From an uncultured Gammaproteobacteria bacterium (GTDB taxonomy: Bacteria; Pseudomonadota; Gammaproteobacteria; HK1), in the NCBI GenBank assembly GCA_958295465.1, contig OY282353.1, forward strand, positions 806,001 to 870,000: a stretch of DNA of 64,000 nucleotides, written 5' to 3'. Numbering within the stretch: position 1 is the stretch's first letter; every line of letters starts with the position of its first letter. Position numbers and translations under genes: made by a program. The notes under the pieces were generated by a model. That model was given only the letters and a program-made list of their open reading frames with translations, was not told the origin of the DNA and made no database searches. Shown in pieces: positions 1 through 64,000 of the stretch.

Positions 1-682
1 CGAGCAGTTCGTCTTCGGACAGATCGAGCAGGCTGGACGCCAAGACTTGTCCGAAGGAAATCAGCGCATAGTCCCCCGCCGCCATGGCGTCGAAGCAGTG
101 CAACACCTCTGCTCCCGTATCCTCCACCTGCCGCCAGTCGATGAGTCTGCGGTAGGCGTCAACGGCAGTCAGGTCGAATATCTTCTCTATATTGCACCTT
201 TCTATGAATTCGCACAGGAGTTTCGTGAGCAGGGAATCCGAATCCCACAATTCCGCAACCTGGGCGCTGAGCGGGCAGCTATAGAGTTGGATTGGTTCCG
301 ATGGACGCAACAGTCCGTACAACCCTGACAGAAACAGTGTGTGATGTCCCGATTCGGCGAGCTTCTTTCTTCCGTCTGCCCCCAATGCATGAAAGAAGCG
401 GCCGTCGTAGCGATGGACGGCGGGCAGGTAAACTGCCGTACAGCGGCCTCCGAAATCCACGCCTCTGTTCAGGCCACGATTAAAATCGAGCTCCGACAAG
501 GACACGCCCTGCCATTCGAGGGCCGCATCGCCCGTTACGAGTTGTCGCGCCGCTTCACGGCGTTCCAACAGTTGAGCCTTCAGATCCTGCGGCAATACGG
601 AGGTAATCGCCGCCCCCTCGTCGTATGCGGGTTCCCCGCCGCCCGACTTATTGAGCGAGCAGATCGTCAGGAACAACACCAT
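1..682 (-). CDS. YaaA-like (peroxide-stress/UPF0246-type) protein, C-terminus beyond window edge
   Basis: The reading frame runs off the left edge, so only about 227 N-terminal residues are visible. The stretch HTLFLSGLYGLLRPSEPI (about residue 110) is the hallmark of the YaaA/UPF0246 family, in which GLYGLLRP follows the core fold. The N-terminus VLFLTICSLNKS resembles the usual CSxxK opening. YaaA proteins are DNA-binding and limit iron-driven oxidative damage, but this is a distant relative and the function here is inferred. I chose the ATG at 682 because AAAGGAG lies 8 nt upstream; an in-frame ATG at 700 has no ribosome binding site. Nothing nearby suggests an operon partner. Confidence 0.6.
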   Translation of the reverse strand, partial: MVLFLTICSLNKSGGGEPAYDEGAAITSVLPQDLKAQLLERREAARQLVTGDAALEWQGVSLSELDFNRGLNRGVDFGGRCTAVYLPAVHRYDGRFFHALGADGRKKLAESGHHTLFLSGLYGLLRPSEPIQLYSCPLSAQVAELWDSDSLLTKLLCEFIERCNIEKIFDLTAVDAYRRLIDWRQVEDTGAEVLHCFDAMAAGDYALISFGQVLASSLLDLSEDELL

Positions 683-860
683 GCTTCGGGCTCCTTTCAT
701 TACACGCTAACTGGCGATCCGATCATCGGATCCACTCTAGCGTCCTCCTGGCCCCGACAGTCGCCGCGAGCGCAGTGCGATGACGGTGGGCCTCGAGTTG
801 ATCCGTCATCCTGTCCCGTCTCCCCGGAACCTGCAAGGTGAGCTACGGGTCGGTAGCGGG

Positions 861-1466
861 TCAATTCGGGCTTGACTCCTTCGGCTCCAAGTCCTTCTCC
901 GAGATGTCTGCCGAGAATTCGTGCGCGACCTTCAATACATGCTCGCTCGGCATGATTCGGATTTCTCCGCTTTTCGTCCGAGCGCGCGCAACATATCCTA
1001 TCGAGGCGTAGTGCTCTTCCGCTTCGTTCTCGCTGTACAGCGACCACTTTCCGGTTCTGGAGACTTTCGCTCCTTTCTCGATGTCCTCGACGTATGTTGC
1101 CGAAAGCAGCCTGCTCTGCTTTCCCCATACGTCGAATACCAGAAAGCGGATCTCCACAGCGACCAGTGCTTCCTTCGCCGTAAACGCGAATTTCGCTTCG
1201 TAACGGTATTCGCCCCGGCTGTACGTGTCGCCGGTCTTGTACACCGTCTTCACTCCCGTCGGATCGTGCAACGTCGCCGGAACTTCCGGGATATTGATGA
1301 CGATCCATTCCCGTTCCAGCGTCGAGGCCTCGTTCATCACGATCCCGTAACCTAAGGGCGTTCGTATGCTTCCTCCGGATGCCCGGATGACCTCTTGGGC
1401 GATTGCATTCCCTGTTACTCCAGCTAACGCAGTTGCGACTATCACTGCTCCCAAGTACGTCTGCAT
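861..1466 (-). CDS. secreted hypothetical protein
   Basis: The gene encodes about 201 residues. It opens with a clear Sec signal peptide (MQTYLGAVIVATALAGVTGNAIAQ, written here as MQTYLGAVIVATALAG then VTGNAIAQ) with a probable cleavage after AIAQ. The mature part is beta-rich and polar, with no family motif I recognise. I chose the ATG at 1466 over the in-frame ATG at 1511 because AGAGAGG sits 8-9 nt upstream of 1466 and the signal peptide begins there. Mature residues such as VEIRFLVFDVWG and the following SATYVEDI resemble periplasmic proteins that describe charge or modulation of secreted structures, but no function can be assigned. It stands alone between other small genes on the same strand. 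Confidence 0.7.
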   Translation of the reverse strand: MQTYLGAVIVATALAGVTGNAIAQEVIRASGGSIRTPLGYGIVMNEASTLEREWIVINIPEVPATLHDPTGVKTVYKTGDTYSRGEYRYEAKFAFTAKEALVAVEIRFLVFDVWGKQSRLLSATYVEDIEKGAKVSRTGKWSLYSENEAEEHYASIGYVARARTKSGEIRIMPSEHVLKVAHEFSADISEKDLEPKESSPN

Positions 1467-1619
1467 CTCCGATACCTCTCTTTTCGCTATTAGCTTCCGT
1501 TGCTGCTCCACGCTGCTCGCCGGCGGGATGCCGTAGCCGCCAGCGCCTCGGGGTTGGCGCTCCGCTCCGCCGCGGAATCAGCGACTATGACAACTCGCTG
1601 CGTGCGCCAGTGGCGCAGG

Positions 1620-1979
1620 CTACCGTTTCCGTTTGTAGCAGCCATTACCGTTATACGTGGCAACGCCGAGCAGCACCAAGACGCCACCGATGGTCGTGAA
1701 ATTGCAATCCCCTTCCTTACTACACTTTGCGAGTGCGTCCTTGAACCAAGGCTTTGTGAGTTCGCCCTTTCGCTGAAGCTGCTCAAAAGCGCGCCTCCAT
1801 TCCGACTCCGTTATCCCTTTTGCATGCCCCCCCTCTATCGTGTAGATGAGCGCGGGTTCTCCTCGACGTCTCCCCCAGCCTTTGACCACGCTGGTGGATC
1901 TGGGCCTTTTAATCGGCGTTCCGGGTTTTACATGCTCTTTGATCGCGGCCACGATGTCCTTCGGGTCTTGGATCGTCAT
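1620..1979 (-). CDS. small hypothetical protein with C-terminal hydrophobic segment
   Basis: The gene encodes 119 residues. The N-terminal two thirds are charged (MTIQDPKDIVAAIKEHV...), and a short hydrophobic segment (TTIGGVLVLLGVATY, about residues 95-109) is followed by a basic tail. This could be a C-terminal tail anchor. GAGG lies about 9 nt before the ATG. No domain is recognisable. The lack of frame disruption and normal codon use suggest a real gene. Confidence 0.5.
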   Translation of the reverse strand: MTIQDPKDIVAAIKEHVKPGTPIKRPRSTSVVKGWGRRRGEPALIYTIEGGHAKGITESEWRRAFEQLQRKGELTKPWFKDALAKCSKEGDCNFTTIGGVLVLLGVATYNGNGCYKRKR

Positions 1980-2342
1980 TGTTCGAACCTCGTCTAGCGC
2001 GAAAGCGGAAGAACGCGAAAGCTAGCACAAGTGCCATCTCGTCTTCCACGGACTCCGGGACACTCCGGCGGGCTGAAGGCGCGCAGGCACTCACCTACGT
2101 ATCCCTACGTCCGGCTCGTTCCTCGCACGGATTTCGGGTCACTTCGCAGATGTCGGCCAACTGCCTGTTGATGGTGTCGCCGGCGACGTGCTCGAGAGCG
2201 GGTTCGGTCGCGTTACCGATCGGCGCTTCCCTCCGGGCAGTCAACGGCGTTCGGCCAGTGTGTAAGGCCGGAGCGCCGCGGGCTTTCGGGATACTCCCGG
2301 AAAAACACACCGTTACACTCCGTAATGCTCCGTACAAAGCTG
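1980..2342. other. intergenic stretch without a supported gene
   Basis: About 360 bp lie between two small minus-strand genes. An open frame of 83 codons exists on the minus strand (2095-2346), but it has no ribosome binding site and no recognisable protein character and overlaps the end of the neighbouring gene. A short imperfect inverted repeat around 2280-2310 (TCCGGGAG...CTCCGG on the minus strand) may be structural. Nothing else is visible. Confidence 0.4.
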
Positions 2343-2687
2343 TCAATGGTGGTTGATTAGCTTCCCCATGACATCCGGGACTTCGCTTCGCGTCCCGCCG
2401 TCAATGTCATAGCTGGCGGAATAGGCAGTAACCAATGCCTGTTCCGCTGGCTGCTTGACGGCTTCGATGGCGGCTTCCGCCTGTTGCACGGCGGCTTCAA
2501 AGGCGGCATCCGCCTGTTGTATGGCAGCTTCGTAGACGGGACCGCACCTGTAGCACGGCGGCTTCATAGGCAGCATCCGTCTCCACGTATCGCGTGCAGG
2601 CTTCCACGCTCGGGATGCCTTGAGCCTGAACGGCAGGCAACGCCCCTGCGACGACCAACAGCGCAACCGTGGCCCGTATCGCCTTCA
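2343..2687 (-). pseudogene. frameshifted secreted Ala/Gln-rich repeat protein
   Basis: A signal peptide (MKAIRATVALLVVAGALPAV, then QAQ) starts at the ATG at 2687 with GGGGAGGA 6 nt upstream. After about 47 residues the frame must shift by one base near 2530-2546 to continue into a run of imperfect 10-11-residue units (EAAIQQADAAF, EAAVQQAEAAI, EAVKQPAEQAL) that ends at the stop at 2343. Each half is shorter than the joined product, and the repeat already begins before the shift (AAYEAAVLQ), which shows that both halves belong to one gene. The unit pattern predicts an amphipathic alpha-helix or coiled coil in the periplasm. Either a true mutation or a sequencing error could explain the break. 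Confidence 0.55.
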
Positions 2688-2799
2688 TGGTGTTCCTCCC
2701 CATCTGGCCGTTACCGCTCAGCGCCAGGGCAGTGACGGAGCGCCCGTCACCATCCCCGCCCCGTGTCACCCTCGCCGGACCACGCACCGGAGTGCCGCC

Positions 2800-3000
2800 A
2801 TGTCTGCCGACACGATTACGATTGTCATCGCCATCATCGGCACGGGTATCGTGCTCGGCGTGCTTATCGTTCCGATTCTGCGAGAGATCCGGGGCGACAT
2901 CGGCGGGATTCATCGCGACTTCGCCGACCTTCGCGAACGCATGGCCCGGATTGAAGGGTTGTTCGACGGATTCACGCGGCGAGAGTCCCCGACCGCGTAG
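2800..3000 (+). CDS. small membrane-anchored coiled-coil protein
   Basis: The gene encodes 66 residues. An N-terminal transmembrane helix (ITIVIAIIGTGIVLGVLIVPI, about residues 6-25) is followed by a short amphipathic helix with heptad-like spacing (IGGIHRDFADLRERMARIEG). Similar 50-70-residue genes are common as orphans in proteobacterial and symbiont genomes, with no known role. The ATG at 2800 has GGAG 7 nt upstream. A 9-bp stem-loop lies 18 nt after the stop. Confidence 0.55.
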   Translation: MSADTITIVIAIIGTGIVLGVLIVPILREIRGDIGGIHRDFADLRERMARIEGLFDGFTRRESPTA

Positions 3001-3008
3001 CGCCTTCG

Positions 3009-3104
3009 TCACCACCCCGCCGGTCCGTACAGGACCGGCGCCAGCGACCAGCCGAAGAGAGCCAGTGCCAAGGCCAGCAGCACGCGCCCCACGATGCGCC
3101 TCAT
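3009..3104 (-). CDS. possible 31-residue hydrophobic peptide
   Basis: The minus strand holds a 31-codon frame that starts at 3104 (MRRIVGRVLLALALALFGW...) with a basic N-terminus and a single hydrophobic helix. This is the layout of a small inner-membrane peptide. GGTGG precedes the ATG at a short spacing. Its 3' end overlaps the stem-loop that follows the convergent gene at 2800-3000. It is too short for certainty and could be chance. Confidence 0.3.
   Translation of the reverse strand: MRRIVGRVLLALALALFGWSLAPVLYGPAGW
3018..3040. terminator. stem-loop, likely terminator
   Basis: Arms CGCCGGTCC (3018-3026) and GGACCGGCG (3032-3040) pair perfectly around a 5-nt loop, 18 nt downstream of the stop at 3000. 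There is no T-tract, so it may be a weak or Rho-assisted terminator. Confidence 0.45.
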
Positions 3105-3182
3105 CGCGCCACCATCAAGGCGTTCGGCAGATGGCCACAGGACGCCAAGAGCGCCCGTGACCCTGCCCTTTGGCCGAAGGGC

Positions 3183-3712
3183 TCACGTGCCGGAGCGAGT
3201 ACTACGGCGGACCCGATGTCCGAAGCAATAGCCTGTGTCATAAGTCGCCTGATGCTCGGGACGTTCATCCACTCGCAAGCTCGCGATACCCCCTTGGTTG
3301 TCGATGATGTAGCCGTGCACCGTGAACGGATGCGCAGCCTTTATCCTGAGACGCCACCAAGGATGTTCAGTTCTGGGTGACCCGTCGGGGTCATAGTCCC
3401 GCTCAGGCAGTTCACTCGACGACCACCTCGTAGACCTGTCCCCGGCAATTTCTATGATCGTTCCGCCGGTCAGTCCCCCATTCGAGTCCATATAGTCCAT
3501 CTGGTTGTCGTGGTCGTCTGCGTCGTTGGGTCATTCTCTTGGCTGAAAAACAAGAATGCCCGGAAGCGGGGATGGCCCGGTCCCGGGACGCTGAGGACGT
3601 GGTATTCCCGGGCAGGGCACTCTTCCCCGACCGCCACCACGTCATGAGCCCCTGCCGCTGCGGCCATCAGGGACAGGCCGCACGTCAGTAGTATCCGTTC
3701 GAATCGGTTCAT
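3183..3712 (-). pseudogene. frameshifted secreted hypothetical protein
   Basis: A signal peptide (MNRFERILLTCGLSLMAAAA, then GAH) starts at 3712. The frame runs to about 3515, where a one-base shift is needed to enter the second frame that ends at 3183. The join point lies in a TGGTCG-rich stretch around 3505-3530. Upstream residues read FLFFSQENDP and downstream residues read MDYMDSNGGLTGGTIIE. The combined product would be about 175 residues, secreted, with no recognised family. With the gene at 2343-2687 this is the second frameshifted secreted protein within 1.4 kb, which suggests decay of the locus or local sequence errors. Confidence 0.5.
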
Positions 3713-3974
3713 CGTCCTGCCCTGCGGCTTCGCCGCCCGCAGCTACGATGCCGGCAGGTCATACCCTTCGTCTTCGGTACATGGACTTGAAGGTGTCCGG
3801 GTACACGGCCCGTACCCGGACCGCGTCCATGTCACCGTGTCCATGATGCGGACTACTGGCTTGCGCCATGTCCGTTTTTGTGGTTCTAAACCGATTCATC
3901 ATCCACGGATCCGCCTCGGGTTAGTCTCGTTACCCTACCCTGCCTCTCCGGGACCCTGCACCCGACAGGCGCTG

Positions 3975-4100
3975 CCCGCGCAACGCGCACTCGCCGGACG
4001 ACACGCCGATGCGCTTCAGGGCGGCGCGCATCATCGCCCGGTTGCTGGTCACCACCGGCTTCCCCAAACTCGCCTCGATGGCCGGCATCAGCCCGCCGGA
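3975..4100 (-). pseudogene. C-terminal remnant of an Asp/Glu racemase or maleate isomerase-like protein
   Basis: About 40 codons on the minus strand read GLMPAIEASLGKPVVTSN followed by RAMMRAALKRIG. This matches the conserved C-terminal block of the maleate cis-trans isomerase / arylmalonate decarboxylase / hydantoin racemase superfamily (LEAxLGKPVVTSNQAxxWxxLRxxG). No intact start or active-site Cys region is present upstream in any frame. It lies directly downstream of the hydantoinase on the same strand, where a racemase partner would be expected, so a former operon partner is likely. The call rests on this one block. Confidence 0.5.
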
Positions 4101-4281
4101 GGAGCTGCCGCCGGTGGCGTCCCCGCGGATACCACGCCGGATCCATGGTTCTCCCTGCCCGGCCCGGCAACTCGAACTTCCGCCGCCGTCGTCCACGACA
4201 CCCGGCTCAACGGCCTGGCGAATCGATGGACGCCGATCCCCCCACCGTGCAGACCGGCGGGCAGCGGAACGAGCTGTTGGC

Positions 4282-7200
4282 TCAACGACCCGGCGCATCG
4301 GTTGGCCCCGGTCCCCCGGAACGGGCGGCGGCAAGCCGCCGCGTCCGCGTCGCCTCCGCGTCGAGCCCTCCGGCCTCGTCGAGCACCACCGCGTAGAGAC
4401 GTTCCGCCGCCTCCCGGCTCACCAGCCCCTTCGCGACGTCCGCCGCCACCGCCTCCGCGGGACGCTCCAGCGGGTCGCCGTAGCCGCCCCCGCCCGGGGT
4501 CTCGAAGATGAGCAGGTCACCCTCCGGGATGGTGTGCTCCCCCTTGCCGGCCAGCCGCGGACCCGAGCGCAGGCAGGCCCGGCCAAGACGGCCGGCGGCA
4601 CCGCCCGCGCGGCCCCGGGCCGGGTACTTCATGCGCTCCAGCGAGGCGAAGAACTCGATCGGCCGCCCTTCGCTGCTCTCCAATTCGATGATCTGGCCCA
4701 ACCCGCCGCGCTGCCGGCCCGCGCCGCCGCTGTCCGGGATCAACTCGCGGCGGCGCACCCGCACCGGTACCGTACTTTCGGTGACCTCCACCTGCGAGCC
4801 CCACACCCCGCTCGGCCAGCCGGTGGCGGAGAGGCCGTCCGCGCCCGGCCGCGCCCCGGTGCCGCCGTTGTGGGTCAGCTCGATGGCGAAGGTGGTGGCG
4901 TTGGGGTCGAGCCCGGACAGGGCGGCGCTGCGCAACGGCAGGTCCCACATGCACGAAGCCCCCTCGGCCGGAACCCGGCCGGGCAGCGCCTGGTGCAGGC
5001 ATCCCAGCACCAGATCGCACGTGAGCTGCCCGATCGTATGGCGCATGGCCACCGGGGCGGGAAACGGCGCGTTGAGGATGCAGCCCTCCGGCGCGCTCAC
5101 CACGAAGGGCGCGAGCGAGCCCGCGTTGTTCGGAATGTCCGGCCCGACCACGCACCGGATCCCGAACACGCTGTAGGCCGCGGCGTAGTTCAGGGGCACG
5201 TTGATCCCGTAGCGCGAGCACGGCGACGTGCCGGTGAAGTCGGTGACGATCGCGTCGTCGCTCACCTGCATGGTGGCTTCGAGCACGATCTCGAAGTCGT
5301 AGCCGTCGAGCACCATCCGGTTGCGGTACACCCCGTTCGGCACCTCGGCGATGGCGGCCTTCGCGGCGGCGTTCGAGGCGTCGAGGACGTAGGCGCCGAG
5401 GCCGTCGAGGTCCCGGAGCCCGAATTCGCGCATCATCTCCAGGAGCCGGCGCCCTCCGACCTCGCAGCACGCGATCAGGGCGTAGAGGTCGCCTTCGTTC
5501 GATTCCGGCGAGCGCGAGTTGGCCTTGAAGATCCGCACGAGCATGGCGCTCACCGCGCCGCGCTCGACCAGTTTCATCGGCGGGATGAACAGCCCTTCGT
5601 CGTGCACATCGCCGCCGTTCGGCCCCATCCCCAGCCCCCCGAGGTCGTAGAGGTGCGAGGTGCAGGCGGTGAGCGCCACCGGGGTCCCGCCGTCGAACAC
5701 CGGGGCCACCAGCAGCACGTCGTTGAGATGCCCGGAGGCCATCCAGGGATCGTTGGTGGTGTAGATGTCGCCGGGCTGCATGGCGTCGAGGGGGACGTGC
5801 TCCAGCATCAGCCCCACCGCCGCGGCCATGGTGTTGATGTGGCCGGGGGTGCCGGTGACCGCCTGGGCGAGCATCCGGCCGTCGGGGGCGAAGATCCCGG
5901 CCGAGATGTCCCCGCATTCGCGCACGATGGGGCTGAAGGCGGTGCGGATGAGGACCTGGGCCTGCTCCTCGACCACCGCCTGGAGGCGGGTCCACATCAC
6001 TTCGTAGTCGATGGCGGAGCGGCGGTCCGGCGCGGGGCCGCCGCGCCCGTCGATCTCCTCCCGCCGGGTCATCACGATGTTCCCGGCCGTGTCGATGCGG
6101 GCCTCGAAACGCGGCGAGACGAAGGTCGTGGTCTGGGGCTCGACGATGAGCGCCGGGCCGGTGACGGTATCCCCGGGCGCGAGGTCCGCCCGCCGGAAGC
6201 AGGTGGCCACCGTCGCCTCCCCCGCCTGTCCCAGGGTGAGGGTCCGCGTGCCGGTGGGCTCGGGAGTGCCGCGCGCCGCGCAGTCGCCGGCCCGCGGCGC
6301 GGCCTCGGGCGGGGTGGAGACCCGCACCGACCAGTTCATCACCTCCAGCGCCATCCCCGGCACGATGCGTCCGAACAGGCGCGCGTAATCCGCCTCGAAC
6401 GCGGCCACCAGGCGCGCGACCCGCCCGGTGTCCAGCGTGCCGTCCGGAATGGCCACTTCGATCTCGTGGCCCTGTCCGCGGTAGCGCATGAACGCGGTGC
6501 GGGTCACGACCAGAGGCGCATCGCCCGCCCCGGCCCGCACCACCGCCGTGGCCTCCTCCTGCATCGCATCGAGCAGCGCGTTCACCGCCGCCACGTCGGG
6601 CTCCGCCATCCGGGCGCAATGGCCGCGCGGTTCGGGCACCCGGTGGCCGTGCGCCGCCGACGCCTCCACCCATTCCAGACTTGCCGAGACCCCGGAGCCT
6701 TGAGCGGCGACCGCCGGCGTCGCCACCCGTACGTAGTGGCTGCGCACCACCTCGAACGACACCGGCGCCGACAGGAACCCCACCGCGGACCCCGCCCCCG
6801 GCTGCGGCGGCACCACGATCCGGTCCACCCCCACCTTCTCCGCCACCCGCGTCGCGTGCAGTGGCCCGTTCCCCCCGAACGCCACCATCACGCAGTCCCC
6901 AAGGCTCTTCCCCTGCTCCGCCGCGTGCATCCGCGCCGCGTTGGCCATCGCCTCGTCCACCATCTGCGAGATGCCGTCCGCCCCGGCCGCCACGCCGATC
7001 CGAAGCCTGTCGCCGACCTCGCGCCCGACGGCGCGGCGGGCAAGGCCGAGGTCGAGCCGCAGCCGCCCTTCGGCGAAGGCGTCGGGATCCAGATACCCCG
7101 CCACCGCGTCCGCATCGGTCACCGTCGCCCACTCGCCGCCGCGCCCGTAGCAGGCCGGTCCGGGGTCCGAAGACGCGCTGCGCGGCCCCACCCGCAGCCG

Positions 7201-8244
7201 TGAATGCGCGTCCACGCTCGCGATGGAGCCGCCACCGGCCCCGATCTCGATCATCTCCAGCACCGGGATGCGCACCGGCAGCCCGCTGCCCTTGATGAAG
7301 CGCTCCGCCCGCCCGACCTCGAACGCCCGCGAGGTCCGCGGCTCCCCCTCCTCGATGAGGCAGACCTTCGCCGTCGTCCCGCCCATGTCGAACGACAGCA
7401 CCTGGGCGCAACCGCGCGAGCGGGCGACGCGGGCGGCGAGGATGGCCCCGCCGCTCGGCCCCGACTCGACCAGCCGGACGGGGAACGCCATCGCGGTGTC
7501 GAGGGTGGTCATGCCCCCGCCCGAGGTCATCAGGAACAGCGGGCAGTCGAACCCGCCGACTTCGAGACCACGGGCGAGGTTCCCGAGATACCCCGCCATC
7601 CGCGGCTTCACATAGGCGTTGGCCACCGTCGTGCACAGCCGGTCGAACTCCCGCACCTCCGGCGACACCTCGCTCGACAGGCTCACCGGAAGCCCCGGCG
7701 CCCGGCGTTCGACGGCCTCGCGCACCGCCTGCTCGTGGGCGGGGTTCACGTACGAGTGCAGCAGGCACACGGCGATGCTCTCGACGCCCTCCGCCACCAG
7801 GGCGTCCACCGCGCGATGCACGCTGTTGTGGTCCAGCGGGTCGAGCACCTGCCCCGCCGCGGAGACCCGCTCCGTGACGGTCGCCACCCGTTCTCTCGGG
7901 ACGAGGGTGTCGGGCTTCTCGATGTAGAGGTCGTACTGGTCGTAGCGCCGCTCACAGGCGATTTCGAGGATGTCGCGGAATCCCGCGGTGACGATGGCCC
8001 CGACGGTGGCGCCCCGGCGCTCGATCAGGGCGTTGGTCGCCAGCGTGGTCCCGTGGATGACCGCGCCGACGTCGCGCGGCGCAAGCCCCGCCCGCGACAG
8101 CGCCAGCCGGGCGCCGTCGAGGACCGCGCGCACCGGGTCATCCGGCGTGGTGAGGACCTTGCCGGTATGGCAGGCGCCGTCGTGCTCGACCGCCACGTCG
8201 GTGAACGTGCCGCCGATGTCGACGGCGAGCCGGGGGCGTGTCAT
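4282..8244 (-). CDS. fused N-methylhydantoinase A/B (HyuA-HyuB), 5-oxoprolinase family
   Basis: The gene encodes 1320 residues in one chain. Residues 1 to about 700 are the HyuA half: an actin-like fold with DIGGTFTDVAVEHDG at 9-23, LSFDMGGTTAKVCL near residue 300 and GAGGGSIASVD near 360. Residues from about 740 are the HyuB half, which begins IDYEVMWTRLQAVVEEQAQV and contains the conserved NDPWMASGHLNDV and GGGGYGDP blocks. The family hydrolyses hydantoins, 5-oxoproline or related cyclic amides with ATP, or acetone/acetophenone in carboxylase relatives. Bacterial A and B are usually separate genes, while eukaryotic-type 5-oxoprolinases are fused as here. GAGG precedes the ATG by 8 nt. The start overlaps the stop of the upstream DUF3375 fragment (ATGA). 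A racemase remnant lies downstream. Confidence 0.9.
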   Translation of the reverse strand: MTRPRLAVDIGGTFTDVAVEHDGACHTGKVLTTPDDPVRAVLDGARLALSRAGLAPRDVGAVIHGTTLATNALIERRGATVGAIVTAGFRDILEIACERRYDQYDLYIEKPDTLVPRERVATVTERVSAAGQVLDPLDHNSVHRAVDALVAEGVESIAVCLLHSYVNPAHEQAVREAVERRAPGLPVSLSSEVSPEVREFDRLCTTVANAYVKPRMAGYLGNLARGLEVGGFDCPLFLMTSGGGMTTLDTAMAFPVRLVESGPSGGAILAARVARSRGCAQVLSFDMGGTTAKVCLIEEGEPRTSRAFEVGRAERFIKGSGLPVRIPVLEMIEIGAGGGSIASVDAHSRLRVGPRSASSDPGPACYGRGGEWATVTDADAVAGYLDPDAFAEGRLRLDLGLARRAVGREVGDRLRIGVAAGADGISQMVDEAMANAARMHAAEQGKSLGDCVMVAFGGNGPLHATRVAEKVGVDRIVVPPQPGAGSAVGFLSAPVSFEVVRSHYVRVATPAVAAQGSGVSASLEWVEASAAHGHRVPEPRGHCARMAEPDVAAVNALLDAMQEEATAVVRAGAGDAPLVVTRTAFMRYRGQGHEIEVAIPDGTLDTGRVARLVAAFEADYARLFGRIVPGMALEVMNWSVRVSTPPEAAPRAGDCAARGTPEPTGTRTLTLGQAGEATVATCFRRADLAPGDTVTGPALIVEPQTTTFVSPRFEARIDTAGNIVMTRREEIDGRGGPAPDRRSAIDYEVMWTRLQAVVEEQAQVLIRTAFSPIVRECGDISAGIFAPDGRMLAQAVTGTPGHINTMAAAVGLMLEHVPLDAMQPGDIYTTNDPWMASGHLNDVLLVAPVFDGGTPVALTACTSHLYDLGGLGMGPNGGDVHDEGLFIPPMKLVERGAVSAMLVRIFKANSRSPESNEGDLYALIACCEVGGRRLLEMMREFGLRDLDGLGAYVLDASNAAAKAAIAEVPNGVYRNRMVLDGYDFEIVLEATMQVSDDAIVTDFTGTSPCSRYGINVPLNYAAAYSVFGIRCVVGPDIPNNAGSLAPFVVSAPEGCILNAPFPAPVAMRHTIGQLTCDLVLGCLHQALPGRVPAEGASCMWDLPLRSAALSGLDPNATTFAIELTHNGGTGARPGADGLSATGWPSGVWGSQVEVTESTVPVRVRRRELIPDSGGAGRQRGGLGQIIELESSEGRPIEFFASLERMKYPARGRAGGAAGRLGRACLRSGPRLAGKGEHTIPEGDLLIFETPGGGGYGDPLERPAEAVAADVAKGLVSREAAERLYAVVLDEAGGLDAEATRTRRLAAARSGGPGPTDAPGR

Positions 8245-8567
8245 CGGGCTGCCTCGTCGTCTGTTCCTGCCGCCCGGGCGATCGTCTCATTTCCAGGTTG
8301 AAAGGGCACTGGAGTTGCCCCGTCGCCGGCGCGTTCGCGCAGGGTGAACAGCTCGTCTTCCAGCGCTTCGGCCAGATCGCTCTGCATCAGCAGCCGCTGG
8401 TTCGGTGCAATGAAGGCCCGATGCAGAAAGCTCGCGATCAGCGGCACGTGATCCGACCGCAGGAGACGCCACGCCGGGTGGTGCTGGCGCAGACGGTCGA
8501 GTATGTCGTAGTCGAGATCCACGGCATCGCCGTCGGTGGCAGGTCTGCCCCGACCGGGAGCGGCCAT
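8241..8567 (-). pseudogene. N-terminal fragment of a DUF3375 (JetA-type) protein
   Basis: About 75-80 residues match the start of DUF3375: LDYDILDRLRQHHPAWRLLR, then PLIASFLHRAFIAPNQR and DLAEALEDELFTLRE. DUF3375 is the JetA subunit of the Wadjet anti-plasmid SMC system, normally about 480 residues. The frame leaves the homology after about residue 80 and ends in the hydantoinase leader region, with its stop overlapping the hydantoinase ATG. No jetB, jetC or jetD homologue is in the window. It is therefore a broken remnant, although the frame remains open and could be translated as a leader for the hydantoinase. Confidence 0.65.
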
Positions 8568-8770
8568 GTTATCTCATGGGCGAGCAGCGCAGGCTGATGC
8601 TGCCAAGCTTCCAGGGCGCAGGGAGAGGAAGGAAGAAGACGACCATCAACGTAACACGTAGCGGAGCGATCCCCGTCCTCGCGCTCGCCGCGACCTTCAC
8701 GGGATGCGGCGGCGGGCAAGGGAGTGTGGGAGCGGCTATATCATCCGAGCACTATCTTCATCTCCGTGCA

Positions 8771-9262
8771 TCATTCTCCGGCCTGTGCCAGCACGGCGCG
8801 GACGATTTCGTTTGAAAGCCGGAAATTGCTCCGCTCCAAGAGCGCGAAGTATGGCCGGATGCTCTGCACGAGACGCGCTTCCCTGGCCGCAAGCAATACG
8901 CCGGCGAGGCCGATGACGGCAAGCCCATGCTCGCGGGCACATGACCGACCGAACGGTTCGTCCATCAGCACGAGAGACGGACCGCCATGCTGCACCGCAA
9001 GAGTCAGCGTGCTCGCCTCGCCCGCGTCGAGATCGGCAAACTTGATGGTGTCGATGCGGGTGCGAACGATTGTGACCCACCGGTCTTCTACAGCGTTGGT
9101 CAACTCCCGAGCGCCGGGCAGTTCGCCGCCTGCCAGCACTTCGTCACGAACCGTGGTCGTCACCGTGACTTGGCCAAAGAGGCTGTGGAGAACGTCGAAC
9201 GCTCCCGCCGCGGCCAACCCGATCAGCGGACTTGCGTCGGCTGCGACGAGCCTGTTCGCCAT
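8771..9262 (-). CDS. PIN-domain toxin (DUF3368-like)
   Basis: The gene encodes 163 residues. It begins VAADASPLIGLAAAG, the typical DUF3368/PIN opening with the first catalytic Asp, followed by an acidic centre (GEAST near 80) and VLMDEPFGR near 97. PIN domains are Mg-dependent RNases and the toxin part of many type II toxin-antitoxin modules. The start lies inside the 3' end of the antitoxin gene (40-bp overlap), so the two are probably translated together. The pair sits between two copies of the hydantoinase 5' end and may have entered there as a module. Confidence 0.75.
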   Translation of the reverse strand: MANRLVAADASPLIGLAAAGAFDVLHSLFGQVTVTTTVRDEVLAGGELPGARELTNAVEDRWVTIVRTRIDTIKFADLDAGEASTLTLAVQHGGPSLVLMDEPFGRSCAREHGLAVIGLAGVLLAAREARLVQSIRPYFALLERSNFRLSNEIVRAVLAQAGE

Positions 9263-9588
9263 GTGCGGATTGCCTCGACATCCTCTCGTACGCTGGTTGC
9301 GGTGCCCCTCACGACGGGGATGCCCATCTTCGATACGTGTTGGATGAACGCGGCCATGCTGAGACCGGAGAAGCGTGCCGCCCGTCCGAGCGAAAGGCTT
9401 TGGTCACGGTAGAGCGCCGTGGCAAGCGCCTTCCGTACCCCGGAGTCGGTAAGGAGTCCCTCGTCATCGAGATGCACGAGCAGCGCTTCCGGCTGGTGAC
9501 GGTTGAGGACCATGACGGGATGCTCGCGCGCAGCGCGGAGCGCCGCGGATGGATTGTTCTTCAACTCTCGTACACTGACCGCCTTCAT
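9223..9588 (-). CDS. Phd/UPF0175-type antitoxin
   Basis: The gene encodes 121 residues. The N-terminus (MKAVSVRELKNNPSAALRAA) looks like a Phd/YefM DNA-binding antitoxin, and the C-terminal half (LYRDQSLSLGRAARFSGLS) matches the UPF0175 helix-turn-helix motif that often accompanies DUF3368 PIN toxins. It would bind the PIN toxin and repress its own promoter. GAGG lies 6 nt before the ATG. A weak promoter-like pair (TTGCGT, then CATTAT 15 bp later on the minus strand, 9630-9660) lies upstream. The hybrid of two antitoxin folds in one chain is unusual but has been reported for this toxin family. Confidence 0.7.
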   Translation of the reverse strand: MKAVSVRELKNNPSAALRAAREHPVMVLNRHQPEALLVHLDDEGLLTDSGVRKALATALYRDQSLSLGRAARFSGLSMAAFIQHVSKMGIPVVRGTATSVREDVEAIRTWRTGSSQPTQVR

Positions 9589-9662
9589 GTCTCACCTCGC
9601 GAGTTGACAATGCACATGAAGAGACGTGGGAACATAATGTAGGCACAAAGGGAAACGCAAGC

Positions 9663-9877
9663 GCGTTGGTCGCCAGCGTGGTCCCGTGGATGACCGTGCC
9701 GACGTCGCCCGGCGCAAGCCCCGCCCGCGACAGCGCCAGCCGGGCGCCGTCGAGGACCGCGCGCACCGGGTCGTGCGGGGTGGTGAGGACCTTGCCGGTA
9801 TGGCAGGCGCCGTCGTGCTCGACCGCCACGTCGGTGAACGTGCCGCCGATGTCGACGGCGAGCCGGGGGCGTGTCAT
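9663..9877 (-). pseudogene. truncated second copy of the hydantoinase 5' end
   Basis: Codons 1-71 of the hydantoinase at 4282-8244 are repeated almost exactly (DIGGTFTDVAVEHDG, then GTTLATNAL) from the ATG at 9877. The match includes about 65 bp of upstream sequence. The homology stops at 9663, where it meets the promoter side of the toxin-antitoxin pair, and the frame then reads unrelated residues. The block matches 8030-8310 and so is a direct duplication of about 280 bp. The fragment lacks the ATPase core and cannot be active. Confidence 0.8.
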
Positions 9878-9945
9878 CGGGCTGCCTCGTCGTCTGTTCC
9901 TGCCGCCCGGGCGATCGTCTCATTTCCGGTTGGAAAGGGCACCGG

Positions 9946-10263
9946 GTGTGCCCGCCATCGTAGTGCAGATGCTTGGGTAGGGTGAGGGTGAGGGTGGGGA
10001 TTGCAGGGGTCCGACGTTTCGAGATCCGCCATGGTGGACGGTGGAGCGCGGATGGCAAGGTGGATGAGGAGGGTGTCGATGCAGGCGATGAGGCGCCGCC
10101 GGCTCCTGCGGTGTGGGCAGTGTTTCGATGTCGATGTGGAAGACGCGGCCGAGGCGCTGCCTCCGGATCATCAGGGGCGGTGGGCGTGGTTGCATATGTC
10201 CTGGCAAGACACTGCGGATAGACTCGCGCCTTCCGTCTTCCCCTTGCTCTCGGGACCCGGCCC
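9946..10263. other. intergenic stretch without a supported gene
   Basis: About 318 bp lie between the hydantoinase copy and the EamA transporter. It contains a short GGGTGA run near 9976-9995 and open frames on both strands that have no ribosome binding sites and no protein-like composition. The transporter promoter may lie in its right half, but no convincing -35/-10 pair is visible. Confidence 0.4.
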
Positions 10264-11172
10264 ATGACCGCGCAGCCCGTCCTCGACACCACCGCCTGGG
10301 GCTTGCTGCTTGCCTTGTCGCTGGTCTGGGGCGGCTCGTTCTTCTTCGCGGAGGTGGCGCTCGCCGCCCTGCCGCCGTTCACCATCGTCCTCGCCCGACT
10401 GGCGATCGGGGCGGCGGGCCTCTGGCTCATCATCGCCGTGACCCGCACGAGCATGCCTGCCGATCGGACGGCGTGGCGCGATCTCGCGGTGATGGGCATC
10501 CTCAACAACGCGATCCCCTTCGGCCTCATCGTCTGGGGCCAGGTCTGGATCACCGGCGGCCTTGCCAGCGTGCTGAACGCCACCACCCCGGTATTCAGCG
10601 TGGTCGCCGCCCACCTGCTGACGGACGACGAGAAGATGACCCCCAATCGGCTTGCCGGCGTGGTGCTCGGTCTTCTTGGAGTCGTGGTGCTGATGGGGCC
10701 GTCGGTGCTCGGTGAGCTGGGCGGCCATACCCTCGGCAGCGTGGCGGTGTTGGGAGCCGCCGTCTCCTACGCGGCGGCAGGTCTGTGGGGCCGCCGCCTG
10801 CGCCATCTGCCACCGGTCGCGGCTGCGACCGGGCAGGTCACCTGCTCGACGCTGATCGTCCTGCCACTGGCCTTGCTCCTGGAACAGCCGTGGCGCCTGG
10901 AAGCTCCTCCGCTTGCGGTCTGGGGTTCGCTCGCCGGAGTCGGCCTGCTGAGCACGAGTCTGGCCTACCTCATCTTCTTCGCCATCGTGAGGCGGGCCGG
11001 CGGCAGCAACGTGATGCTGGTGACGTTGATGATTCCTCCCAGCGCCATCCTGCTGGGGGTCGCGATCCTGGACGAGCCGGTCAGCGTGGAGCAATTCGGC
11101 GGAATGGCGCTCATCGCAACGGCGTTGTTGACGATCGACGGCCGCCTCCTGCGGCGCCGGCGCGCGGCGTGA
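10264..11172 (+). CDS. EamA/DMT-family transporter
   Basis: The gene encodes 302 residues with ten hydrophobic helices arranged as two tandem EamA repeats (GLLLALSLVWGGSFFFAEVA at about 13-32; the second repeat begins near 155). The drug/metabolite transporter superfamily exports amino acids, metabolites or drugs across the inner membrane, and the substrate cannot be told from sequence. Length and repeat spacing are normal, so it appears intact. It lies between two truncated hydantoinase copies, which may be coincidence or may mark a former solute-export partner. Confidence 0.85.
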   Translation: MTAQPVLDTTAWGLLLALSLVWGGSFFFAEVALAALPPFTIVLARLAIGAAGLWLIIAVTRTSMPADRTAWRDLAVMGILNNAIPFGLIVWGQVWITGGLASVLNATTPVFSVVAAHLLTDDEKMTPNRLAGVVLGLLGVVVLMGPSVLGELGGHTLGSVAVLGAAVSYAAAGLWGRRLRHLPPVAAATGQVTCSTLIVLPLALLLEQPWRLEAPPLAVWGSLAGVGLLSTSLAYLIFFAIVRRAGGSNVMLVTLMIPPSAILLGVAILDEPVSVEQFGGMALIATALLTIDGRLLRRRRAA

Positions 11173-11256
11173 GCGGATCCGCCCGCCACGCCGATGGAAC
11201 CGGACGGCAGCCATCGGCCACCGTAGCGGCGGCCGAGAGATCGCCGCCGCCCGAGG

Positions 11257-11697
11257 CTATACCGTCCCCACCACCACCGCCGAGACGGTACGTGACGAAC
11301 GGGACTTCGTCGACCTCGTCGCTGTGGCGGAGACCCGCTCTCTCGGGACGAGGGTGTCGGGCTTCTCCAGGGAGAGGTCGTACTGGTCGTAGCGCCGTTC
11401 ACAGGCGATTTCGAGGATGTCGCGGAATCCCGCGGTGACGATGGCGCCCCGGCGCTCGATCAGCGCGTTGGTCGCCAGCGTGGTCCTGTGGATGACCGTG
11501 CCGACGTCGCCCGGCGCAAGCCCCGCCCGCGACAGCGCCAGCCGGGCGCCGTCGAGGACCGCGCGCACCAGGTCGTGCGGGGTGGTGAGGACCTTGCCGG
11601 TGCGGCAGGCGCCGTTGTGCTCCACCGCCACGTCGGTGAACGTGCCGCCCACGTCCACACCGATCCGGTATCCGGTCCGGGACTCTTTCCTATCCAT
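11257..11697 (-). pseudogene. truncated third copy of the hydantoinase 5' end
   Basis: This is a more divergent copy of hydantoinase codons 1 to about 135 (VDVGGTFTDVAVEHNG, then DILEIACERRYDQYD). It has a different N-terminus (MDRKESRTGYRIG), an in-frame deletion where the intact gene reads GATVG and a second deletion near PRERV. Homology ends near 11330 and the frame runs on as unrelated residues. A TATAAT lies about 20 bp upstream of the ATG on the minus strand, so it may still be transcribed. About 300 bp upstream (11698-11994) hold no recognisable gene. Confidence 0.7.
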
Positions 11698-11994
11698 TTG
11701 TTTTTACTTGTATTATAGAGATGTACACGTCGAAGTTCTTCGGCGATGGCATCATGGCCGCAAGTGTTCCACAGGCGGATTCAATGCAACGCCGACGCAT
11801 CCAGGCGCGCTCCCGTCAAGAAAAACGCCATCGCTACCCGCGACCGTGGCCTCGTCGGCGAGCGCTTCACGACACCCTGTTCCTGTCCCGAGAAGCCTCC
11901 CCGGCGGACCCCAGGCGATGCCCGCTCGGCAGCCGTCCGGCGGAAATGTAGCAAGTTACGTTCCGCTGGACGTTCACGCCCCGCGACCCTCCCT

Positions 11995-12285
11995 TCATGG
12001 CATGTTCGGAATGCCGCGTCGGCGCCTCGCCGGCCATGGAAGCGTCCGCAGCATCTCCCCGAATGAGGAGGCCGGACCGTGAGCGGCCTCCTCCAACGGA
12101 TAGCGAATCAAATCGCGATTGCGCGGATCAGGCAGACGCTCGGCTAGCCATCCGACAATGCCGCTACGTTCCATCATCTCACGTTGAACCAACGCACCCG
12201 TCTCCGCGCTGAGATGTTCGGGACGTGTTTCAATGGACACCGCCGGATTGAACGACGGCGAAAGGAGCGGTATGGTTCCTTTCAT
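11995..12285 (-). pseudogene. N-terminal fragment of an IS1380-type transposase
   Basis: About 65 residues from the ATG at 12285 match the opening of IS1380-family transposases: HLSAETGALVQREMMER, then WLAERLPDPRNRDLIRYPLE. The DDE catalytic core is missing and the frame becomes unrelated after about residue 68. No terminal inverted repeats are evident, so this is a dead remnant. Confidence 0.6.
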
Positions 12286-12411
12286 GGCGTGTTCGGTGGA
12301 CCTGTAGTGCGAATTGAACTAACACCATGATCTTGCCACAGATATCTAGCACGCCATTCCCCCTTCGTACTATCCTTCGTGAAGGATACGGGTTGAATGG
12401 AGGAGTCGCGG

Positions 12412-12645
12412 ATGACGATCACGGTGAGGTTCTTCGCCAGCCTGCGCGAGTCCGCGGGACGCCGCGAGATTGCGGTCGACGGCGCCCGGGTGGAAACCGC
12501 CGGAGACGCTTGGCGCCTCGCAACCGGGGGACAGCCGATCCCCGGCAACGTGCTCGTGGCGGTGAATCTGGAGTACACGCATCTCGGGGCGCCGGTCCGC
12601 GCGGGTGACGAGGTTGCGTTCTTTCCTCCGGTCACCGGGGGCTGA
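12412..12645 (+). CDS. MoaD/ThiS-family sulfur carrier protein
   Basis: The gene encodes 77 residues with a ubiquitin-like beta-grasp pattern. It begins MTITVRFFASLRESAG and ends FFPPVTGG with the C-terminal Gly-Gly that is adenylated and thiocarboxylated. MoaD is the small subunit of molybdopterin synthase and delivers sulfur to MoaE. No MoaE, MoaB or MoeB-like gene is in the window. It sits just upstream of the RiPP cluster, so a role as sulfur donor to the TfuA/YcaO system is conceivable but is only inference. I chose 12412 over the ATG at 12397 because GGAGGAG lies 7-8 nt upstream. Confidence 0.75.
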   Translation: MTITVRFFASLRESAGRREIAVDGARVETAGDAWRLATGGQPIPGNVLVAVNLEYTHLGAPVRAGDEVAFFPPVTGG

Positions 12646-12793
12646 GCGGCAGTCCCCGGGGTGGTAACCCAACCCGGCATGGCCGGAACCAAACGTCGGT
12701 TGGCGGAAAAATCTTCGTCGCACGTGGCTGACGACCTGAAAGGGCCGGGGATTCTCGAAGAGTCGCTGTCACACGCCACGGCCAATACCAGCG

Positions 12794-15559
12794 ATGACCA
12801 CTGACGATCCCGCCGGACTGCGGGTCGAAGGGACTCTGCAATCGGGCGGAAGCGCGGCCGCTCAAGGGTCGAATTCCTGGCTGTTGCGCCGGAAAGTCAC
12901 CATCCCCGATCCGATTGTGAACCAGATCCATCGTGCCCGGCTCGTGGTCGCCGGCATGACCCGCACGCGAATCACGGTACTGAACGCACCCGCTGGATTC
13001 GGCAAGACGACCCTGCTTGCGGAATGCTGCCGCAGCCTCAGGGAAGACGGCGTCCGGACCGCGTGGGTTTCGCTGGACGAGTACGATGAGCCCGCGCTTC
13101 TCGACAGCTATATCGCCTTCTCGTGCCGGGCTGCCGGGCTGCACATCCCTGAGCCGCCGGCGCCGCGCGATGCCGGCGCTGCCAGCGGCGGGCCCTGGGT
13201 CGGGGTCACCCATGTGGCGCATGCGGTAGCGGAGCTGGACGGTCCCTTCGTGCTTGCGCTCGACGAGGTGGATCGGCCGGGGAACCCGGCATCGGTGGCG
13301 CTGCTGGAGTTTCTGCTGAACCGGGGACCGCCCAACCTGCACTTGGCGATGACGTGCCGCAGGCTTCCCACCGGTCTGAACGTCGGTGGAATCCTGCTGC
13401 AAGACCAGGCCCAGGCCGCGGTCGTGGGGGAAGAGGAATTGCGGTTCTCGAAGGAGGAAGTGGCAGAGGCTTTCAATCGTAACCTGACGCAGCGGGAACT
13501 GGCCGCGATCACGGCTGATTCGGCTGGATGGCCCGTTGCGGTCAGGATTTCCTGTCAAAGGAGAATGAACCCGGCGCCGGAAAACGCCCGCATGTTGCAG
13601 GTCAGTGTCGGGAACTGGATGGAGTCGCGGTTGTTCGAGGGACTCGCGGCCGACGAAAGAGATTTTCTGCTCGATATCGGGCTGTTCGACTGGATGGATG
13701 CGGAACTTCTCGACGAAGTACTGGAGCATGCCGACTCGATGCGCCGGCTCAGAATGCTTCCCGCACTGGGCGGGCTGCTGGCCAGGATTCCTGGCGAAGC
13801 AACGGACAGATGGCGGTTGCATCCGTTGATCCGGGAGCACTGCATCAAGTGTCGACAGCAGGAGAACCTGACGCGATTCAACGCCGTTCATCGACGAATT
13901 GCGCAGGCCCTCATGCGTTACGGCGAAACGGTGAGGGCGATGCGCCACGCCATGGAGGCGGGGGACGACATTCTGGCCGGCGACATCCTGGAGCACGCCG
14001 GCGGCGTCCGCATGCAGATACGGCAAGGCATCGAAGAGTTCATGGCCGCCAACCGGCTGCTCAATGAGAACATCATGTCGGAACGTCCTCGGCTGGTGCT
14101 CTCCCGATGCCTGGCCCTGGCCATGTCGGGACGTTTGGGGGAAGCCCGGGAGGGGTACGCCGCCGTGGCGGCAGCTCTCGCGACCGGTGCCGGCGAGGGG
14201 AGCGAGGACGACTTCGAGCTCTCCGTGGACGCCTGCGTCGCCCGCAGCGGCATCGCTCTGCACGGAGCCGAACGAATCGGCTCCAAGCGGGTTCAGGCGA
14301 TTCTTCCCGATCTCGCGCGGTTGGTGGAGTCGCCACGTCTTGATCCGTCGACACGCGGCAACATGCAGTACCAACTGGGCATCGAGCATCATCTGGCAGG
14401 GCAGTTCGATGCGGCGCTCCACCAACTCGCACTGGCACGGAGAAACCTTGTCGACCACCGTTACGCGAACATCTTCATCGACCTGGAAATCGGTCAGATT
14501 GCCATGGCCCAGGGTCGGGTGGCGGATGCGGAAGCACACTTCGAACAAGCATACGGGGCGGTTCGGACGAACGAACTTGGGGATGCGGTGCCATTGTTGG
14601 CCGCCAAAGTCCTGCGGCGAGAGCTTGCGCTGGAGTGCAACCGGCCCGTACCGGGCGATGTACCGGCCAGAGTGCCGAGACGGCTGCTGGCAACCCCGAC
14701 TTCGTTCTCGGTCTATGCCGCAGCGAGTGGTGCGGCCGTCGACCAGAAGCGCCGGAACGAGGGCGTCGACAGTGCGCTGGCGGCGGCCGACGAGATGCTG
14801 GACCATGTCCTCGGTGCCGGATTGCCGGCACTCGTTCGGTATCTGTCGGCGCTGCGGGCCTCCCTGCTCGCAACCGCCGCGCGAGTCGAGGATGCCGAAC
14901 GGGATTGGCGTCTGCGTGAACTGCCGGAGGATTCTCGGGGTTGTCTGGATCTGACCGGGCAGAGCTGGAGAGAGATGGAGGCGTTGTCGTGTGCGCGCCT
15001 GCGTATTCTGACCGCGCGAGAGCGCTTCGACGAAGGGCGCAGCTTCGCAGCGGACCTGTGTACCGAAGCGGCGGCGCGAGGTCTGAGGCGCACCCTGATG
15101 CGTGCGCTCTCGTTGTCGATGACGCTGGAATCCCGCGCGGGCGAGCCGGCGGCGGCGGCGGGACATATGGAAGAGTTTCTCCGTCTGTTCGGTGAAACCC
15201 CGTACGCTTGCTCACTGGTGCGGGAGCGCGAAATCGACCCGCCGGTCGTGGAGTCACTCATCGATTCGGTTCCCGATTCTCCGAGCAGGAGAACAGCGCT
15301 GTCGCTCCTGGCGTACGAGCTCGCGTCCGACGAGTTCCGGCCTCCGACGCTGAGCGAGCGCGAGCAGCAGATTCTGGAACGGCTCGAGGCCCAGCAGGAC
15401 AAACGGATCGCGATCGCGCTCGGGCTGACCGCGCACGGCGTGCGATACCATATACGGAATCTTTTCACCAAACTGGGCGTGGACAATCGGGCCGAAGCCG
15501 TGCGTCGCGCCAAGGAACTGCGCTTGATTTACGAGGACGTCCGAACCGGTGACGACTAG
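12794..15559 (+). CDS. MalT-like LuxR-family transcriptional regulator, likely RiPP cluster activator
   Basis: The gene encodes 921 residues with the STAND regulator layout. A P-loop (LNAPAGFGKTTLLAECC, near residue 62) opens the NTPase domain and FVLALDEVDRP (near 151) is its Walker B-like segment. A winged-helix part and a long helical repeat region (about 350-830) follow. The C-terminal LuxR helix-turn-helix reads LSEREQQILERLEAQ, then KRIAIALGL and VRYHIRNLFTKLGV. Such proteins bind an inducer and ATP, oligomerise and activate promoters through direct or inverted repeats. It is the first gene of the RiPP region on the strand of the first operon. The matching repeats before both precursor genes are its best candidate targets. 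Confidence 0.85.
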   Translation: MTTDDPAGLRVEGTLQSGGSAAAQGSNSWLLRRKVTIPDPIVNQIHRARLVVAGMTRTRITVLNAPAGFGKTTLLAECCRSLREDGVRTAWVSLDEYDEPALLDSYIAFSCRAAGLHIPEPPAPRDAGAASGGPWVGVTHVAHAVAELDGPFVLALDEVDRPGNPASVALLEFLLNRGPPNLHLAMTCRRLPTGLNVGGILLQDQAQAAVVGEEELRFSKEEVAEAFNRNLTQRELAAITADSAGWPVAVRISCQRRMNPAPENARMLQVSVGNWMESRLFEGLAADERDFLLDIGLFDWMDAELLDEVLEHADSMRRLRMLPALGGLLARIPGEATDRWRLHPLIREHCIKCRQQENLTRFNAVHRRIAQALMRYGETVRAMRHAMEAGDDILAGDILEHAGGVRMQIRQGIEEFMAANRLLNENIMSERPRLVLSRCLALAMSGRLGEAREGYAAVAAALATGAGEGSEDDFELSVDACVARSGIALHGAERIGSKRVQAILPDLARLVESPRLDPSTRGNMQYQLGIEHHLAGQFDAALHQLALARRNLVDHRYANIFIDLEIGQIAMAQGRVADAEAHFEQAYGAVRTNELGDAVPLLAAKVLRRELALECNRPVPGDVPARVPRRLLATPTSFSVYAAASGAAVDQKRRNEGVDSALAAADEMLDHVLGAGLPALVRYLSALRASLLATAARVEDAERDWRLRELPEDSRGCLDLTGQSWREMEALSCARLRILTARERFDEGRSFAADLCTEAAARGLRRTLMRALSLSMTLESRAGEPAAAAGHMEEFLRLFGETPYACSLVREREIDPPVVESLIDSVPDSPSRRTALSLLAYELASDEFRPPTLSEREQQILERLEAQQDKRIAIALGLTAHGVRYHIRNLFTKLGVDNRAEAVRRAKELRLIYEDVRTGDD

Positions 15560-15588
15560 GAGTCTGCGCCGCAGAAAACGATGCGACC

Positions 15589-15616
15589 GTAGGGGCGACG
15601 CATGCGTCGCCCCTAC
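15589..15616. repeat. 28-bp perfect palindrome, REP-like or terminator hairpin
   Basis: Arms GTAGGGGCGACGCA and TGCGTCGCCCCTAC form a perfect palindrome about 30 bp after the regulator stop. The GTAGGGGCGACGC core is a widespread dispersed repeat in many bacterial genomes. At this position it could end the regulator transcript. Confidence 0.6.
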
Positions 15617-15651
15617 AATCCGAATTGGAGCCCCTACAATCCGAATTGGAG
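15610..15651. repeat. two tandem 21-bp units
   Basis: The unit beginning CCCCTACAATCCGAATTGGA occurs twice head to tail (15610-15630 and 15631-15651). The first unit shares the right arm of the adjacent palindrome, so the repeat grew from the palindrome's edge. It lies 55 bp before the M16 peptidase start. Confidence 0.7.
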
Positions 15652-15706
15652 TCGTCCTTTCTTGCGATCTCGTTTCGGATGTGACCGAGCAGACCGAGGT
15701 GGTTCG

Positions 15707-18700
15707 ATGAGGATGACGCTCTGCACCGCGAATGGACTCACCCCACTCGAAGCGCCGGCGGCCGGTGCCGAGGGGACGTCCGTCGAGCATCGGAACATCG
15801 AGATCGAACGCAGCCCCGCCGATTCCCGGGACTACCGGGCCGTCATGCTGGACAACGGACTGGAGGCGCTGGTGGTCTCCGATCCGCACACCGACAAGGC
15901 GGCGGCGGCAGTCAACGTCAACGTGGGCAGCGGCGACGACCCGGACGACCGCCCGGGCCTCGCGCACTTTCTCGAACACATGCTGTTTCTCGGCACCGGG
16001 AAGTATCCGGACGCCGGCGAACATGACCGCTTTCTCGCCGAGCACGGCGGCTCCGGCAACGCCGCCACGTCGTTTGCTCACACGAGCTTTTTCTTCGACG
16101 TCGACGCCGCGCACCTCGAAGGCGCGCTCGACCGGTTCGCCCAGTTCTTCATCTCCCCGCGGTTCGACTGCGAGTACGTCGAGCGCGAGCGCCAGGTGGT
16201 GCACTCCGAGTTCATCTCGCGCCGACGCGACGACCGGCTCCGCAGCCTGGCCGCGTGGAGGCAGACCCTTGATCCCCGACATCCTCTCTCGCGGTTCCTG
16301 GCCGGCAACGCGGAGACGCTCGCGGACCGCCCGGGCGCCGACGTCCGCGACGCGCTGATCGCCTTCCACGAAAGCCGCTACTCGTCGCATCTGATGAAGC
16401 TCGTGGTGGTCGGCCGCGAGCCGCTCGACGTGCTGGACGACTGGGTGCGGGCGCGATTCGAGGCGGTACCGCGTCGCGACGTCGAGCCACTGCGCATCAC
16501 CGTGCCGCTCTACCGCGAGGGACTGCTCCCTGCGCAGCTCGACATCGAGCCGATCCGCGAGCTCCGCACCATCTCGCTCTCGTTCGCGATCCCGCCGTTG
16601 CTGCCGCACTACCCGGTGCACCCTCTCGCGCTCGTCTCGCATCTGCTCGGACACGAGGGCCCCGGCAGCCTGTTCTCGGCACTGAAGGCACGCGGCTGGG
16701 CGGAAGGATTGAACGTGGGTTTCGGCATGAGGCATCGGGACTTCGCGACGTTCGGCATCACCATCCACGCGACCGAGGCCGGACTCGCGAACCGGGTTCG
16801 CATCATCGCCTCGGTGTTCGCCTGTCTCGACCTCATCCGCGGGGACGGCATCGAGCCGCGCTACCACGACGAGCTTGCGCACATGGCGCGGATCGGCTTC
16901 CGTTTCCTGGAGAAGGCGGAGCCCTGTTCCTACGCGGTCGTTCTTGCCTCCGCCCTGCACTACCATCCGATCCGGGAGGTCCTGACCGCGCCCTCGCGGC
17001 TCGGCGACTTCGACCCCGAACTCGTGCGGCGGTGTCTCTGTGCGCTCACCCCGGACCGCGTGCTCGTGGGCGTGGTCGCGAAGGGCGTGACGACCGACTC
17101 CGGCGCGCCGTTTCATGAGACGCCGTACCGCCTGAGCCCAATCCCGATCGGAACCGTGGCGCGCTGGCGCGACCCGGCCCCGGACGGCGCCTTCCTGCTC
17201 CCGGAGCCGAATCCGTTCCTGCCCGGGCGCCTGGCGCTGATCGACGAGCCGACGGCCGGGCCGCGGCCGGCCCGAATCGCGAGCCGGCCCGGCTTCGATC
17301 TGTGGCATCGCGCCGACGTCGAGTCCGGCCGGCCGCAGACGAATTTCTACGTCGCGGTTCGCTCGCCGATCGCCGGCGACTCGCCCCGCCATACGGTGCT
17401 GAGCGCACTGCTGGTCCGGATGGTGCAGGATGCGCTCGACGAATTCGCGTATCCGGCCTTGCTCGCCGGGCAGACCTGGGCGCTGTCCCGATCCCGTCGG
17501 GGGATCACGGTGCGTCTCTCCGGTTGGAGCGACAAGCAGGATCTCCTGCTCGCGCGCATCGTGTCGACCCTGCGCGCGCTGCCGCTCCCGGCGTGGCGCT
17601 TCGAAGCGCAGAAGTCCGAGTACGCCCGCCACCTTCGCAACGCCAGCGAGCGCAAGCCCTTTCGACGTGCGATGAGCGAGGTGCGCGCGCTGCTGATCGA
17701 GCCGGACTGGTCCGACGATACCCGGCTCGAGGCGCTCGGTGCGGTGGAGCTCGAGGATCTGCGAGAGTACGCCGTCCGGTTCTTCGAGTGCGGGGAGATC
17801 GTTGCCCTCGCGCACGGAAACGTCACCGCCGAGGACGCAAAGGCGCTCGGCAGCGTGGTGGAGCACGAGTTGCTCGGCTCGATGCGAGTGGAGCGTGTGG
17901 CCGAAGCCCGAGTCGTGCGGCTCGACCCGGGGATGCGATTCACGCGGTGGCTTGCGAGCGAGCACGAAGACCATGCACTGGCCGTCTACGCTCAGGGACG
18001 CGACACCGGCCTTGCGGAGCGGGCGAAGATCGCGCTGATCGTGCGGGCGATGAGAGACAGGTTCTTCCACGAGCTGCGGGCCGAACGCAAGATCGGGTAC
18101 ATCGCCTTCACGACCTTCCTGCCGATGCTCGAGGTGCCGGGGCTCGCGCTGGTGCTCCAGTCCCCGTCGAACCCGCCCGAGACCCTCCACCGGCACGTCG
18201 ACGCCTTCATCGAGCGTTTCGGTGACGCGCTTCGCGAGATGCCGAACGCGGTCTTCGAGCGCCACCGGACCGCGGCGGAGAGCTCGTTGCTGAAGGCCGA
18301 AACCCGGCTCGGCGAGCGCACCGTACGGTACTGGAGCGAGATCGACCGGGAGAGCTATGAATTCGACCGGCGCGAGCGGTATCTCGAGGCGGTGCGTGCC
18401 GTCACCCGGGACGAGATCGCGGATGCCGCGCGAGACCTCATCGGCGCCCCGGAGACGGCTCGCGGGGTGGTCATCGCGGTCTCGAACCGCGAGCCTCCCG
18501 CCGGCGGCGAGGTGTTCCGGGGTGCGGAGTCGGTGGCCGACACGGGCGCATTCAAGCGCGGGCAGCGCTACTTCGACGATCTGCACGCGGGTCACGGCAA
18601 GACCGGTACTTCATGGGGACAGGCGGCGTTGCGCGAGAACGCGGAGAGACGAAGAGCGATTGAGCACGGCGGGGCGCATCCCGCACCCGTCGTGCCGACA

Positions 18701-18724
18701 CGAGGGGGGTACGCATGCAGTTGA
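15707..18724 (+). CDS. insulinase/pitrilysin-like M16 zinc peptidase with a sulfotransferase fragment at its C-terminus
   Basis: The gene encodes 1005 residues, the usual length of full M16A enzymes. The inverted zinc motif HFLEH is at 87-91 and the downstream Glu ligand lies in ERERQVVHSE near residue 165. Four M16 half-domains follow. M16 enzymes cut short peptides inside a closed chamber, and in RiPP clusters they trim leader or follower segments. After about residue 950 the chain departs from the family and reads LHAGHGKTGTSW, then ALRENAE. This copies the PAPS-binding start of the sulfotransferase at 27031-28050. The ATG at 15707 has GAGGTGG upstream. It overlaps the next gene by 10 bp, which indicates an operon. 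Confidence 0.85.
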   Translation: MRMTLCTANGLTPLEAPAAGAEGTSVEHRNIEIERSPADSRDYRAVMLDNGLEALVVSDPHTDKAAAAVNVNVGSGDDPDDRPGLAHFLEHMLFLGTGKYPDAGEHDRFLAEHGGSGNAATSFAHTSFFFDVDAAHLEGALDRFAQFFISPRFDCEYVERERQVVHSEFISRRRDDRLRSLAAWRQTLDPRHPLSRFLAGNAETLADRPGADVRDALIAFHESRYSSHLMKLVVVGREPLDVLDDWVRARFEAVPRRDVEPLRITVPLYREGLLPAQLDIEPIRELRTISLSFAIPPLLPHYPVHPLALVSHLLGHEGPGSLFSALKARGWAEGLNVGFGMRHRDFATFGITIHATEAGLANRVRIIASVFACLDLIRGDGIEPRYHDELAHMARIGFRFLEKAEPCSYAVVLASALHYHPIREVLTAPSRLGDFDPELVRRCLCALTPDRVLVGVVAKGVTTDSGAPFHETPYRLSPIPIGTVARWRDPAPDGAFLLPEPNPFLPGRLALIDEPTAGPRPARIASRPGFDLWHRADVESGRPQTNFYVAVRSPIAGDSPRHTVLSALLVRMVQDALDEFAYPALLAGQTWALSRSRRGITVRLSGWSDKQDLLLARIVSTLRALPLPAWRFEAQKSEYARHLRNASERKPFRRAMSEVRALLIEPDWSDDTRLEALGAVELEDLREYAVRFFECGEIVALAHGNVTAEDAKALGSVVEHELLGSMRVERVAEARVVRLDPGMRFTRWLASEHEDHALAVYAQGRDTGLAERAKIALIVRAMRDRFFHELRAERKIGYIAFTTFLPMLEVPGLALVLQSPSNPPETLHRHVDAFIERFGDALREMPNAVFERHRTAAESSLLKAETRLGERTVRYWSEIDRESYEFDRRERYLEAVRAVTRDEIADAARDLIGAPETARGVVIAVSNREPPAGGEVFRGAESVADTGAFKRGQRYFDDLHAGHGKTGTSWGQAALRENAERRRAIEHGGAHPAPVVPTRGGYACS

Positions 18725-21603
18725 CCACGGAGGGGCCGGATGCGGCGACCGGCCGCGTGCGGTTCGTGCCGACCCTCAACGCGGGGTCAGGCGAGGTGAT
18801 GGGCTTCCACCGCCACCTGCTGGCGGACCGGGTGCGTACCGGCGCCTTCGTCGAGGCGGTACGCCGGGCGGTACGACCGGGGGACTTCGTCGTCGACCTG
18901 GGCGCTGGCACCGGGGTGCTCGCCGTCGCGGCTGCCCAGGAGGGCGCGGGCGCCGTGATCGGCGTCGAACGCACGGCCATCGCGGCCCGGGCCCGGGCGC
19001 TGGCCGCTGCCAACGACGTGCGGGTCACGGTGGTGCAGGGCGAGTCGGACCACGTCCGCCTGCCTCGCCTCGTCGACGTGCTGGTCAGCGAGTGCCTCGG
19101 TCTGGCCGGCCTCGGCGGCGCGATGATCGGCGCCGTAAAGCGCGCACGGGACCAGTGGCTCAAGCCCGGCGGCCTCGTGGTCCCGAAGCGGGTACGGGTA
19201 TTCGCCGCCCCGGTCGAGGACTCGGAGGCGCACGCCCTGGTCCACTGCTGGGACGGCGCCCGGGTGGCCGGTGTGCGTCTTGACGTGCTGGGCGCTCACG
19301 TCGGCCACAACCTCTACATCGCCTCCTTCACCGACCGGCACCTGCTCGCGCGCCCGGTGGCGGTGTGTGGCGCCGACCTGCAGACCGGCCCGCTCGAGGA
19401 CGCGGTCACGGGCACGGTGACGACAACTGCGATACGGCCTGGCACCCTGCACGGGTGGGCGCTGTGGTTCGAGGCGGATCTGGCCGACGATCTCGTGCTT
19501 CGCACCGGTCCCCTCGATGCGCCGACGGTGTGGGAGCAGTGCTTCGCCCCGATCCCCGCCCGCCGGGTCGAGGCGGGCACGCCCATCGACCTCACCGTCC
19601 GGTTCCGTGGCTGCCACGCCGGCCTCGATCACCAGTCCCCCGGCGCCGAGGGCGTGTGGATCGACTGGGACACCACCATCGACGGCAGCGCGCACCACGG
19701 CAGCACCGAGTTCAGCCACGAAGTCCCGGCGGCATCCACAGGACGGACCGCCCCGCGCGACGATCGTTCGCCGGCAGACCCCGGAACCGAGCCAGGCCCG
19801 ATCACGAAGACGATCCCCGTCACTACGCGGCTTGCGCACGCCATGTTGGCCGCCCGGGCCGGTTGGACCTTGTCTCCGCGCAAGGGCCCCGGCGTCACCG
19901 GGGAGCTGTTCATGCAGCGCCTGCAGGCGCAGGTCGCCGACAAGCTCGATGCGGACCGGCTGGCCCGCTACATCGCGATACGCGATGCCGTGCGAGATGC
20001 GGTGCGCCTGTCGAACGCCGACGACCAGAGGGCGGCCGGGAGGGCGCTCGAGGCCTGTGCCGCGCGCCTGCCGGATGTCGCGAACGACCCCGAGCTGGAC
20101 GACTTGGCGCGACTCTGGCTTCACCAGGCCTGGGCCTATTTCGACGTCCGCCGTGGAGACCCCGCCGCGGCCGAGGCGCGCCTGCACCGCGCGATGGACA
20201 GCGACACCCGGCTGGAGCAGGTGCACGGTTACGATTTGATGCACATCGGGCGGATCCACACCGTGCAACTCTGGCTGCGCGTGCAGGTGGCCGGAGGGGC
20301 GCAGGAGGCGGCGCTCGACGGCGCCAACGCCATCTTGGCGTATGTCAACGGGTTCGGCAGCGACCTGCCCCTGGGCGCCGGCTGGTCGAAGGAAGCGGCG
20401 TCGCGAATTCCGGCGGACCTGGCGGCGGCCATGACGTATCGCGTCGCTGACGAGGTGGGGACCATTCTGGGCGGGCTGGATCAGGAGCACAGCGCCAGGG
20501 CGCTGGACCGCCTGACTGCGCTGGACCGCCTCGCTCCCGACCTCCACGACGAGATCACCGACTGGACGCGGATCAAGCGTGCCTGGTCCGAAGGGTTGTC
20601 GGATGAGTTCCTGGTCCGCGTCGTCCCCTACCTGGCCGCCGGTCGGCGCGAGACCTGCCTGTGGTATGCGGCGCTTCTGGATCTGTGCCGCGCCGCGCGC
20701 GCGCTACGCCCGGGCCCGGGACGTCGCTTCTGCGCGGACGTGGCCGAGAGTGCCCGGGAAGATCGCGCGGCGCCACGAGGGCTGCGTGAGGAGTTCGAGG
20801 GGCTGACCGAAGAGCCCCCCGCGGCGCCCTGGGTCGCGACGATACCGGCGCGGCGGTTCCACCTGGTCTGCGTCGGCCTGCCACGATCGGGCGTCGTGTC
20901 GCTGTACACCCTCTTCCGCAATTTTCGTGCCGCCAACGAATACGCCGAGACAGAGACGATTCGCAGGCTGGTCGACTACCACCGGGGCAGTCTGAGCCAT
21001 GAAGCGCTACGCGCCTACATGACCCGGCGCGACCGGGAGAGCGCACTGGAGATGGACGCGGCCAGCTTCCTCCACCTGGCCGGCGACGTGCTCGTCGACC
21101 TGAGTGACGACACTCGGTTCCTCCTGCCGGTGCGCGCCCCGGATGCCTGGTTCGAGAGCTACCTGAGGGAGTTGCTGCGCGTGCATGATCGCCTCCGCAA
21201 GCACGGCAAGGCTCCGCCCGCCTGGCAGCGGGACTATGGAGAGGTGCTCCTGGGCCGGTTCGATTGGGAGGAAATCACGACGCCGCAAGCGCGGCGAGCC
21301 TGTCTGCCCGACGTGGCGCGGCGGTTCCTGACTCATTGGGCCCGGGCCACCGGGAAGATGCTCGACGCTCTGCCGCCCGAACGGACGCTCGTCCTGCGCA
21401 CCCAGGACCTCGGCCCGATGCGCGGTCGTCTCGCGGCCTTTGCCGGCCAGTCCGCGGCGTCTCTCACCGGCACGGGCCACAGCAACGCCGGCCCCCCGGG
21501 ACCCAGCCCGCTGGACGGGTTGCCGGAGGGGTGGCTGGCGCGCACCGTGGCCGAAATCTGCAATCCGGTCCATGCCCGCGTGCTGGAGCGTTGCGCCGGA
21601 TGA
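18715..21603 (+). CDS. PRMT-like methyltransferase fused to a sulfotransferase domain
   Basis: The gene encodes 962 residues. Residues 1 to about 330 look like a protein arginine methyltransferase: HLLADRVRTGAF, the SAM motif VVDLGAGTGVLAVAAAQEG (near 61) and VSECLG with RARDQWLKPGGLVVPK (120-160). These match the PRMT LxDxxRT, motif I and SExxG...LxPxGxxxP signatures, but the second Glu of the double-E loop is not evident. A helical middle (about 370-690) has no known family. The C-terminal part begins FHLVCVGLPRSGVVSLYTLF (near 715), a PAPS-type P-loop, and ends with the LDGLPEGWLAR block. The only Arg in each precursor core lies in an RGG context, the classic PRMT target, so Arg methylation of the peptide is a fair inference. 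The start overlaps the peptidase gene. Confidence 0.75.
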   Translation: MQLTTEGPDAATGRVRFVPTLNAGSGEVMGFHRHLLADRVRTGAFVEAVRRAVRPGDFVVDLGAGTGVLAVAAAQEGAGAVIGVERTAIAARARALAAANDVRVTVVQGESDHVRLPRLVDVLVSECLGLAGLGGAMIGAVKRARDQWLKPGGLVVPKRVRVFAAPVEDSEAHALVHCWDGARVAGVRLDVLGAHVGHNLYIASFTDRHLLARPVAVCGADLQTGPLEDAVTGTVTTTAIRPGTLHGWALWFEADLADDLVLRTGPLDAPTVWEQCFAPIPARRVEAGTPIDLTVRFRGCHAGLDHQSPGAEGVWIDWDTTIDGSAHHGSTEFSHEVPAASTGRTAPRDDRSPADPGTEPGPITKTIPVTTRLAHAMLAARAGWTLSPRKGPGVTGELFMQRLQAQVADKLDADRLARYIAIRDAVRDAVRLSNADDQRAAGRALEACAARLPDVANDPELDDLARLWLHQAWAYFDVRRGDPAAAEARLHRAMDSDTRLEQVHGYDLMHIGRIHTVQLWLRVQVAGGAQEAALDGANAILAYVNGFGSDLPLGAGWSKEAASRIPADLAAAMTYRVADEVGTILGGLDQEHSARALDRLTALDRLAPDLHDEITDWTRIKRAWSEGLSDEFLVRVVPYLAAGRRETCLWYAALLDLCRAARALRPGPGRRFCADVAESAREDRAAPRGLREEFEGLTEEPPAAPWVATIPARRFHLVCVGLPRSGVVSLYTLFRNFRAANEYAETETIRRLVDYHRGSLSHEALRAYMTRRDRESALEMDAASFLHLAGDVLVDLSDDTRFLLPVRAPDAWFESYLRELLRVHDRLRKHGKAPPAWQRDYGEVLLGRFDWEEITTPQARRACLPDVARRFLTHWARATGKMLDALPPERTLVLRTQDLGPMRGRLAAFAGQSAASLTGTGHSNAGPPGPSPLDGLPEGWLARTVAEICNPVHARVLERCAG

Positions 21604-21606
21604 ACA

Positions 21607-21707
21607 TGTAGTCACCGGGAATTGTGTTTGCAGTTCGGGAGAATTTCGGAAACTACATGAATTGGGAGCACGGCTTCGTTGACCGTTGGTCGTCAATGAG
21701 GCTATAC
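21607..21707 (+). promoter_or_regulatory. precursor promoter 1 with spaced repeats
   Basis: TGTAGT (21607) and TGCAGTT (21629) form direct repeats 22 bp apart. The second pairs with AACTACA (21651-21657) as an inverted repeat. A -35 box TTGACC (21679-21684) and a -10 box CTATAC (21702-21707) follow with a 17-bp spacer. The same elements with identical spacing precede the second precursor gene. This is the layout of a class I activator site and fits the MalT-like regulator at 12794. Confidence 0.65.
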
Positions 21708-21771
21708 GACTCATGCAGGATGTGTATCAGTCAGTCATCCAAGTTCGACTCGAAAACGGGAGGCTAGTGAC

Positions 21772-22134
21772 ATGAGCGTGGAGAATCTCAAGGAATATGC
21801 GCGTCGTTGCGCGGTCGATCCGGAGCTGCGCACGGCAGCGAAGGATATCGGGATGGAAAATATGGACGGACACATGCGTCAAGCCGAGAGCATCGGCCTG
21901 GCCTGGGACAGGAGTGATTTGGTGGAGTTCCAGAAGGAAATGACCGGCACCGAAGGAGGCCTCGCGGACCTCAGCGAAGAAGAACTGGATCAGGTTGCCG
22001 GCGGCGGGGTCACCACCACCGCCGCGGTCGCGGTGGGAGTCGGGGTGGGAGTTGCGGCAGGAGCAGCGGTGGGAGGCGTGGTGGGAGGCGTGGTGGGAGG
22101 TGGAGCCGCAGTAGCAGGGAGAGGTGGCTGGTAA
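21772..22134 (+). CDS. Nif11-type RiPP precursor peptide 1
   Basis: The gene encodes 120 residues. Residues 1-78 are a Nif11-type leader (MSVENLKEYARRCAVDPEL) that ends with LSEEELDQVAGG, the double-Gly cleavage signal read by C39 peptidases. The 42-residue core (79-120) starts GVTTTAAVAVGVGVGV and has Val/Ala/Gly throughout, including GGVVGGVVGGG. It has no Cys, Ser, Lys or acidic residue and ends AGRGGW. The alternating hydrophobic pattern recalls polytheonamide-type cores that become D/L-alternating helices. GGGAGG precedes the ATG by 8 nt. The epimerase gene follows 62 bp downstream, so this peptide is the likely first substrate. Confidence 0.9.
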   Translation: MSVENLKEYARRCAVDPELRTAAKDIGMENMDGHMRQAESIGLAWDRSDLVEFQKEMTGTEGGLADLSEEELDQVAGGGVTTTAAVAVGVGVGVAAGAAVGGVVGGVVGGGAAVAGRGGW

Positions 22135-22196
22135 CACCTCGATTGGCAACACCTCGATGATGTATCAGCCATAGTGTCCAACGGGAGTCGTGCGAA

Positions 22197-24002
22197 ATGG
22201 AAACCAGCGCCCCTGATGTCGTGAACAGCAGTTCGGCGGACCTCGCCGCTGAAGCGGAGGCAGGTCGTACGGAAGTGGCGTCTCTCGCGGAGAGGGTAAG
22301 CAGGTTGCAATCGTCCGAGGAGGATGGGGCGCCCCGGATTTCGCGATACGAAGACACTTTCGCGGATTTCAGCCCCGACGACATCCGCGTGGCAGCCGAA
22401 GCCAAGCGTTTCTTCGAGTGCCATGAGGGCGACCGCGACTTCCGCGCGGCGGTGGAGGCGGGGGGGAAGTTCACCGACCAGCAGCGCCGGATGCTGAAGG
22501 ACATCGGGGTGACCTTCGAGCCCGAAGCGATGGAATTGCTGTGGTTGCAGCCGGATCTGATCGAGCGCTTCCCCTCGCTGGTGATTGAGCACGTCAGCTT
22601 CGAGGACGTGCCGTCCGACCTTCTTGCGGCTTTGGCGCCCTATCGCGAGCTTCGAATCTGGCTCAAATGGCGCCACCGCATGGACAGAGCGGTCATGCTC
22701 AACAAGTTCAAGCTGAGCGCCAGAAGGACGCTCAGCCCGGAATACACCGCATGGCGCCTTCGTCGGGTGGCGGCGGTTCGCAACGAGCTGGGCTGGTTCG
22801 GTTGGAGCCTGGATCATCCCTGTCACGCCGTGGAGATGGCAGTGGGCTGCTCGGTCCAGTGCTACTTCTGCGCCTTCGACGCGGGCAAGCTGCAAACCGT
22901 CTTCGACCTCTCCCGGCCGGAGAACCGCGAGTTGGTGCGCGCGGTGGCCACGGGCATGATCCGGGTGCTGGGCTGGCCCGCGGGGCACGGGATGTTGTAC
23001 TGGAGCACCGAGCCGCACGACAACCCGCATTACGTGAAGTTGCTGGGGCTCTGGGAGGAGTCGACCGGTGCGATGCTGTGCACCGCGACCGCGCGGGCCG
23101 GCGTGGACTGGGTCAGGGAGCTGATCGACTATTACTCCACCGGGCCGGTGCCCTGGCCGCGGATCAGTGTGCTGTCGCGCGGGATGTTGCGCCGCCTGCA
23201 CGCGGCCTTCTCTCCGATGGAGTTGCGCGACACCCAGATGCTGATGCAGCAGAAAGATGTCAAGGCGCACCGTACCGTCGAGGCGCCCCCTACCGAGGAG
23301 GTCCCGGGCGAGGGCGAGAGGATCAAGGTACGAGCACGTTGGCGCGGCGCCGGCCACAAGGTCCCGGGCGGGCGCGAGAAGATGTTGCAGCAACTGGTTG
23401 GAGCCGACGACCTCCGGAACGTGGATTTCGAGAACCGGCCCGAAGGGTTCGAGCCGCCGCAGGGCTCGATCGCCTGTATTTCGGGCACGCTGGTGAACAT
23501 GGTGAACCGCACGGTGAAGCTGATCAGTCCCTGCTACACGACGAGGCAGTACCCTTACGGCTACCGGGTCTTCGACGAGGCGACCTTCGACGACGGGCCG
23601 GAAGGTTTCGAGGCGGCGCTGAAGCGCATCATCGGGCGCAGCATGGTGGTCCGGCCCTACCCCGAGATGCCGATGCGGTGGCGCGACGACTTGAAGGTGG
23701 TGTCGCATCCGGACGGCGTCACCCTGCTCTCGCCGACCACGCAGCGCGATTTCCGTCGGGGCGAGCTGCACGTACGCACGGCCGAGCTCATCGGCCGGGG
23801 CGACCTCACCTATGAGCAGGTGTTCGACGCGCTGTCGGACAATCCGCGGATCGGGCCGATGGTGGCGCTGTCCATACTCGACGCGCTCTTCAGGAAGGGG
23901 TTGTTGTGCGAGCTGGCGATCACCCGAGACTATCGCGCCCGGCGAGAGGCTCAGGACGCCTCGTTGCGCGAGCCGGTGGTCGCGGCGGCGGCAGCGGCGT
24001 GA
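22197..24002 (+). CDS. PoyD-like radical SAM RiPP epimerase
   Basis: The gene encodes 601 residues. The radical SAM cluster motif is C218-x3-C222-x2-C225 (GCSVQCYFCAF). It is followed by LYWSTEPHDNPHYVKL, a signature of the PoyD/OspD family that converts L- to D-residues in RiPP cores by Calpha hydrogen abstraction. A later SPCYTTRQYPYGYR segment holds a Cys that could supply the returning hydrogen atom. The N-terminal 150 residues fit the family's leader-recognition region. Val, Ala and similar residues in the precursor cores are typical substrates. GGGAG lies 8 nt before the ATG. The stop faces the convergent gene 37 bp away. Confidence 0.85.
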   Translation: METSAPDVVNSSSADLAAEAEAGRTEVASLAERVSRLQSSEEDGAPRISRYEDTFADFSPDDIRVAAEAKRFFECHEGDRDFRAAVEAGGKFTDQQRRMLKDIGVTFEPEAMELLWLQPDLIERFPSLVIEHVSFEDVPSDLLAALAPYRELRIWLKWRHRMDRAVMLNKFKLSARRTLSPEYTAWRLRRVAAVRNELGWFGWSLDHPCHAVEMAVGCSVQCYFCAFDAGKLQTVFDLSRPENRELVRAVATGMIRVLGWPAGHGMLYWSTEPHDNPHYVKLLGLWEESTGAMLCTATARAGVDWVRELIDYYSTGPVPWPRISVLSRGMLRRLHAAFSPMELRDTQMLMQQKDVKAHRTVEAPPTEEVPGEGERIKVRARWRGAGHKVPGGREKMLQQLVGADDLRNVDFENRPEGFEPPQGSIACISGTLVNMVNRTVKLISPCYTTRQYPYGYRVFDEATFDDGPEGFEAALKRIIGRSMVVRPYPEMPMRWRDDLKVVSHPDGVTLLSPTTQRDFRRGELHVRTAELIGRGDLTYEQVFDALSDNPRIGPMVALSILDALFRKGLLCELAITRDYRARREAQDASLREPVVAAAAAA

Positions 24003-24038
24003 GGCGGCGGCGGGGAAGGGGGGTGATGGCGGTGGCAG

Positions 24039-25241
24039 TTATCGCCAGCCGCCCTCCTCCAACCCGCCGCCTCGGCTCGGCGAATAGTCCATGACGGGGC
24101 GGATGATCCCCAGATACACCTTGGCCTCGACCGCCGCATCCCCCACGACGACCAGCTTCAGATGATGCAGATTCGTGGCCAGCACCGGGTACCCGAGGGG
24201 CGGCGTGCTGCGGAGCCACACATCAGCCTGCCGGTATCGCTGAAACGAGGGAAAGTCCTCTAGCGCCGCCAGCTTGTCCGCCCGCGTGAGTCCCCGTGCG
24301 CTCAACTCGTCATGAAGCGGCTGCCAAGCGTTCATGGACAACGCTCGCCGGGCAACGTACATCTCAAGCCCCAGCTTCGGGCCCACCCGATCGGGGAGGA
24401 TGTCCACGTTGAGTGCGATTTCACCGCACAGGGGCTTCAGTTGGGCCAGGGTGTCGCACAGGCGCGCCTGGTCTCCCGGCCAACCGATGACGGCAAGCCA
24501 GCGCACAATCATCCCGGTATCCAGGCCCTTCACACAGAGTCGCACGACCGGGACCGCCCGCGCACCCATGATCCCCATCTGGAACACCTGCGCCTCCCAG
24601 GGGATGGTATTGGCGATCGCGTCGATCCGCGCCTGGTCCAGGTCCAGCCCGTAAAGGCGGCGGCCCAGCGCCGCCAGATGCCCCAGCAACTCGCGATCCG
24701 GGCCGGTCACCGAACGGTGGTTCGGCCCCAGGAACAGACTCGGCCGGTCCAGGTACGCATCGAGCGTCGTGTCCGACGAAGTCGTCGACGAGTCCACCTC
24801 CAGCCAGATGTTGAGCAGTCGCCGGCGCCAGTCCACGCTGTCCAGCCACTCCTCCGCGAAGCGGCCGATCTCGTGCCAGAAAGGCGATCGCTGCCGTAGC
24901 GCGGCGGTGACGTCGGCCGCGGGATCATGGGGATTACGACCCGCCAGGGTCGAGATACCGCCATTTTCCTGCGTCACTTCCCACAGGATATCGGCGCGCG
25001 GGGCGGGGTCGCCAAGCCGCACCTCCAGCCCCCAGAAGGGGGAGAGATGGGTGGAGATACGACCCGCGACATGATGCAGTGCGGCGCGGCCGGGTTCGTC
25101 GAGCAGGGCCGCGCCAAGCCGCGGCTCCACCAGCGCCAATACGTCCGACAGGCGATCGCAGGACGTTTGCGGCGGCAGATCACTCTCCCTCTGCACGTTG
25201 ATGAGAGGATCCAGATCGAACAAGTGCTCCATCGGATTCAT
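24039..25241 (-). CDS. unrecognised RiPP-cluster protein
   Basis: The gene encodes 400 residues. It is soluble, with no signal peptide and no metal or nucleotide motif I can identify. Conserved-looking stretches are FWGLEVRLGDPAPRADILWE (about 69-88), NVDILPDRVGPKLGLEMYV (near 287) and HHLKLVVVGDAAVEAKVYLG (near 363). These repeat a beta-strand plus Lys/Glu-rich pattern that loosely recalls ABBA-fold prenyltransferases, but I cannot support that call. It is translationally coupled to the M23 peptidase (4-bp overlap), so it acts in the same step or complex. It is a prime candidate for a new tailoring enzyme. Confidence 0.6.
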   Translation of the reverse strand: MNPMEHLFDLDPLINVQRESDLPPQTSCDRLSDVLALVEPRLGAALLDEPGRAALHHVAGRISTHLSPFWGLEVRLGDPAPRADILWEVTQENGGISTLAGRNPHDPAADVTAALRQRSPFWHEIGRFAEEWLDSVDWRRRLLNIWLEVDSSTTSSDTTLDAYLDRPSLFLGPNHRSVTGPDRELLGHLAALGRRLYGLDLDQARIDAIANTIPWEAQVFQMGIMGARAVPVVRLCVKGLDTGMIVRWLAVIGWPGDQARLCDTLAQLKPLCGEIALNVDILPDRVGPKLGLEMYVARRALSMNAWQPLHDELSARGLTRADKLAALEDFPSFQRYRQADVWLRSTPPLGYPVLATNLHHLKLVVVGDAAVEAKVYLGIIRPVMDYSPSRGGGLEEGGWR

Positions 25242-26194
25242 CGCAGGTCGGAGACATGAATGACGTCGTTGCGGGTCAGAAAGCGTCCGTTGAAGGTCAG
25301 CGGCACGGCGTGGGCGGTTGCGAGCACCGCTCCCGGATCGGTCTCGCTGCCGCGCACCGCGTGGATGTGCAGGTGCGGCTCGGTCGAATTGCCGGAATTG
25401 CCCACCCGGCCCAGCAGCGTGCCGCGCCGGACCCGGTCGCCGCGGGCCACGGCCACGCTGCCGGATCGGAAGTGGGCCAGCAGCAAGGTGATCCCGGCCC
25501 TGCCGACCGCGCAGAACAGCAGCACATGGTTGCCCGCCGGCTTCAGCGGGTCGACCCGGCCGATCGGTGCATCGGGCGCCCCGTCCGATGTCCCTGACAC
25601 GATGCCGTCGCAGGGAGCGACAACGGCCCGATCGAAGATCTCATAGGCATCGAGCGCCTCCGGCCGCACCCCCCACGCGCGCCGCCCCCGGTGATTCAGC
25701 GCGACGATGTCGGTGGCATAGGCTTGGGCCGGGACCGAGTGATGATAGTTCAGCGCTGCCCCGCCGCCGCCGTGCAGGATCGCGAAGCGCCCACCCTTCA
25801 GCGGGAACCACAGATCGACCGCGCCGGCCGGAGCGCGGCGGGCCATGTGGAGATCGATCAGCATTCCGGCGATGAGCGCAACCATTGCGCCACGGAAGAC
25901 GATGCCCGCGAGCGGCAGGAAGGACCTTGCCGACGGCAGAACGGGGCGCGCCCGAAGGCGCCGGGCCGACCAGGCCACCGCGCCGGCCGCTGCTGCCAGT
26001 GGCACAATCCGCCAGCCGAAACCGATCCAGCTCCAGACAGCACCGGACGAGTACATGAAACAGGACACGCCCGCGCATAAAAGAGCCGAAAGCAGCCAAT
26101 CCAACCGGCTACGCGGCCGGGCGAACGCCGTCATGCCCGCCAGCAGCAATGGAATGCCCAGCACGAGGCCCAGCGCAAACAGGAACTCGCTCAC
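25238..26194 (-). CDS. membrane-anchored M23 family metallopeptidase
   Basis: The gene encodes 318 residues. The first 120 residues hold three to four hydrophobic helices (FLFALGLVLGIPLLLAGMTA and others). The rest is an M23/LytM domain with the NYHHSVPAQAYATD block (His and Asp ligands) and HLHIHAV, the HxH motif. M23 enzymes normally cut peptidoglycan cross-bridges rich in Gly. The precursor cores are also Gly-rich, so the enzyme could cut the product, remodel the wall for export or provide immunity. These options are inference. It lies 284 bp after precursor 2 in the same direction and overlaps the next gene. Confidence 0.8.
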   Translation of the reverse strand: MSEFLFALGLVLGIPLLLAGMTAFARPRSRLDWLLSALLCAGVSCFMYSSGAVWSWIGFGWRIVPLAAAAGAVAWSARRLRARPVLPSARSFLPLAGIVFRGAMVALIAGMLIDLHMARRAPAGAVDLWFPLKGGRFAILHGGGGAALNYHHSVPAQAYATDIVALNHRGRRAWGVRPEALDAYEIFDRAVVAPCDGIVSGTSDGAPDAPIGRVDPLKPAGNHVLLFCAVGRAGITLLLAHFRSGSVAVARGDRVRRGTLLGRVGNSGNSTEPHLHIHAVRGSETDPGAVLATAHAVPLTFNGRFLTRNDVIHVSDLR

Positions 26195-26236
26195 CGATCA
26201 GGGGACGGCTTGGCATCTTGCCGGGGTAATGGTGAA

Positions 26237-26281
26237 GCGAGGGCGCGCAGGCGTACTTGACAGTACGTCGAGCACCCTCGC
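26237..26281 (-). promoter_or_regulatory. cruciform/hairpin between precursor 2 and the M23 gene
   Basis: Outer arms GCGAGGG (26237-26243) and CCCTCGC (26275-26281) enclose inner arms CGTAC (26252-26256) and GTACG (26263-26267). It lies 198 bp after the precursor 2 stop and 43 bp before the peptidase start on the transcript. With no T-run, it may be a processing or attenuation site that keeps precursor mRNA in excess of the downstream enzymes. Confidence 0.45.
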
Positions 26282-26478
26282 TCATACACCCGCGGGGGCA
26301 GGCTCTGACCGCGTTCAACGCGGCCGATGCCGTCCGATCCGCGTCCACAGCCGGGAGGGGTGAGCAATGCGGGCTCAGTGGAAGGCGGCAGCGATCCTCA
26401 AGAAGGCCCTCCCCCGCGCTCGAGAGAGGGCAGTCATCGCCATGCGCTCCGGCCGGCCGGCGGCAGCCCGTGAGGGCC

Positions 26479-26838
26479 TTACCATCCGCCACGCCCTGCT
26501 GCTGCGGCTCCACCTACCCCAGCCGTGGCTCCCACCGCCGCCACCCCGGCTCCCACTCCGACGCCCACCGCGACCGCAGCCCCTATCGTGGCAAAAATGC
26601 CACCGCCTGCGACTTGTTCCAGTTCGTCTTCGGTGAGATCCGCGAGGTCATCGAACCCGTCGTCGGTGATCTCTTTCCGGAAGGCCACCAGATCGTCCTT
26701 GGTCCAGTCCAGGCCCAGGCTCCCGGCGTGACGCATATGTTCCTCGATATCCGTTATTCCAATCGACTTCGCCGCGACGAGCAAATCCGGATCGGTTGCG
26801 CAACGACTCGCGTATTCCTTGAGATTCTCCAAGCTCAT
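26479..26838 (-). CDS. Nif11-type RiPP precursor peptide 2
   Basis: The gene encodes 119 residues and is a paralogue of the precursor at 21772. The leader (MSLENLKEYASRCATDPDL) ends LTEDELEQVAGG at residue 79. The 40-residue core starts GIFATIGAAVAVGVGVGAG, stays Ala/Val/Gly-rich and ends AAAAGRGGW. It keeps the AVAVGVGVG block and the RGGW tail of precursor 1 but differs in between and adds one Phe. I chose the ATG at 26838 because GGGAGG lies 8 nt upstream and the leader aligns from there; an open frame extends back to 26949. The gene has its own copy of the shared promoter. Confidence 0.9.
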   Translation of the reverse strand: MSLENLKEYASRCATDPDLLVAAKSIGITDIEEHMRHAGSLGLDWTKDDLVAFRKEITDDGFDDLADLTEDELEQVAGGGIFATIGAAVAVGVGVGAGVAAVGATAGVGGAAAAGRGGW

Positions 26839-26927
26839 GTCACCAGCCTCCCTCGTTTGAGTCCAGTCCACATCCGAGTCCAGTTTGAACTCGGAACCAA
26901 TCCTTCCCACAAAACCTGCTGCGTATC

Positions 26928-27028
26928 CATTATTCTCGTCAACGACCAACAGTCAATGAAACCATCGTCCCCAATCCTGTAGTTTCCGAATATCGCCCGA
27001 ACTACAGTTACGATTACCGGTCACTACA
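26928..27028 (-). promoter_or_regulatory. precursor promoter 2 with spaced repeats
   Basis: Read on the minus strand, TGTAGT (27028-27023) and TGTAGTT (27006-27000) are direct repeats 22 bp apart. AACTACA (26984-26978) completes the inverted repeat. The -35 box TTGACT (26956-26951) and a -10 box ATAATG (26933-26928) follow with a 17-bp spacer. The distance from inverted repeat to -35 box is 21 bp, identical to promoter 1. Confidence 0.65.
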
Positions 27029-27030
27029 AG

Positions 27031-28050
27031 TTACTGGTCCGATCGGCAAGGTCCTTCCTGCAGCAGTTTCCGCACCGAAAGCGCTTGACGCAATCGGAGG
27101 ATCTCGCCCCCCAGAGCGGCGCCGATCAAGTCGATCTGTTCGGGGCTGAAGGTCAGGGGCGTGTCACCGGCGCTGTCGGGCGTGGGGTCGATATCGGGCC
27201 GGTACCGCTCACCCTCGGACAGGTGCGCATTCACGCGCGCCAGCGTCGGAGCCAGTCGGTCGCACATGGCGCGCTGGCACTCCGGATCGGGGTAGATCCG
27301 GTCCGGCGACAGCTCGGGCAGCTCGACGCAGAGCGTATCGTGCACGAGAATCCGGCCGGCCCGGCCGATCTGCCGATTCAGCGCCACCTGCAAGGCCAGC
27401 TCCCCCCGGGTCATGCCGCGATTGATCGTCGGCGCGCTTGGCGGGGTCAGCGTCGTCGCCGACAGACCCAGCCAAGTCCGTAGCGGAGCCAGCATGTCAT
27501 GGCGATGCCGGTCGTAACTCAGGCAGGTCAGGCCGATGCCGTCGATCGGCATGAGCCTGTCGAGGAACCGCGCGACGAGCTCGGGCACGCTGTATTTTGC
27601 GAAGAACGCCTCGATCGGGCCGGTGCCGCCCGAAGTCTTCAGGTATTGCTGCCACAGCGAAGCCGCGTGGCCTACCGGATTGCGGATGAAGAGCAGGATC
27701 TCGATCCCGCCGAAGCCCGCGGCCCGCGCCGCCCGCAACAGCACGGCGGGGTCGTCGTGCTGCTGGGTGAGCTGGGGAAAGAACTGTTCGGAAGACAGCA
27801 CCGCCCCCGCCGGACCGGCGGCACGGGCGATCATCCGCAGGCGCAAATCCAGCTCGCCGGCCGGGCCGGTGGCCAGCCACAGACCGTTGCCCTGGCTGAT
27901 CTCGGCCCCTTGTTCGTTCCCGATGCCCTCGAGGATCGGATAGGCGAGGCCTGCTTGCGCGAGCGCGTCCGCGTTCTCGCGCAACGCCATCTGCAGCCAG
28001 GATGTGCCGGTCTTGTTGTGACCCACGTGCAGGTAGAGAATCGACTTCAT
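27031..28050 (-). CDS. sulfotransferase family protein
   Basis: The gene encodes 339 residues. The N-terminal LHVGHNKTGTSWLQMALREN is the PAPS 5'-phosphosulfate P-loop of sulfotransferases. LLFIRNPVGHAASLWQQYLK (about 128-147) is the 3'-phosphate binding segment with the conserved Arg and Ser. It would move sulfate from PAPS to a hydroxyl or amine. The mature cores contain few hydroxyls (three Thr in core 1), so the acceptor may be created by another tailoring step. It follows the flavoprotein gene by 43 bp in the same direction. Its N-terminal segment is copied at the C-terminus of the M16 peptidase. Confidence 0.75.
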   Translation of the reverse strand: MKSILYLHVGHNKTGTSWLQMALRENADALAQAGLAYPILEGIGNEQGAEISQGNGLWLATGPAGELDLRLRMIARAAGPAGAVLSSEQFFPQLTQQHDDPAVLLRAARAAGFGGIEILLFIRNPVGHAASLWQQYLKTSGGTGPIEAFFAKYSVPELVARFLDRLMPIDGIGLTCLSYDRHRHDMLAPLRTWLGLSATTLTPPSAPTINRGMTRGELALQVALNRQIGRAGRILVHDTLCVELPELSPDRIYPDPECQRAMCDRLAPTLARVNAHLSEGERYRPDIDPTPDSAGDTPLTFSPEQIDLIGAALGGEILRLRQALSVRKLLQEGPCRSDQ

Positions 28051-28093
28051 GGCGGCCGAGCCATCGGTGGCGGAGCTGCGGTGCGGATTGGCA

Positions 28094-30868
28094 TCAACCG
28101 TGAATCGCCGACCTGCTCGACGAATCCCCGCGCCGCTGTCCCATCACTCGCCCGGACCCGCGATCCCCCGGCAGTCGCCAGCCGCGTCCGTCCGGGGAGA
28201 CGCTCAAGGTGTTGCGGATTGCGGGCAGATCGGCCACCGGGACGATCCGCGGCGGCCCGTCGTAGAGGAGCTGATGCCGGTTGAAGGTCCGCATCGTGCG
28301 CCGGTTGCGAGCGGCATCGCGCGCGGGGTCGAGGCTCGGAGGCGCGGCGCGCTCCACGTTCAGCCCGCCTGACGCACCGCCGAGCTGATCCCGTTCGACC
28401 AGCACGCCGTTGCTGTTGCGCAAGAGCTCGTGTAGCGGCGGGACGTACTGGTCGCGCGAGCGGGTCATGTCGTAGAGCCCGCTCACGCCCGCATAGAAGA
28501 GGGCGTACTCCTGCCTGGCGCGGCTCTCGTACTCGTCCATCGCAAGCGGCTCGGGCGCCCGGCCGCGCAGTACCGCCTCGATCGACCGAGCGGCCAGCAA
28601 GGCGCCGTAAGTGGCCAGGTGCACCCCCGAGGACAGCATCGGATCGACGAAGCAGGCCGCATCGCCCACCTGAACCACTCCAGGCGCCCAGAACGCGTCG
28701 CTGGCATAGGAGTAGTCCGCGCACAGGCGCACCTCGTGATAAGGCGGCGCGGAGCTCGGCCGGGCCTCGGCCAGCAGCGCGGCGGTGCGCGGGCATTGCG
28801 CCAGCCAGGCGCTCAGCATGGTGCGCCGGTTCTTGCCCAGCGCACGCGCGCAACCCCGCGGGGCCACCACGCCGACGCTGGTGAGGGTGTCGGAGAGCGG
28901 AATGAACCAGACCCAGGCAGGGCCGTGCGCGGTATCGAGCGTCTCGAAGAGCACGGTGCCGTCGATCGGGGGATCCAGCCGCCCGGCGCCGTCCCAGTAG
29001 CCCCACACCGCCACCTTGCTGAAGAAACGCGACCAGGTTCGTGCATGCAGCTCGGGCAGGTTCAGCCGCCTCTGTCCGCTCGCGTCGGCGACGTACCGCG
29101 CCTGCACTCGATACCGGGCGCCGCTGTCGAGCGCCTCGACCTCGACCGCGCGCCCCTGCTCCGCATCGCCCTCCCCCACCGAGCGCACCGCTTCGCCCTC
29201 GTGCACCGCCACCCCCTTGGCCCTGGCGTTCGCCAGCAGGATCGCGTCGAAACGTTGCCGGTCGACGTTGAGCGCGGTGTGCCCGTCGAATATCAGGGTC
29301 CATGGATCGCCTGGGCGATCGCCCCAGTAGAAGGTGCCGCCGGGCTTGACGACGAAGCCCGCCTGCGCCATCTCGTCGGTGGCGCCGAGCAGGGGCACGA
29401 TCTGGCGCGGCGTGGCGGGGAGCAGCGATTCGCCGATCCGGTAACGCGGGGCGCGCTCGCGTTCGTACAGCGCCACTTCCAGACCGTTCTGAGCGCACAG
29501 CGTCGCCAGGGTCGCACCCGCCGGCCCGCCACCGATCACCGCAACGTCGACGTGCTTCATCCCCGGGCTTCCCCTCCCGTGCCGGGAGGCGCCTTGCACC
29601 CGGTTCGCGCCCGGGTCCCCGATCCCCACGGCGCGGCGAAACGCCGCACGGATCCGGCGCATCCGGGCGGCCCGCATCGGCGACGGCGCCCCTTCCCCAT
29701 GCACCTCGCCCGCGTTGATCCGCCCGTCGGGGTCGAACCTGGCCTTCAGCGCGCAAAAGCGCTGCCAGCGCTCCTCCCCCCAGTAGCTTCGGAAGTCGAC
29801 CGATCGGGTCAGGTTCTCTGCCTGGCAGTAGAGCGCCCAACCCCCGGCGACGATCCGTGCGACGAAATCCTGCTCGGCCTCCGCCAGCGCCGCATCGCCC
29901 GCGTCGGTCCCGACCCCCGCGCAGACGGCCATCACGCCCAAGGTCAGGAAATCTTCGTCGCGCGGGTACAGTAGCGGGGGGGTGGGGGCCTTGCGCCGCA
30001 CGAGATAGCGGAAACCGATCGGATGATCGTCCTGGAGCGGGCCGATCCAGCCGCCGGTGGGGCGCAGCGCGTCGCGGTGCGCACGGCTCCAGTCCCCGAT
30101 CGCCTGCCAGACGGCGTCTTCCTCGTCCACCGGCGCGAACGCGGTGAACCAGTACGTCCAGTCGACGCCTTGCGCCGGCGCCGCCGCGTCGGATTCGTTC
30201 GGATCGAACGGATTCGACACCGGGATCCGGCCGGCGCTGCCCACCGGCAACGCGTCGTCCACGCCCGGTTGCGGCACGAGGCGCAACGTCGCTTCGAGGA
30301 TCAGGCCGAACTGCCCCATGGAGGCGAACATCCAGGGAAAATCCTCGTCACCGGGGAGGACGTCGTGCACTCTGCCGCGCCCGTCGATGATCGTGAGCTT
30401 CACGGTTTGCGCCCAGAATCCGCCGTGTCGTTCGGACAGCGACACCGGGTCGAGCGCTTGCGGCGCCGTCGGTTTCCCGTGCTCACCCACCGGCACCCGC
30501 AGCCCCAGCCCGCCCGCGCTCGCGAAGCCGCCGACGGTGGGACCTGCCCAGCCGCCGTTGTAGACGGGGAGGCGCCAGCCCCGCGCGGCTACGAAGTCGC
30601 GGACGTCCCACAGGATCGCGCCGCCGCCGACGGTGATCAGGCCGGGAGCCTCGATGCGGTAGTGGTCGAGACCACGGGTGCACAGCAGCGTCTCGCCCGT
30701 GCGGGGCAGGGTGGCGCCGGACAGCCCGTGCCCGCTGCCTCGCACCCGCAGGGCGCGGCCTTCGGCCAGAGCGGTACGCCAACCCCGCGTCGCCGCGTCG
30801 ACGCCATCGGGCCGCAACACGGTGCAGTCGGCGCTGGAGACATGGAGCTTGCCGTAATCAGCTAGCAT
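28094..30868 (-). CDS. fusion of a berberine-bridge-type FAD oxidase and a halogenase-like FAD monooxygenase
   Basis: The gene encodes 924 residues. Residues 1 to about 425 form a PCMH-type FAD domain (RVRGSGHGLSGATLPRTGE, then VYNGGWAGPTVGGFASAGG and FDPDGRINAG). From about residue 437 a second FAD domain starts (VDVAVIGGGPAGATLATLC). It continues with FVVKPGGTFYWGD, holding the Lys typical of flavin-dependent halogenases, and AWVWFIPLSD, which fits their WxWxIP motif. The in-frame MKHVDVAV at the join suggests that two genes fused. The second half needs an FADH2 supply, which the first half might not provide. The conserved C-terminal Trp of both cores is a plausible halogenation or hydroxylation target, while oxidase chemistry could act on the backbone or a side chain. 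Confidence 0.8.
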   Translation of the reverse strand: MLADYGKLHVSSADCTVLRPDGVDAATRGWRTALAEGRALRVRGSGHGLSGATLPRTGETLLCTRGLDHYRIEAPGLITVGGGAILWDVRDFVAARGWRLPVYNGGWAGPTVGGFASAGGLGLRVPVGEHGKPTAPQALDPVSLSERHGGFWAQTVKLTIIDGRGRVHDVLPGDEDFPWMFASMGQFGLILEATLRLVPQPGVDDALPVGSAGRIPVSNPFDPNESDAAAPAQGVDWTYWFTAFAPVDEEDAVWQAIGDWSRAHRDALRPTGGWIGPLQDDHPIGFRYLVRRKAPTPPLLYPRDEDFLTLGVMAVCAGVGTDAGDAALAEAEQDFVARIVAGGWALYCQAENLTRSVDFRSYWGEERWQRFCALKARFDPDGRINAGEVHGEGAPSPMRAARMRRIRAAFRRAVGIGDPGANRVQGASRHGRGSPGMKHVDVAVIGGGPAGATLATLCAQNGLEVALYERERAPRYRIGESLLPATPRQIVPLLGATDEMAQAGFVVKPGGTFYWGDRPGDPWTLIFDGHTALNVDRQRFDAILLANARAKGVAVHEGEAVRSVGEGDAEQGRAVEVEALDSGARYRVQARYVADASGQRRLNLPELHARTWSRFFSKVAVWGYWDGAGRLDPPIDGTVLFETLDTAHGPAWVWFIPLSDTLTSVGVVAPRGCARALGKNRRTMLSAWLAQCPRTAALLAEARPSSAPPYHEVRLCADYSYASDAFWAPGVVQVGDAACFVDPMLSSGVHLATYGALLAARSIEAVLRGRAPEPLAMDEYESRARQEYALFYAGVSGLYDMTRSRDQYVPPLHELLRNSNGVLVERDQLGGASGGLNVERAAPPSLDPARDAARNRRTMRTFNRHQLLYDGPPRIVPVADLPAIRNTLSVSPDGRGWRLPGDRGSGRVMGQRRGDSSSRSAIHG

Positions 30869-30979
30869 CTATCGCCACGATCTGCTATTGAGAAGGATGC
30901 GCTGACTCCAGCCCGCATTGCTCACCAGCCCCCGGCTGCGGACGCGGATCCGGCGGGGGGCAGCTTCGTTCATGGGTGC

Positions 30980-31010
30980 ATTATAGTCCACGTCGATGCG
31001 ATATGAACAA
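30980..31010 (-). promoter_or_regulatory. possible promoter of the flavoprotein-sulfotransferase operon
   Basis: On the minus strand a TATAAT box (30985-30980) follows TTGTTC (31010-31005) with a 19-bp spacer, or TGTTCA with 18 bp. It lies 112 bp before the flavoprotein start and inside the remnant-bearing divergent region. Spacing is slightly long. Confidence 0.4.
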
Positions 31011-31044
31011 ACGCCGGAAACGTCCGACCGAGCTTCCCATACTG

Positions 31045-31173
31045 CATAGCAATCACGCCGGTCCTCCCGGTCCGCCCCCGCTGGACGGGCTGCCGGAGGG
31101 GTGGCTGGCGCGTGCGGCGGCCGGGATCCGCGGTTCGATCCGTGCCCGCGCACCGGAACGTCGCGGGCGGTGA
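31045..31173 (+). pseudogene. C-terminal remnant of a sulfotransferase domain
   Basis: Forty-odd codons read HSNHAGPPGPPPLDGLPEGW then LAR. This duplicates the end of the fused methyltransferase-sulfotransferase (HSNAGPPGPSPLDGLPEGW). Both copies stop with TGA followed by ACATG, and here that ATG is the start of tfuA. The remnant indicates that a sulfotransferase gene once preceded tfuA. Confidence 0.7.
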
Positions 31174-31175
31174 AC

Positions 31176-32504
31176 ATGGAGCGGACGGCTGGCCGCAAGC
31201 TCGTGTTTCTGGGCCCGTCGCTGGGGCTTGCAGAGGCACGCGGTCTCTGCCCTGACGCCGAATTCCTCCCTCCGATCCGCTTCGGCGATCTCTACGCCCT
31301 GAGCTGCGAACCACCGGGGCAGGTGCTGATCGTCGACGGGGTGTTCCATGACTCCACGCCGGTGTGGCAGCGCGAGATCCTTCAATTGCTCCAGACGGGC
31401 TGGCGGGTGCTGGGCGCTTCGTCCATGGGTGCATTGCGGGCGCTGGAGCTGGAGCCATACGGCATGATCGGGCTGGGCAGCGTCTTCGAGTGGTATCGGG
31501 CCGGCCGGATCGAGGGTGATGACGAGGTTGCCCTGTTGCATGGCACTGCCGATATGGACTACCTGCCGCTGACCCTGCCGTTGGTCGACGTGCGCCATGC
31601 TCTGGGCGGGCTCGAGACGCAGGGCGCGCTGGCTCCGACCCAGGTGTCCGGCATTCTCCGCGCGTTCAAACGCATGGGACACGAGGTGCGCACGCTCCGC
31701 GCGCTGCTGGCGCTGGTGCGGACCGAGGGCGCGGACGTCGCCGCAGTGCGGGATCGGCTCTCGGACAGGGCGCACAGTCTCAAGGCGCAGGATACACGCT
31801 TGGCGCTACGGGTTCTGGCAGGCCGGCTTCCGCTGCCCGCCGCCGGGGTGCGTTGGCCCGATCCGATTCCGCCCCCGGTAGAGCCCGAAGCCTTGTTCCA
31901 GCGCCGGATCTACCCGCTGGCCGGTCCGCCGCTTGAGATATCCGACGTACTGCGCACGATGGCGCAGCAGCCTGAACCGTGGCTCCGGCCCCAACGCGAA
32001 GGCAGTCGCCGCTGGTTCCTGTGCGATTGGGTTCGCGTCTCCGGACAGGGGCCGGACGCCGGCGAACGGCGCGCCTTCGCCCTGCGGCACGCAACCGGGC
32101 TGGCCCGGGCACTGGATGTCTCGCTCGCGCGATGGTGCGCCGCGTCGGCGGTGCGCGACGACGAGCTTGCGGAGTGGATGGCGGGTCTCGCCGTCGAGCA
32201 TTGGCTGACCGGGCAAACCGCGCGGGTGCTCGGGATCGCCCATCCACTGCAAGGGGACGAGCCGTCGCTGATCCCGTTGGTGCTGGTGGACTGGATGCGC
32301 CGTCATGGGGTCGAGGCGCCGCCCGAGCACCGCGCCAGCACCGGCCACATGGCCTCATGGCTGGTGGGGATGGGACCCGCGTTCTTCGGTGCGCCGGACT
32401 ACTTTCCCGACATCGCGTTGATCCGGACCGTGGCGGCAAATGGGCGCCTGGCGCGTTGGGGCCGGATCGCGCAGGCCCGAGCCCCATTGGACAAGACACC
32501 ATGA
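31176..32504 (+). CDS. TfuA-domain protein, YcaO partner
   Basis: The gene encodes 442 residues. The TfuA domain fills the first half: KLVFLGPSLGLAEARGL, FLPPIRFGDLYAL, IVDGVFHDSTPVWQREIL and GASSMGALRALELEPYGM. The second half (about 230-442) is helical and less conserved. TfuA partners of YcaO proteins stimulate backbone thioamidation, as in methyl-coenzyme M reductase and thiovarsolin-type RiPPs, or heterocyclisation. The ATG at 31176 is the second base group after the remnant's stop, and a clear Shine-Dalgarno is lacking. The stop overlaps the YcaO start (ATGA), so the two are co-translated. Confidence 0.85.
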   Translation: MERTAGRKLVFLGPSLGLAEARGLCPDAEFLPPIRFGDLYALSCEPPGQVLIVDGVFHDSTPVWQREILQLLQTGWRVLGASSMGALRALELEPYGMIGLGSVFEWYRAGRIEGDDEVALLHGTADMDYLPLTLPLVDVRHALGGLETQGALAPTQVSGILRAFKRMGHEVRTLRALLALVRTEGADVAAVRDRLSDRAHSLKAQDTRLALRVLAGRLPLPAAGVRWPDPIPPPVEPEALFQRRIYPLAGPPLEISDVLRTMAQQPEPWLRPQREGSRRWFLCDWVRVSGQGPDAGERRAFALRHATGLARALDVSLARWCAASAVRDDELAEWMAGLAVEHWLTGQTARVLGIAHPLQGDEPSLIPLVLVDWMRRHGVEAPPEHRASTGHMASWLVGMGPAFFGAPDYFPDIALIRTVAANGRLARWGRIAQARAPLDKTP

Positions 32505-33706
32505 ATGACGGCGCCATGAATGACGCTGCCTTTGCCGATGCGCTGGCGCACGAGGCGGCCAGGTTCCCGTTGCTGCGCGCCTGCCCCCCGGAACAGACTC
32601 TGGCCACCGTCGCACCCGCGCTGCCAGCCTGCGGAATCACGCGGGTGGCCTCGGTCACCCATCTCGACACGCTTGGTATCCCGACCTGGGTATCGGTGCG
32701 GCCCGGGGGGCAGGTGTTGCAGATCAGCAATGGCAAGGGGGTCACGAATGCCGCGGCGCAAGCCTCGGCGACGATGGAGGCCTGCGAGCTGTATCTGGCC
32801 GAGAACCCCGACCCCGCGCGGCTATGGCACGGCAGCATGGCCGGGCTCGCGAAGGCCGAGCCCGATGCGCGGATCGTTCCACCGGCGGAGCTTCCCGGCA
32901 GCCTCGAGTGCTACTTCACGCCCGACTTCATCGGCGAATGGACCTCCGGCACGGATATGGACACGGGCGACCGGGTGTGGGTCCCGTCGAGTGCGGTGTA
33001 TTTCTATCGCCGTCCGCTGTTGTTCGAAACCAGCTCCAACGGGCTGGCCTCGGGGAACACGCGGGCCGAGGCGCGGTTGCACGCCATGTACGAGTTGATC
33101 GAGCGCGACGCCATGTGCGCGGTGAGCGAGGGGGGACGGCTGAGGCTGCGCGACCGCGGGCAGAGGATCGACCCCGACAGCGTGACGTTTCCACTCGCTC
33201 GACTGATCCTCGACCGCTGGACGGCGGAGGGCGCTTCGGTGCTGCTGGTGGCGTTGCCGGCGGCGGTAGCCGTGTCCGTGATATGGGCGCTGTTTCTGGG
33301 CGAGCGATCGTTGTCGACAAGAACCCTCATGAATGGGGGGTTCGGCGCCCACGTCAATCCGGAAGTAGCGATTACGCGCGCGCTGACCGAAGCGGCGCAA
33401 GCGCGGCTCGCCAAGATCCACGGCGCTCGCGACGACCTTCGGCTCAAGCTGGGGGGGACCAGGGACGGCCGGCCCTATCGCGTGCTGAAGAGCCTCACCC
33501 CCGATACGAGTTGGAAGCAGATAGAGGAGCAGCCACGCCTCGACCTGCCGGATGCGCCCGAGGCCGTGGTGCCGCGGCTGGTGGATGCATTGATCCGCCG
33601 AGGCAGGGGTCCGGTGTACGGCTTTGATCTGAGCGACCCCGGGAAGCCTCTGTACTGTGCGCGCGTCATTGCCCCGCGCCTGGAATTCCGGAAGCAGTTG
33701 TTCTGA
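32501..33706 (+). CDS. YcaO-domain RiPP enzyme, copy 1
   Basis: The gene encodes 401 residues. ATP-binding YcaO blocks are present: SNGKGVTNAAAQASATMEAC (about 76-95), NGLASGNTRAEARLHAMYEL with IERDA (about 180-205) and the NPEVAITRALTEAAQARL helix near 300. YcaO enzymes phosphorylate a backbone amide O and then install azolines, amidines or, with TfuA and a sulfide source, thioamides. The chain ends RLEFRKQLF and lacks the PxPxP tail seen in azoline-forming cyclodehydratases. Neither precursor core contains Cys or Ser, and Gly is abundant, so thioamidation is the more likely chemistry. The start overlaps tfuA by 4 bp. Confidence 0.85.
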   Translation: MNDGAMNDAAFADALAHEAARFPLLRACPPEQTLATVAPALPACGITRVASVTHLDTLGIPTWVSVRPGGQVLQISNGKGVTNAAAQASATMEACELYLAENPDPARLWHGSMAGLAKAEPDARIVPPAELPGSLECYFTPDFIGEWTSGTDMDTGDRVWVPSSAVYFYRRPLLFETSSNGLASGNTRAEARLHAMYELIERDAMCAVSEGGRLRLRDRGQRIDPDSVTFPLARLILDRWTAEGASVLLVALPAAVAVSVIWALFLGERSLSTRTLMNGGFGAHVNPEVAITRALTEAAQARLAKIHGARDDLRLKLGGTRDGRPYRVLKSLTPDTSWKQIEEQPRLDLPDAPEAVVPRLVDALIRRGRGPVYGFDLSDPGKPLYCARVIAPRLEFRKQLF

Positions 33707-33796
33707 CCGGTCCCGGGCCCGGACGGCGCCGGCAAATGAGCGCTTGGCGCGTTGGGGCCGGATCGCGCAGGCCCGAGCCCCATTGGACAATGCGCC

Positions 33797-34987
33797 ATGA
33801 ATGACGCTGCCTTTGCCGATGCGCTGGCGCACGAGGCGGCCAGGCTCCCGTTGCTGCGCGCCTGCCCCCCGGAACAGACTCTGGCCACCGTCGCACCCGC
33901 GCTGCCAGCCTGCGGAATCACGCGGGTGGCCTCGGTCACCCATCTCGACACGCTTGGTATCCCGACCTGGGTATCGGTGCGGCCCGGGGGGCAGGTGTTG
34001 CAGATCAGCAATGGCAAGGGGGTCACGAATGCCGCGGCGCAAGCCTCGGCGACGATGGAGGCCTGCGAGCTGTATCTGGCCGAGAACCCCGACCCCGCGC
34101 GGCTGTGGCACGGCAGCATGGCCGGGCTCGCGAAGGCCGAGCCCGATGCGCGGATCGTTCCACCGGCGGAGCTTCCCGGCAGCATCGAGCGCTACTTCAC
34201 GCCCGACTTCATCGGCGAATGGACCTCCGGCACGGACATGGGCACGGGCGGCCGGGTGTGGGTCCCATCGAGTGCGGTGTATTTCTGTCGCCGTCCGCTG
34301 TTGTTCGAAACCAGCTCCAACGGGCTGGCCTCGGGGAACACGCGGGCCGAGGCGCGGTTGCACGCCATGTACGAGTTGATCGAGCGCGACGCCATATGCG
34401 CGCTGAGCGAGGGGGGACGGGTGAGGCTGCGCGACCGCGGGCAGAGGATCGACCCCGACAGCGTGACTTTTCCACTCGCTCGACTGATCCTCGACCACTG
34501 GGCGGCGGAGGGCGCTTGGGTGGTGCTGATGGCGTTGCCGGCGCCGGTAGCCGTGTCCGTGATATGGGCGGTGCTTGTGAGCGAGCAATCGTTGTCGCCA
34601 AGAACCTTCATGAGTGTGGGGTCCGGCGCCCATGTCAATCCGGAAGTAGCGCTTGCGCGCGCGCTGACCGAAGCGGCGCAAACGCGGCTCGCCAAGATCC
34701 ACGGCGCTCGCGACGACCTTCGGCTCAAGCTGGGGTTTGCCAAGGACAGCCGGCCCCATCGCGTGCTGAAGAGCCTCACCCCCGACACGAGTTGGAAACA
34801 GGTGGAGGAGCAGCCACGCCTCGACCTGCCGGATGCGCCCGAGGCCGTGGTGCCGCGGCTGGCGGATGCATTGATCCGCCGAGGCAGGGGTCCGGTGTAC
34901 GGCTTTGATCTGAGCGACCCCGGGAAGCCTCTGTACTGCGCGCGCATCATTGCCCCGCGCCTGGAATTCCGAAGGCAGTTGTTCTGA
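33797..34987 (+). CDS. YcaO-domain RiPP enzyme, copy 2
   Basis: The gene encodes 396 residues and is nearly identical to copy 1 outside a central stretch (roughly 225-295), where substitutions such as EGAWVVLMALPAPVA for EGASVLLVALPAAVA cluster. All ATP-binding blocks are kept. It starts at the inner ATG because the extra MNDGA codons of copy 1 are absent. A divergent central stretch with an intact nucleotide site suggests either specialisation for a different residue or precursor, or assembly of a heterodimer with TfuA. The gene sits in the second unit of the tandem duplication. Confidence 0.85.
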   Translation: MNDAAFADALAHEAARLPLLRACPPEQTLATVAPALPACGITRVASVTHLDTLGIPTWVSVRPGGQVLQISNGKGVTNAAAQASATMEACELYLAENPDPARLWHGSMAGLAKAEPDARIVPPAELPGSIERYFTPDFIGEWTSGTDMGTGGRVWVPSSAVYFCRRPLLFETSSNGLASGNTRAEARLHAMYELIERDAICALSEGGRVRLRDRGQRIDPDSVTFPLARLILDHWAAEGAWVVLMALPAPVAVSVIWAVLVSEQSLSPRTFMSVGSGAHVNPEVALARALTEAAQTRLAKIHGARDDLRLKLGFAKDSRPHRVLKSLTPDTSWKQVEEQPRLDLPDAPEAVVPRLADALIRRGRGPVYGFDLSDPGKPLYCARIIAPRLEFRRQLF

Positions 34988-35107
34988 CCGGTCCCGGGCC
35001 CGGACGGCCCCGGTCGATTCCCGCGCGCGGGAACGGTGTCGATACCGCCGGCGGAACATCGGGGCGCGGCGCCGGCCGAATCGGACGCCTCGCCGACGGC
35101 CCCGGAC

Positions 35108-38068
35108 TCAGATGATCTGCCGTCTGGCCATCTCCGCCAGTACGCCGCCCTGCGCCATCAGATCCTCATATCGACCGGTCTCGACGATTCTGCCGTCCTG
35201 CATCACGTAGAGGCGGTCCACGTCGACCACCGTGCTGAGGCGGTGGGCGATCAGCACCCGGGTGGAGGCCAAGCCGCGCAGGGAGGTTCGGATCGTGTCC
35301 TGGGTGCGGTTGTCGAGCATGCTGGTCGCCTCGTCGAAGAGCAGGACACGCGGCTTGCGGGCCAGGGTGCGGGCAATCAGAAGACGCTGCCTCTGACCGC
35401 CGGACAGACCGACTCCGCCCTCCGGAATCTCCGTGTGCATCCCCATCGGCATATTCGAGATGTCCTGAGCGAGGCCGGCCGCGCGCGCCGCGTCCCAGGC
35501 CTCCTTCTCGGTGAGCGACGCTTCGCCGACGATGTTCATGAAGATGCTGGCCGGGGTAAGCTGTCCATTCTGCAGCACCACGCCGAACTGGCGGCGCATC
35601 GCGTCGAGATTGAGCGACAGCAGGTCGTGTCCGTCGAGCAGCACGGTTCCGGCAGTCGGTCTCTCGAAGCCGAGCAGCAGCCGATACACCGTCGACTTGC
35701 CGGCTCCGGACGGACCCACGAAGGCCACGTACTCCCCCGGACGAATGTGGAAGGACACGTTCTGGAGCGTGTCGCGCTCCGCCGAGGGATAGCGGAAGGT
35801 CACATGCTCGAATTCGATCCGCCCTGAGAGGCTCCGCAGCACCGTACCGCCGCTGACGCTCTCGGGCTGCGCCTCGATGATCGGCAGGACGCGTTCGAAC
35901 AGGGGCAGCACGGCGAGTGCCGTCGCCCAGGTAGCGGTCAACCCGACCATGCCCCCCATGAACTGCCCGAAGGCGGCATGGAACGAGAGGAAATCGGCCA
36001 GTGCGAACGGGGTCACCGCCTCGCCTTCCTTGTCTTCGGCCATCGCGGCCCCGCCTTCGAGCACCGAGTACCAGATCAACGCCAGCAACGCGAGCTGGGA
36101 GAGCGGCCCGAACAGCGCGTTGAAGGTGTGTTGGCCGGCTGCCCACTTGCGCGCGGACAGATTCGCGCGCTTCTGTTCGGTGTACAGCTTCGACCAGCGC
36201 AAGAGGGCGCTGCGCTCGGCGTGAGCCTGCCTGAGCTTGGCCACCCCGATGATCATCTGAAAGACCATCCCGTCGATCGCCCCCTGCGCCTTGAAGACGG
36301 CCCGTTGATGGTGGACCTGGCGCGTGGTGAACCACCAGCTCCCGGCGACCAGCAACAGCACCGCGACCCCTGTCCACAGCGCGAGCTCCCAACTGTAGTA
36401 GAACAGCAACGCATAGCTGAAGATCGAGAACGCGCCACTCACCAGGCTGGCGCCGGTCGCCCCGGTCAGTATCTGACGGATGACGCTCACGCCGTTCGCC
36501 CGATCCGCCAGATCGCCGGCGAGATAGCGCCGGAAGAAGGGCGGCGGCAACGAGAGAAGCTTGCTCCACACCGCGGCCTGGAGGGTCTCGTCGATCCGGG
36601 CCTCGATCCGCAGCATACTGAATGCGCCGACGACCGAGAGGGCGGCGGTCGTGAACGCACCAAGCGCCAGCGCCACCAGCGCGGCGGTCCACATCGGAAC
36701 GTCCACCCTGGGGATGATCTCGGCCAGCAACTCTCCGGTCACGACCGGGGTCAGCAGAGCGACGAGGGCGCCCAGGGCCCCCATGAGGGCCACGCCCGCG
36801 ATGTCCCGGCCCCGGCCGCGCAGGGCCTGGAGAAGTGCCGCCAGGCCACTGTCCACGCTGCGGGCAAGCGGCGGGTAGAACGTCACACCCTGCGTGTCGA
36901 GCGATTCGGCCCGCTGCCGGTTCACCGGGGCCGCCTCGCCGGAGACGGGGTCGATCATCCTGTAGGCGCCGCGACCGCTGTTGACGACCGCCACCGGCCG
37001 CGGCTCCTCCGGGGAAGCGACCCCCAGGAAGGACGGTCCGTCCCGCCGCTCCCATCCGGGGGACAACTGGATCCGGCGAGTGCGGATGTCCGAGGGCGCC
37101 ACGACCGCGTCCACCGCCTCGAGCGGGTCGACGTCGGCGTCGACAACGGCAGGCGAATCGTCGAGCTGCACGCCGGCCGAGTCGGCGACGATGGCGGCGG
37201 CCGCCTGCAACGGGCTCCGGTGTCCGTGCGCCGTCTCGCTGCCCGGGGAGGTATCGACCAGGAGGCTGGTCAGCTCCCCGAGCATCGCCTCCTGAAGTCG
37301 GACGCCTTGACGCCGGTTCCGGGAGAGCTGGCTCAGGTTCCGCTCGCGCATCTGCACCCAATAGCGCGCGGCGCATCGCAGGATCTGGACGTTGTATCGA
37401 TCCAGCGCGCCCCACAGCCGCCCGGTGATGATGGCGCCCGGCGTGTGGACCGCCGAGACCTGCGTCTTCTCGGGGAGGGTGAGCCAGATGTGCTCGGCCA
37501 GCGGGAAGAGGCCCTCCTTGTCCACCGGAAACCCGGGGGGGCCGACCAGCAGTCCCGGTTGGTCGATCGAGATCCACAAGACTTCGCGATGATGCGCGCT
37601 CACCACCGAACGCGCCTCATAGGGGACGTCCGGATCAGCCTCGAGGAGAAGCACTTCGCGCGGCCGCTGATGCTCGTATCTGGCTACGAACTCGGAGGCG
37701 GCCACCACCCAGTCGTCGATCACGGAGACGGCGTCCAGGTCGAAGGTTTCGCGCGAGGCGAGGTGCTCGCGCTTGCCCCGGAGCAGGGTCGTCCCGCGCG
37801 AGGGCACGGCATGGTAGGTGAAGAATGTGCCACCACTCTTGCTCGGCACGATCAGCGAGCCGAAAAACGCACCCCCGACAGGGATGCGGGTGATGAACGG
37901 AGCACGAGTCAGTGCGGATTGCGCATCGTCCACCACCACCGCGAACAGGTCGACGTAGCCGCTCTCGACGATGTAGAACTCCTCATGCTGATCCAGGAGG
38001 AAGGCGTCATGCGCACCCACCTCGGCACGCGACATGGGGATGCGACGGGTCAGGTCCTGCCATGCCAT
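35108..38068 (-). CDS. NHLM-type ABC transporter, ATP-binding/permease without peptidase
   Basis: The gene encodes 986 residues. An N-terminal regulatory domain (about 1-150, beginning MAWQDLTRRIPMSRAEVGAH) resembles the cyclic-nucleotide-binding-like part of the NHLM system's second ABC protein. Transmembrane helices occupy about 430-690. The nucleotide-binding domain has GPSGAGKST, LSGGQRQRLLIARTL and VLLFDEATSMLD. It would form a heteromeric exporter with the C39 protein upstream. The start at 38068 is set by the 5-bp gap to the previous stop and homology; the longer frame back to 38488 overlaps that gene fully. Confidence 0.9.
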   Translation of the reverse strand: MAWQDLTRRIPMSRAEVGAHDAFLLDQHEEFYIVESGYVDLFAVVVDDAQSALTRAPFITRIPVGGAFFGSLIVPSKSGGTFFTYHAVPSRGTTLLRGKREHLASRETFDLDAVSVIDDWVVAASEFVARYEHQRPREVLLLEADPDVPYEARSVVSAHHREVLWISIDQPGLLVGPPGFPVDKEGLFPLAEHIWLTLPEKTQVSAVHTPGAIITGRLWGALDRYNVQILRCAARYWVQMRERNLSQLSRNRRQGVRLQEAMLGELTSLLVDTSPGSETAHGHRSPLQAAAAIVADSAGVQLDDSPAVVDADVDPLEAVDAVVAPSDIRTRRIQLSPGWERRDGPSFLGVASPEEPRPVAVVNSGRGAYRMIDPVSGEAAPVNRQRAESLDTQGVTFYPPLARSVDSGLAALLQALRGRGRDIAGVALMGALGALVALLTPVVTGELLAEIIPRVDVPMWTAALVALALGAFTTAALSVVGAFSMLRIEARIDETLQAAVWSKLLSLPPPFFRRYLAGDLADRANGVSVIRQILTGATGASLVSGAFSIFSYALLFYYSWELALWTGVAVLLLVAGSWWFTTRQVHHQRAVFKAQGAIDGMVFQMIIGVAKLRQAHAERSALLRWSKLYTEQKRANLSARKWAAGQHTFNALFGPLSQLALLALIWYSVLEGGAAMAEDKEGEAVTPFALADFLSFHAAFGQFMGGMVGLTATWATALAVLPLFERVLPIIEAQPESVSGGTVLRSLSGRIEFEHVTFRYPSAERDTLQNVSFHIRPGEYVAFVGPSGAGKSTVYRLLLGFERPTAGTVLLDGHDLLSLNLDAMRRQFGVVLQNGQLTPASIFMNIVGEASLTEKEAWDAARAAGLAQDISNMPMGMHTEIPEGGVGLSGGQRQRLLIARTLARKPRVLLFDEATSMLDNRTQDTIRTSLRGLASTRVLIAHRLSTVVDVDRLYVMQDGRIVETGRYEDLMAQGGVLAEMARRQII

Positions 38069-38073
38069 GGCCC

Positions 38074-40317
38074 CTACTCCGACCTGAGCAGCGCGGAGTA
38101 GGCACCCCCGCGCGCCAACAGGTCCTCGTGGGTTCCCCTCTCGACGATACGACCGTGATCGAGGACGACGATCTCGTCTGCGTCGCGGACCGTGGTCAGA
38201 CGGTGGGCGATGATCAGGCAGGCCACGCCGCGCCGGCGCAAATTGTTGTCGATCAGGACCTCGGTGATCGGATCGAGCGCCGCCGTCGCCTCGTCGAGCA
38301 CCAGTATGTCCGGGTTGGCGACGAGCGCGCGGGCCAGCTCCAGAAGCTGGCGCTGTCCGCCGCTGAAGTTGCAGCCGCCTTCGCCCACCGGCGTGTCGTA
38401 CATGCCGGGCCGGGACATCACCTCCTCGAGGATCGCCGCATCGCGTAGCGCCTGCGTCACCGTCAGCTCGTCGATCTGCGAATTCCACAGCGTGACGTTG
38501 TCGCGCACGGTCCCGTCGAACAGCACGACGTCCTGGTTGACATAGGAGATCATCGAGCCAAGATGGTCGGGGGATACGCTGTTGACGTCCACATCGGCGA
38601 TCTGCACCGATCCGGACCGCGGGGTCACCAGGCGGCAGGCCAGCTTGCCGATGGTCGTCTTGCCGCTGCCGGAGCCGCCCACCAGCGCCACCCTGCGCCC
38701 GGGGAGCACCTCCAGGCTGAAGTCCTCGACCACGGGCGGGGCCATGGCGCTGTAGCCGAAGGTCACGTTCTCCAGGCGCAGGCTCCTCTTGATCTCCGAC
38801 ACCTTGGTCACCGCCGCGTTCTCGTCGATTTCGAAGGTATGCTCGTCCTGCTCGTGATTCAAAACGTCGTCGAGGCGGCTGATGTCACCCGTGATCGTCT
38901 GGAGGCTGGCGCTGAACTGCGTGAGCTGCTCAATCGGAGTCGAGAAGCTGCGCGCCAGCGACTGGAAGGCCATCAGCCCACCGATGGTCAGCACCCCCTC
39001 CAGCACCCGATAGCCCCCGAAGCCCAGGATGGCGACGGTGGACAGCGACGAGAGCAGCGGCGGCACCACGTTCAGCAGGCTGGTGCGCACACCGAGCGAC
39101 TGCTGAGCCTGAAGCGCATTCGTGTGCTGGCCGGACCACCGCGCGAAGAACGTGTTCTCCGAGCCGTCCGCCTTCAGAGTTTCGATCATGGCCAGACCGT
39201 TGACCGACGTGGCGGCCACCTTGGCCTGCTCCTTGAGCAGGCGGCGGCTGTCGTCCTCACGCGTCCGCGCGACCGCCCGCAACGCCACCACGTTGAACGA
39301 GACCATCGCGAACACCGCAACCGCCAGGGCCGGATCGTAGGAGAACATGACCCCGCCATAGGCGACCATGGTGAGCAGGTTGACCGTGCCGATCGCCAGC
39401 TCGCTCGAGATCATCTGCGCAACCTTGTCGTTCGACATCACCCGGGCGGCGACGTCCCCGGCGTAACGCTGGTGGAAGAAAGTCATCGGCAGGGTGAAAA
39501 GGTGCAGGAAGAATCGCGTGGTGGCGACGACGGCGAGCTTGGTCTCCATGCGCGCCAGGCACAGGTGCTGGAGCCAGGTGAGCACCGCCTGCAGGCACGC
39601 GGTGAGCCCTATGCCGATCATCAGCGGAATCATCAGCGCGTCGCTGCGCGGGATCAGCACATCGTCCACGAAGACCTTGAGAAGCGTTGGCAGGGCGATG
39701 CCGGGAATGATCAGCGCCAGCGTCGCCAATATGACGAAGAGAAGCGGCGTGCGCGCGTAGCCCAGCCGGGAGAACAGACCACGCAGCACGCTCGGCTTGC
39801 TGCCGCCCTTGAGAAACTCGGGGCCGGGCTGAAGGAGGAGACAGACGTCGGAGTAGTCGGTCTCGAACTCGTCCCTGGTGAGCGTACGCGGCCCTTGGGC
39901 CGGGTCGTTGATGTAGACACGGTTGCCACGGAATCCCTCGAGCACTACGAAGTGGCTGAAACTCCAGAACACGATCATCGGGAAGGGGAACTCGGGGAGG
40001 CGCCTGAATTTGGCCCGCGCGCCCCGGGTGACCATGCCCAGCGCCTTCGCCGCCCGTATGATGTTGAGCGCCTTGGTGCCGTCGCGCGATACGCCGCAGC
40101 GCACCCGCAGCTCCTCGAGCGGTATCCACCTGCCGTAATGGGCGAGGACCATTGCCAGACAGGCAGCGCCGCACTCGGTCCTCTCCATTTGCAGCACGGT
40201 GGGCACCGCCCGGCGGCCTCCGCGCCGGGGATGCAGATTGGGCTTCAACGTCTCTGCGCGGGGCGGCGTCGCGCCGCCCCCTTCCCGTGGATCTTTGCTG
40301 CCGTGGACCGGACTCAT
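38074..40317 (-). CDS. NHLM-type ABC transporter with C39 leader peptidase
   Basis: The gene encodes 747 residues. The C39 peptidase domain holds the catalytic Cys49 (MERTECGAACLAM), His122 (SHFVVLEGF) and Asp138 (INDPAQG) triad. It cuts after the leader's Gly-Gly. Six transmembrane helices follow and then an ATPase with GGSGSGKTT, FSGGQRQLLELARAL and ILVLDEATAALD. The Gly-Gly sites in both Nif11 leaders match its expected substrate. The ATG at 40317 overlaps the HlyD stop (ATGA), which marks it as the second gene of a three-gene export operon. Confidence 0.92.
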   Translation of the reverse strand: MSPVHGSKDPREGGGATPPRAETLKPNLHPRRGGRRAVPTVLQMERTECGAACLAMVLAHYGRWIPLEELRVRCGVSRDGTKALNIIRAAKALGMVTRGARAKFRRLPEFPFPMIVFWSFSHFVVLEGFRGNRVYINDPAQGPRTLTRDEFETDYSDVCLLLQPGPEFLKGGSKPSVLRGLFSRLGYARTPLLFVILATLALIIPGIALPTLLKVFVDDVLIPRSDALMIPLMIGIGLTACLQAVLTWLQHLCLARMETKLAVVATTRFFLHLFTLPMTFFHQRYAGDVAARVMSNDKVAQMISSELAIGTVNLLTMVAYGGVMFSYDPALAVAVFAMVSFNVVALRAVARTREDDSRRLLKEQAKVAATSVNGLAMIETLKADGSENTFFARWSGQHTNALQAQQSLGVRTSLLNVVPPLLSSLSTVAILGFGGYRVLEGVLTIGGLMAFQSLARSFSTPIEQLTQFSASLQTITGDISRLDDVLNHEQDEHTFEIDENAAVTKVSEIKRSLRLENVTFGYSAMAPPVVEDFSLEVLPGRRVALVGGSGSGKTTIGKLACRLVTPRSGSVQIADVDVNSVSPDHLGSMISYVNQDVVLFDGTVRDNVTLWNSQIDELTVTQALRDAAILEEVMSRPGMYDTPVGEGGCNFSGGQRQLLELARALVANPDILVLDEATAALDPITEVLIDNNLRRRGVACLIIAHRLTTVRDADEIVVLDHGRIVERGTHEDLLARGGAYSALLRSE

Positions 40318-41618
40318 CGCACCCCCAGCCACTCCTTGAGCGCCGGGATGGCCAGCGTGATCGGGGCTTGGCTCCGGGTCTTGATCTCGACCGAGGCGAG
40401 CGTGCCGGGAGCCAGCGTCTGACTCGCTGCCTTGGGCGAGGTCCAGGCAAGGCCACTCGCGGTCGTCGGGTCGGGGATCAGAGCAATCCGCCCGGCATAG
40501 GGCGGGCCGTCACTGAAGAAGCTTTGGGCCAGCTCCCGGTTCTGGAGCACCGCGACCATGCCTTCGAAGCTCACCGGAAAGGACGAGAGGGACTCGACCC
40601 TCCCCCTGATCGCCCCGAACTCCTCGCGCCTCACCGCGGCGGGCGACACCAGCGCCGGCATTCCCGCCTCGACCTGCTTGCCTTCGGCGGGTGAGACGTA
40701 GAGCAGCAACTCGAGCTCCGTGGTTCCGGTACGGATACTGACCACGGCCGTGCCTGAATTCACTATCGCACTGCTCGCAGCCTTGATCTCGATCACCTGG
40801 CCCGAGACCGGCGCCAGGACCCTCTCCGCCGCTACGAGGACTTCAAGCTCCCTCGCCTGATGCTTCGCGGACTCCACTCGGGCCGTCATCTCCCGGATGC
40901 GAGTGGCGTTTTCGTTCCTGTACCTGATCTCGTTCGCTTCCAGGGTGTCTCGTTCCCGACCCAGGTCGAGCAGGCCCCGGCGCGCCTCGTTGAGCTCCCG
41001 CTGGGTGCTCTCCAGGCTCAGGCGGGAGACGATACGCTGCTCGAAGAGCTGCTTGCTGTTCTCGAGATTGGCTCGGGCGATGTCCAGCATATCCAGTGCG
41101 GTGGCCTCGAGCTCGTCGAGCTGCTTGCGGCGCCGGGTGTTGTTCTCGCTCGCGATCCTGGACTCCGCCGTGACATCCGCCTTCAGGGCGTCGAGCGCTC
41201 GGGCGCGCTCCACGACGGACGCAAGGGCGCTGGTGTAACGCGCTGAGAGCTCCTCGTTGGCGACGAGCGCGACGAGGGCGTCCTTCTCGACCTCGTCGCC
41301 GACGGAGACGGCGATCGTGTGCAGCCGGCCGGAACCGGTCGCGACCGCGTCCACCACCCTGCCGCCCCGATTCAACAGAAATCCATTGGCCTCCACATAG
41401 GTCGCGATCTCCCCGACGACGGACCACACGCCGACCGCCACCGCAACCACGAGGATCGAGAGCAAGGCAATCCATCCCCTCGCCCGGGTCACGGACAGCA
41501 TCCGGTCGAGCCGTTCCGGCGTCGTCTGCTGAGCGGACGACCGCTTGAATTTCGTCTTCCCGCTACCGGGCATCCGCAGAGGCTCGTCGGCGCGGGATTT
41601 GGACCAGGGCAACCGCAT
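40314..41618 (-). CDS. NHLM-type HlyD secretion protein
   Basis: The gene encodes 434 residues. One transmembrane helix (WIALLSILVVAVAVGVWSVV, about 49-68) is followed by a lipoyl-like hairpin (SGRLHTIAVSVGDEVEKDALVA) and a long coiled coil (about 130-270). The barrel then resumes at LAPVSGQVIEI. It links the ABC pair to an outer-membrane channel or the cell surface. No outer-membrane TolC-like gene is in the window. It is the first gene of the export operon. Its upstream region contains an IS remnant, so the native promoter may have been disturbed. Confidence 0.9.
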   Translation of the reverse strand: MRLPWSKSRADEPLRMPGSGKTKFKRSSAQQTTPERLDRMLSVTRARGWIALLSILVVAVAVGVWSVVGEIATYVEANGFLLNRGGRVVDAVATGSGRLHTIAVSVGDEVEKDALVALVANEELSARYTSALASVVERARALDALKADVTAESRIASENNTRRRKQLDELEATALDMLDIARANLENSKQLFEQRIVSRLSLESTQRELNEARRGLLDLGRERDTLEANEIRYRNENATRIREMTARVESAKHQARELEVLVAAERVLAPVSGQVIEIKAASSAIVNSGTAVVSIRTGTTELELLLYVSPAEGKQVEAGMPALVSPAAVRREEFGAIRGRVESLSSFPVSFEGMVAVLQNRELAQSFFSDGPPYAGRIALIPDPTTASGLAWTSPKAASQTLAPGTLASVEIKTRSQAPITLAIPALKEWLGVR

Positions 41619-41622
41619 ATGA

Positions 41623-41757
41623 TTATTGTCCCATCAATACCTTGTCTCGGAAACCGTCGTTCAACGCCGCCCGGATACGCATCTTCCTGACGCCGATCTT
41701 CGTGGACTCACGCTTCAGAAGATTGACCGCCACATGCCGAATCACCCCCACATTGTA
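41623..41757 (-). pseudogene. C-terminal remnant of an ISAs1-type transposase
   Basis: Codons 41757-41623 read NVGVIRHVAVNLLKRES, then IGVRKMRIRAALND and end GQ-stop. This is the typical end of ISAs1-family transposases (ALRRxAxNLL...KxxxxKRxRAAxD). No start or catalytic region remains. It borders the RiPP cluster and may mark the cluster's edge. The rest of 41758-41988 holds no gene. Confidence 0.6.
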
Positions 41758-41988
41758 GCAGCGTGCCCGCGAACGTCCACGGATCGTATGGTGCTACGAA
41801 CCCGGACAGATCGATTTGTTGCCGACAGCCGGAGGCCTGTCAGTTGCCTGACCCGGGACACCATGCCACCATGCACTGCATACCCACGGTGCAAGGCGCC
41901 AGGGCCCATCGGGGCATGGACGCGCGGCAGAGCATCCTTCCCCGGACTTCGAATCCGAATCCCGACACCAGGCAGAGAGGAGACGTCA

Positions 41989-43527
41989 ATGAACACAACC
42001 ACCCGTCGCAGATTCCTCCAGACCGGCGCTGCCGGCGCCGTCGCCCTCACCGTGCCCATCCGCTTCGCACGGGCCGCAAAGAAGGGCGGCGTCATGCGTA
42101 TGGGCAAGGGCCACGGCCAGACCGCGGACAGCCTCGACCCGGGGACCCACGAAAACGGTTTCATGCTCGCCCTGGTCCAGGGGTACAACAATTACCTGAC
42201 CGAGGTGGCCGGAGACGGCTCGCTGATCGGCCAGCTCGCCGAGAGCTGGGACGCCTCCGCCGACGCCGCCACCTGGACCTTCAAGCTGCGCAAGGGCGTG
42301 ACCTACCACAACGGCCGCGAGATTGCCGCCGAGGACGTGGTCGCCTCCATCAACCACCACCGCGGCGAGGAGTCGCAGTCCGCGGCCAAGCCGATCGTCG
42401 CGCCGATCACCGGCATCAAGGCCGACGGCAAGCACACCGTGGTCTTCAGCCTCGAAGCCGGCAACGCCGACTTCCCGTTCATCGTCAGCGACTACCACCT
42501 GCCGATCATGCCGAGCGAGGGCGGCAAGCCCGACTGGCAGGCCGGCATCGGCGCGGGCGCATACAGGATCAAGAGCTTCGAGCCGGGGGTGCGCGTGGAC
42601 CTCGAGAAGTACGCGGACTACTGGAATCCGGATCGCGGGCACTTCGATGCGGTCCAGATGATCAGCATCATCGACCCCACCGCCCGCACCAACGCCCTCA
42701 TCACCGGCGAGGTGGACGCCATCGACCGGGTGGATCTGAAGACTGCGCATCTGATGAAGCGCCAAAAGGGTGTCAATGTGCACTCGATCGCCGGCACCCA
42801 GCACTACACCTTCCCGATGCGCACCAACGTCGCCCCGTTCAGCGACAACAACGTGCGCCTGGCCCTCAAGCACGCCATCAACCGCGAGGAGATGGTGGAG
42901 AAGATCCTGCAGGGCTTCGGCGTGGTGGGCAACGACCATCCGATCGGGCGCGGACAGCGTTTCTTCGCCAAGGACCTGGAGCAGCGCACCTACGACCCCG
43001 ACAAGGCGAAGCACTACCTGAAGCAGGCAGGGATGGACTCGCTCACGGTGGACTTGAGCGTCGCGGACGCGGCCTTCGCGGGCGCCGTCGATGCGGGGGC
43101 GCTGTTCTCGGAGACCGCCAAGGCGGCGGGCATCAACCTGAACATCGTGCGCGAGCCGAACGACGGCTACTGGTCGAACGTGTGGAACAACAAGCCGTTC
43201 TGTGCCTGCTACTGGGGGGGCCGGCCGACCGCCGACTGGATGTTCTCGACCGCCTACGAGGCCGGGGTGCCCTGGAACGACGCCGCGTGGGAACACGAGA
43301 AGTTCAACAAGCTGCTCAAGGTGGCGCGGGCGGAGCTGGACGAGTCCAGGCGGCGCGCGATGTACACGGAGATGCAGCAGATCGTGCGCAACGAGGGCGG
43401 CACCATCATCCCGATGTTCGCCTCCTACGTCTTCGCCACTTCCGAGAAGCTGGCTCTCTCGGATCAGATCGCCTCGAACTGGGATCTGGACGGCGAGCGC
43501 TGGATGGAGCGCTGGTCGTTCGCGTGA
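41989..43527 (+). CDS. ABC transporter substrate-binding protein, peptide/opine type (SBP_bac_5)
   Basis: The gene encodes 512 residues. A Tat signal (MNTTTRRRFLQTGAAGAVAL, cleaved after ARA) sends the folded protein to the periplasm. The body matches the DppA/OppA family: NYLTEVAGDGSLIGQLAESW, then FKLRKGVTYHNGREIAAEDV and ALKHAINREEMVEKIL. It would bind short peptides or similar amine-bearing solutes. Permease and ATPase genes are not adjacent. I chose the ATG at 41989 from AGAGAGGAG 7 nt upstream and from the signal motif. A strong hairpin lies 37 bp downstream. Confidence 0.9.
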   Translation: MNTTTRRRFLQTGAAGAVALTVPIRFARAAKKGGVMRMGKGHGQTADSLDPGTHENGFMLALVQGYNNYLTEVAGDGSLIGQLAESWDASADAATWTFKLRKGVTYHNGREIAAEDVVASINHHRGEESQSAAKPIVAPITGIKADGKHTVVFSLEAGNADFPFIVSDYHLPIMPSEGGKPDWQAGIGAGAYRIKSFEPGVRVDLEKYADYWNPDRGHFDAVQMISIIDPTARTNALITGEVDAIDRVDLKTAHLMKRQKGVNVHSIAGTQHYTFPMRTNVAPFSDNNVRLALKHAINREEMVEKILQGFGVVGNDHPIGRGQRFFAKDLEQRTYDPDKAKHYLKQAGMDSLTVDLSVADAAFAGAVDAGALFSETAKAAGINLNIVREPNDGYWSNVWNNKPFCACYWGGRPTADWMFSTAYEAGVPWNDAAWEHEKFNKLLKVARAELDESRRRAMYTEMQQIVRNEGGTIIPMFASYVFATSEKLALSDQIASNWDLDGERWMERWSFA

Positions 43528-43563
43528 TCCGCACCGGGCACTGACGCTGACGGCAAGAACGAT

Positions 43564-43601
43564 CCGGCCGGCGCGACGCGACACCGCGTCGCGCCGGCCG
43601 G
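43564..43601 (+). terminator. strong GC-rich hairpin
   Basis: Arms of 17 bp (43564-43580 and 43585-43601) pair perfectly around an ACAC loop, 37 bp after the binding-protein stop. There is no T-tract. It likely ends or stabilises that transcript. The following 43602-43895 holds no gene. Confidence 0.6.
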
Positions 43602-43895
43602 GAACGCGCGGTGGAGTCCATCCTCCACCCGGCTCCCGAAGCACTTTCCCAGACAACTGGCACGCATCCGCTCCACCCGCCTGCCGGGACCCGCCGGGTT
43701 TCGGAAGTATTCATGGCAGGGATGTGAAGCGGGTTTCCGCTCAGGCGCCTGTGTGACTTGATTCTCCCCACGCAAACGGCGCCGGGAGCCGCGTTCCGGC
43801 TTCCGGCAACACTCCCGCCCCCGTATTGCTCCGGTTCGGAGCACCGTGCCACCATGCGCCGCACCTCCGCACCTCCGCGGCGCACAGGTGCTCCC

Positions 43896-45434
43896 ATGCG
43901 TTCAGGCGGACGTGAAACGCGCCGCAGGCAGCGCACCGCCGCCGCCCGGCGGCAGCACATGATCGCGGGCAGCGCCCTCACGGCTCCCTACCGCCCCCTC
44001 AGCGACGCCGACGCGATGCGCGTCCATCGCGCGGCGCTGGACCTGCTGGAGCGGGTCGGCATGGCCGCGCCGACCGACCGCGTGAGGGACGTGGCCCTCG
44101 CGCACGGCTGCTCGCTTGGCGAGACGGGACGGCTCCTCTATCCCCGTGCCCTGATCGAGGACACGCTCGCTCGGGCTGCCGGGCGCTTCACCGTCCACGG
44201 CCGCGACCCGCGCTTCGATTTCGAGGCGCGCAACGGCACGGTGAACTTCTGCACCGGCGGTGCGGCGGTGAAGATGCTCGACATCGACACCCGCCGCTAC
44301 CGCCCGAGCACGTTGCGCGACATCTACGATCTGGCACGCCTGTGCGACATGCTCGAGAACCTCCAGTGGTTCGCCCGCCCGGTGGTCGCCACCGACGTCG
44401 CGGACCTCTTCGAGTTCGACGCGAACACCCTCTACGCCTGCGCGGCGGGGACGAAGAAGCACATCGCCACCAGCATCACCCTGGGCGGGCACGTGGCGAA
44501 GCTCCTGCCGATGCTCGACGCGCTCGCCGGCGGCGAAGGCCGGTTCGTCAGGCGCCCCTTCTGCACGGTGCACGCCACCACCGTGGTATCCCCCATGACC
44601 TTCGCAAAGGACAGCCTGGACGTGGCCTGTGCGGCGGTCGATGCCGGGATACCGATCCACTGCCAGACGGGCCCCCAGGCCGGTGCGACGGCCCCGGCGG
44701 CACTGGCGGGCACGCTGGCCCAGGGCTGCGCCGAGGCGCTGGCGTCGGTCACGATCATCAACCTGCTCAAGCCCGGTTATCCGGTGGTGCTGGGCAACTG
44801 GGCGTTCGTCTCGGACCTTCGCACCGGAGCGTTCAGCGGCGGCGGGGGAGAGCAGGCCCTGCTCGGCGCGGCGTCCGGACAGATGTCCGCCTTCTACGGC
44901 CTTCCGGGCGGCATGGGGGCCGGCATGTCGGACTCCAAGCTGCCCGACAACCAGGCCGGGTTCGAGAAGGGGCTCACCATGGGGCTTGCTGCCCTGTCCG
45001 GCGGCGGCTTCGTCTACGAATCCGCGGGGATGCTGGCGAGCCTTCTGGGGTGTTCGTTCGAGGCGATGGTCATCGACGACGACATGCTCTCCAGCATCCG
45101 GCGCATCGCACGGGGAATCGAGGTCTCGGACGAGACCCTGTCGGTGGAGGTCATCGCGGAGGCGGTGAACGGTCCCGGCCATTTCCTCGGCACGCGGCAG
45201 ACCCTGGCGCTGATGGAAAGCGAGTTCGTCTATCCGCGCCACGCGGACCGGTCTTCGCCCGAGGACTGGACCGACGCCGGCGCGAAGGACATCCGGGACC
45301 GCGCGGCGGTGAAGGCGAAGGAGATCCTGGCCACCCATCGCCCGATCCTGATCGAGCCGGAAACCGACGCCCGCATCCGCGAGCGCTTCGCCATTCATCT
45401 GGACCCGGTCCGGAGCGAGGGGGCGGCGCCGTGA
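43896..45434 (+). CDS. MttB-family (non-pyrrolysine) methyltransferase
   Basis: The gene encodes 512 residues of the trimethylamine methyltransferase superfamily. It begins MRSGGRETRRRQRTAAARRQ with the usual Arg-rich start, continues ALTAPYRPLSDADAMRVHR and shows the TIM-barrel blocks VNFCTGGAAVKMLDID and SGQMSAFYGLPGGMGAGMSD. No in-frame UAG is present, so this is the non-pyrrolysine branch that demethylates glycine betaine, carnitine or similar amines with a corrinoid protein. No corrinoid partner is in the window. The next flavoprotein resembles dimethylglycine dehydrogenase, which fits a methylamine or betaine pathway. The stop is followed immediately by the repeated GTG starts. Confidence 0.85.
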   Translation: MRSGGRETRRRQRTAAARRQHMIAGSALTAPYRPLSDADAMRVHRAALDLLERVGMAAPTDRVRDVALAHGCSLGETGRLLYPRALIEDTLARAAGRFTVHGRDPRFDFEARNGTVNFCTGGAAVKMLDIDTRRYRPSTLRDIYDLARLCDMLENLQWFARPVVATDVADLFEFDANTLYACAAGTKKHIATSITLGGHVAKLLPMLDALAGGEGRFVRRPFCTVHATTVVSPMTFAKDSLDVACAAVDAGIPIHCQTGPQAGATAPAALAGTLAQGCAEALASVTIINLLKPGYPVVLGNWAFVSDLRTGAFSGGGGEQALLGAASGQMSAFYGLPGGMGAGMSDSKLPDNQAGFEKGLTMGLAALSGGGFVYESAGMLASLLGCSFEAMVIDDDMLSSIRRIARGIEVSDETLSVEVIAEAVNGPGHFLGTRQTLALMESEFVYPRHADRSSPEDWTDAGAKDIRDRAAVKAKEILATHRPILIEPETDARIRERFAIHLDPVRSEGAAP

Positions 45435-45905
45435 CGGAGCACGTCCGGGTAGCGGTCATCGGCGGCGGCATCGCCGGCGCCGCGTCATCCCCCTCGCCCC
45501 GGCCCGGAGTCGAGAGGGCGGCGCGGTGACGGAGCACGTGCGGGTTACGGTCATCGGCAGCGGCAACGCCGGCGCCGCGTCATTCCCCTCGCCCCGGCCC
45601 GGAGTCGAGAGGGCGGTGCGGTGACGGAGCACGTCCGGGTAGCGGTCATCGGCGGCGGCATCGCCAGCGCCGCGTCATCCCCCTCGCCCCGGCCCGGAGT
45701 CGAGAGGGCGGCGCGGTGACGGAGCACGTCCGGATAGCGGTCATCGGCGGTGGCATCGCCGGCGCCGCGTCATTCCCCTCGCCTCGGCCCGAAGTCGAGA
45801 GGGCGGTGCGGTGACGGAGCACGTGCGGGTAGCGGTCATCGGCGGCGGTATCGTCGGCGCCGCGTCATTCCCCTCGCCCCGGCCCGGAGTCGAGAGGGCG
45901 GCGCC
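45431..45905 (+). repeat. five tandem 95-bp copies of the flavoprotein translation start
   Basis: Units start at 45431, 45526, 45621, 45716 and 45811, each exactly 95 bp apart, and the real gene starts at 45906. Each unit opens with GTG and reads MTEHVRVAVIGGGIAGAA, then about 14 further residues and a TGA that overlaps the next GTG (GTGA). The period is not a multiple of three, yet every unit can be translated because of the overlaps. Units differ by a few substitutions. Confidence 0.9.
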
Positions 45906-47141
45906 GTGACGGAGCACGTTCGGGTAGCGATCATCGGCGGCGGTATCGTCGGATGCAGCGTCCTCTACCGGCTGGCCGAGCGCGGCTGGACCGACACCCT
46001 GCTGCTGGAGCGCAGAGAGCTCACTTCCGGCTCGACTTGGCACGCGGCGGGCAACGTCACCTACTTCGGCCACTACCCCGGCCTCACCCGCCTCTACGTG
46101 GACTCGATCAGGATCTACCTCAAGGCGGAACGGGAAACGGGGCGCTCCGTCGGGTTCCATCCCGCCGGAAGCCTCCGGCTGGCGACCACGCGCGAAGAGC
46201 TCGACGCCTACCGGCGGCTCGCGCCGATGTACGACGACCTCGGGATCGAGTACCGGGTGGTGGATCCCGCGGTGATGGCGGAGCTCCATCCCCTTCTGGC
46301 CACCGCCGGCCTGTTCGGGGCGGCCCATACCCCCACCGACGGCCACGTCGACGCCTCGGGAGCGACCCACGCGCTGGCCGGGGCCGCGCGGGCCCGGGGA
46401 GCGCGGATCAAGCGGCGCTGCCCGGCGGAGCGCCTGCGCCGGGTGGCCGGCGCGTGGGAGATCACGACCCCCGAGGGCGCCGTCCGGGCGGAGCACCTGG
46501 TTCTCGCGTGCAGCTTCTGGACGCGGGAGCTGGCCCGGCAGCTTGATCTGGACCTTCCGCTTTACGCGCTCGAACACCATGAAGTGATCACCGGGAGCAT
46601 CCCCGAGCTGCGGGCGCTGGACTTCGAGGTGCCGACGGTGCGCGATCCTTACGCGCCCTCCAACGTCCGGCAGGAGGGCGGCGGCTTCCTCTGCGGCGTC
46701 TACGAGGCCCATCCCCGGTTCTGGGCGGTGGAGGGCATTCCCCCCGACTTCGGAGAGGACCTTCTGCCGCCCGACCTCGAACGCCTGGAGCCCCATCTGC
46801 TGCGGGTCATCGAGCGGCTTCCGGCCTTCGGCGAGGCCGGCGTCAAGGCGGTCAACAACGGCCCGATCTGCTATGCCCCGGACGGCTGCCCGCTGCTGGG
46901 GCCGGTGGAGGGCCATGAGGGCCTGTGGCTCGCGGCCGGGTTCGCGGTCGGCATCGGGACCGGCGGCGGGTCGGGCGAGTTTCTGGCCCATTGGATGGTC
47001 GAGGGCGAGCCCGCCCACGACCTGCCGATGGTCCATCCGTCGCGGTTCTCGAACGGTCTCACCCGCGAGCGGTGCCTGACGCTGATCCGGGAGACCTACG
47101 CCAGAGGGTACGCCCTTCCTGAAGCGTCCGGGATCGGATGA
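45906..47141 (+). CDS. FAD-dependent oxidoreductase, dimethylglycine/sarcosine dehydrogenase-like
   Basis: The gene encodes 411 residues of the DAO family. The GxGxxG site is VAIIGGGIVGCSVLYRLAER (about 7-26). STWHAAGNVTYFGHYPGL follows near 45, and its WHAAG holds the His that is covalently linked to FAD in dimethylglycine dehydrogenases. The C-terminal folate-binding domain is absent, so it is the catalytic half only. It would oxidise an N-methyl amine. The start is the GTG at 45906, the last of six repeated GTG starts, preceded by GAGGGCGG. An upstream extension would run through the repeat array. Confidence 0.85.
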   Translation: MTEHVRVAIIGGGIVGCSVLYRLAERGWTDTLLLERRELTSGSTWHAAGNVTYFGHYPGLTRLYVDSIRIYLKAERETGRSVGFHPAGSLRLATTREELDAYRRLAPMYDDLGIEYRVVDPAVMAELHPLLATAGLFGAAHTPTDGHVDASGATHALAGAARARGARIKRRCPAERLRRVAGAWEITTPEGAVRAEHLVLACSFWTRELARQLDLDLPLYALEHHEVITGSIPELRALDFEVPTVRDPYAPSNVRQEGGGFLCGVYEAHPRFWAVEGIPPDFGEDLLPPDLERLEPHLLRVIERLPAFGEAGVKAVNNGPICYAPDGCPLLGPVEGHEGLWLAAGFAVGIGTGGGSGEFLAHWMVEGEPAHDLPMVHPSRFSNGLTRERCLTLIRETYARGYALPEASGIG

Positions 47142-47361
47142 TCTCCATCCGCGTCGCGCGGGCGGACCGCTGGAATTGTCCCCGGGGAGCAGTCATGGCC
47201 GGACCGCTCAAGTGCCTCTCCTTCGCGCCTGGATACGGCGCAAGAGGCAGGAATCGGGCATCGGATGACCCACTGATGTTGAAGCCCGGCACACGCCGTG
47301 CCTCCGGAGTGGCGCAAGAAGCAGGAGCCGGGCCTCGATCGATCCAAGGAGCATTCCCCTC

Positions 47362-48231
47362 ATGACGACCCACCTGGAACGCGCCGCGCGCCTCGCCTGC
47401 TGGAAGGGCGAGGTCGCACCGGAGCCACTCGGCGGCGGGATCACCAACGTCAACTTCGTCGTCGAGGACGCCGGCGAGCGCTACGTCGTGCGTATCGGCG
47501 AGGACATTCCGGAGCACGGGGTATACCGCGTGAACGAGCTGGCCGCGGCGCGGGCGGCGCACGCCGCCGGGATCTCGCCGGAAATCGTCCACGCCGAGCC
47601 GGGGGCGCTGGTGATGCGATGGGTGGACGGACGCACCCTCGACCCCGCCGGCGTGCGCGAGCCGGCCTGCCTCGAACGCATCCTCGACACCGTGGGCCGT
47701 TGTCACCGGGAGATCCCGCTGCATTTCCGCGGCCCGACTCCCATCTTCCGGGTCTTCCAGGTGGTGCGCGACTATGCCCGGACCTTGCGCGAGGACGGGA
47801 GCCGGATGGCGGGGCGGATCGACGAATTCCTCGCCCGCGCCGCACACCTCGAATCGGTGATGGGTCCGGTCGAGATCGTCTTCGGCCACAACGACCTGCT
47901 CGCGGCGAACTTCATCGACGACGGCGATCGAATCTGGCTGATCGACTGGGAGTATGCCGGGTTCAACAGCCCGCTCTTCGATCTCGGCGGGCTTGCCGCG
48001 AACAACGCGCTGGATGCCGGGGAGGAGCACCGGATGCTCGAACGCTACTTCGGAGCGTCGCCCGGCGAGGCCCGGCTCGCGAGCTACGCCGCGATGAAAT
48101 GCGCCTCCGCACTGCGCGAGGCGATGTGGAGCATGGTCTCGGAGACGCGCTCGGAGATCGATTTCGACTACGTCGCCTACACCGGGGAGAACCTCGACCG
48201 CTTCGAGCGGGCCTGGGAAGCGGTGGCGTAA
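47362..48231 (+). CDS. choline/ethanolamine kinase-like phosphotransferase
   Basis: The gene encodes 289 residues with the APH/choline kinase fold. GGGITNVNFVVEDAGERYVV is the nucleotide-binding start, and FGHNDLLAANFIDDGD with LIDWEYAGFNSPLFDLGGLA carries the catalytic Asp and the metal-binding Asp (about 172-210). It phosphorylates a small amino alcohol such as choline or ethanolamine. The position next to an MttB protein and a dimethylglycine-type oxidase fits choline or betaine use. AAGGAG lies before the ATG. A pair of imperfect 25-bp direct repeats lies in the 220-bp gap upstream (47237 and 47311). Confidence 0.85.
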   Translation: MTTHLERAARLACWKGEVAPEPLGGGITNVNFVVEDAGERYVVRIGEDIPEHGVYRVNELAAARAAHAAGISPEIVHAEPGALVMRWVDGRTLDPAGVREPACLERILDTVGRCHREIPLHFRGPTPIFRVFQVVRDYARTLREDGSRMAGRIDEFLARAAHLESVMGPVEIVFGHNDLLAANFIDDGDRIWLIDWEYAGFNSPLFDLGGLAANNALDAGEEHRMLERYFGASPGEARLASYAAMKCASALREAMWSMVSETRSEIDFDYVAYTGENLDRFERAWEAVA

Positions 48232-48335
48232 CGAGCGCGCAGGACACCGAGACCCCGCAGGCACGATGTTCGGGTTGCTCCGTCCCGGGAAGCGGTAGCG
48301 TAACGAGCGCGCAGGACCGCACGTGCGGCGAGGAT

Positions 48336-48413
48336 GCAGGCGGGCTTCCCGCTACGGGGCGTGCGGTGATCGCCGGCGGAGGCATCGCCGGCTGCCCGGT
48401 CGCCTGGAACGGC
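48336..48413 (+). pseudogene. N-terminal remnant of a DAO-family flavoprotein
   Basis: About 25 codons read GLPATGRAVIAGGGIAGCPV then AWN. This is the FAD-binding opening of a dimethylglycine-dehydrogenase-like protein, and no further homology follows. It lies in a 300-bp gap that also has a 30-bp direct repeat (GGGAAGCGG...GCAGGAC at 48215 and 48287) copied from the kinase gene's 3' end. A second oxidase gene may once have followed the kinase. Confidence 0.5.
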
Positions 48414-48531
48414 CGCAGAAGGTGTTTTGTATATCGCGAATCTTTCACACGCAGCCGGTCCGCACTCCGTTCGTCAAGCTACGCCTGGCCTTACCCGAAA
48501 CGAACGAGACATCGCAGCCGAGGACAACCCC

Positions 48532-49071
48532 GTGAGATACGCCTGGTACGCATCCCCCATCGGACCGCTCCTCGTCGCGAAGGACGATGTCGCCGTCCGC
48601 CACGTCACCACCCCGGACCGCGACCCGTCGCGGCCCGACTCGCCCCGCCGCGGGACGGCAAAGCCGCTCGAACCCGGCCCGGAATGGGTCCGCGACGATG
48701 CGGGCCTCGCCCGCGAGACGGCGGAGCTCGAAGCCTACTTCGCGGGCGAGCTCCGGGAGTTCGAGATGGCCGTGGAGCCCGAGGGCACGGCGTTCCGGCG
48801 CAAGGTATGGGCCGAGCTCGCCCGCATCCCCTACGGCGAGACCTGGAGCTACGGCGAGCTCGCCCGCCGGGCGGTGGGGCGCACCGGCGCGGCCCGCGCC
48901 GCCGGCGCCGCCAACGGCGCCAACCCCATCGCGATCGTCCTCCCCTGCCACCGCGTCATCGGCGCCGACGGCAGCCTCGTCGGCTACGGCGGCGGCCTGA
49001 ACCGCAAGGCGATGCTGCTCGCGCACGAGCGGGGGGAGGGGGTGTTTGGCGGGTTGGTCCCTGATCCGTGA
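48532..49071 (+). CDS. ogt: methylated-DNA-protein-cysteine methyltransferase (Ogt type)
   Basis: The gene encodes 179 residues. The C-terminal Ada/Ogt domain has the helix RIPYGETWSYGELARR, the active-site PCHRVIGADG with its alkyl-acceptor Cys and GYGGGLNRKAMLLAHE. It removes alkyl groups from O6-guanine in a suicide reaction. The N-terminal domain starts RYAWYASPIGPLLV. I chose the GTG at 48532 because GAGG lies 8 nt upstream and homology begins there; an in-frame ATG at 48427 would add an unconserved tail. Confidence 0.9.
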   Translation: MRYAWYASPIGPLLVAKDDVAVRHVTTPDRDPSRPDSPRRGTAKPLEPGPEWVRDDAGLARETAELEAYFAGELREFEMAVEPEGTAFRRKVWAELARIPYGETWSYGELARRAVGRTGAARAAGAANGANPIAIVLPCHRVIGADGSLVGYGGGLNRKAMLLAHERGEGVFGGLVPDP

Positions 49072-49409
49072 AATCTTCGTCCAAACGACGAAGACTCGTT
49101 CACCAACCGGCGTTTGGTTCCGGCGGTGCCAGGTTGGGGTGAACCGGAACAGCAGGCAAGGATCCTGAATCGTGTCGGGAACGTTCGACTTCGGCGAAGC
49201 CTGGCTCTGAGGTATTCGGATCCTGAAGAGGTGTGGCAAGGGGTGGCGCCCGGAGACCGGCCACTCACGCGCCGCGGGCGTCGCGAGCTTCCACGGTCGG
49301 ATGTCGAGATTCGGTGGATCGCGTCCCTTCGTTCGGCCAGGATCTCGATCGAGGTTCGGGGAAACGGGACCGGTCCGGATCGCCCGATGAGATGTGGGAG
49401 AGGTCGATC
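49072..49409. other. intergenic stretch upstream of cas3
   Basis: About 340 bp lie between ogt and the cas3 gene. No open frame with protein character, no repeat array and no clear promoter pair are visible. It probably holds the cas operon promoter. Confidence 0.4.
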
Positions 49410-51872
49410 ATGACCCCGGATGATCCATACGCCTCGGATTTCGCGGAATTCTTTGTCGCGCTGTGGGGCAAGCGCCCATTTTGCTGGCAGAAGGATCTGG
49501 CGAAGAGGGTGCTGGAGTGCGAGGCGGCCTCGGCGGATTTACCGGGGGTAGACGCTCCTTCGGGCGTCGGCGGAGCAACGCCGTCTTCCTGGCCCGACGC
49601 TATCGCCTTGCCGACTGCATCCGGCAAGACCGCCTGCATGGACGTCGCCCTGTTCGCCTTGGCGGCTCAGGCATCGCGGCTGGATTCCGGGCAGGCGATC
49701 ACCACGCCACGTCGCATCTTCTTCGTGGTGGATCGGCGGGTGATCGTCGACGAAGCGTATGAACGTGCGCGCCGGCTGGCGAAGAAGCTGGAGCGGGCCG
49801 CAGACGGCATTCTGAAGGTCGTCGCGGACGATCTGCGGCGCATCGCCCACGGCGCAGCCACCGGATTCGGGGGCGAGCGGCCGCTCGCCGTCCATGTGCT
49901 GCGCGGTGGCATGTATCGATCGGAAGCCTGGGCGCGCAACCCTCTGCAACCCACCATCGTCGCCTCGACGGTGGACCAGATCGGCTCCCGGCTGTTGTTC
50001 CGCGCCTACGGCCGCGGTGCCGGAACCTGGCCGATCTACGCGGGACTCGTTGCCAACGACAGCCTCATCCTGCTCGACGAAGCGCATTGCGCGCAGCCGT
50101 TCTTGCAGACCTTGCGGGCCGTCCGCCGTTATCGGACCTGGGCACATGAGCCGCTTCGGCGGTGTTTCCACCCGGTGGTGATGTCGGCGACGCCGCCGCC
50201 GGGGATTGACGACGTGTTCAGGGACTTGTCCGACGACGGCCGCGACCCGGGCCATCCGCTCGGCCGGCGGCAGTTGGCAGGCAAGCCGGCGGCGCTACGG
50301 CCGATTTCCAATGCGAAGGACGACAAGGCATCCGGCCGATTCTCGAATGCGTTGGTGCAAAACGCTCTGGGCCTTCTGAACGGCGGTCGGCGGGCCGTCG
50401 TCGTGTTCGTCAATCGAGTGGCGACCGCCCGCGAAACCTTCCGCCGGTTGCGCGAGAGGGAGGAGGTCGAGGCCGTCCTGCTGACCGGCCGCATGCGCCC
50501 CGTGGACAAGGACGCGGTGGTACGGCGGCTTCGCGACCTGGGCCTCCAATCGAACCAGGCCGCCGGCCGCCGACTGGAAAATCCGGTCATCGTCGTTGCC
50601 ACCCAGACCCTCGAAGTCGGGGCCGATCTCGACTTCGACGGCTTGGTCACCGAGTGCGCGAGCCTCGACGCCTTGCGCCAGCGCTTCGGACGCATGAACC
50701 GCATGGGGCGGGAGATCGAAGCCCGCGCCTGGATTCTCATTCGCGCCGATCAGGCCAGGCCGGCGCGTGGCGCGGAGAAGGACCCGGTGTACGGCGAAGC
50801 GTTGACCCGCACCTGGAAATGGCTTGGCGATCACAAGAATGAAGACGGCGAGGTCGATTTCGGCATCGCCCATCTCGACCGTCTGTTGGCGGAAGACGAT
50901 TCCCTCGCCGGTCTCGACGCGCCGTCGGCCGATGCGCCGGTGATGCTCCCCGCGCACGTCGATTGCTGGGCGCAGACCGCGCCGGAACCGCGGCCCTCGC
51001 CGGACGTGGCGCATTTTCTGCGCGGCCCGCGGGAAAGCGTCCCGGACGTACAGGTCTGCTGGCGTGCGGACATCGACTTGGCTGGCGCGGACGCACAGGA
51101 CGATGCCATCGAATCCCTGACGCTGTGCCCACCAGGCAGCAGCGAGACGCTGCCGGTGCCGATCGGCGTGTTCAAGCGCTGGTTGGCCGGGAAGGATACG
51201 GACGACTTCAGCGCCGACGTGGAAGGCGCTCGGACCGCTGACCGGCCCGAAGAAGATCCGGAAGGCGTGGAGGACTCGAATCTTTCGGATCGCCGGATCA
51301 TCCGCTGGCGCGGGACCGGAACGAGCCGCAAGGACGTGACTTCCGATCCGGTCGATATCCGGCCCGGAGACGTCATCGTGATCCCGTGTACGCACCCCGG
51401 CCCGCATGACCGGCTTGGAGACCTCCCACCGGAAGCGTCCGATTCCCCCGCAACCCTCGACATGGGAGATGACGCGCACCGGCTCTCCCGCGCCAAGCCG
51501 ATCCTGCGCCTGCACCCTGCCCTGGTGGACGCCTGGCCGGATTCGGTGGCCGCCAAGGCGACGGCGCGTTCGCTGCTGAGCGACCTTTCGCAGAAGTATG
51601 AAAACGATCCGCTTGAAGTCGCGGTCGCGGTACACGGCCTCCTGACGGAGCTGTCGAAGGCCGAAGCCCTGCCGGATCGCTGGGACTGGCTACCGCAAGC
51701 TGCGAAGGAGCTCGGCGCGGAATTTTCCACCGTCGCCAAGCTTCGCCGGGAATGCCGTCTCGTCGGCGCCCGATGCCTGGTCCTTGCCGGGCGCCGCCGG
51801 ATAACCCATCTTTACCACCCCACCCCGCAATTTCTCATTGCATCATACAGTTACGATGTTCGAGGTCAGTGA
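49410..51872 (+). pseudogene. cas3: type I-G (formerly I-U) Cas3 helicase, 5' part interrupted by a transposon
   Basis: The native coding part runs from the ATG at 49410 (GGGAGAGG upstream) to 51804, about 798 residues. The superfamily 2 helicase has LPTASGKTACMDVALFA (Walker A), RIFFVVDRRVIVDEAYERAR, LILLDEAHCAQPF, VVMSATPPP and the C-terminal RecA blocks ATQTLEVGADLDFDGLVTEC and RQRFGRMNR. RIFFVVDRR and the overall layout match Cas3 of subtype I-G, whose HD nuclease is C-terminal. After 51800 the frame enters the IS1634 end and stops at 51872. The HD part resumes at 63700 in the same frame. Target DNA degradation would be lost, since helicase and nuclease are separated. Confidence 0.85.
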
Positions 51873-53872
51873 GTGGCACTACAATCGTGTGCCCGAGGGT
51901 CGTTTAGACGAGGGTTTTGCGGATCCCTCCGGGTGCGTGGTTGATGCCCAGGGCCTCGTAGATGGCCTGTTGGGAGGGTTCGGCACGGGTGGCTTTTCGC
52001 ACGTGCAGGGTGCGCCCGTCGGCGCGGCGGAAGGTGGCGGTGATGCGCTGCTGCCCTTCGAGGATTCGGCGAAGGGTGGTCCAACTGGCGCACTGGCCGG
52101 TTTGGCGCAGGCGCCGGCGAACCACCTGGACGAGTTGATAGGCGATGACGGAGATGAACAGATGGCCCTCGGCGCGGATAGGCTTGTGGTGATAGATGGG
52201 GCGTAAGCCGAGTTCGGATTTCAGGGAGCGGAACACGGCCTCGATGTCGGTGAGGGTGAAGTAGGTGCGCCACAGGGTGGATTCGTCCCAATCGGTTTGA
52301 TTGGTGCGCAGGCAGTACACGCCGGGGTGGGTCAGCATGGAGCCGGGGAGCGGGCGGCGGGTGAAGCGCACGGCGGTGGCGCGCTCGCCGGTCTCGTTGG
52401 TGTCGAGTGCGATGTCGTAGTGTTGGGCGACGCCGCGGCTTTGTTCTTTGAGCCGCCCGATGCGCTGCCAGACTTGGTCGGTGCGTTTGTGGGTGCGGGG
52501 TTTGGACAGCCCCTCGGAGAGCCGGGCGAGGGCGGCCTCGAAGCGTTGGGCGAAGCGCTCGACGATGGCGCGCTCCTTGGCGGCGCGCGCTTGGGAGAAG
52601 CAATACAGCCGGGCCTCCTGGCCGTCGTCGCTGAGGACCTTGTGCAGATGCACGCGGTGCTGGGAGGCGGTCTCGATGGACAGCGCCGCGTCGGCGTCGA
52701 AGTGGCGGGTGCGTTCGCGGCTGACCACCAGGTACCGATACCCTTGCTCGCGCAGCCAGCGCACGCGGTCTTCGGTGGCGATGCCGCGGTCCATGACCAC
52801 CAGGGCGCCGTGCGGGGCGTTGAGGGTGTCGAGCATCTGGGCGAGGGTGTGATGTTCGCGCACGTTGCCGGCGAAGACTTGGGAGCGGCGCACGAAGCCG
52901 CTGGCATCGAGCACCAGTCCCAAGGTGAGCAGCGGGCAGTCGGTGCGTTGGTCCTTGGAGTGTCCGCGCCGGGCGTTGGGTTGTCCGCTCGCCTCGCCCT
53001 CGAAGTAGGTATTGGTCAGGTCGTAGAGGGTGACGGTGGGGTGGAGGTCGAACAGGTCCATCGCCCGGTCGAAGAGGGGGTGCTCGATGGCCTCGCGGTG
53101 TGCCATCAGTGCGTCGGAGGCGCGGTACAGTCGCATCGGCCCCATCGTCTCGAAGTCCACGCCCAGGAGTTCGCCCAGGGCGCTGCGCTCGCCCAGCCAG
53201 CGCCGGGTGGCGCGCTCGGAGCCTGGCCGGGCCATACGCGCGATGATGGAGCCGATGGCGGCGGTGCGTAACGACGCCCCGATGCCCAGTGCTTCGAGCC
53301 GCGTGCGCAGGCCGAGCTGGTCCATCGCCCACAGGCCGGCGTGCTCCACGCCGACCGAGCGCGGGCGAATCAGTTCCAGGGAGTCGACGTCGACGTGTTG
53401 GAAGTCGTGCCTCGGGCTCGCCGGCGAGGATGCAGCGCCAATGCGCTCACCGGCGAGCAGCAGCGCGGTGATGCGTTGGGCGTGTGATTCGAGCGCCGGG
53501 GGGCCATCGGGTGGCAGTGGTAGCTGACCGGCGAGGAGTTCGTCGATGCGCCGGCACAGCATCGGCCACTCGCTTGGTGCGACATCGAAGTGTCGTCCCA
53601 GGTTGAGCAGGGTGCGTTGTCGCACCTGCGAGCCGGTGCGTTCGGAGCGCACGAGGCGGAAGGTGAAGTACCGCTCGCCGATGCTGCGGGTACGGGTGCG
53701 GCGGATGAACATGGACGCAGGGTAGCGGGGGGCGGGGTGTGGCGCAAGACATCAAGTACATTTTATGGCACTACATCAGCCTCCCCGACGACACATCAAT
53801 CACCTACACGCAAAAATCGGCGAAATCGGGGCGAATCCCCACCCAATCGCGGCTCGCAGTGGTAAAGATGGG
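51805..53872 (-). mobile_element. IS1634-family element, left copy
   Basis: The element is 2068 bp with terminal inverted repeats CCCATCTTTACCAC. It holds one transposase gene on the minus strand. Its length equals that of the right copy, and both ends are intact. Confidence 0.85.
51904..53712 (-). CDS. IS1634-family transposase, left copy
   Basis: The gene encodes 602 residues. The start MFIRRTRTRSIGERYFTFRL and TLLNLGRHFDVAPSEWPMLC are typical of IS1634-family transposases. The DDE (IS4-like) core includes YDLTNTYFEG, LGLVLDASGF, VMDRGIATED and the YRQREKTG-like region, here FRSLKSELGLRPIYHHKP with the C-terminal Glu. It is full length and probably functional. Compared with the right copy it differs at about ten residues (for example GYRYL for QYRSL). 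Confidence 0.9.
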   Translation of the reverse strand: MFIRRTRTRSIGERYFTFRLVRSERTGSQVRQRTLLNLGRHFDVAPSEWPMLCRRIDELLAGQLPLPPDGPPALESHAQRITALLLAGERIGAASSPASPRHDFQHVDVDSLELIRPRSVGVEHAGLWAMDQLGLRTRLEALGIGASLRTAAIGSIIARMARPGSERATRRWLGERSALGELLGVDFETMGPMRLYRASDALMAHREAIEHPLFDRAMDLFDLHPTVTLYDLTNTYFEGEASGQPNARRGHSKDQRTDCPLLTLGLVLDASGFVRRSQVFAGNVREHHTLAQMLDTLNAPHGALVVMDRGIATEDRVRWLREQGYRYLVVSRERTRHFDADAALSIETASQHRVHLHKVLSDDGQEARLYCFSQARAAKERAIVERFAQRFEAALARLSEGLSKPRTHKRTDQVWQRIGRLKEQSRGVAQHYDIALDTNETGERATAVRFTRRPLPGSMLTHPGVYCLRTNQTDWDESTLWRTYFTLTDIEAVFRSLKSELGLRPIYHHKPIRAEGHLFISVIAYQLVQVVRRRLRQTGQCASWTTLRRILEGQQRITATFRRADGRTLHVRKATRAEPSQQAIYEALGINHAPGGIRKTLV

Positions 53873-53924
53873 CTAAACGGTGCGCCGGGTACCGGCGCCG
53901 GGCCGCGCCGGAACGGAGAGTTCG

Positions 53925-55127
53925 ATGCGATCGCGTACGTACTCGTGGCCGGAGGGGCACTGGGACTGGTATCGCCACCTCGCGTTCAAGCACGGGGTCC
54001 GTACCGGGCGGTTCGTCCACGTCGGCGGGCAGGTGGACAAGACGAGCCGTGGCGAGCCGCTCCATCGCGACGATCTCCCGGCGCAGATCCGCGTGGTCGT
54101 CAAGCACATCGATACGGTGCTGCGGGGGTTCGGGGCCACGTTCGCCGATACCGTCAAGCTCACCGCGTTCTACGCGGCGGCCGGCGGCGTGGACGAGGCG
54201 TGGTTCGTCGCAGCCGTCGCCGAAGCGTGCAGGGCCGCCGGCGTTGGCACGGCGCGCTCCGGGCCGGTGCTGGTGCCGGTGCCGCTGCCGTGGCTCGCGC
54301 TTCCCGGCATGCGGGTCGAGATCGAGGCGGTGGCGATGGTGGACGAGGACGGGGAACGTCTCGATCGGGAGTCCGCGTCGCCCGACGGGGGCCCGGCGCT
54401 GCCCGCGCCGCTCAATCATGCCCTGCGCTGCGGCGGTCACGTATTCGTCGGAGGGCAGAGCGCGGCCGGCGGCGACCCGGAGACGGGCGCCCTCGCCCAC
54501 GAGCGGCTGGCGGACGCGCTCGGCAGGCTCGGCGCGGCGCCGTCCGACCTCGTCCGGCTCGCGGCGTGGTATGCGGGCGAAGTACCGGCCGAGGTCCGGG
54601 CCGCCGATTACGAACGCCACGTCGCGCCACTCGAATGCGCATTCGCCGAGCTGCCCGCGCCGCGGCTCGCGCCGGAACACGTGGTGCGCGTGGACGGATG
54701 GGCGGTGTGCGGGGAGACCGGATCGGCCGTCGAGCGCCGTGTCCTGCGGCTCGACCCGCCGTGGCGGCGGCCGGGGCGGGCGGCGCACGTCGACGGAGTG
54801 TGCAGCGGTGACATCGTGTTCCTGTCGAGCCAGCTTCCGCTCGACGGAGACGGCAATGTGGTGCACCGCGGCGACCTGAACGCGCAGACGCGGCTTTGCA
54901 TCGAGCGCACCCGCGCGCTGCTCGCGGCGGCGGGGCTCGGTCTCGATCACATGGTGAAGCAGACCAGCTACTTTCTCGGCGATGCCGATCCGAAGGACAT
55001 CGTGGCCAATCAGACCCTGCGTTCGTCGTTCTACCGCGAGCCGGCCGGCGCATCGACCGGCGTTCCCCTCGCCGATTTCGGGGTGGGGGGAGTGCTCGCC
55101 GCCATCGACACCATCGCGATGGCCTGA
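53925..55127 (+). CDS. RidA family protein with three tandem domains
   Basis: The gene encodes 400 residues with three YjgF/RidA-like repeats. Repeat 1 (about 25-140) has RFVHVGGQVDKTSRGEPLHR. Repeat 2 (about 165-260) has ALRCGGHVFVGGQSAAGG. Repeat 3 (about 285-400) has IVFLSSQLPLDGDGNVVHRG and ALLAAAGLGLDHMVKQTSYF. Single-domain RidA proteins form trimers that deaminate reactive enamines, and a three-domain chain may be a monomer that mimics the trimer. GGAGAG lies 6 nt before the ATG. It is transposon cargo and has no partner gene. Confidence 0.75.
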   Translation: MRSRTYSWPEGHWDWYRHLAFKHGVRTGRFVHVGGQVDKTSRGEPLHRDDLPAQIRVVVKHIDTVLRGFGATFADTVKLTAFYAAAGGVDEAWFVAAVAEACRAAGVGTARSGPVLVPVPLPWLALPGMRVEIEAVAMVDEDGERLDRESASPDGGPALPAPLNHALRCGGHVFVGGQSAAGGDPETGALAHERLADALGRLGAAPSDLVRLAAWYAGEVPAEVRAADYERHVAPLECAFAELPAPRLAPEHVVRVDGWAVCGETGSAVERRVLRLDPPWRRPGRAAHVDGVCSGDIVFLSSQLPLDGDGNVVHRGDLNAQTRLCIERTRALLAAAGLGLDHMVKQTSYFLGDADPKDIVANQTLRSSFYREPAGASTGVPLADFGVGGVLAAIDTIAMA

Positions 55128-55308
55128 ACCCGGGTCAATGCCGCCGTTTCGGCAGCGGGGGCGGCGGGCACGCCCCGAGTCGGACTATGCTTCCCCGGCC
55201 CGGCCGGCTCGCGGTCCGGCCGCGGCCGGGCGCGGGCTCCATCCATCCATACGGGAGAGACGTCATGTGGAGTTGCCCCGTTTCAGTGGACAGTTAAGGG
55301 CTTGGGTT

Positions 55309-56157
55309 TCATGCAGCGTCCTGATAGCTCCTCTCGAAGGCCATCGGGGATTGCTGACCGAGGCCCCGGTGACGACGATGGGGGTTATACCATCCCTCGA
55401 TGAACTCGAAGATTGCTCTGCGCGCCTGGTGATGGTCGTGGAAGTGCGTGCGGTCGAGCAGCTCGCATTCGAGGGTGGCGAAGAAGCTCTCGGCCATGGC
55501 GTCGTCGAAGCAGTCCCCGACCGAGCCCATCGACGGGACCACGCCCCATCGCCGGCAGCGTTCACCGAAGGCGAAGGAGGTGTACTGGCAGCCCTGCTCG
55601 GAGTGGTGGATGACGGAGCCCGGGCGGCGTTGTTCGACGGCCATGCCGAGGGCATCGAGCACGAGTTCGGTGCGCAGGTGCCCGGCCATCGCCCAGCCCA
55701 CGACCCGGCGGCTGAACACGTCGAGGACGATGGCCAAGTACAGGAATCCCGCCAGGGTCGGCACGTAGGTGATGTCAGCCACCCACAGCCGGTCCGGGGC
55801 GTCGGCGTGGAACTCACGCTCGACGAGGTCCGGTGCCGGGCGGGCTTGGGCGTCGCGGCGTGTGGTGCGCGGCCCCTTGCGCCGGCTCACGCCGGCCAAG
55901 CCCGCTTGGCGCATCACCCGAGCCACCCGCTTGCGGCTCACCGCCAAGCCCTGCTCGGCCAGCTCGGCTTGAATCCGCGGCGCACCGTAGCTCCCCCGGC
56001 TATGCGCGTGAATCGCCCGCATGCGGGCAGTGAGGGCTTCGTCGCTGCGCTCTCGTGCCGAACGCTCTCGTTGACGCCACGCATAGAACCCGCTCGGGGA
56101 GACACCGAGCACTCGGGCCATCGTGGCGATGCGCAACTGGGCCTGATTCGCTCTCAT
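55309..56157 (-). CDS. IS3-family transposase OrfB (integrase core)
   Basis: The gene encodes 282 residues with the rve integrase domain. The first Asp is in LWVADITYVPT and the Glu is in TLECELLDRTHFHDHHQARR. The segment that normally reads HSDxGxQY is HSEQGCQYTS here, so the second catalytic Asp is replaced by Glu, which may reduce or abolish activity. The ATG overlaps the OrfA stop (ATGA), allowing coupled translation. Confidence 0.88.
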   Translation of the reverse strand: MRANQAQLRIATMARVLGVSPSGFYAWRQRERSARERSDEALTARMRAIHAHSRGSYGAPRIQAELAEQGLAVSRKRVARVMRQAGLAGVSRRKGPRTTRRDAQARPAPDLVEREFHADAPDRLWVADITYVPTLAGFLYLAIVLDVFSRRVVGWAMAGHLRTELVLDALGMAVEQRRPGSVIHHSEQGCQYTSFAFGERCRRWGVVPSMGSVGDCFDDAMAESFFATLECELLDRTHFHDHHQARRAIFEFIEGWYNPHRRHRGLGQQSPMAFERSYQDAA

Positions 56158-56462
56158 GAACCGGTCGACCTCCCGGGTCCGACCTCCCGAGCAAACCAGG
56201 CCGCGGCTTTTGCCAGTATCGCCCGTTCTTCACGCAGACGACGGTTCTCACGACGCAGCCGGCGCATCTCCTCGCGCTCTGCGCTGCTCAGCCCATCTCC
56301 ACGCCGGCCCTCGTCACGCTCGGCCTGTGCGACCCAGTTGCGGATCGCCTGGGCGGTGGGCTCGAACTCACGAGCCAGCTCTTCCGCAGTCCGTCCGGTG
56401 CGAACCAGCTCGACCATCTGGCGCCGGAAGGCCGGCGGGTACGGCGGTCTCGATTTCGGCAT
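56154..56462 (-). CDS. IS3-family transposase OrfA
   Basis: The gene encodes 102 residues with a helix-turn-helix (FRRQMVELVRTGRTAEELAR, then AIRNWVAQAERD) and a C-terminal leucine zipper-like coiled coil (EEMRRLRRENRRLREERAIL). It binds the IS ends and partners with OrfB. Confidence 0.88.
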   Translation of the reverse strand: MPKSRPPYPPAFRRQMVELVRTGRTAEELAREFEPTAQAIRNWVAQAERDEGRRGDGLSSAEREEMRRLRRENRRLREERAILAKAAAWFAREVGPGRSTGS

Positions 56463-56530
56463 AGTGGATACCTCCTCCCCAAAGGGTCAGGTGTCCACGA
56501 AATCGGGTCAACTCCACATACTCACTTTCG

Positions 56531-56716
56531 CTACCTGCACACTTGATGACACCCTTTGGAGGAACCCCCATTGGTCGTGCAGTCGTCCATGCAGTCTTCA
56601 TAGTCGTCTGCATGGGCGATCGACAGGGAACCGAAAAGCGAGACTGCAAGCACTGCCATGGCCAGCCAGGATGAAATCGCAGCCGAACGGAAAGGCGGTA
56701 AACGGGTAGGGGACAT
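56531..56716 (-). CDS. small secreted twin-CX3C peptide
   Basis: The gene encodes 61 residues. A basic start and hydrophobic helix (SWLAMAVLAVSLFGSLSIAH) form a signal peptide cut after AHA. The mature part of about 25 residues holds C-x3-C-x9-C-x3-C (ECMDDC... shown as DCMDDCTT and GCHQVCR). This spacing is that of a twin-CX3C helical hairpin with two disulfide bonds. AGGAG lies 8 nt before the ATG. It lies next to the IS3 element and convergent to nothing. The function is unknown. Confidence 0.55.
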   Translation of the reverse strand: MSPTRLPPFRSAAISSWLAMAVLAVSLFGSLSIAHADDYEDCMDDCTTNGGSSKGCHQVCR

Positions 56717-57002
56717 GGTTCTGATCTCCTGGGTTGATGAGGGAAGGGTGAATCGTGGGACCGGTGGCCAGGGGTGAAGCTCCGTTCAGAAAACGGACCG
56801 GAAGTAACCTCCTCTGATCCGGAGGGGACACGGCATCCGATACCAAGTGGGTGGTGAGGCTTCGGCGGCGCTCGCTGTTGGAGCAGGTGAACTTCGGCGT
56901 CGGGGCCCCCGAGTGTCGGTATCTCCGCGGTGGACGTGCCAAGGCATCGAACTTCCGAACCAGGGCCGCGTGTCGATAACGCACCGCGTCCGCAATGCCG
57001 GG

Positions 57003-59594
57003 CTAGTCGTCATCCCTCCACACCTCCCGCCATCTGCTGTCCGGTATCCGCCAACCGCCGTCTGGTATCATGCGGAGGCCGGGGCACTGGTCGTTCTTCT
57101 CTCTCAATCTCAATTCAGAGAGAATGTGTCTGAGAATGCGTTTTTTAATTCTATCAAGCTTTTCCGGACCGATCTGGTCTTTCAGACCGGACAGGGGGTC
57201 ATCGGACGTCCAGCGCTTCACGCTGCTATAGCCCGTGTATTCGTTCTCGCAGGCGAAATCGGCCGTCCATTTAGCCCACGCCTTTACCCATTCCGTATGC
57301 GGCATATTCTTCACGTCATCCTCGTCGAAGCGTGTCGTATATTTTGTCATATTGATCGATGTGTTATGCATCCACGCCAATTCCCATGATTTGGGTTCAC
57401 ACGATTCGCACTGAATTTTCGCGTCACGGAGGTCCACACCCTCCAACTGCATTTTCTCAAATTTCATATCTTTAAAACTTGCCCTCCGGAGTTTCGCACC
57501 TTGCAACTGCGCGTCATTTAAATCCGCTCCTGTAGATTCCACATATCCAAGAGAGGCACCTCGCAATCGTGCTCCCTGGAGATTAGCGTTCTCCAACTCC
57601 GCCCCCCATAGACTTGCACCGTCCATTTGCGTATCTTTCATATTCACGTGCTGCAACTTTGTTTCCACGAGTTCTGCGTGCTGCAATTGTGCATCCTTAA
57701 GATAAGTCTTAAATAACCGCGCATTATTGAGAGATGCGTTCTGCAACATGGCTTGCTGTAGATTCGCGCTCCGCAATTCCGCTTCCGAGAGATCTGCATA
57801 CTGCAATTTTGCTCCTGATAGAAGCGCGCCCTCCATCTTTGCTCCAACAAGGTTTGCGTTCTGTAAATTCACGTCCTCAAGATTCGCTCCCTGCAGTTCT
57901 GCATCTTCCAAATTCACTCCTTGTAGCTTCGCAGATCGGAAATCGGCGAAGCGCAGATTCCGACCAGTCAGGGAGAGTTCGTTCAAGCTTGACCATTCTA
58001 TGGGATCGGAATTGCTTTCATCGGATTCATGGATTTTCGGGACGGGCACATCAACAGGTCGTGTGCTGACTAGCCACAAATCCTTGACACTCAGGTACCG
58101 GCAGGCGCCCCACCATTCGCATGGGCCGATGTCGAGCGCGTTTATATTTTTCTTCAGCACAGCTTCCCACATAGTCAGCGTGGACAGCTTCATAGTCAGC
58201 ACAGCTTCCTCCAGCACAGCTTCCCACATAGCCTGTCGGAATTCCTCGTGCTGCCAAATTTTGCGAAAGAAATCCGGCAACGACTCTGATTGCCAAGTTT
58301 TATCATCTTCGGCATTGTCGTCTGTTCCGTCTGTGGATTCATCGCCCGTGCGCCAGATACGATTTCGCATCTCTTCCATTTCCTTCTGGAATGCGTCTTG
58401 CTTAGATTTATATTTTCCTGAATTTTTCTCCTGAGCGAATTTCTCCTGAGCGATTTCCTCGACGGATCCGATATCGAGAGATGGTGGATGGGCCTCGAAC
58501 AGCAGAAGTGTCGCAGCACCTGCCACCACCAACCTGGGCCCGGTCCAGATTACAATTCTGAGCAACGTCCAGATCACTGTTCCAAAGGAAGTCAAGATCA
58601 CCGCCTTGATCGAGGCCAAAACCGCTCTGATCGATCTCCGGGTCGCTGCTAACACCGATATTCTGCCTTCTCCGAATCTCTGCCAATTGCATCGCGAGGG
58701 ACGCCATCTGCTCGGGTTGTTCCAGATCGATCGGATGCATCTTCTCAGGTTGTTCCAGATCGATCGGATGCATCTTCTCAGGTTGTTCCAGATCGATCGG
58801 ATGCATCTTCTCAGGTTGTTCCAGATCGATCGGATGTATCTTCCGAGCCCCAGCGAGTTGAACCATATGATGGAGAATAGATCCAAGAGGAAGATGACGT
58901 GATGACTGTTGGTGATCCACTCGGATTGGTAGCGAACGAAGGAAAGAGCGACGATGAACAGCAAGGACAACGGGATCGCCTCGATACTGATCCAAGCCAA
59001 CAATCTCGAGATATAAGGGAAATGGCCACCCCGTCGGAATAGCTGAACGAAGGCGAAGGCGGAGAGCAAACTCCAATACTCCCGCCGCATTCGGCGCGAA
59101 TGTGAAATTCCTGACAGCTCCTGAACCAGGGCCGTCTCGAACCCCTGAATTTGCCGATACAGTACGCTCAGCAGGAACAACACCTGGACGTGCAGGTACA
59201 GGAAAATCGGAGGTCCGAAGATATAGCTCTTGTCAAGCGCCATCCCGAAACCCACCGGCAGCACGGGCATGGCTACCTGGGCGTTGAGCAGCAGATTCTT
59301 GTCGGTGGATGAGAGCAGGGTGAAGCCCAGATAGAGGGCCGCCGCCAACAGCAGCACCAAGGTAGCCCGCGCCATGCGGGCGGTCTCGTTGATCGAGTCG
59401 GCGAGCGTCTTCAGACGCGCGTGGCGCGCTTCATCAGATGCAGCGGAGCTTCCTGAGGCCCGACGCATTGCACCGCTCGCCGTCATCGGCGTGTGTTGCC
59501 GGTCGTAACGCCATGTCGGAGCGGAGGAGCGCGACCGACGGCTCGCTTGGCCAAGTGGAGAAATGGGTTGAGCGGACATGGCATGGCCCCGCAC
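57003..59594 (-). CDS. membrane protein with pentapeptide repeats
   Basis: The gene encodes 863 residues. Four to five transmembrane helices lie between about 70 and 370 (ATLVLLLAAALYLGFTLLSS, SLLFIVALSF and others). A linker rich in charge follows, then about 35 pentapeptide units of the A(N/D)Lxx type (about 545-730: ANLEDVNLQNANLVGAKMEG and similar). Pentapeptide repeats fold into right-handed beta-helices that act as scaffolds. Between helices the chain has a fourfold 11-residue unit CIRSIWNNLRR. The start is a GTG directly after the possible RTX stop (TGAGTG), and an ATG at 59579 is an alternative. Base composition is lower in GC than its neighbours, which suggests transfer. Confidence 0.75.
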   Translation of the reverse strand: MRGHAMSAQPISPLGQASRRSRSSAPTWRYDRQHTPMTASGAMRRASGSSAASDEARHARLKTLADSINETARMARATLVLLLAAALYLGFTLLSSTDKNLLLNAQVAMPVLPVGFGMALDKSYIFGPPIFLYLHVQVLFLLSVLYRQIQGFETALVQELSGISHSRRMRREYWSLLSAFAFVQLFRRGGHFPYISRLLAWISIEAIPLSLLFIVALSFVRYQSEWITNSHHVIFLLDLFSIIWFNSLGLGRYIRSIWNNLRRCIRSIWNNLRRCIRSIWNNLRRCIRSIWNNPSRWRPSRCNWQRFGEGRISVLAATRRSIRAVLASIKAVILTSFGTVIWTLLRIVIWTGPRLVVAGAATLLLFEAHPPSLDIGSVEEIAQEKFAQEKNSGKYKSKQDAFQKEMEEMRNRIWRTGDESTDGTDDNAEDDKTWQSESLPDFFRKIWQHEEFRQAMWEAVLEEAVLTMKLSTLTMWEAVLKKNINALDIGPCEWWGACRYLSVKDLWLVSTRPVDVPVPKIHESDESNSDPIEWSSLNELSLTGRNLRFADFRSAKLQGVNLEDAELQGANLEDVNLQNANLVGAKMEGALLSGAKLQYADLSEAELRSANLQQAMLQNASLNNARLFKTYLKDAQLQHAELVETKLQHVNMKDTQMDGASLWGAELENANLQGARLRGASLGYVESTGADLNDAQLQGAKLRRASFKDMKFEKMQLEGVDLRDAKIQCESCEPKSWELAWMHNTSINMTKYTTRFDEDDVKNMPHTEWVKAWAKWTADFACENEYTGYSSVKRWTSDDPLSGLKDQIGPEKLDRIKKRILRHILSELRLREKNDQCPGLRMIPDGGWRIPDSRWREVWRDDD
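58716..58847 (-). repeat. four in-frame 33-bp repeats inside the pentapeptide protein
   Basis: A 33-bp unit starting GTTGTTCCAGATCGATCGGA on the plus strand occurs four times (58716, 58749, 58782, 58815). It encodes CIRSIWNNLRR, an amphipathic basic segment, without breaking the frame. The first three copies are nearly identical, which suggests recent slippage. Confidence 0.9.
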
Positions 59595-60670
59595 TCAGAT
59601 AAACACGTCGTGTCCCGCGAGGGCATCGAGCGTTGTCCAGGCGAGGTAGAGGTCGCCGCCCCCGTTTCGGCGGGGCCTGCCCCGGCAGGCTCGAACTCGA
59701 TGTGCAAGTGCTCGCCCGACTGGGTCGCGCGGGCGGCGAGGTTGCTGTCGGTCAGGCCCGGCGCTTCAATCCGGTCGACGCCCGCCTCGAAATCCATGAT
59801 CCAGCTACGGCCGCCGACGATGACGAAGGTATCCGCCCCGCCCTGGCCGAAGAAGGTGTCGCCTTCGGCACCGCCGATGAGTCGGTCGTTCCCCTCGCTG
59901 CTGGCGAGAATGTCGTAGCCCGCGCCTCCGGTGAGGGTGTCGGCATGGCGCGAGCCCTCGACCTCCTCAAAGCCGGCGAGGGTGTCGCCCTGAGCGTGGC
60001 CGCCGGAGACCGCCCCGGTGGCCAGATTTACCGATACCGCGGCGTTCGACCCCGCGTAGGAGACCCGGTCGGTGCCGCTGCCGCCGACAAGCGAGTCCGC
60101 CCCCGCCCCGCCTTCGAGCGTATCGTTGCCACCGCGGTCGGTAAGCGTGTCATCGCCGCCGCCCGAGAGGGTGTCGTTGCCGCTCCCCCCGATCAGGGTG
60201 TCGTTCGAATCGCCGCCGACGAGGGTAGCTTCGCCCGGTCCCGGCGGCGTCAGTGTGAGGCCGAATCCTGCAAAGTCCGCCGTGTCCAGCGCGGAGGGGG
60301 TGAGGCCCATGACGTCGATGGTCCCTCCGCCGTGACCCGAGAGGTCGAGACGAACGCCGTTGTTGACGCCGGCGATGGGCGTCGCCGAATGGATGACGGC
60401 GTTCAACTCCGTTGCCGACAGGCTGAAGCTCGTGAGGTCGATCCGGTCTTCACCGTTGGCGAAGTCGATGATAGTGTCGTTCCCGTGTCCCTGATTGAAG
60501 ATGAAGAGGTCGTTGTTCGAGCCGCCTTCGAGCAAGTCGTTACCGGCGCCGCCCTCCAGTGAGTCGTCGCCATCGCCACCCTTGAGGGTGTCGGCGCTGT
60601 TGCCGAAGGTGCCGCTGTCGCCGATGAGCGTATCGTTGTCGTTGTCGTTGCCGCCTCGCAGTATCGCCAT
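59483..60670 (-). CDS. RTX calcium-binding repeat protein
   Basis: The gene encodes 395 residues as read. Nonapeptide RTX units GGxGxDxLx recur (GGDGDDSLEGGAGNDLLEGG, LIGGSGNDTLSGGG, LEGGAGADSLVGGSG, LIGGAEGDTFFGQGGADTF). They bind Ca2+ after export by a type I system that needs no N-terminal signal. GGAGG precedes the ATG. The frame's last 55 residues are unlike RTX ends, but a one-base change at a run of five C at 59659-59663 gives the typical ending DLYLAWTTLDALAGHDVFI with a stop at 59595. A frameshift or sequencing error there is likely. The native end would touch the start of the pentapeptide gene. Confidence 0.8.
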   Translation of the reverse strand: MAILRGGNDNDNDTLIGDSGTFGNSADTLKGGDGDDSLEGGAGNDLLEGGSNNDLFIFNQGHGNDTIIDFANGEDRIDLTSFSLSATELNAVIHSATPIAGVNNGVRLDLSGHGGGTIDVMGLTPSALDTADFAGFGLTLTPPGPGEATLVGGDSNDTLIGGSGNDTLSGGGDDTLTDRGGNDTLEGGAGADSLVGGSGTDRVSYAGSNAAVSVNLATGAVSGGHAQGDTLAGFEEVEGSRHADTLTGGAGYDILASSEGNDRLIGGAEGDTFFGQGGADTFVIVGGRSWIMDFEAGVDRIEAPGLTDSNLAARATQSGEHLHIEFEPAGAGPAETGAATSTSPGQRSMPSRDTTCLSECGAMPCPLNPFLHLAKRAVGRAPPLRHGVTTGNTRR

Positions 60671-60826
60671 CCTCAGCCTCCTTGACTGACCGTTATCCTT
60701 TATCCCTGACTGTTACCCGTGGAGCTATGGTCGAAAGTGGTGTACGGATGAGTCGAGACGTGCGGCGTATCTTTGCTGAAATCGAGTTGTCAACGGCACG
60801 ATTTCGGCAAGAGGAGCACACCGCAC

Positions 60827-61525
60827 ATGAGCAACGATACTGTGGTTTCATTGGCGACGCCAGCAGGGGGTTCGGACCCCCTCACGGAGCTTCTGCGGTC
60901 CGGGGCGCGGCGGCTGATCGAGGCTGCGGTCTCGGCGGAGTTCGAAGAGTACCTGTCGGCGTTCGGGCATGAGAAGCTGCCCGACGGGCGCCAGCGGGTG
61001 GTGCGTAACGGACACCTCCCCGAGCGCAAGATTCTCACCGGACTCGGCGAGGTGGACGTGCGGGTCCCCAAGGCGCGCAGCCGCTCGGGTGCGTCGGCGC
61101 CGTTCCGCTCGTCGGTGGCGCCGCCCTACGTTCGGCGTTGCGCGAGCCTCGATGCGGCGATTCCGTGGCTGTACCTGCACGGGATGTCCACCGGGCAGAT
61201 GCGTCAGGCGGTCGCTGCGCTGGTGGGCGAGCAGGCCGCGCGCGGGCTGTCGGCGAACGTGGTCAGTCGGCTCAAGCGGAGCTGGGACGAGGAGTACCGG
61301 CAGTGGTGCCGTCGGCGCCTGGACGACGAGTGGGTCTCCCTGTGGGCGGACGGCATCTACAGCGGACTCCGAGGCGAAGGCGAGCGGCTGTGCGTGCTGG
61401 TGGTCATCGGCGTGAACGCCCGCGGCGAGAAGCACTTCCTGGCCATCGAGGACGGGGTGCGTGAGTCGACCCAGGGCTGGCGCGAGGTGCTGCTGGCGAT
61501 GAAGCAGCGCGGCTTCACCCGATCT
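60827..61525 (+). pseudogene. IS256-family transposase, 3'-truncated
   Basis: About 233 residues remain of the usual 400. ILTGLGEVDVRVPKARSR, YLHGMSTGQMRQAVAALVGE and VSLWADGIYSGLRGEGERLC, which holds the first catalytic Asp, match IS256 transposases. The homology breaks after MKQRGFT. The frame then runs through an IS3 fragment into the IS1634 end. GAGGAG precedes the ATG at 60827. It is inactive. Confidence 0.85.
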
Positions 61526-61601
61526 TTTCACCCTGGTGCTTCAGCACCAGCCGCACTGCTCGGTCCCGGACTTCCGGGGAGTATCTTGTCGATGGATTCA
61601 C
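61524..61601 (-). pseudogene. OrfA fragment of a second IS3-family element
   Basis: From a GTG at 61601 the minus strand reads MNPSTRYSPEVRDRAVRLVL then KHQGEKI, the standard start of an IS3-family OrfA. It is cut by the IS256 remnant after 26 codons and is flanked on the other side by the right IS1634 copy. Confidence 0.65.
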
Positions 61602-61631
61602 AGCAATTCCCGCTTACTGGGCGCCCGCTAC

Positions 61632-63699
61632 CCCATCTTTACCACCCCACCCCGCAATTTCTCATTGCATCATACAGTTACGATGTTCGAGGTCAGTGAG
61701 TGGCACTACAATCGTGTGCCCGAGGGTCGTTTAGACGAGGGTTTTGCGGATCCCTCCGGGTGCGTGGTTGATGCCCAGGGCCTCGTAGATGGCCTGTTGG
61801 GAGGGTTCGGCACGGGTGGCTTTTCGCACGTGCAGGGTGCGCCCGTCGGCGCGGCGGAAGGTGGCGGTAATGCGTTGTTGTCCTTCCAGGGTCCGGCGAA
61901 GGGTGGTCCAACTGGCGCACTGGCCGGTTTGGCGCAGGCGCCGGCGAACCACCTGGACGAGTTGATAGGCGATGACGGAGATGAACAGATGGCCCTCGGC
62001 GCGGATAGGCTTGTGGTGATAGATGGGGCGCAGGCCGAGTTCGGATTTCAGGGAGCGGAACACGGCCTCGATGTCGGTGAGGGTGAAGTAGGTGCGCCAC
62101 AGGGTGGATTCGTCCCAATCGGTTTGATTGGTGCGCAGGCAGTACACGCCGGGGTGGGTCAGCATGGAGCCGGGGAGCGGGCGGCGGGTGAAGCGCACGG
62201 CGATGGCGCGCTCGCCGGTCTCGTCGGTGTCGAGTGCGATGTCGTAGTGTTGGGCGATGCCGCGGCTTGTCTCTTTGAGCCGCCCGATGCGCTGCCAGAC
62301 TTGGTCGGTGCGTTTGTGTGTGCGGGGTTTGGACAGCCCCTCGGAGAGCCGGGCGAGGGCGGCCTCGAAGCGTTGGGCGAAGCGCTCGACGATGGCGCGC
62401 TCCTTGGCGGCGCGCGCTTGGGAGAAGCAATACAGCCGGGCCTCCTGGCTGTCGTCGCTGAGGACCTTGTGCAGATGCACGCGGTGCTGGGAGGCGGTCT
62501 CGATGGACAGCGCCGCGTCGGCGTCGAAGTGGCGGGTGCGTTCGCGGCTGACCACCAGGGAGCGGTATTGGTGCTCGCGCAGCCAGCGCACGCGGTCTTC
62601 GGTGGCGATGCCGCGGTCCATGACCACCAGGGCGCCGTGCGGGGCGTTGAGGGTGTCGAGCATCTGGGCGAGGGTGTGATGTTCGCGCACGTTGCCGGCG
62701 AAGACTTGGGAGCGGCGCACGAAGCCGCTGGCATCGAGCACCAGTCCCAAGGTGAGCAGCGGGCAGTCGGTGCGTTGGTCCTTGGAGTGTCCGCGCCGGG
62801 CGTTGGGTTGTCCGCTCGCCTCGCCCTCGAAGTAGGTATTGGTCAGGTCGTAGAGGGTGACGGTGGGGTGGAGGTCGAACAGGTCCATCGCCCGGTCGAA
62901 GAGGGGGTGCTCGATGGCCTCGCGGTGTGCCATCAGTGCGTCGGAGGCGCGGTACAGTCGCATCGGCCCCATCGTCTCGAAGTCCACGCCCAGGAGTTCG
63001 CCCAGGGCGCTGCGCTCGCCCAGCCAGCGCCGGGTGGCGCGCTCGGAGCCTGGCCGGGCCATACGCGCGATGATGGAGCCGATGGCGGCGGTGCGTAACG
63101 ACGCCCCGATGCCCAGTGCTTCGAGCCGCGTGCGCAGGCCGAGCTGGTCCATCGCCCACAGGCCGGCGTGCTCCACGCCGACCGAGCGCGGGCGAATCAG
63201 TTCCAGGGAGTCGACGTCGACGTGTTGGAAGTCGTGCCTCGGGCTCGCCGGCGAGGATGCAGCGCCAATGCGCTCACCGGCGAGCAGCAGCGCGGTGATG
63301 CGTTGGGCGTGTGATTCGAGCGCCGGGGGGCCATCGGGTGGCAGTGGTAGCTGACCGGCGAGGAGTTCGTCGATGCGCCGGCACAGCATCGGCCACTCGC
63401 TTGGTGCGATGTCGAAGTGCCGTCCCAGGTTGAGCAAGGTGCGTTGGCGCACTTGGTCGCCGGTGCGCTCGGAGCGCACGAGGCGGAAGGTGAAGTACCG
63501 CTCGCCGATGCTGCGGGTACGGGTGCGCCGGATGAACATGGACGCACGGTAGCGGGGGGCGGGGTGTGGCGCAAGACATCAAGTACATTTTATGGCACTA
63601 CATCAGCCTCCCCGACGACACATCAATCACCTACACGCAAAAATCGGCGAAATCGCGACGAATCCCCACCCAATCGCGGCTCGCAGTGGTAAAGATGGG
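61632..63699 (-). mobile_element. IS1634-family element, right copy
   Basis: The element is 2068 bp with the same CCCATCTTTACCAC ends and orientation as the left copy. Its left end cuts the IS3 fragment, and its right end meets the cas3 HD part after ATAA. Confidence 0.85.
61731..63539 (-). CDS. IS1634-family transposase, right copy
   Basis: The gene encodes 602 residues and is full length. It keeps every block of the left copy (YDLTNTYFEG, VMDRGIATED, FRSLKSELGL) with about ten scattered substitutions, for example KETSRGIAQ for KEQSRGVAQ. Both copies are probably functional, so either could have driven movement of the composite. Confidence 0.9.
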   Translation of the reverse strand: MFIRRTRTRSIGERYFTFRLVRSERTGDQVRQRTLLNLGRHFDIAPSEWPMLCRRIDELLAGQLPLPPDGPPALESHAQRITALLLAGERIGAASSPASPRHDFQHVDVDSLELIRPRSVGVEHAGLWAMDQLGLRTRLEALGIGASLRTAAIGSIIARMARPGSERATRRWLGERSALGELLGVDFETMGPMRLYRASDALMAHREAIEHPLFDRAMDLFDLHPTVTLYDLTNTYFEGEASGQPNARRGHSKDQRTDCPLLTLGLVLDASGFVRRSQVFAGNVREHHTLAQMLDTLNAPHGALVVMDRGIATEDRVRWLREHQYRSLVVSRERTRHFDADAALSIETASQHRVHLHKVLSDDSQEARLYCFSQARAAKERAIVERFAQRFEAALARLSEGLSKPRTHKRTDQVWQRIGRLKETSRGIAQHYDIALDTDETGERAIAVRFTRRPLPGSMLTHPGVYCLRTNQTDWDESTLWRTYFTLTDIEAVFRSLKSELGLRPIYHHKPIRAEGHLFISVIAYQLVQVVRRRLRQTGQCASWTTLRRTLEGQQRITATFRRADGRTLHVRKATRAEPSQQAIYEALGINHAPGGIRKTLV

Positions 63700-64000
63700 A
63701 TAAGGAAGCTCGCTCACGAGGCCGCCGTCTTCAGCGACGAGGACGATGCAGCCGCATCCGGCATCTCGCACCGCGACGGCAAGCCGGTGCCGCTCCGCAC
63801 CCATCTCCCCGGCGTCGAGACATTCGCCCGCCGTCATGCGGTTGGTTGTGGCTTGCCCGACGGGTTGGCGGAAGCCGTCGCCCGCGCGGGACTGCTGCAC
63901 GACCTCGGCAAGGCGGACCCAAGATTCCAGGCCATGCTCCGGGGAGGATCGCCGTGGTCGGCCGGCGAAATTCTGGCCAAGTCCGCGGGGATGCCCAGGA
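63700..64000 (+). pseudogene. cas3: type I-G Cas3, 3' part (C-terminal HD nuclease), continues past window edge
   Basis: From the right ATAA the frame reads IRKLAHEAAVFSDEDDAAAS, then PLRTHLPGVETFARRHAV and LLHDLGKADPRFQAML. HL and LLHDLGKADPRF are the HD-nuclease motifs found at the C-terminus of I-G Cas3. Codon phase continues that of 51800 once the transposon and one ATAA are removed. It has no start of its own. The remaining cas genes presumably lie beyond the right edge. Confidence 0.85.

Follow-up and report, generated by a model that had tools for sequence, protein, structure and literature searches.

Between positions 12794 and 41618 of a 64,000-nucleotide stretch of DNA from an uncultured gammaproteobacterium (the window; contig OY282353.1) lies a block of sixteen genes that raises the question of which peptide they make, and of what a 400-residue protein within it (U400) contributes. 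The initial annotation placed a regulator, two precursors, tailoring enzymes, two peptidases and an NHLM exporter in this block, read it as a hybrid ribosomal peptide (RiPP) cluster, most simply for a hydrophobic peptide of the polytheonamide kind whose tail is modified, and gave U400 no name. All sixteen genes are open frames in the window (Table 1), and the hybrid reading is supported by the precursors, the PoyD-type enzyme and the TfuA/YcaO proteins. We propose that the cluster probably makes a D-residue lipopeptide, in which U400, a predicted ABBA prenyltransferase missed by the initial annotation, would prenylate the C-terminal Trp of the two Nif11 precursors. Most of the initial coordinates were right; the corrections concern the start of precursor 2 (26838), both YcaO genes, and the second exporter subunit, which starts at 38068 instead of 38488.

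Table 1. Features of the cluster in the window, with the matches and motifs that identify them.
Feature	Position	Strand	Evidence
LuxR-type regulator with STAND/AAA ATPase, 921 aa	12794..15559	+	Pfam GerE 4e-11; AAA_16 1.5e-6
M16 (pitrilysin-like) peptidase, HFLEH zinc motif	15602..18724	+	Peptidase_M16 domains; HxxEH at residue 122
962-aa fusion of PRMT-like methyltransferase, TPR-like helical and sulfotransferase-fold domains, in this order	18715..21603	+	
Precursor 1, Nif11 leader, 42-residue core with AGRGGW end	21772..22134	+	leader_Nif11 28.6 bits; alignment
PoyD-type radical SAM epimerase, 601 aa	22197..24002	+	TIGR04517 E 6.3e-86; CxxxCxxC at residue 218
U400, predicted ABBA-barrel (indole/Trp-type) prenyltransferase, 400 aa, C-terminal EGGWR tail	24039..25241	-	Structure model, Foldseek, VIA, tail count
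M23 metallopeptidase, 318 aa	25238..26194	-	Peptidase_M23 6.8e-10; HLHIH motif
Precursor 2, 119 aa, Nif11 leader, core with AGRGGW end	26479..26838	-	leader_Nif11 36.3 bits; alignment
ST2, sulfotransferase-like, 339 aa	27031..28050	-	Motif HNKTGTSW only
Flavoprotein fusion, 924 aa: FAD_binding_4 and CndH/CmlS-type halogenase domain	28094..30868	-	FAD_binding_4 1.1e-11; CndH 3e1t E 3.7e-90
Remnant of PRMT-sulfotransferase gene C-terminus	31055..31181	+	76% DNA match to 21485-21611, plus protein match
TfuA-like protein, 442 aa	31176..32504	+	TfuA 7.9e-38; NF033432 147 bits (below cut-off 235)
YcaO copy 1	32501..33706	+	YcaO 1.4e-60; TIGR03266 E 1.7e-54 (below cut-off)
YcaO copy 2, tandem duplicate	33797..34987	+	YcaO 9.8e-62; 90.7% protein identity to copy 1
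NHLM exporter ABC subunit 2	35108..38068	-	TIGR03797 762 bits (above cut-off 709)
NHLM exporter ABC subunit 1 with C39 leader peptidase	38074..40332	-	TIGR03796 934 bits (above 853); Peptidase_C39 1.6e-37
NHLM HlyD-type adaptor	40314..41618	-	TIGR03794 236 bits (above cut-off 156)

Precursor peptides and U400

Both leaders match the Nif11 family, with precursor 2 above the TIGR03798 cut-off (32.3 bits) and precursor 1 below it, and the nitrile-hydratase (proteusin) leader family is absent among their matches. Each has a Gly-Gly cleavage site (VAGGG) with an L(X)4L motif ahead of it (LSEEEL, LTEDEL). The cores are hydrophobic, rich in Ala, Gly and Val, and end in a single Trp; AGRGGW closes all four cores of the window genome (G000) and of another genome in its genus (G002, OY282378.1), the only two of 55 genomes that the precursor profile matches. 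The family comprises 159 matches in a profile search, and a lone C-terminal Trp, missed by the initial annotation, is common to nearly all of 120 listed relatives. Across 115 cores it is the sole aromatic residue kept in nearly all (Tyr occurs in one, Phe in 23 and His in six); Arg is present in 15 and Cys in nine, and Asn makes up 0.2% of residues.

The structure model of U400 (pLDDT 91.4, pTM 0.90) has an alpha-beta-beta-alpha (PT-barrel) fold according to both Foldseek and VIA matches, with indole/Trp prenyltransferases ranked at the top, at modest Foldseek TM-scores (0.49–0.52 in the top five, lower beyond) and 9–15% sequence identity among the best 21 Foldseek matches. At the sequence level U400 matches no prenyltransferase in Pfam, NCBIfam or PDB sequences: searches up to E 10 found no such model in Pfam for 59 family members or in NCBIfam for the window protein, and the profile of the family alignment (A1) matched none of the PDB sequences. 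A Pfam Trp_DMAT search was uninformative, with no match in the genome itself or in any of 14 controls. In ABBA prenyltransferases, Arg, Lys and Tyr residues of the barrel serve as diphosphate ligands and a Glu is catalytic. Possible counterparts, as read from the sequence alignment, are R234 of U400, kept in 21 of 23 aligned rows, and K362, K374 and Y376, kept in 20 each; L044a, L046a and L050 among these rows appear to be misframed. By eye, the first strand shows a G-x-E, which falls outside the set of columns conserved in 80% of rows. U400 also ends in a GGW-type tail of its own, resembling the Gly-Gly-Trp end of its presumed substrate; for the tail count, P0038 (nearly identical to the window protein) was dropped, as were the six of 71 homologues lacking a C-terminal KxY motif. 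We regard U400 as a predicted ABBA prenyltransferase of a family without a name in the sequence libraries searched, with 71 homologues among the matches listed (58 used in A1), and by its fold it would prenylate the terminal Trp.

With the A1 profile, close homologues are confined to G000 and G002 among 369 genomes of the class, 398 of the phylum and 29 relatives, and matches elsewhere are distant. A repeat A1 scan inside the same class gave the same two genomes with distant homologues, a scan of genome contigs for further clusters found only OY282378.1, and viral contigs held no homologue. Precursors were tied to U400 homologues by equal size of their contigs (those of ≤3 kb were left out, and only the longest contig per protein cluster is listed), a measure under which large contigs may carry several clusters and 36 of 65 precursor contig sizes have no U400 partner, a point against the proposal.

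The fold ranking and the conservation of Trp as the sole aromatic residue both favor the terminal Trp as target. We think it unlikely that U400 is an ABBA prenyltransferase lipidating some other residue or molecule, the Trp being left to the halogenase or acting as a recognition tail, and weigh the following in its favor. Four of 21 precursor-like frames near distant U400 homologues (L050, L054, L071 and L072, all CCC-type) lack aromatic residues in the core, which rules out Trp as the target at those loci; the halogenase domain keeps its WxWxIP motif and Lys; and SrpI brominates the C-terminal Trp of SrpE, whose core is LCCCW (PMC10858898).

Tailoring enzymes

The PoyD-type epimerase and the TfuA and YcaO proteins of the initial annotation are supported by TIGR04517 and Pfam TfuA/YcaO matches, and all fall below equivalog or subfamily cut-offs. 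The TIGR04517 match spans positions 2–446 of the 446 in the profile at 289 bits (cut-off 325), and the CxxxCxxC motif reads CSVQCYFC; by family, the enzyme would epimerize core residues, perhaps into a polytheonamide-like D/L helix. TfuA and YcaO are adjacent, the YcaO duplication is 94.6% identical in DNA over 1310 bases, and the best NCBIfam models are NF033432 for TfuA and TIGR03266 (McrA-glycine type) for YcaO. Azole formation was set aside as the main YcaO role because so few cores contain Cys, despite the Thr available in them; for the same reason the predicted activity is backbone thioamidation, perhaps at the conserved tail glycines.

The halogenase-like flavoprotein and the sulfotransferase-like domains noted initially are supported by motif, fold and the CndH match. 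Aligned to CndH and CmlS, the flavoprotein has both halogenase signatures, WxWxIP (as WVWFIP) and KxGxxFxWG (as KPGGTFYWG), with the active-site Lys, and the fusion is kept in G002; a CndH-type domain would be expected to halogenate or hydroxylate the same Trp. ST2 matches no family in Pfam or NCBIfam at E values of up to 10. In the PRMT-sulfotransferase fusion, Foldseek returned nothing at E ≤0.001 for the modelled TPR-sulfotransferase part, and a second aligner recovered both domains, the sulfotransferase domain with the PAPS-dependent fold. These domains are predicted to sulfate a hydroxyl, either of the conserved core Thr or of oxidized Trp. Sulfotransferases transfer to an acceptor group, for example a hydroxyl, and QhpG has a role in Trp hydroxylation. 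The flavoprotein matches the NCBIfam models CmlS (E 6.5e-65) and QhpG (E 2.1e-42), both below cut-off, and could be a QhpG-like Trp hydroxylase whose product is sulfated, giving a prenylated sulfo-oxy-Trp head group compatible with prenylation by U400. The retained signatures and the best structure match, CndH, argue against such a hydroxylase, and we consider it improbable.

The initial annotation also included PRMT-like methylation. Type I PRMTs are marked by a double-E loop, a THW loop and a YFxxY helix, and RGG is a PRMT target motif. The window protein has PRMT6 homology (E 1.5e-32) and departs from the type I motif set, with SECLGLAGLGGAM in place of SEWMGYGLLHESM in the double-E loop and TVW in place of THW; none of the PRMT-bearing rows aligned retains the second clamp Glu or THW, and YFxxY is not seen in rows where the PRMT N-terminus is present. 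Arg, scarce in the family at large, occurs in none of 13 cores on eight other PRMT-bearing contigs outside the genus. Arg methylation as a general step is not supported by these findings, and the lost clamp residues and the tails of relatives weigh against methylation of the RGG tail, which is still conceivable for the window's own RGGW ends. The PRMT-fold domain may methylate something, in most relatives not a core Arg, and serves as a warning that arginine is not necessarily the target of such a domain when it occurs in a RiPP cluster. The corresponding product, a polytheonamide-like epimerized peptide with a methylated Arg in AGRGGW, no lipid, and U400 as a YcaO partner or unknown protein, gains from the RGG in all four cores, the PRMT6 homology and the YcaO match in the same stretch as U400 homologues at L049, L050, L053 and L054; with seven loci (L044, L046, L047, L048, L051, L052 and L056) holding a U400 homologue without a YcaO match in the fetched stretch, and with the motif losses and the scarcity of Arg, we hold it to be quite unlikely.

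Export, integrity and the proposed product

All three NHLM components exceed their equivalog cut-offs, confirming the complete exporter initially described; the C39 domain is expected to remove the leader behind its Gly-Gly, and the system would then export the product. The M23 stop codon overlaps the U400 start by four bases, and the N-terminal half of the M23 protein is hydrophobic by eye. Third-position GC is approximately 0.75–0.88 in the large frames checked (the two YcaO frames left out), as in genes, and less gene-like in the short precursors (0.67, 0.63). G002 has an identical order of all sixteen genes, at 95–99% protein identity except for precursor 1 (92% over residues 1–74, 89% overall); fifteen are open along their full length, the M16 protein is matched over residues 18–1040, and the PoyD homologue has 611 residues. 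Purifying selection does not show in dN/dS between the two genomes (U400 0.98 on 15 changes, ST2 1.56, precursor 1 1.08, other genes 0.17–1.00, M16 left out), and the comparison is uninformative. Near its C-terminus the M16 gene carries a sulfotransferase N-terminus remnant, an inverted self-match of 18581-18645 to 28032-27968 (83% over 65 bases). The remnant at 31055-31181 is found in G002 too and is therefore older than the G000/G002 split, while the genes remained open. Decay or inactivity of the cluster, for which these fragments and the recent tandem YcaO duplication might be cited as rearrangement marks, along with the dN/dS values of several genes, is highly improbable, with all sixteen genes open in the window and matched almost end to end in G002.

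The proposal of a prenylated terminal Trp starts from direct observations, namely the genes, the precursor family, its conserved tail and the Trp tail of U400; the order of steps and the prenyl length can only be inferred. It narrows a loosely defined hybrid cluster to one concrete prediction, an epimerized hydrophobic peptide that ends in prenyl-Trp. It also supplies an unannotated enzyme family with a likely function and with a substrate that can be tested, and ties that family to precursors with one conserved Trp. If true, epimerization, backbone thioamidation and Trp lipidation would be joined in one ribosomal peptide, with a hint of an anchoring mode for a channel-like peptide, and Nif11-leader peptides would have another Trp prenyltransferase. 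More tentatively, we suggest a new class of ribosomal lipopeptides with a membrane-spanning D/L helix built from small residues and a thioglycine-linked Trp cap that is prenylated and also either halogenated or sulfated, made with an ABBA prenyltransferase of a new family whose substrate-like Gly-Gly-Trp end is a pseudo-substrate or leader anchor.

Relationship to described pathways

The claim that no described pathway combines these activities holds for the whole as far as searches of an open-access library reach, in which no listed paper was recognized as covering the full combination. For pieces of it there are precedents that the initial annotation missed: a Nif11 leader with Trp geranylation in mpp, YcaO with Trp bromination in srp, and Nif11 precursors in TfuA clusters. 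Nif11, YcaO, PoyD, TfuA and halogenases all occur among sponge symbiont RiPP clusters, in an account whose available text lacks the word prenyltransferase and whose section 9 has no GGW precursor family or combined pathway (PMC9426513). TfuA-YcaO thioamidated RiPP clusters have been reported with Nif11 precursors, one with an indole prenyltransferase (Figure 4 of that source); in this 2021 account the known products are from Actinobacteria, and the word epimerase is absent from the text available (PMC8120280).

The poy and aer clusters (polytheonamide, aeronamide) share the PoyD-type epimerase and long hydrophobic core, whereas they have proteusin leaders, Asn side-chain methylation and radical methylases (in part after PMC11285071). 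The window has Nif11 leaders and cores almost without Asn, with a Trp tail and predicted prenylation. The srp cluster of sponge microbiomes (SrpE, SrpC, SrpI) likewise has a YcaO protein and a modified C-terminal Trp, and differs in its proteusin leaders and CCC cores that become thiazolines, whereas the window halogenase is CndH/CmlS-like; the passages available name no PoyD or TfuA (PMC10858898). The L053 locus contains a distant U400 homologue together with an NHLM exporter and a precursor of the LCCCW kind.

The mpp cluster of Moorena producens also has a Nif11 leader, with L(X)4L before Gly-Gly, and its ABBA-type prenyltransferase MppC, to which U400 is likened by description, likewise targets Trp (PMC12715784); MppI is a leader-dependent brominase of a lanthipeptide (PMC12615548). 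Whereas mpp cores are short lanthionine macrocycles, those of the window are long, linear and rich in Ala, Gly and Val, accompanied by an epimerase and TfuA/YcaO, and none of the cluster proteins scanned has a lanthionine synthetase domain. Residues near the end of MppC, Phe340 above all, dock into the leader (PMC12715784), and by analogy the GGW tail of U400 may either dock into the leader in this manner or lie as a pseudo-substrate in its own barrel.

Cluster content, duplications and remnants

The 29-kb block that the initial annotation had described as a complete ribosomal-peptide pathway is borne out, with open frames where it had placed them and a gene-like third-position GC in the large frames examined. 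The window spans positions 806001-870000 of a 5.68-Mb genome in one contig, and the gene set and gene order of the cluster recur in another genome from the same genus (G002). Pfam and NCBIfam name the claimed regulator (LuxR/STAND), the two peptidases (M16 and M23, with catalytic motifs HxxEH and HLHIH, respectively, retained) and the tailoring enzymes, namely the PRMT-like methyltransferase, the flavoprotein (FAD_binding_4 plus halogenase), TfuA and YcaO. The proposed PoyD-like epimerase matches the PoyD-type radical SAM family with an E value of 6.3e-86, at 289 bits below the cut-off of 325, and the NHLM exporter is indeed complete, exceeding all three cut-offs. TfuA and YcaO are closest to the McrA-glycine thioamidation pair with scores below cut-off, and YcaO has a tandem duplicate (94.6% DNA identity over 1310 bases). 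The second half of the flavoprotein matches CndH (E 3.7e-90) and keeps both WxWxIP and the halogenase Lys, and a QhpG-like enzyme instead of a halogenase is the weaker alternative; QhpG is a Trp-modifying monooxygenase.

Self-comparison of the window reveals inverted matches (see table), one covering the precursors, and another in which a segment near the M16 gene end matches the start of the sulfotransferase-like gene ST2 (83% DNA identity), a sulfotransferase N-terminus remnant. This suggests an ancestral inverted duplication of a precursor together with a sulfotransferase. Just before TfuA lies a further segment, shared with G002, that matches the terminal part of the fusion gene; copying and exchange of tailoring modules seem to have taken place in the cluster. 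Elsewhere in the window, Rfam PYLIS_3 matches (41.9 bits) inside an MttB-family gene, which is probably a non-pyrrolysine homologue because its frame has no internal stop.

Features and matching segments in the window
Feature	Position (strand)	Matching segment
Sulfotransferase N-terminus remnant	18581-18645	27968-28032 (inverted)
Fusion gene (PRMT-like/TPR-like/sulfotransferase-fold)	18715-21603 (+)	
Putatively duplicated segment	21603-22134	27032-26479 (inverted)
Precursor 1	21772-22134 (+)	
U400	24039-25241 (-)	
U400 C-terminus with Gly-Gly-Trp	24039-24110	
Precursor 2	26479-26838 (-)	
ST2	27031-28050 (-)	
PRMT-sulfotransferase C-terminus remnant	31055-31181	End of fusion gene
MttB-family gene	43758-45434 (+)	
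PYLIS_3	44925-45024	

Precursor cores and the U400 C-terminus

A profile built from the four precursors of G002 and the window's own genome (G000) matched 159 relatives; 120 of them are listed, and core counts are from the 118 listed relatives with a recognised leader boundary. Trp is the last residue in 115 of the 118, and GGW is the terminus in 94. The exceptions are P0151 and P0218, with tails like frame breaks, and P0226, with a terminal Leu; P0201 and P0204, with an unrecognised leader boundary, are also Trp-terminated (117 of the 120 listed relatives in all). In the 115 Trp-ended cores (median length 42 residues), the terminal Trp is the only one; 79% of residues are Ala, Gly or Val, position 5 is Thr in 101 and position 3 is Thr or Ser in 97, with Arg present in only 15 and Cys in nine. 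Judged from these sequences, the cores typically begin Thr-rich, continue in small residues and close with Gly-Gly-Trp, a pattern compatible with a prenyltransferase and a flavoprotein that both act on Trp and with a TfuA/YcaO pair of the glycine type.

U400, a 400-residue predicted ABBA-barrel (indole/Trp-type) prenyltransferase, probably represents a new prenyltransferase family. The protein matches come without gene context, and pairing with precursors was scored by equal size of contigs (>3 kb); 29 of 65 distinct sizes of precursor-bearing contigs equal that of a U400-homologue contig and 36 have no match. An unexpected feature is a copy of the precursors' Gly-Gly-Trp motif at the U400 C-terminus. 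Among the 65 intact-ended sequences of 70 homologues plus the window protein (near-duplicate P0038 excluded), Trp is among the last five residues in 57 and second-last in 52, and GGW is in the tail of 40. Residues 390-399 have pLDDT <50 in the AlphaFold model, and a pseudo-substrate or a leader anchor would both fit. In MppC, Trp336 and Phe340 are modelled into the Nif11 leader, and mutants show Phe340 to be important and Trp336 of little effect (PMC12715784). We note that homologues P0065 and P0089 have the same longest contig size (5,783,922 bases), which perhaps points to a genome with two pathways of this type.

Distant U400 homologues

U400 homologues at about 22-28% identity are present in further loci of the same genome and its kin. 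In a pattern scan of 21 loci (L044-L060 and L071-L074), 11 loci yielded a total of 21 precursor-like frames, of which 11 are Trp-terminated and 17 have a core Trp. Trp therefore recurs with U400, including in L044, L046-L048 and L056, where no YcaO match was seen. The four frames lacking a core Trp are all CCC-type (L050, L054, L071 and L072), and these loci are real counter-evidence to the association.

One region of the same genome (C1:2925000-2960000; L044 and L045) is a second RiPP region, where two distant U400 paralogues have five proteusin-like precursor frames as neighbours; three of these frames are Trp-terminated. PRMT-like genes with 29-34% identity to the fusion N-terminus are present in L057 (two copies), L058 and L059 of other genomes of the family, near ABC exporters in L057 and L059.

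Comparison with known RiPP pathways

The initial annotation knew of no described pathway combining D-epimerisation, YcaO/TfuA chemistry, PRMT-like methylation, sulfation and a halogenase-like flavoprotein. Searches of an open-access library turned up no paper recognisable as covering the whole combination. Single pieces are already known; a search of PMC12858407 for the corresponding terms gave nothing relevant. The srp-like cluster in L053 (10550-12030 and 1625-2917) has an LCCCW-ended precursor, a YcaO match, a distant U400 homologue and an NHLM exporter; it also holds a protein resembling, by eye, a tryptophan halogenase. The LCCCW end is that of the SrpE core, in which SrpI brominates the Trp (PMC10858898). 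Given that its kin carry srp-like clusters, we infer that the host may be of sponge origin. A Nif11 leader with Trp geranylation is described for mpp (PMC12715784), as are Trp bromination by MppI (PMC12615548) and epimerised proteusins in poy/aer (PMC11285071). TfuA clusters with Nif11 precursors are reported, one with an indole prenyltransferase (PMC8120280), and PoyD, TfuA, YcaO and halogenases are listed for sponge RiPP families (PMC9426513).
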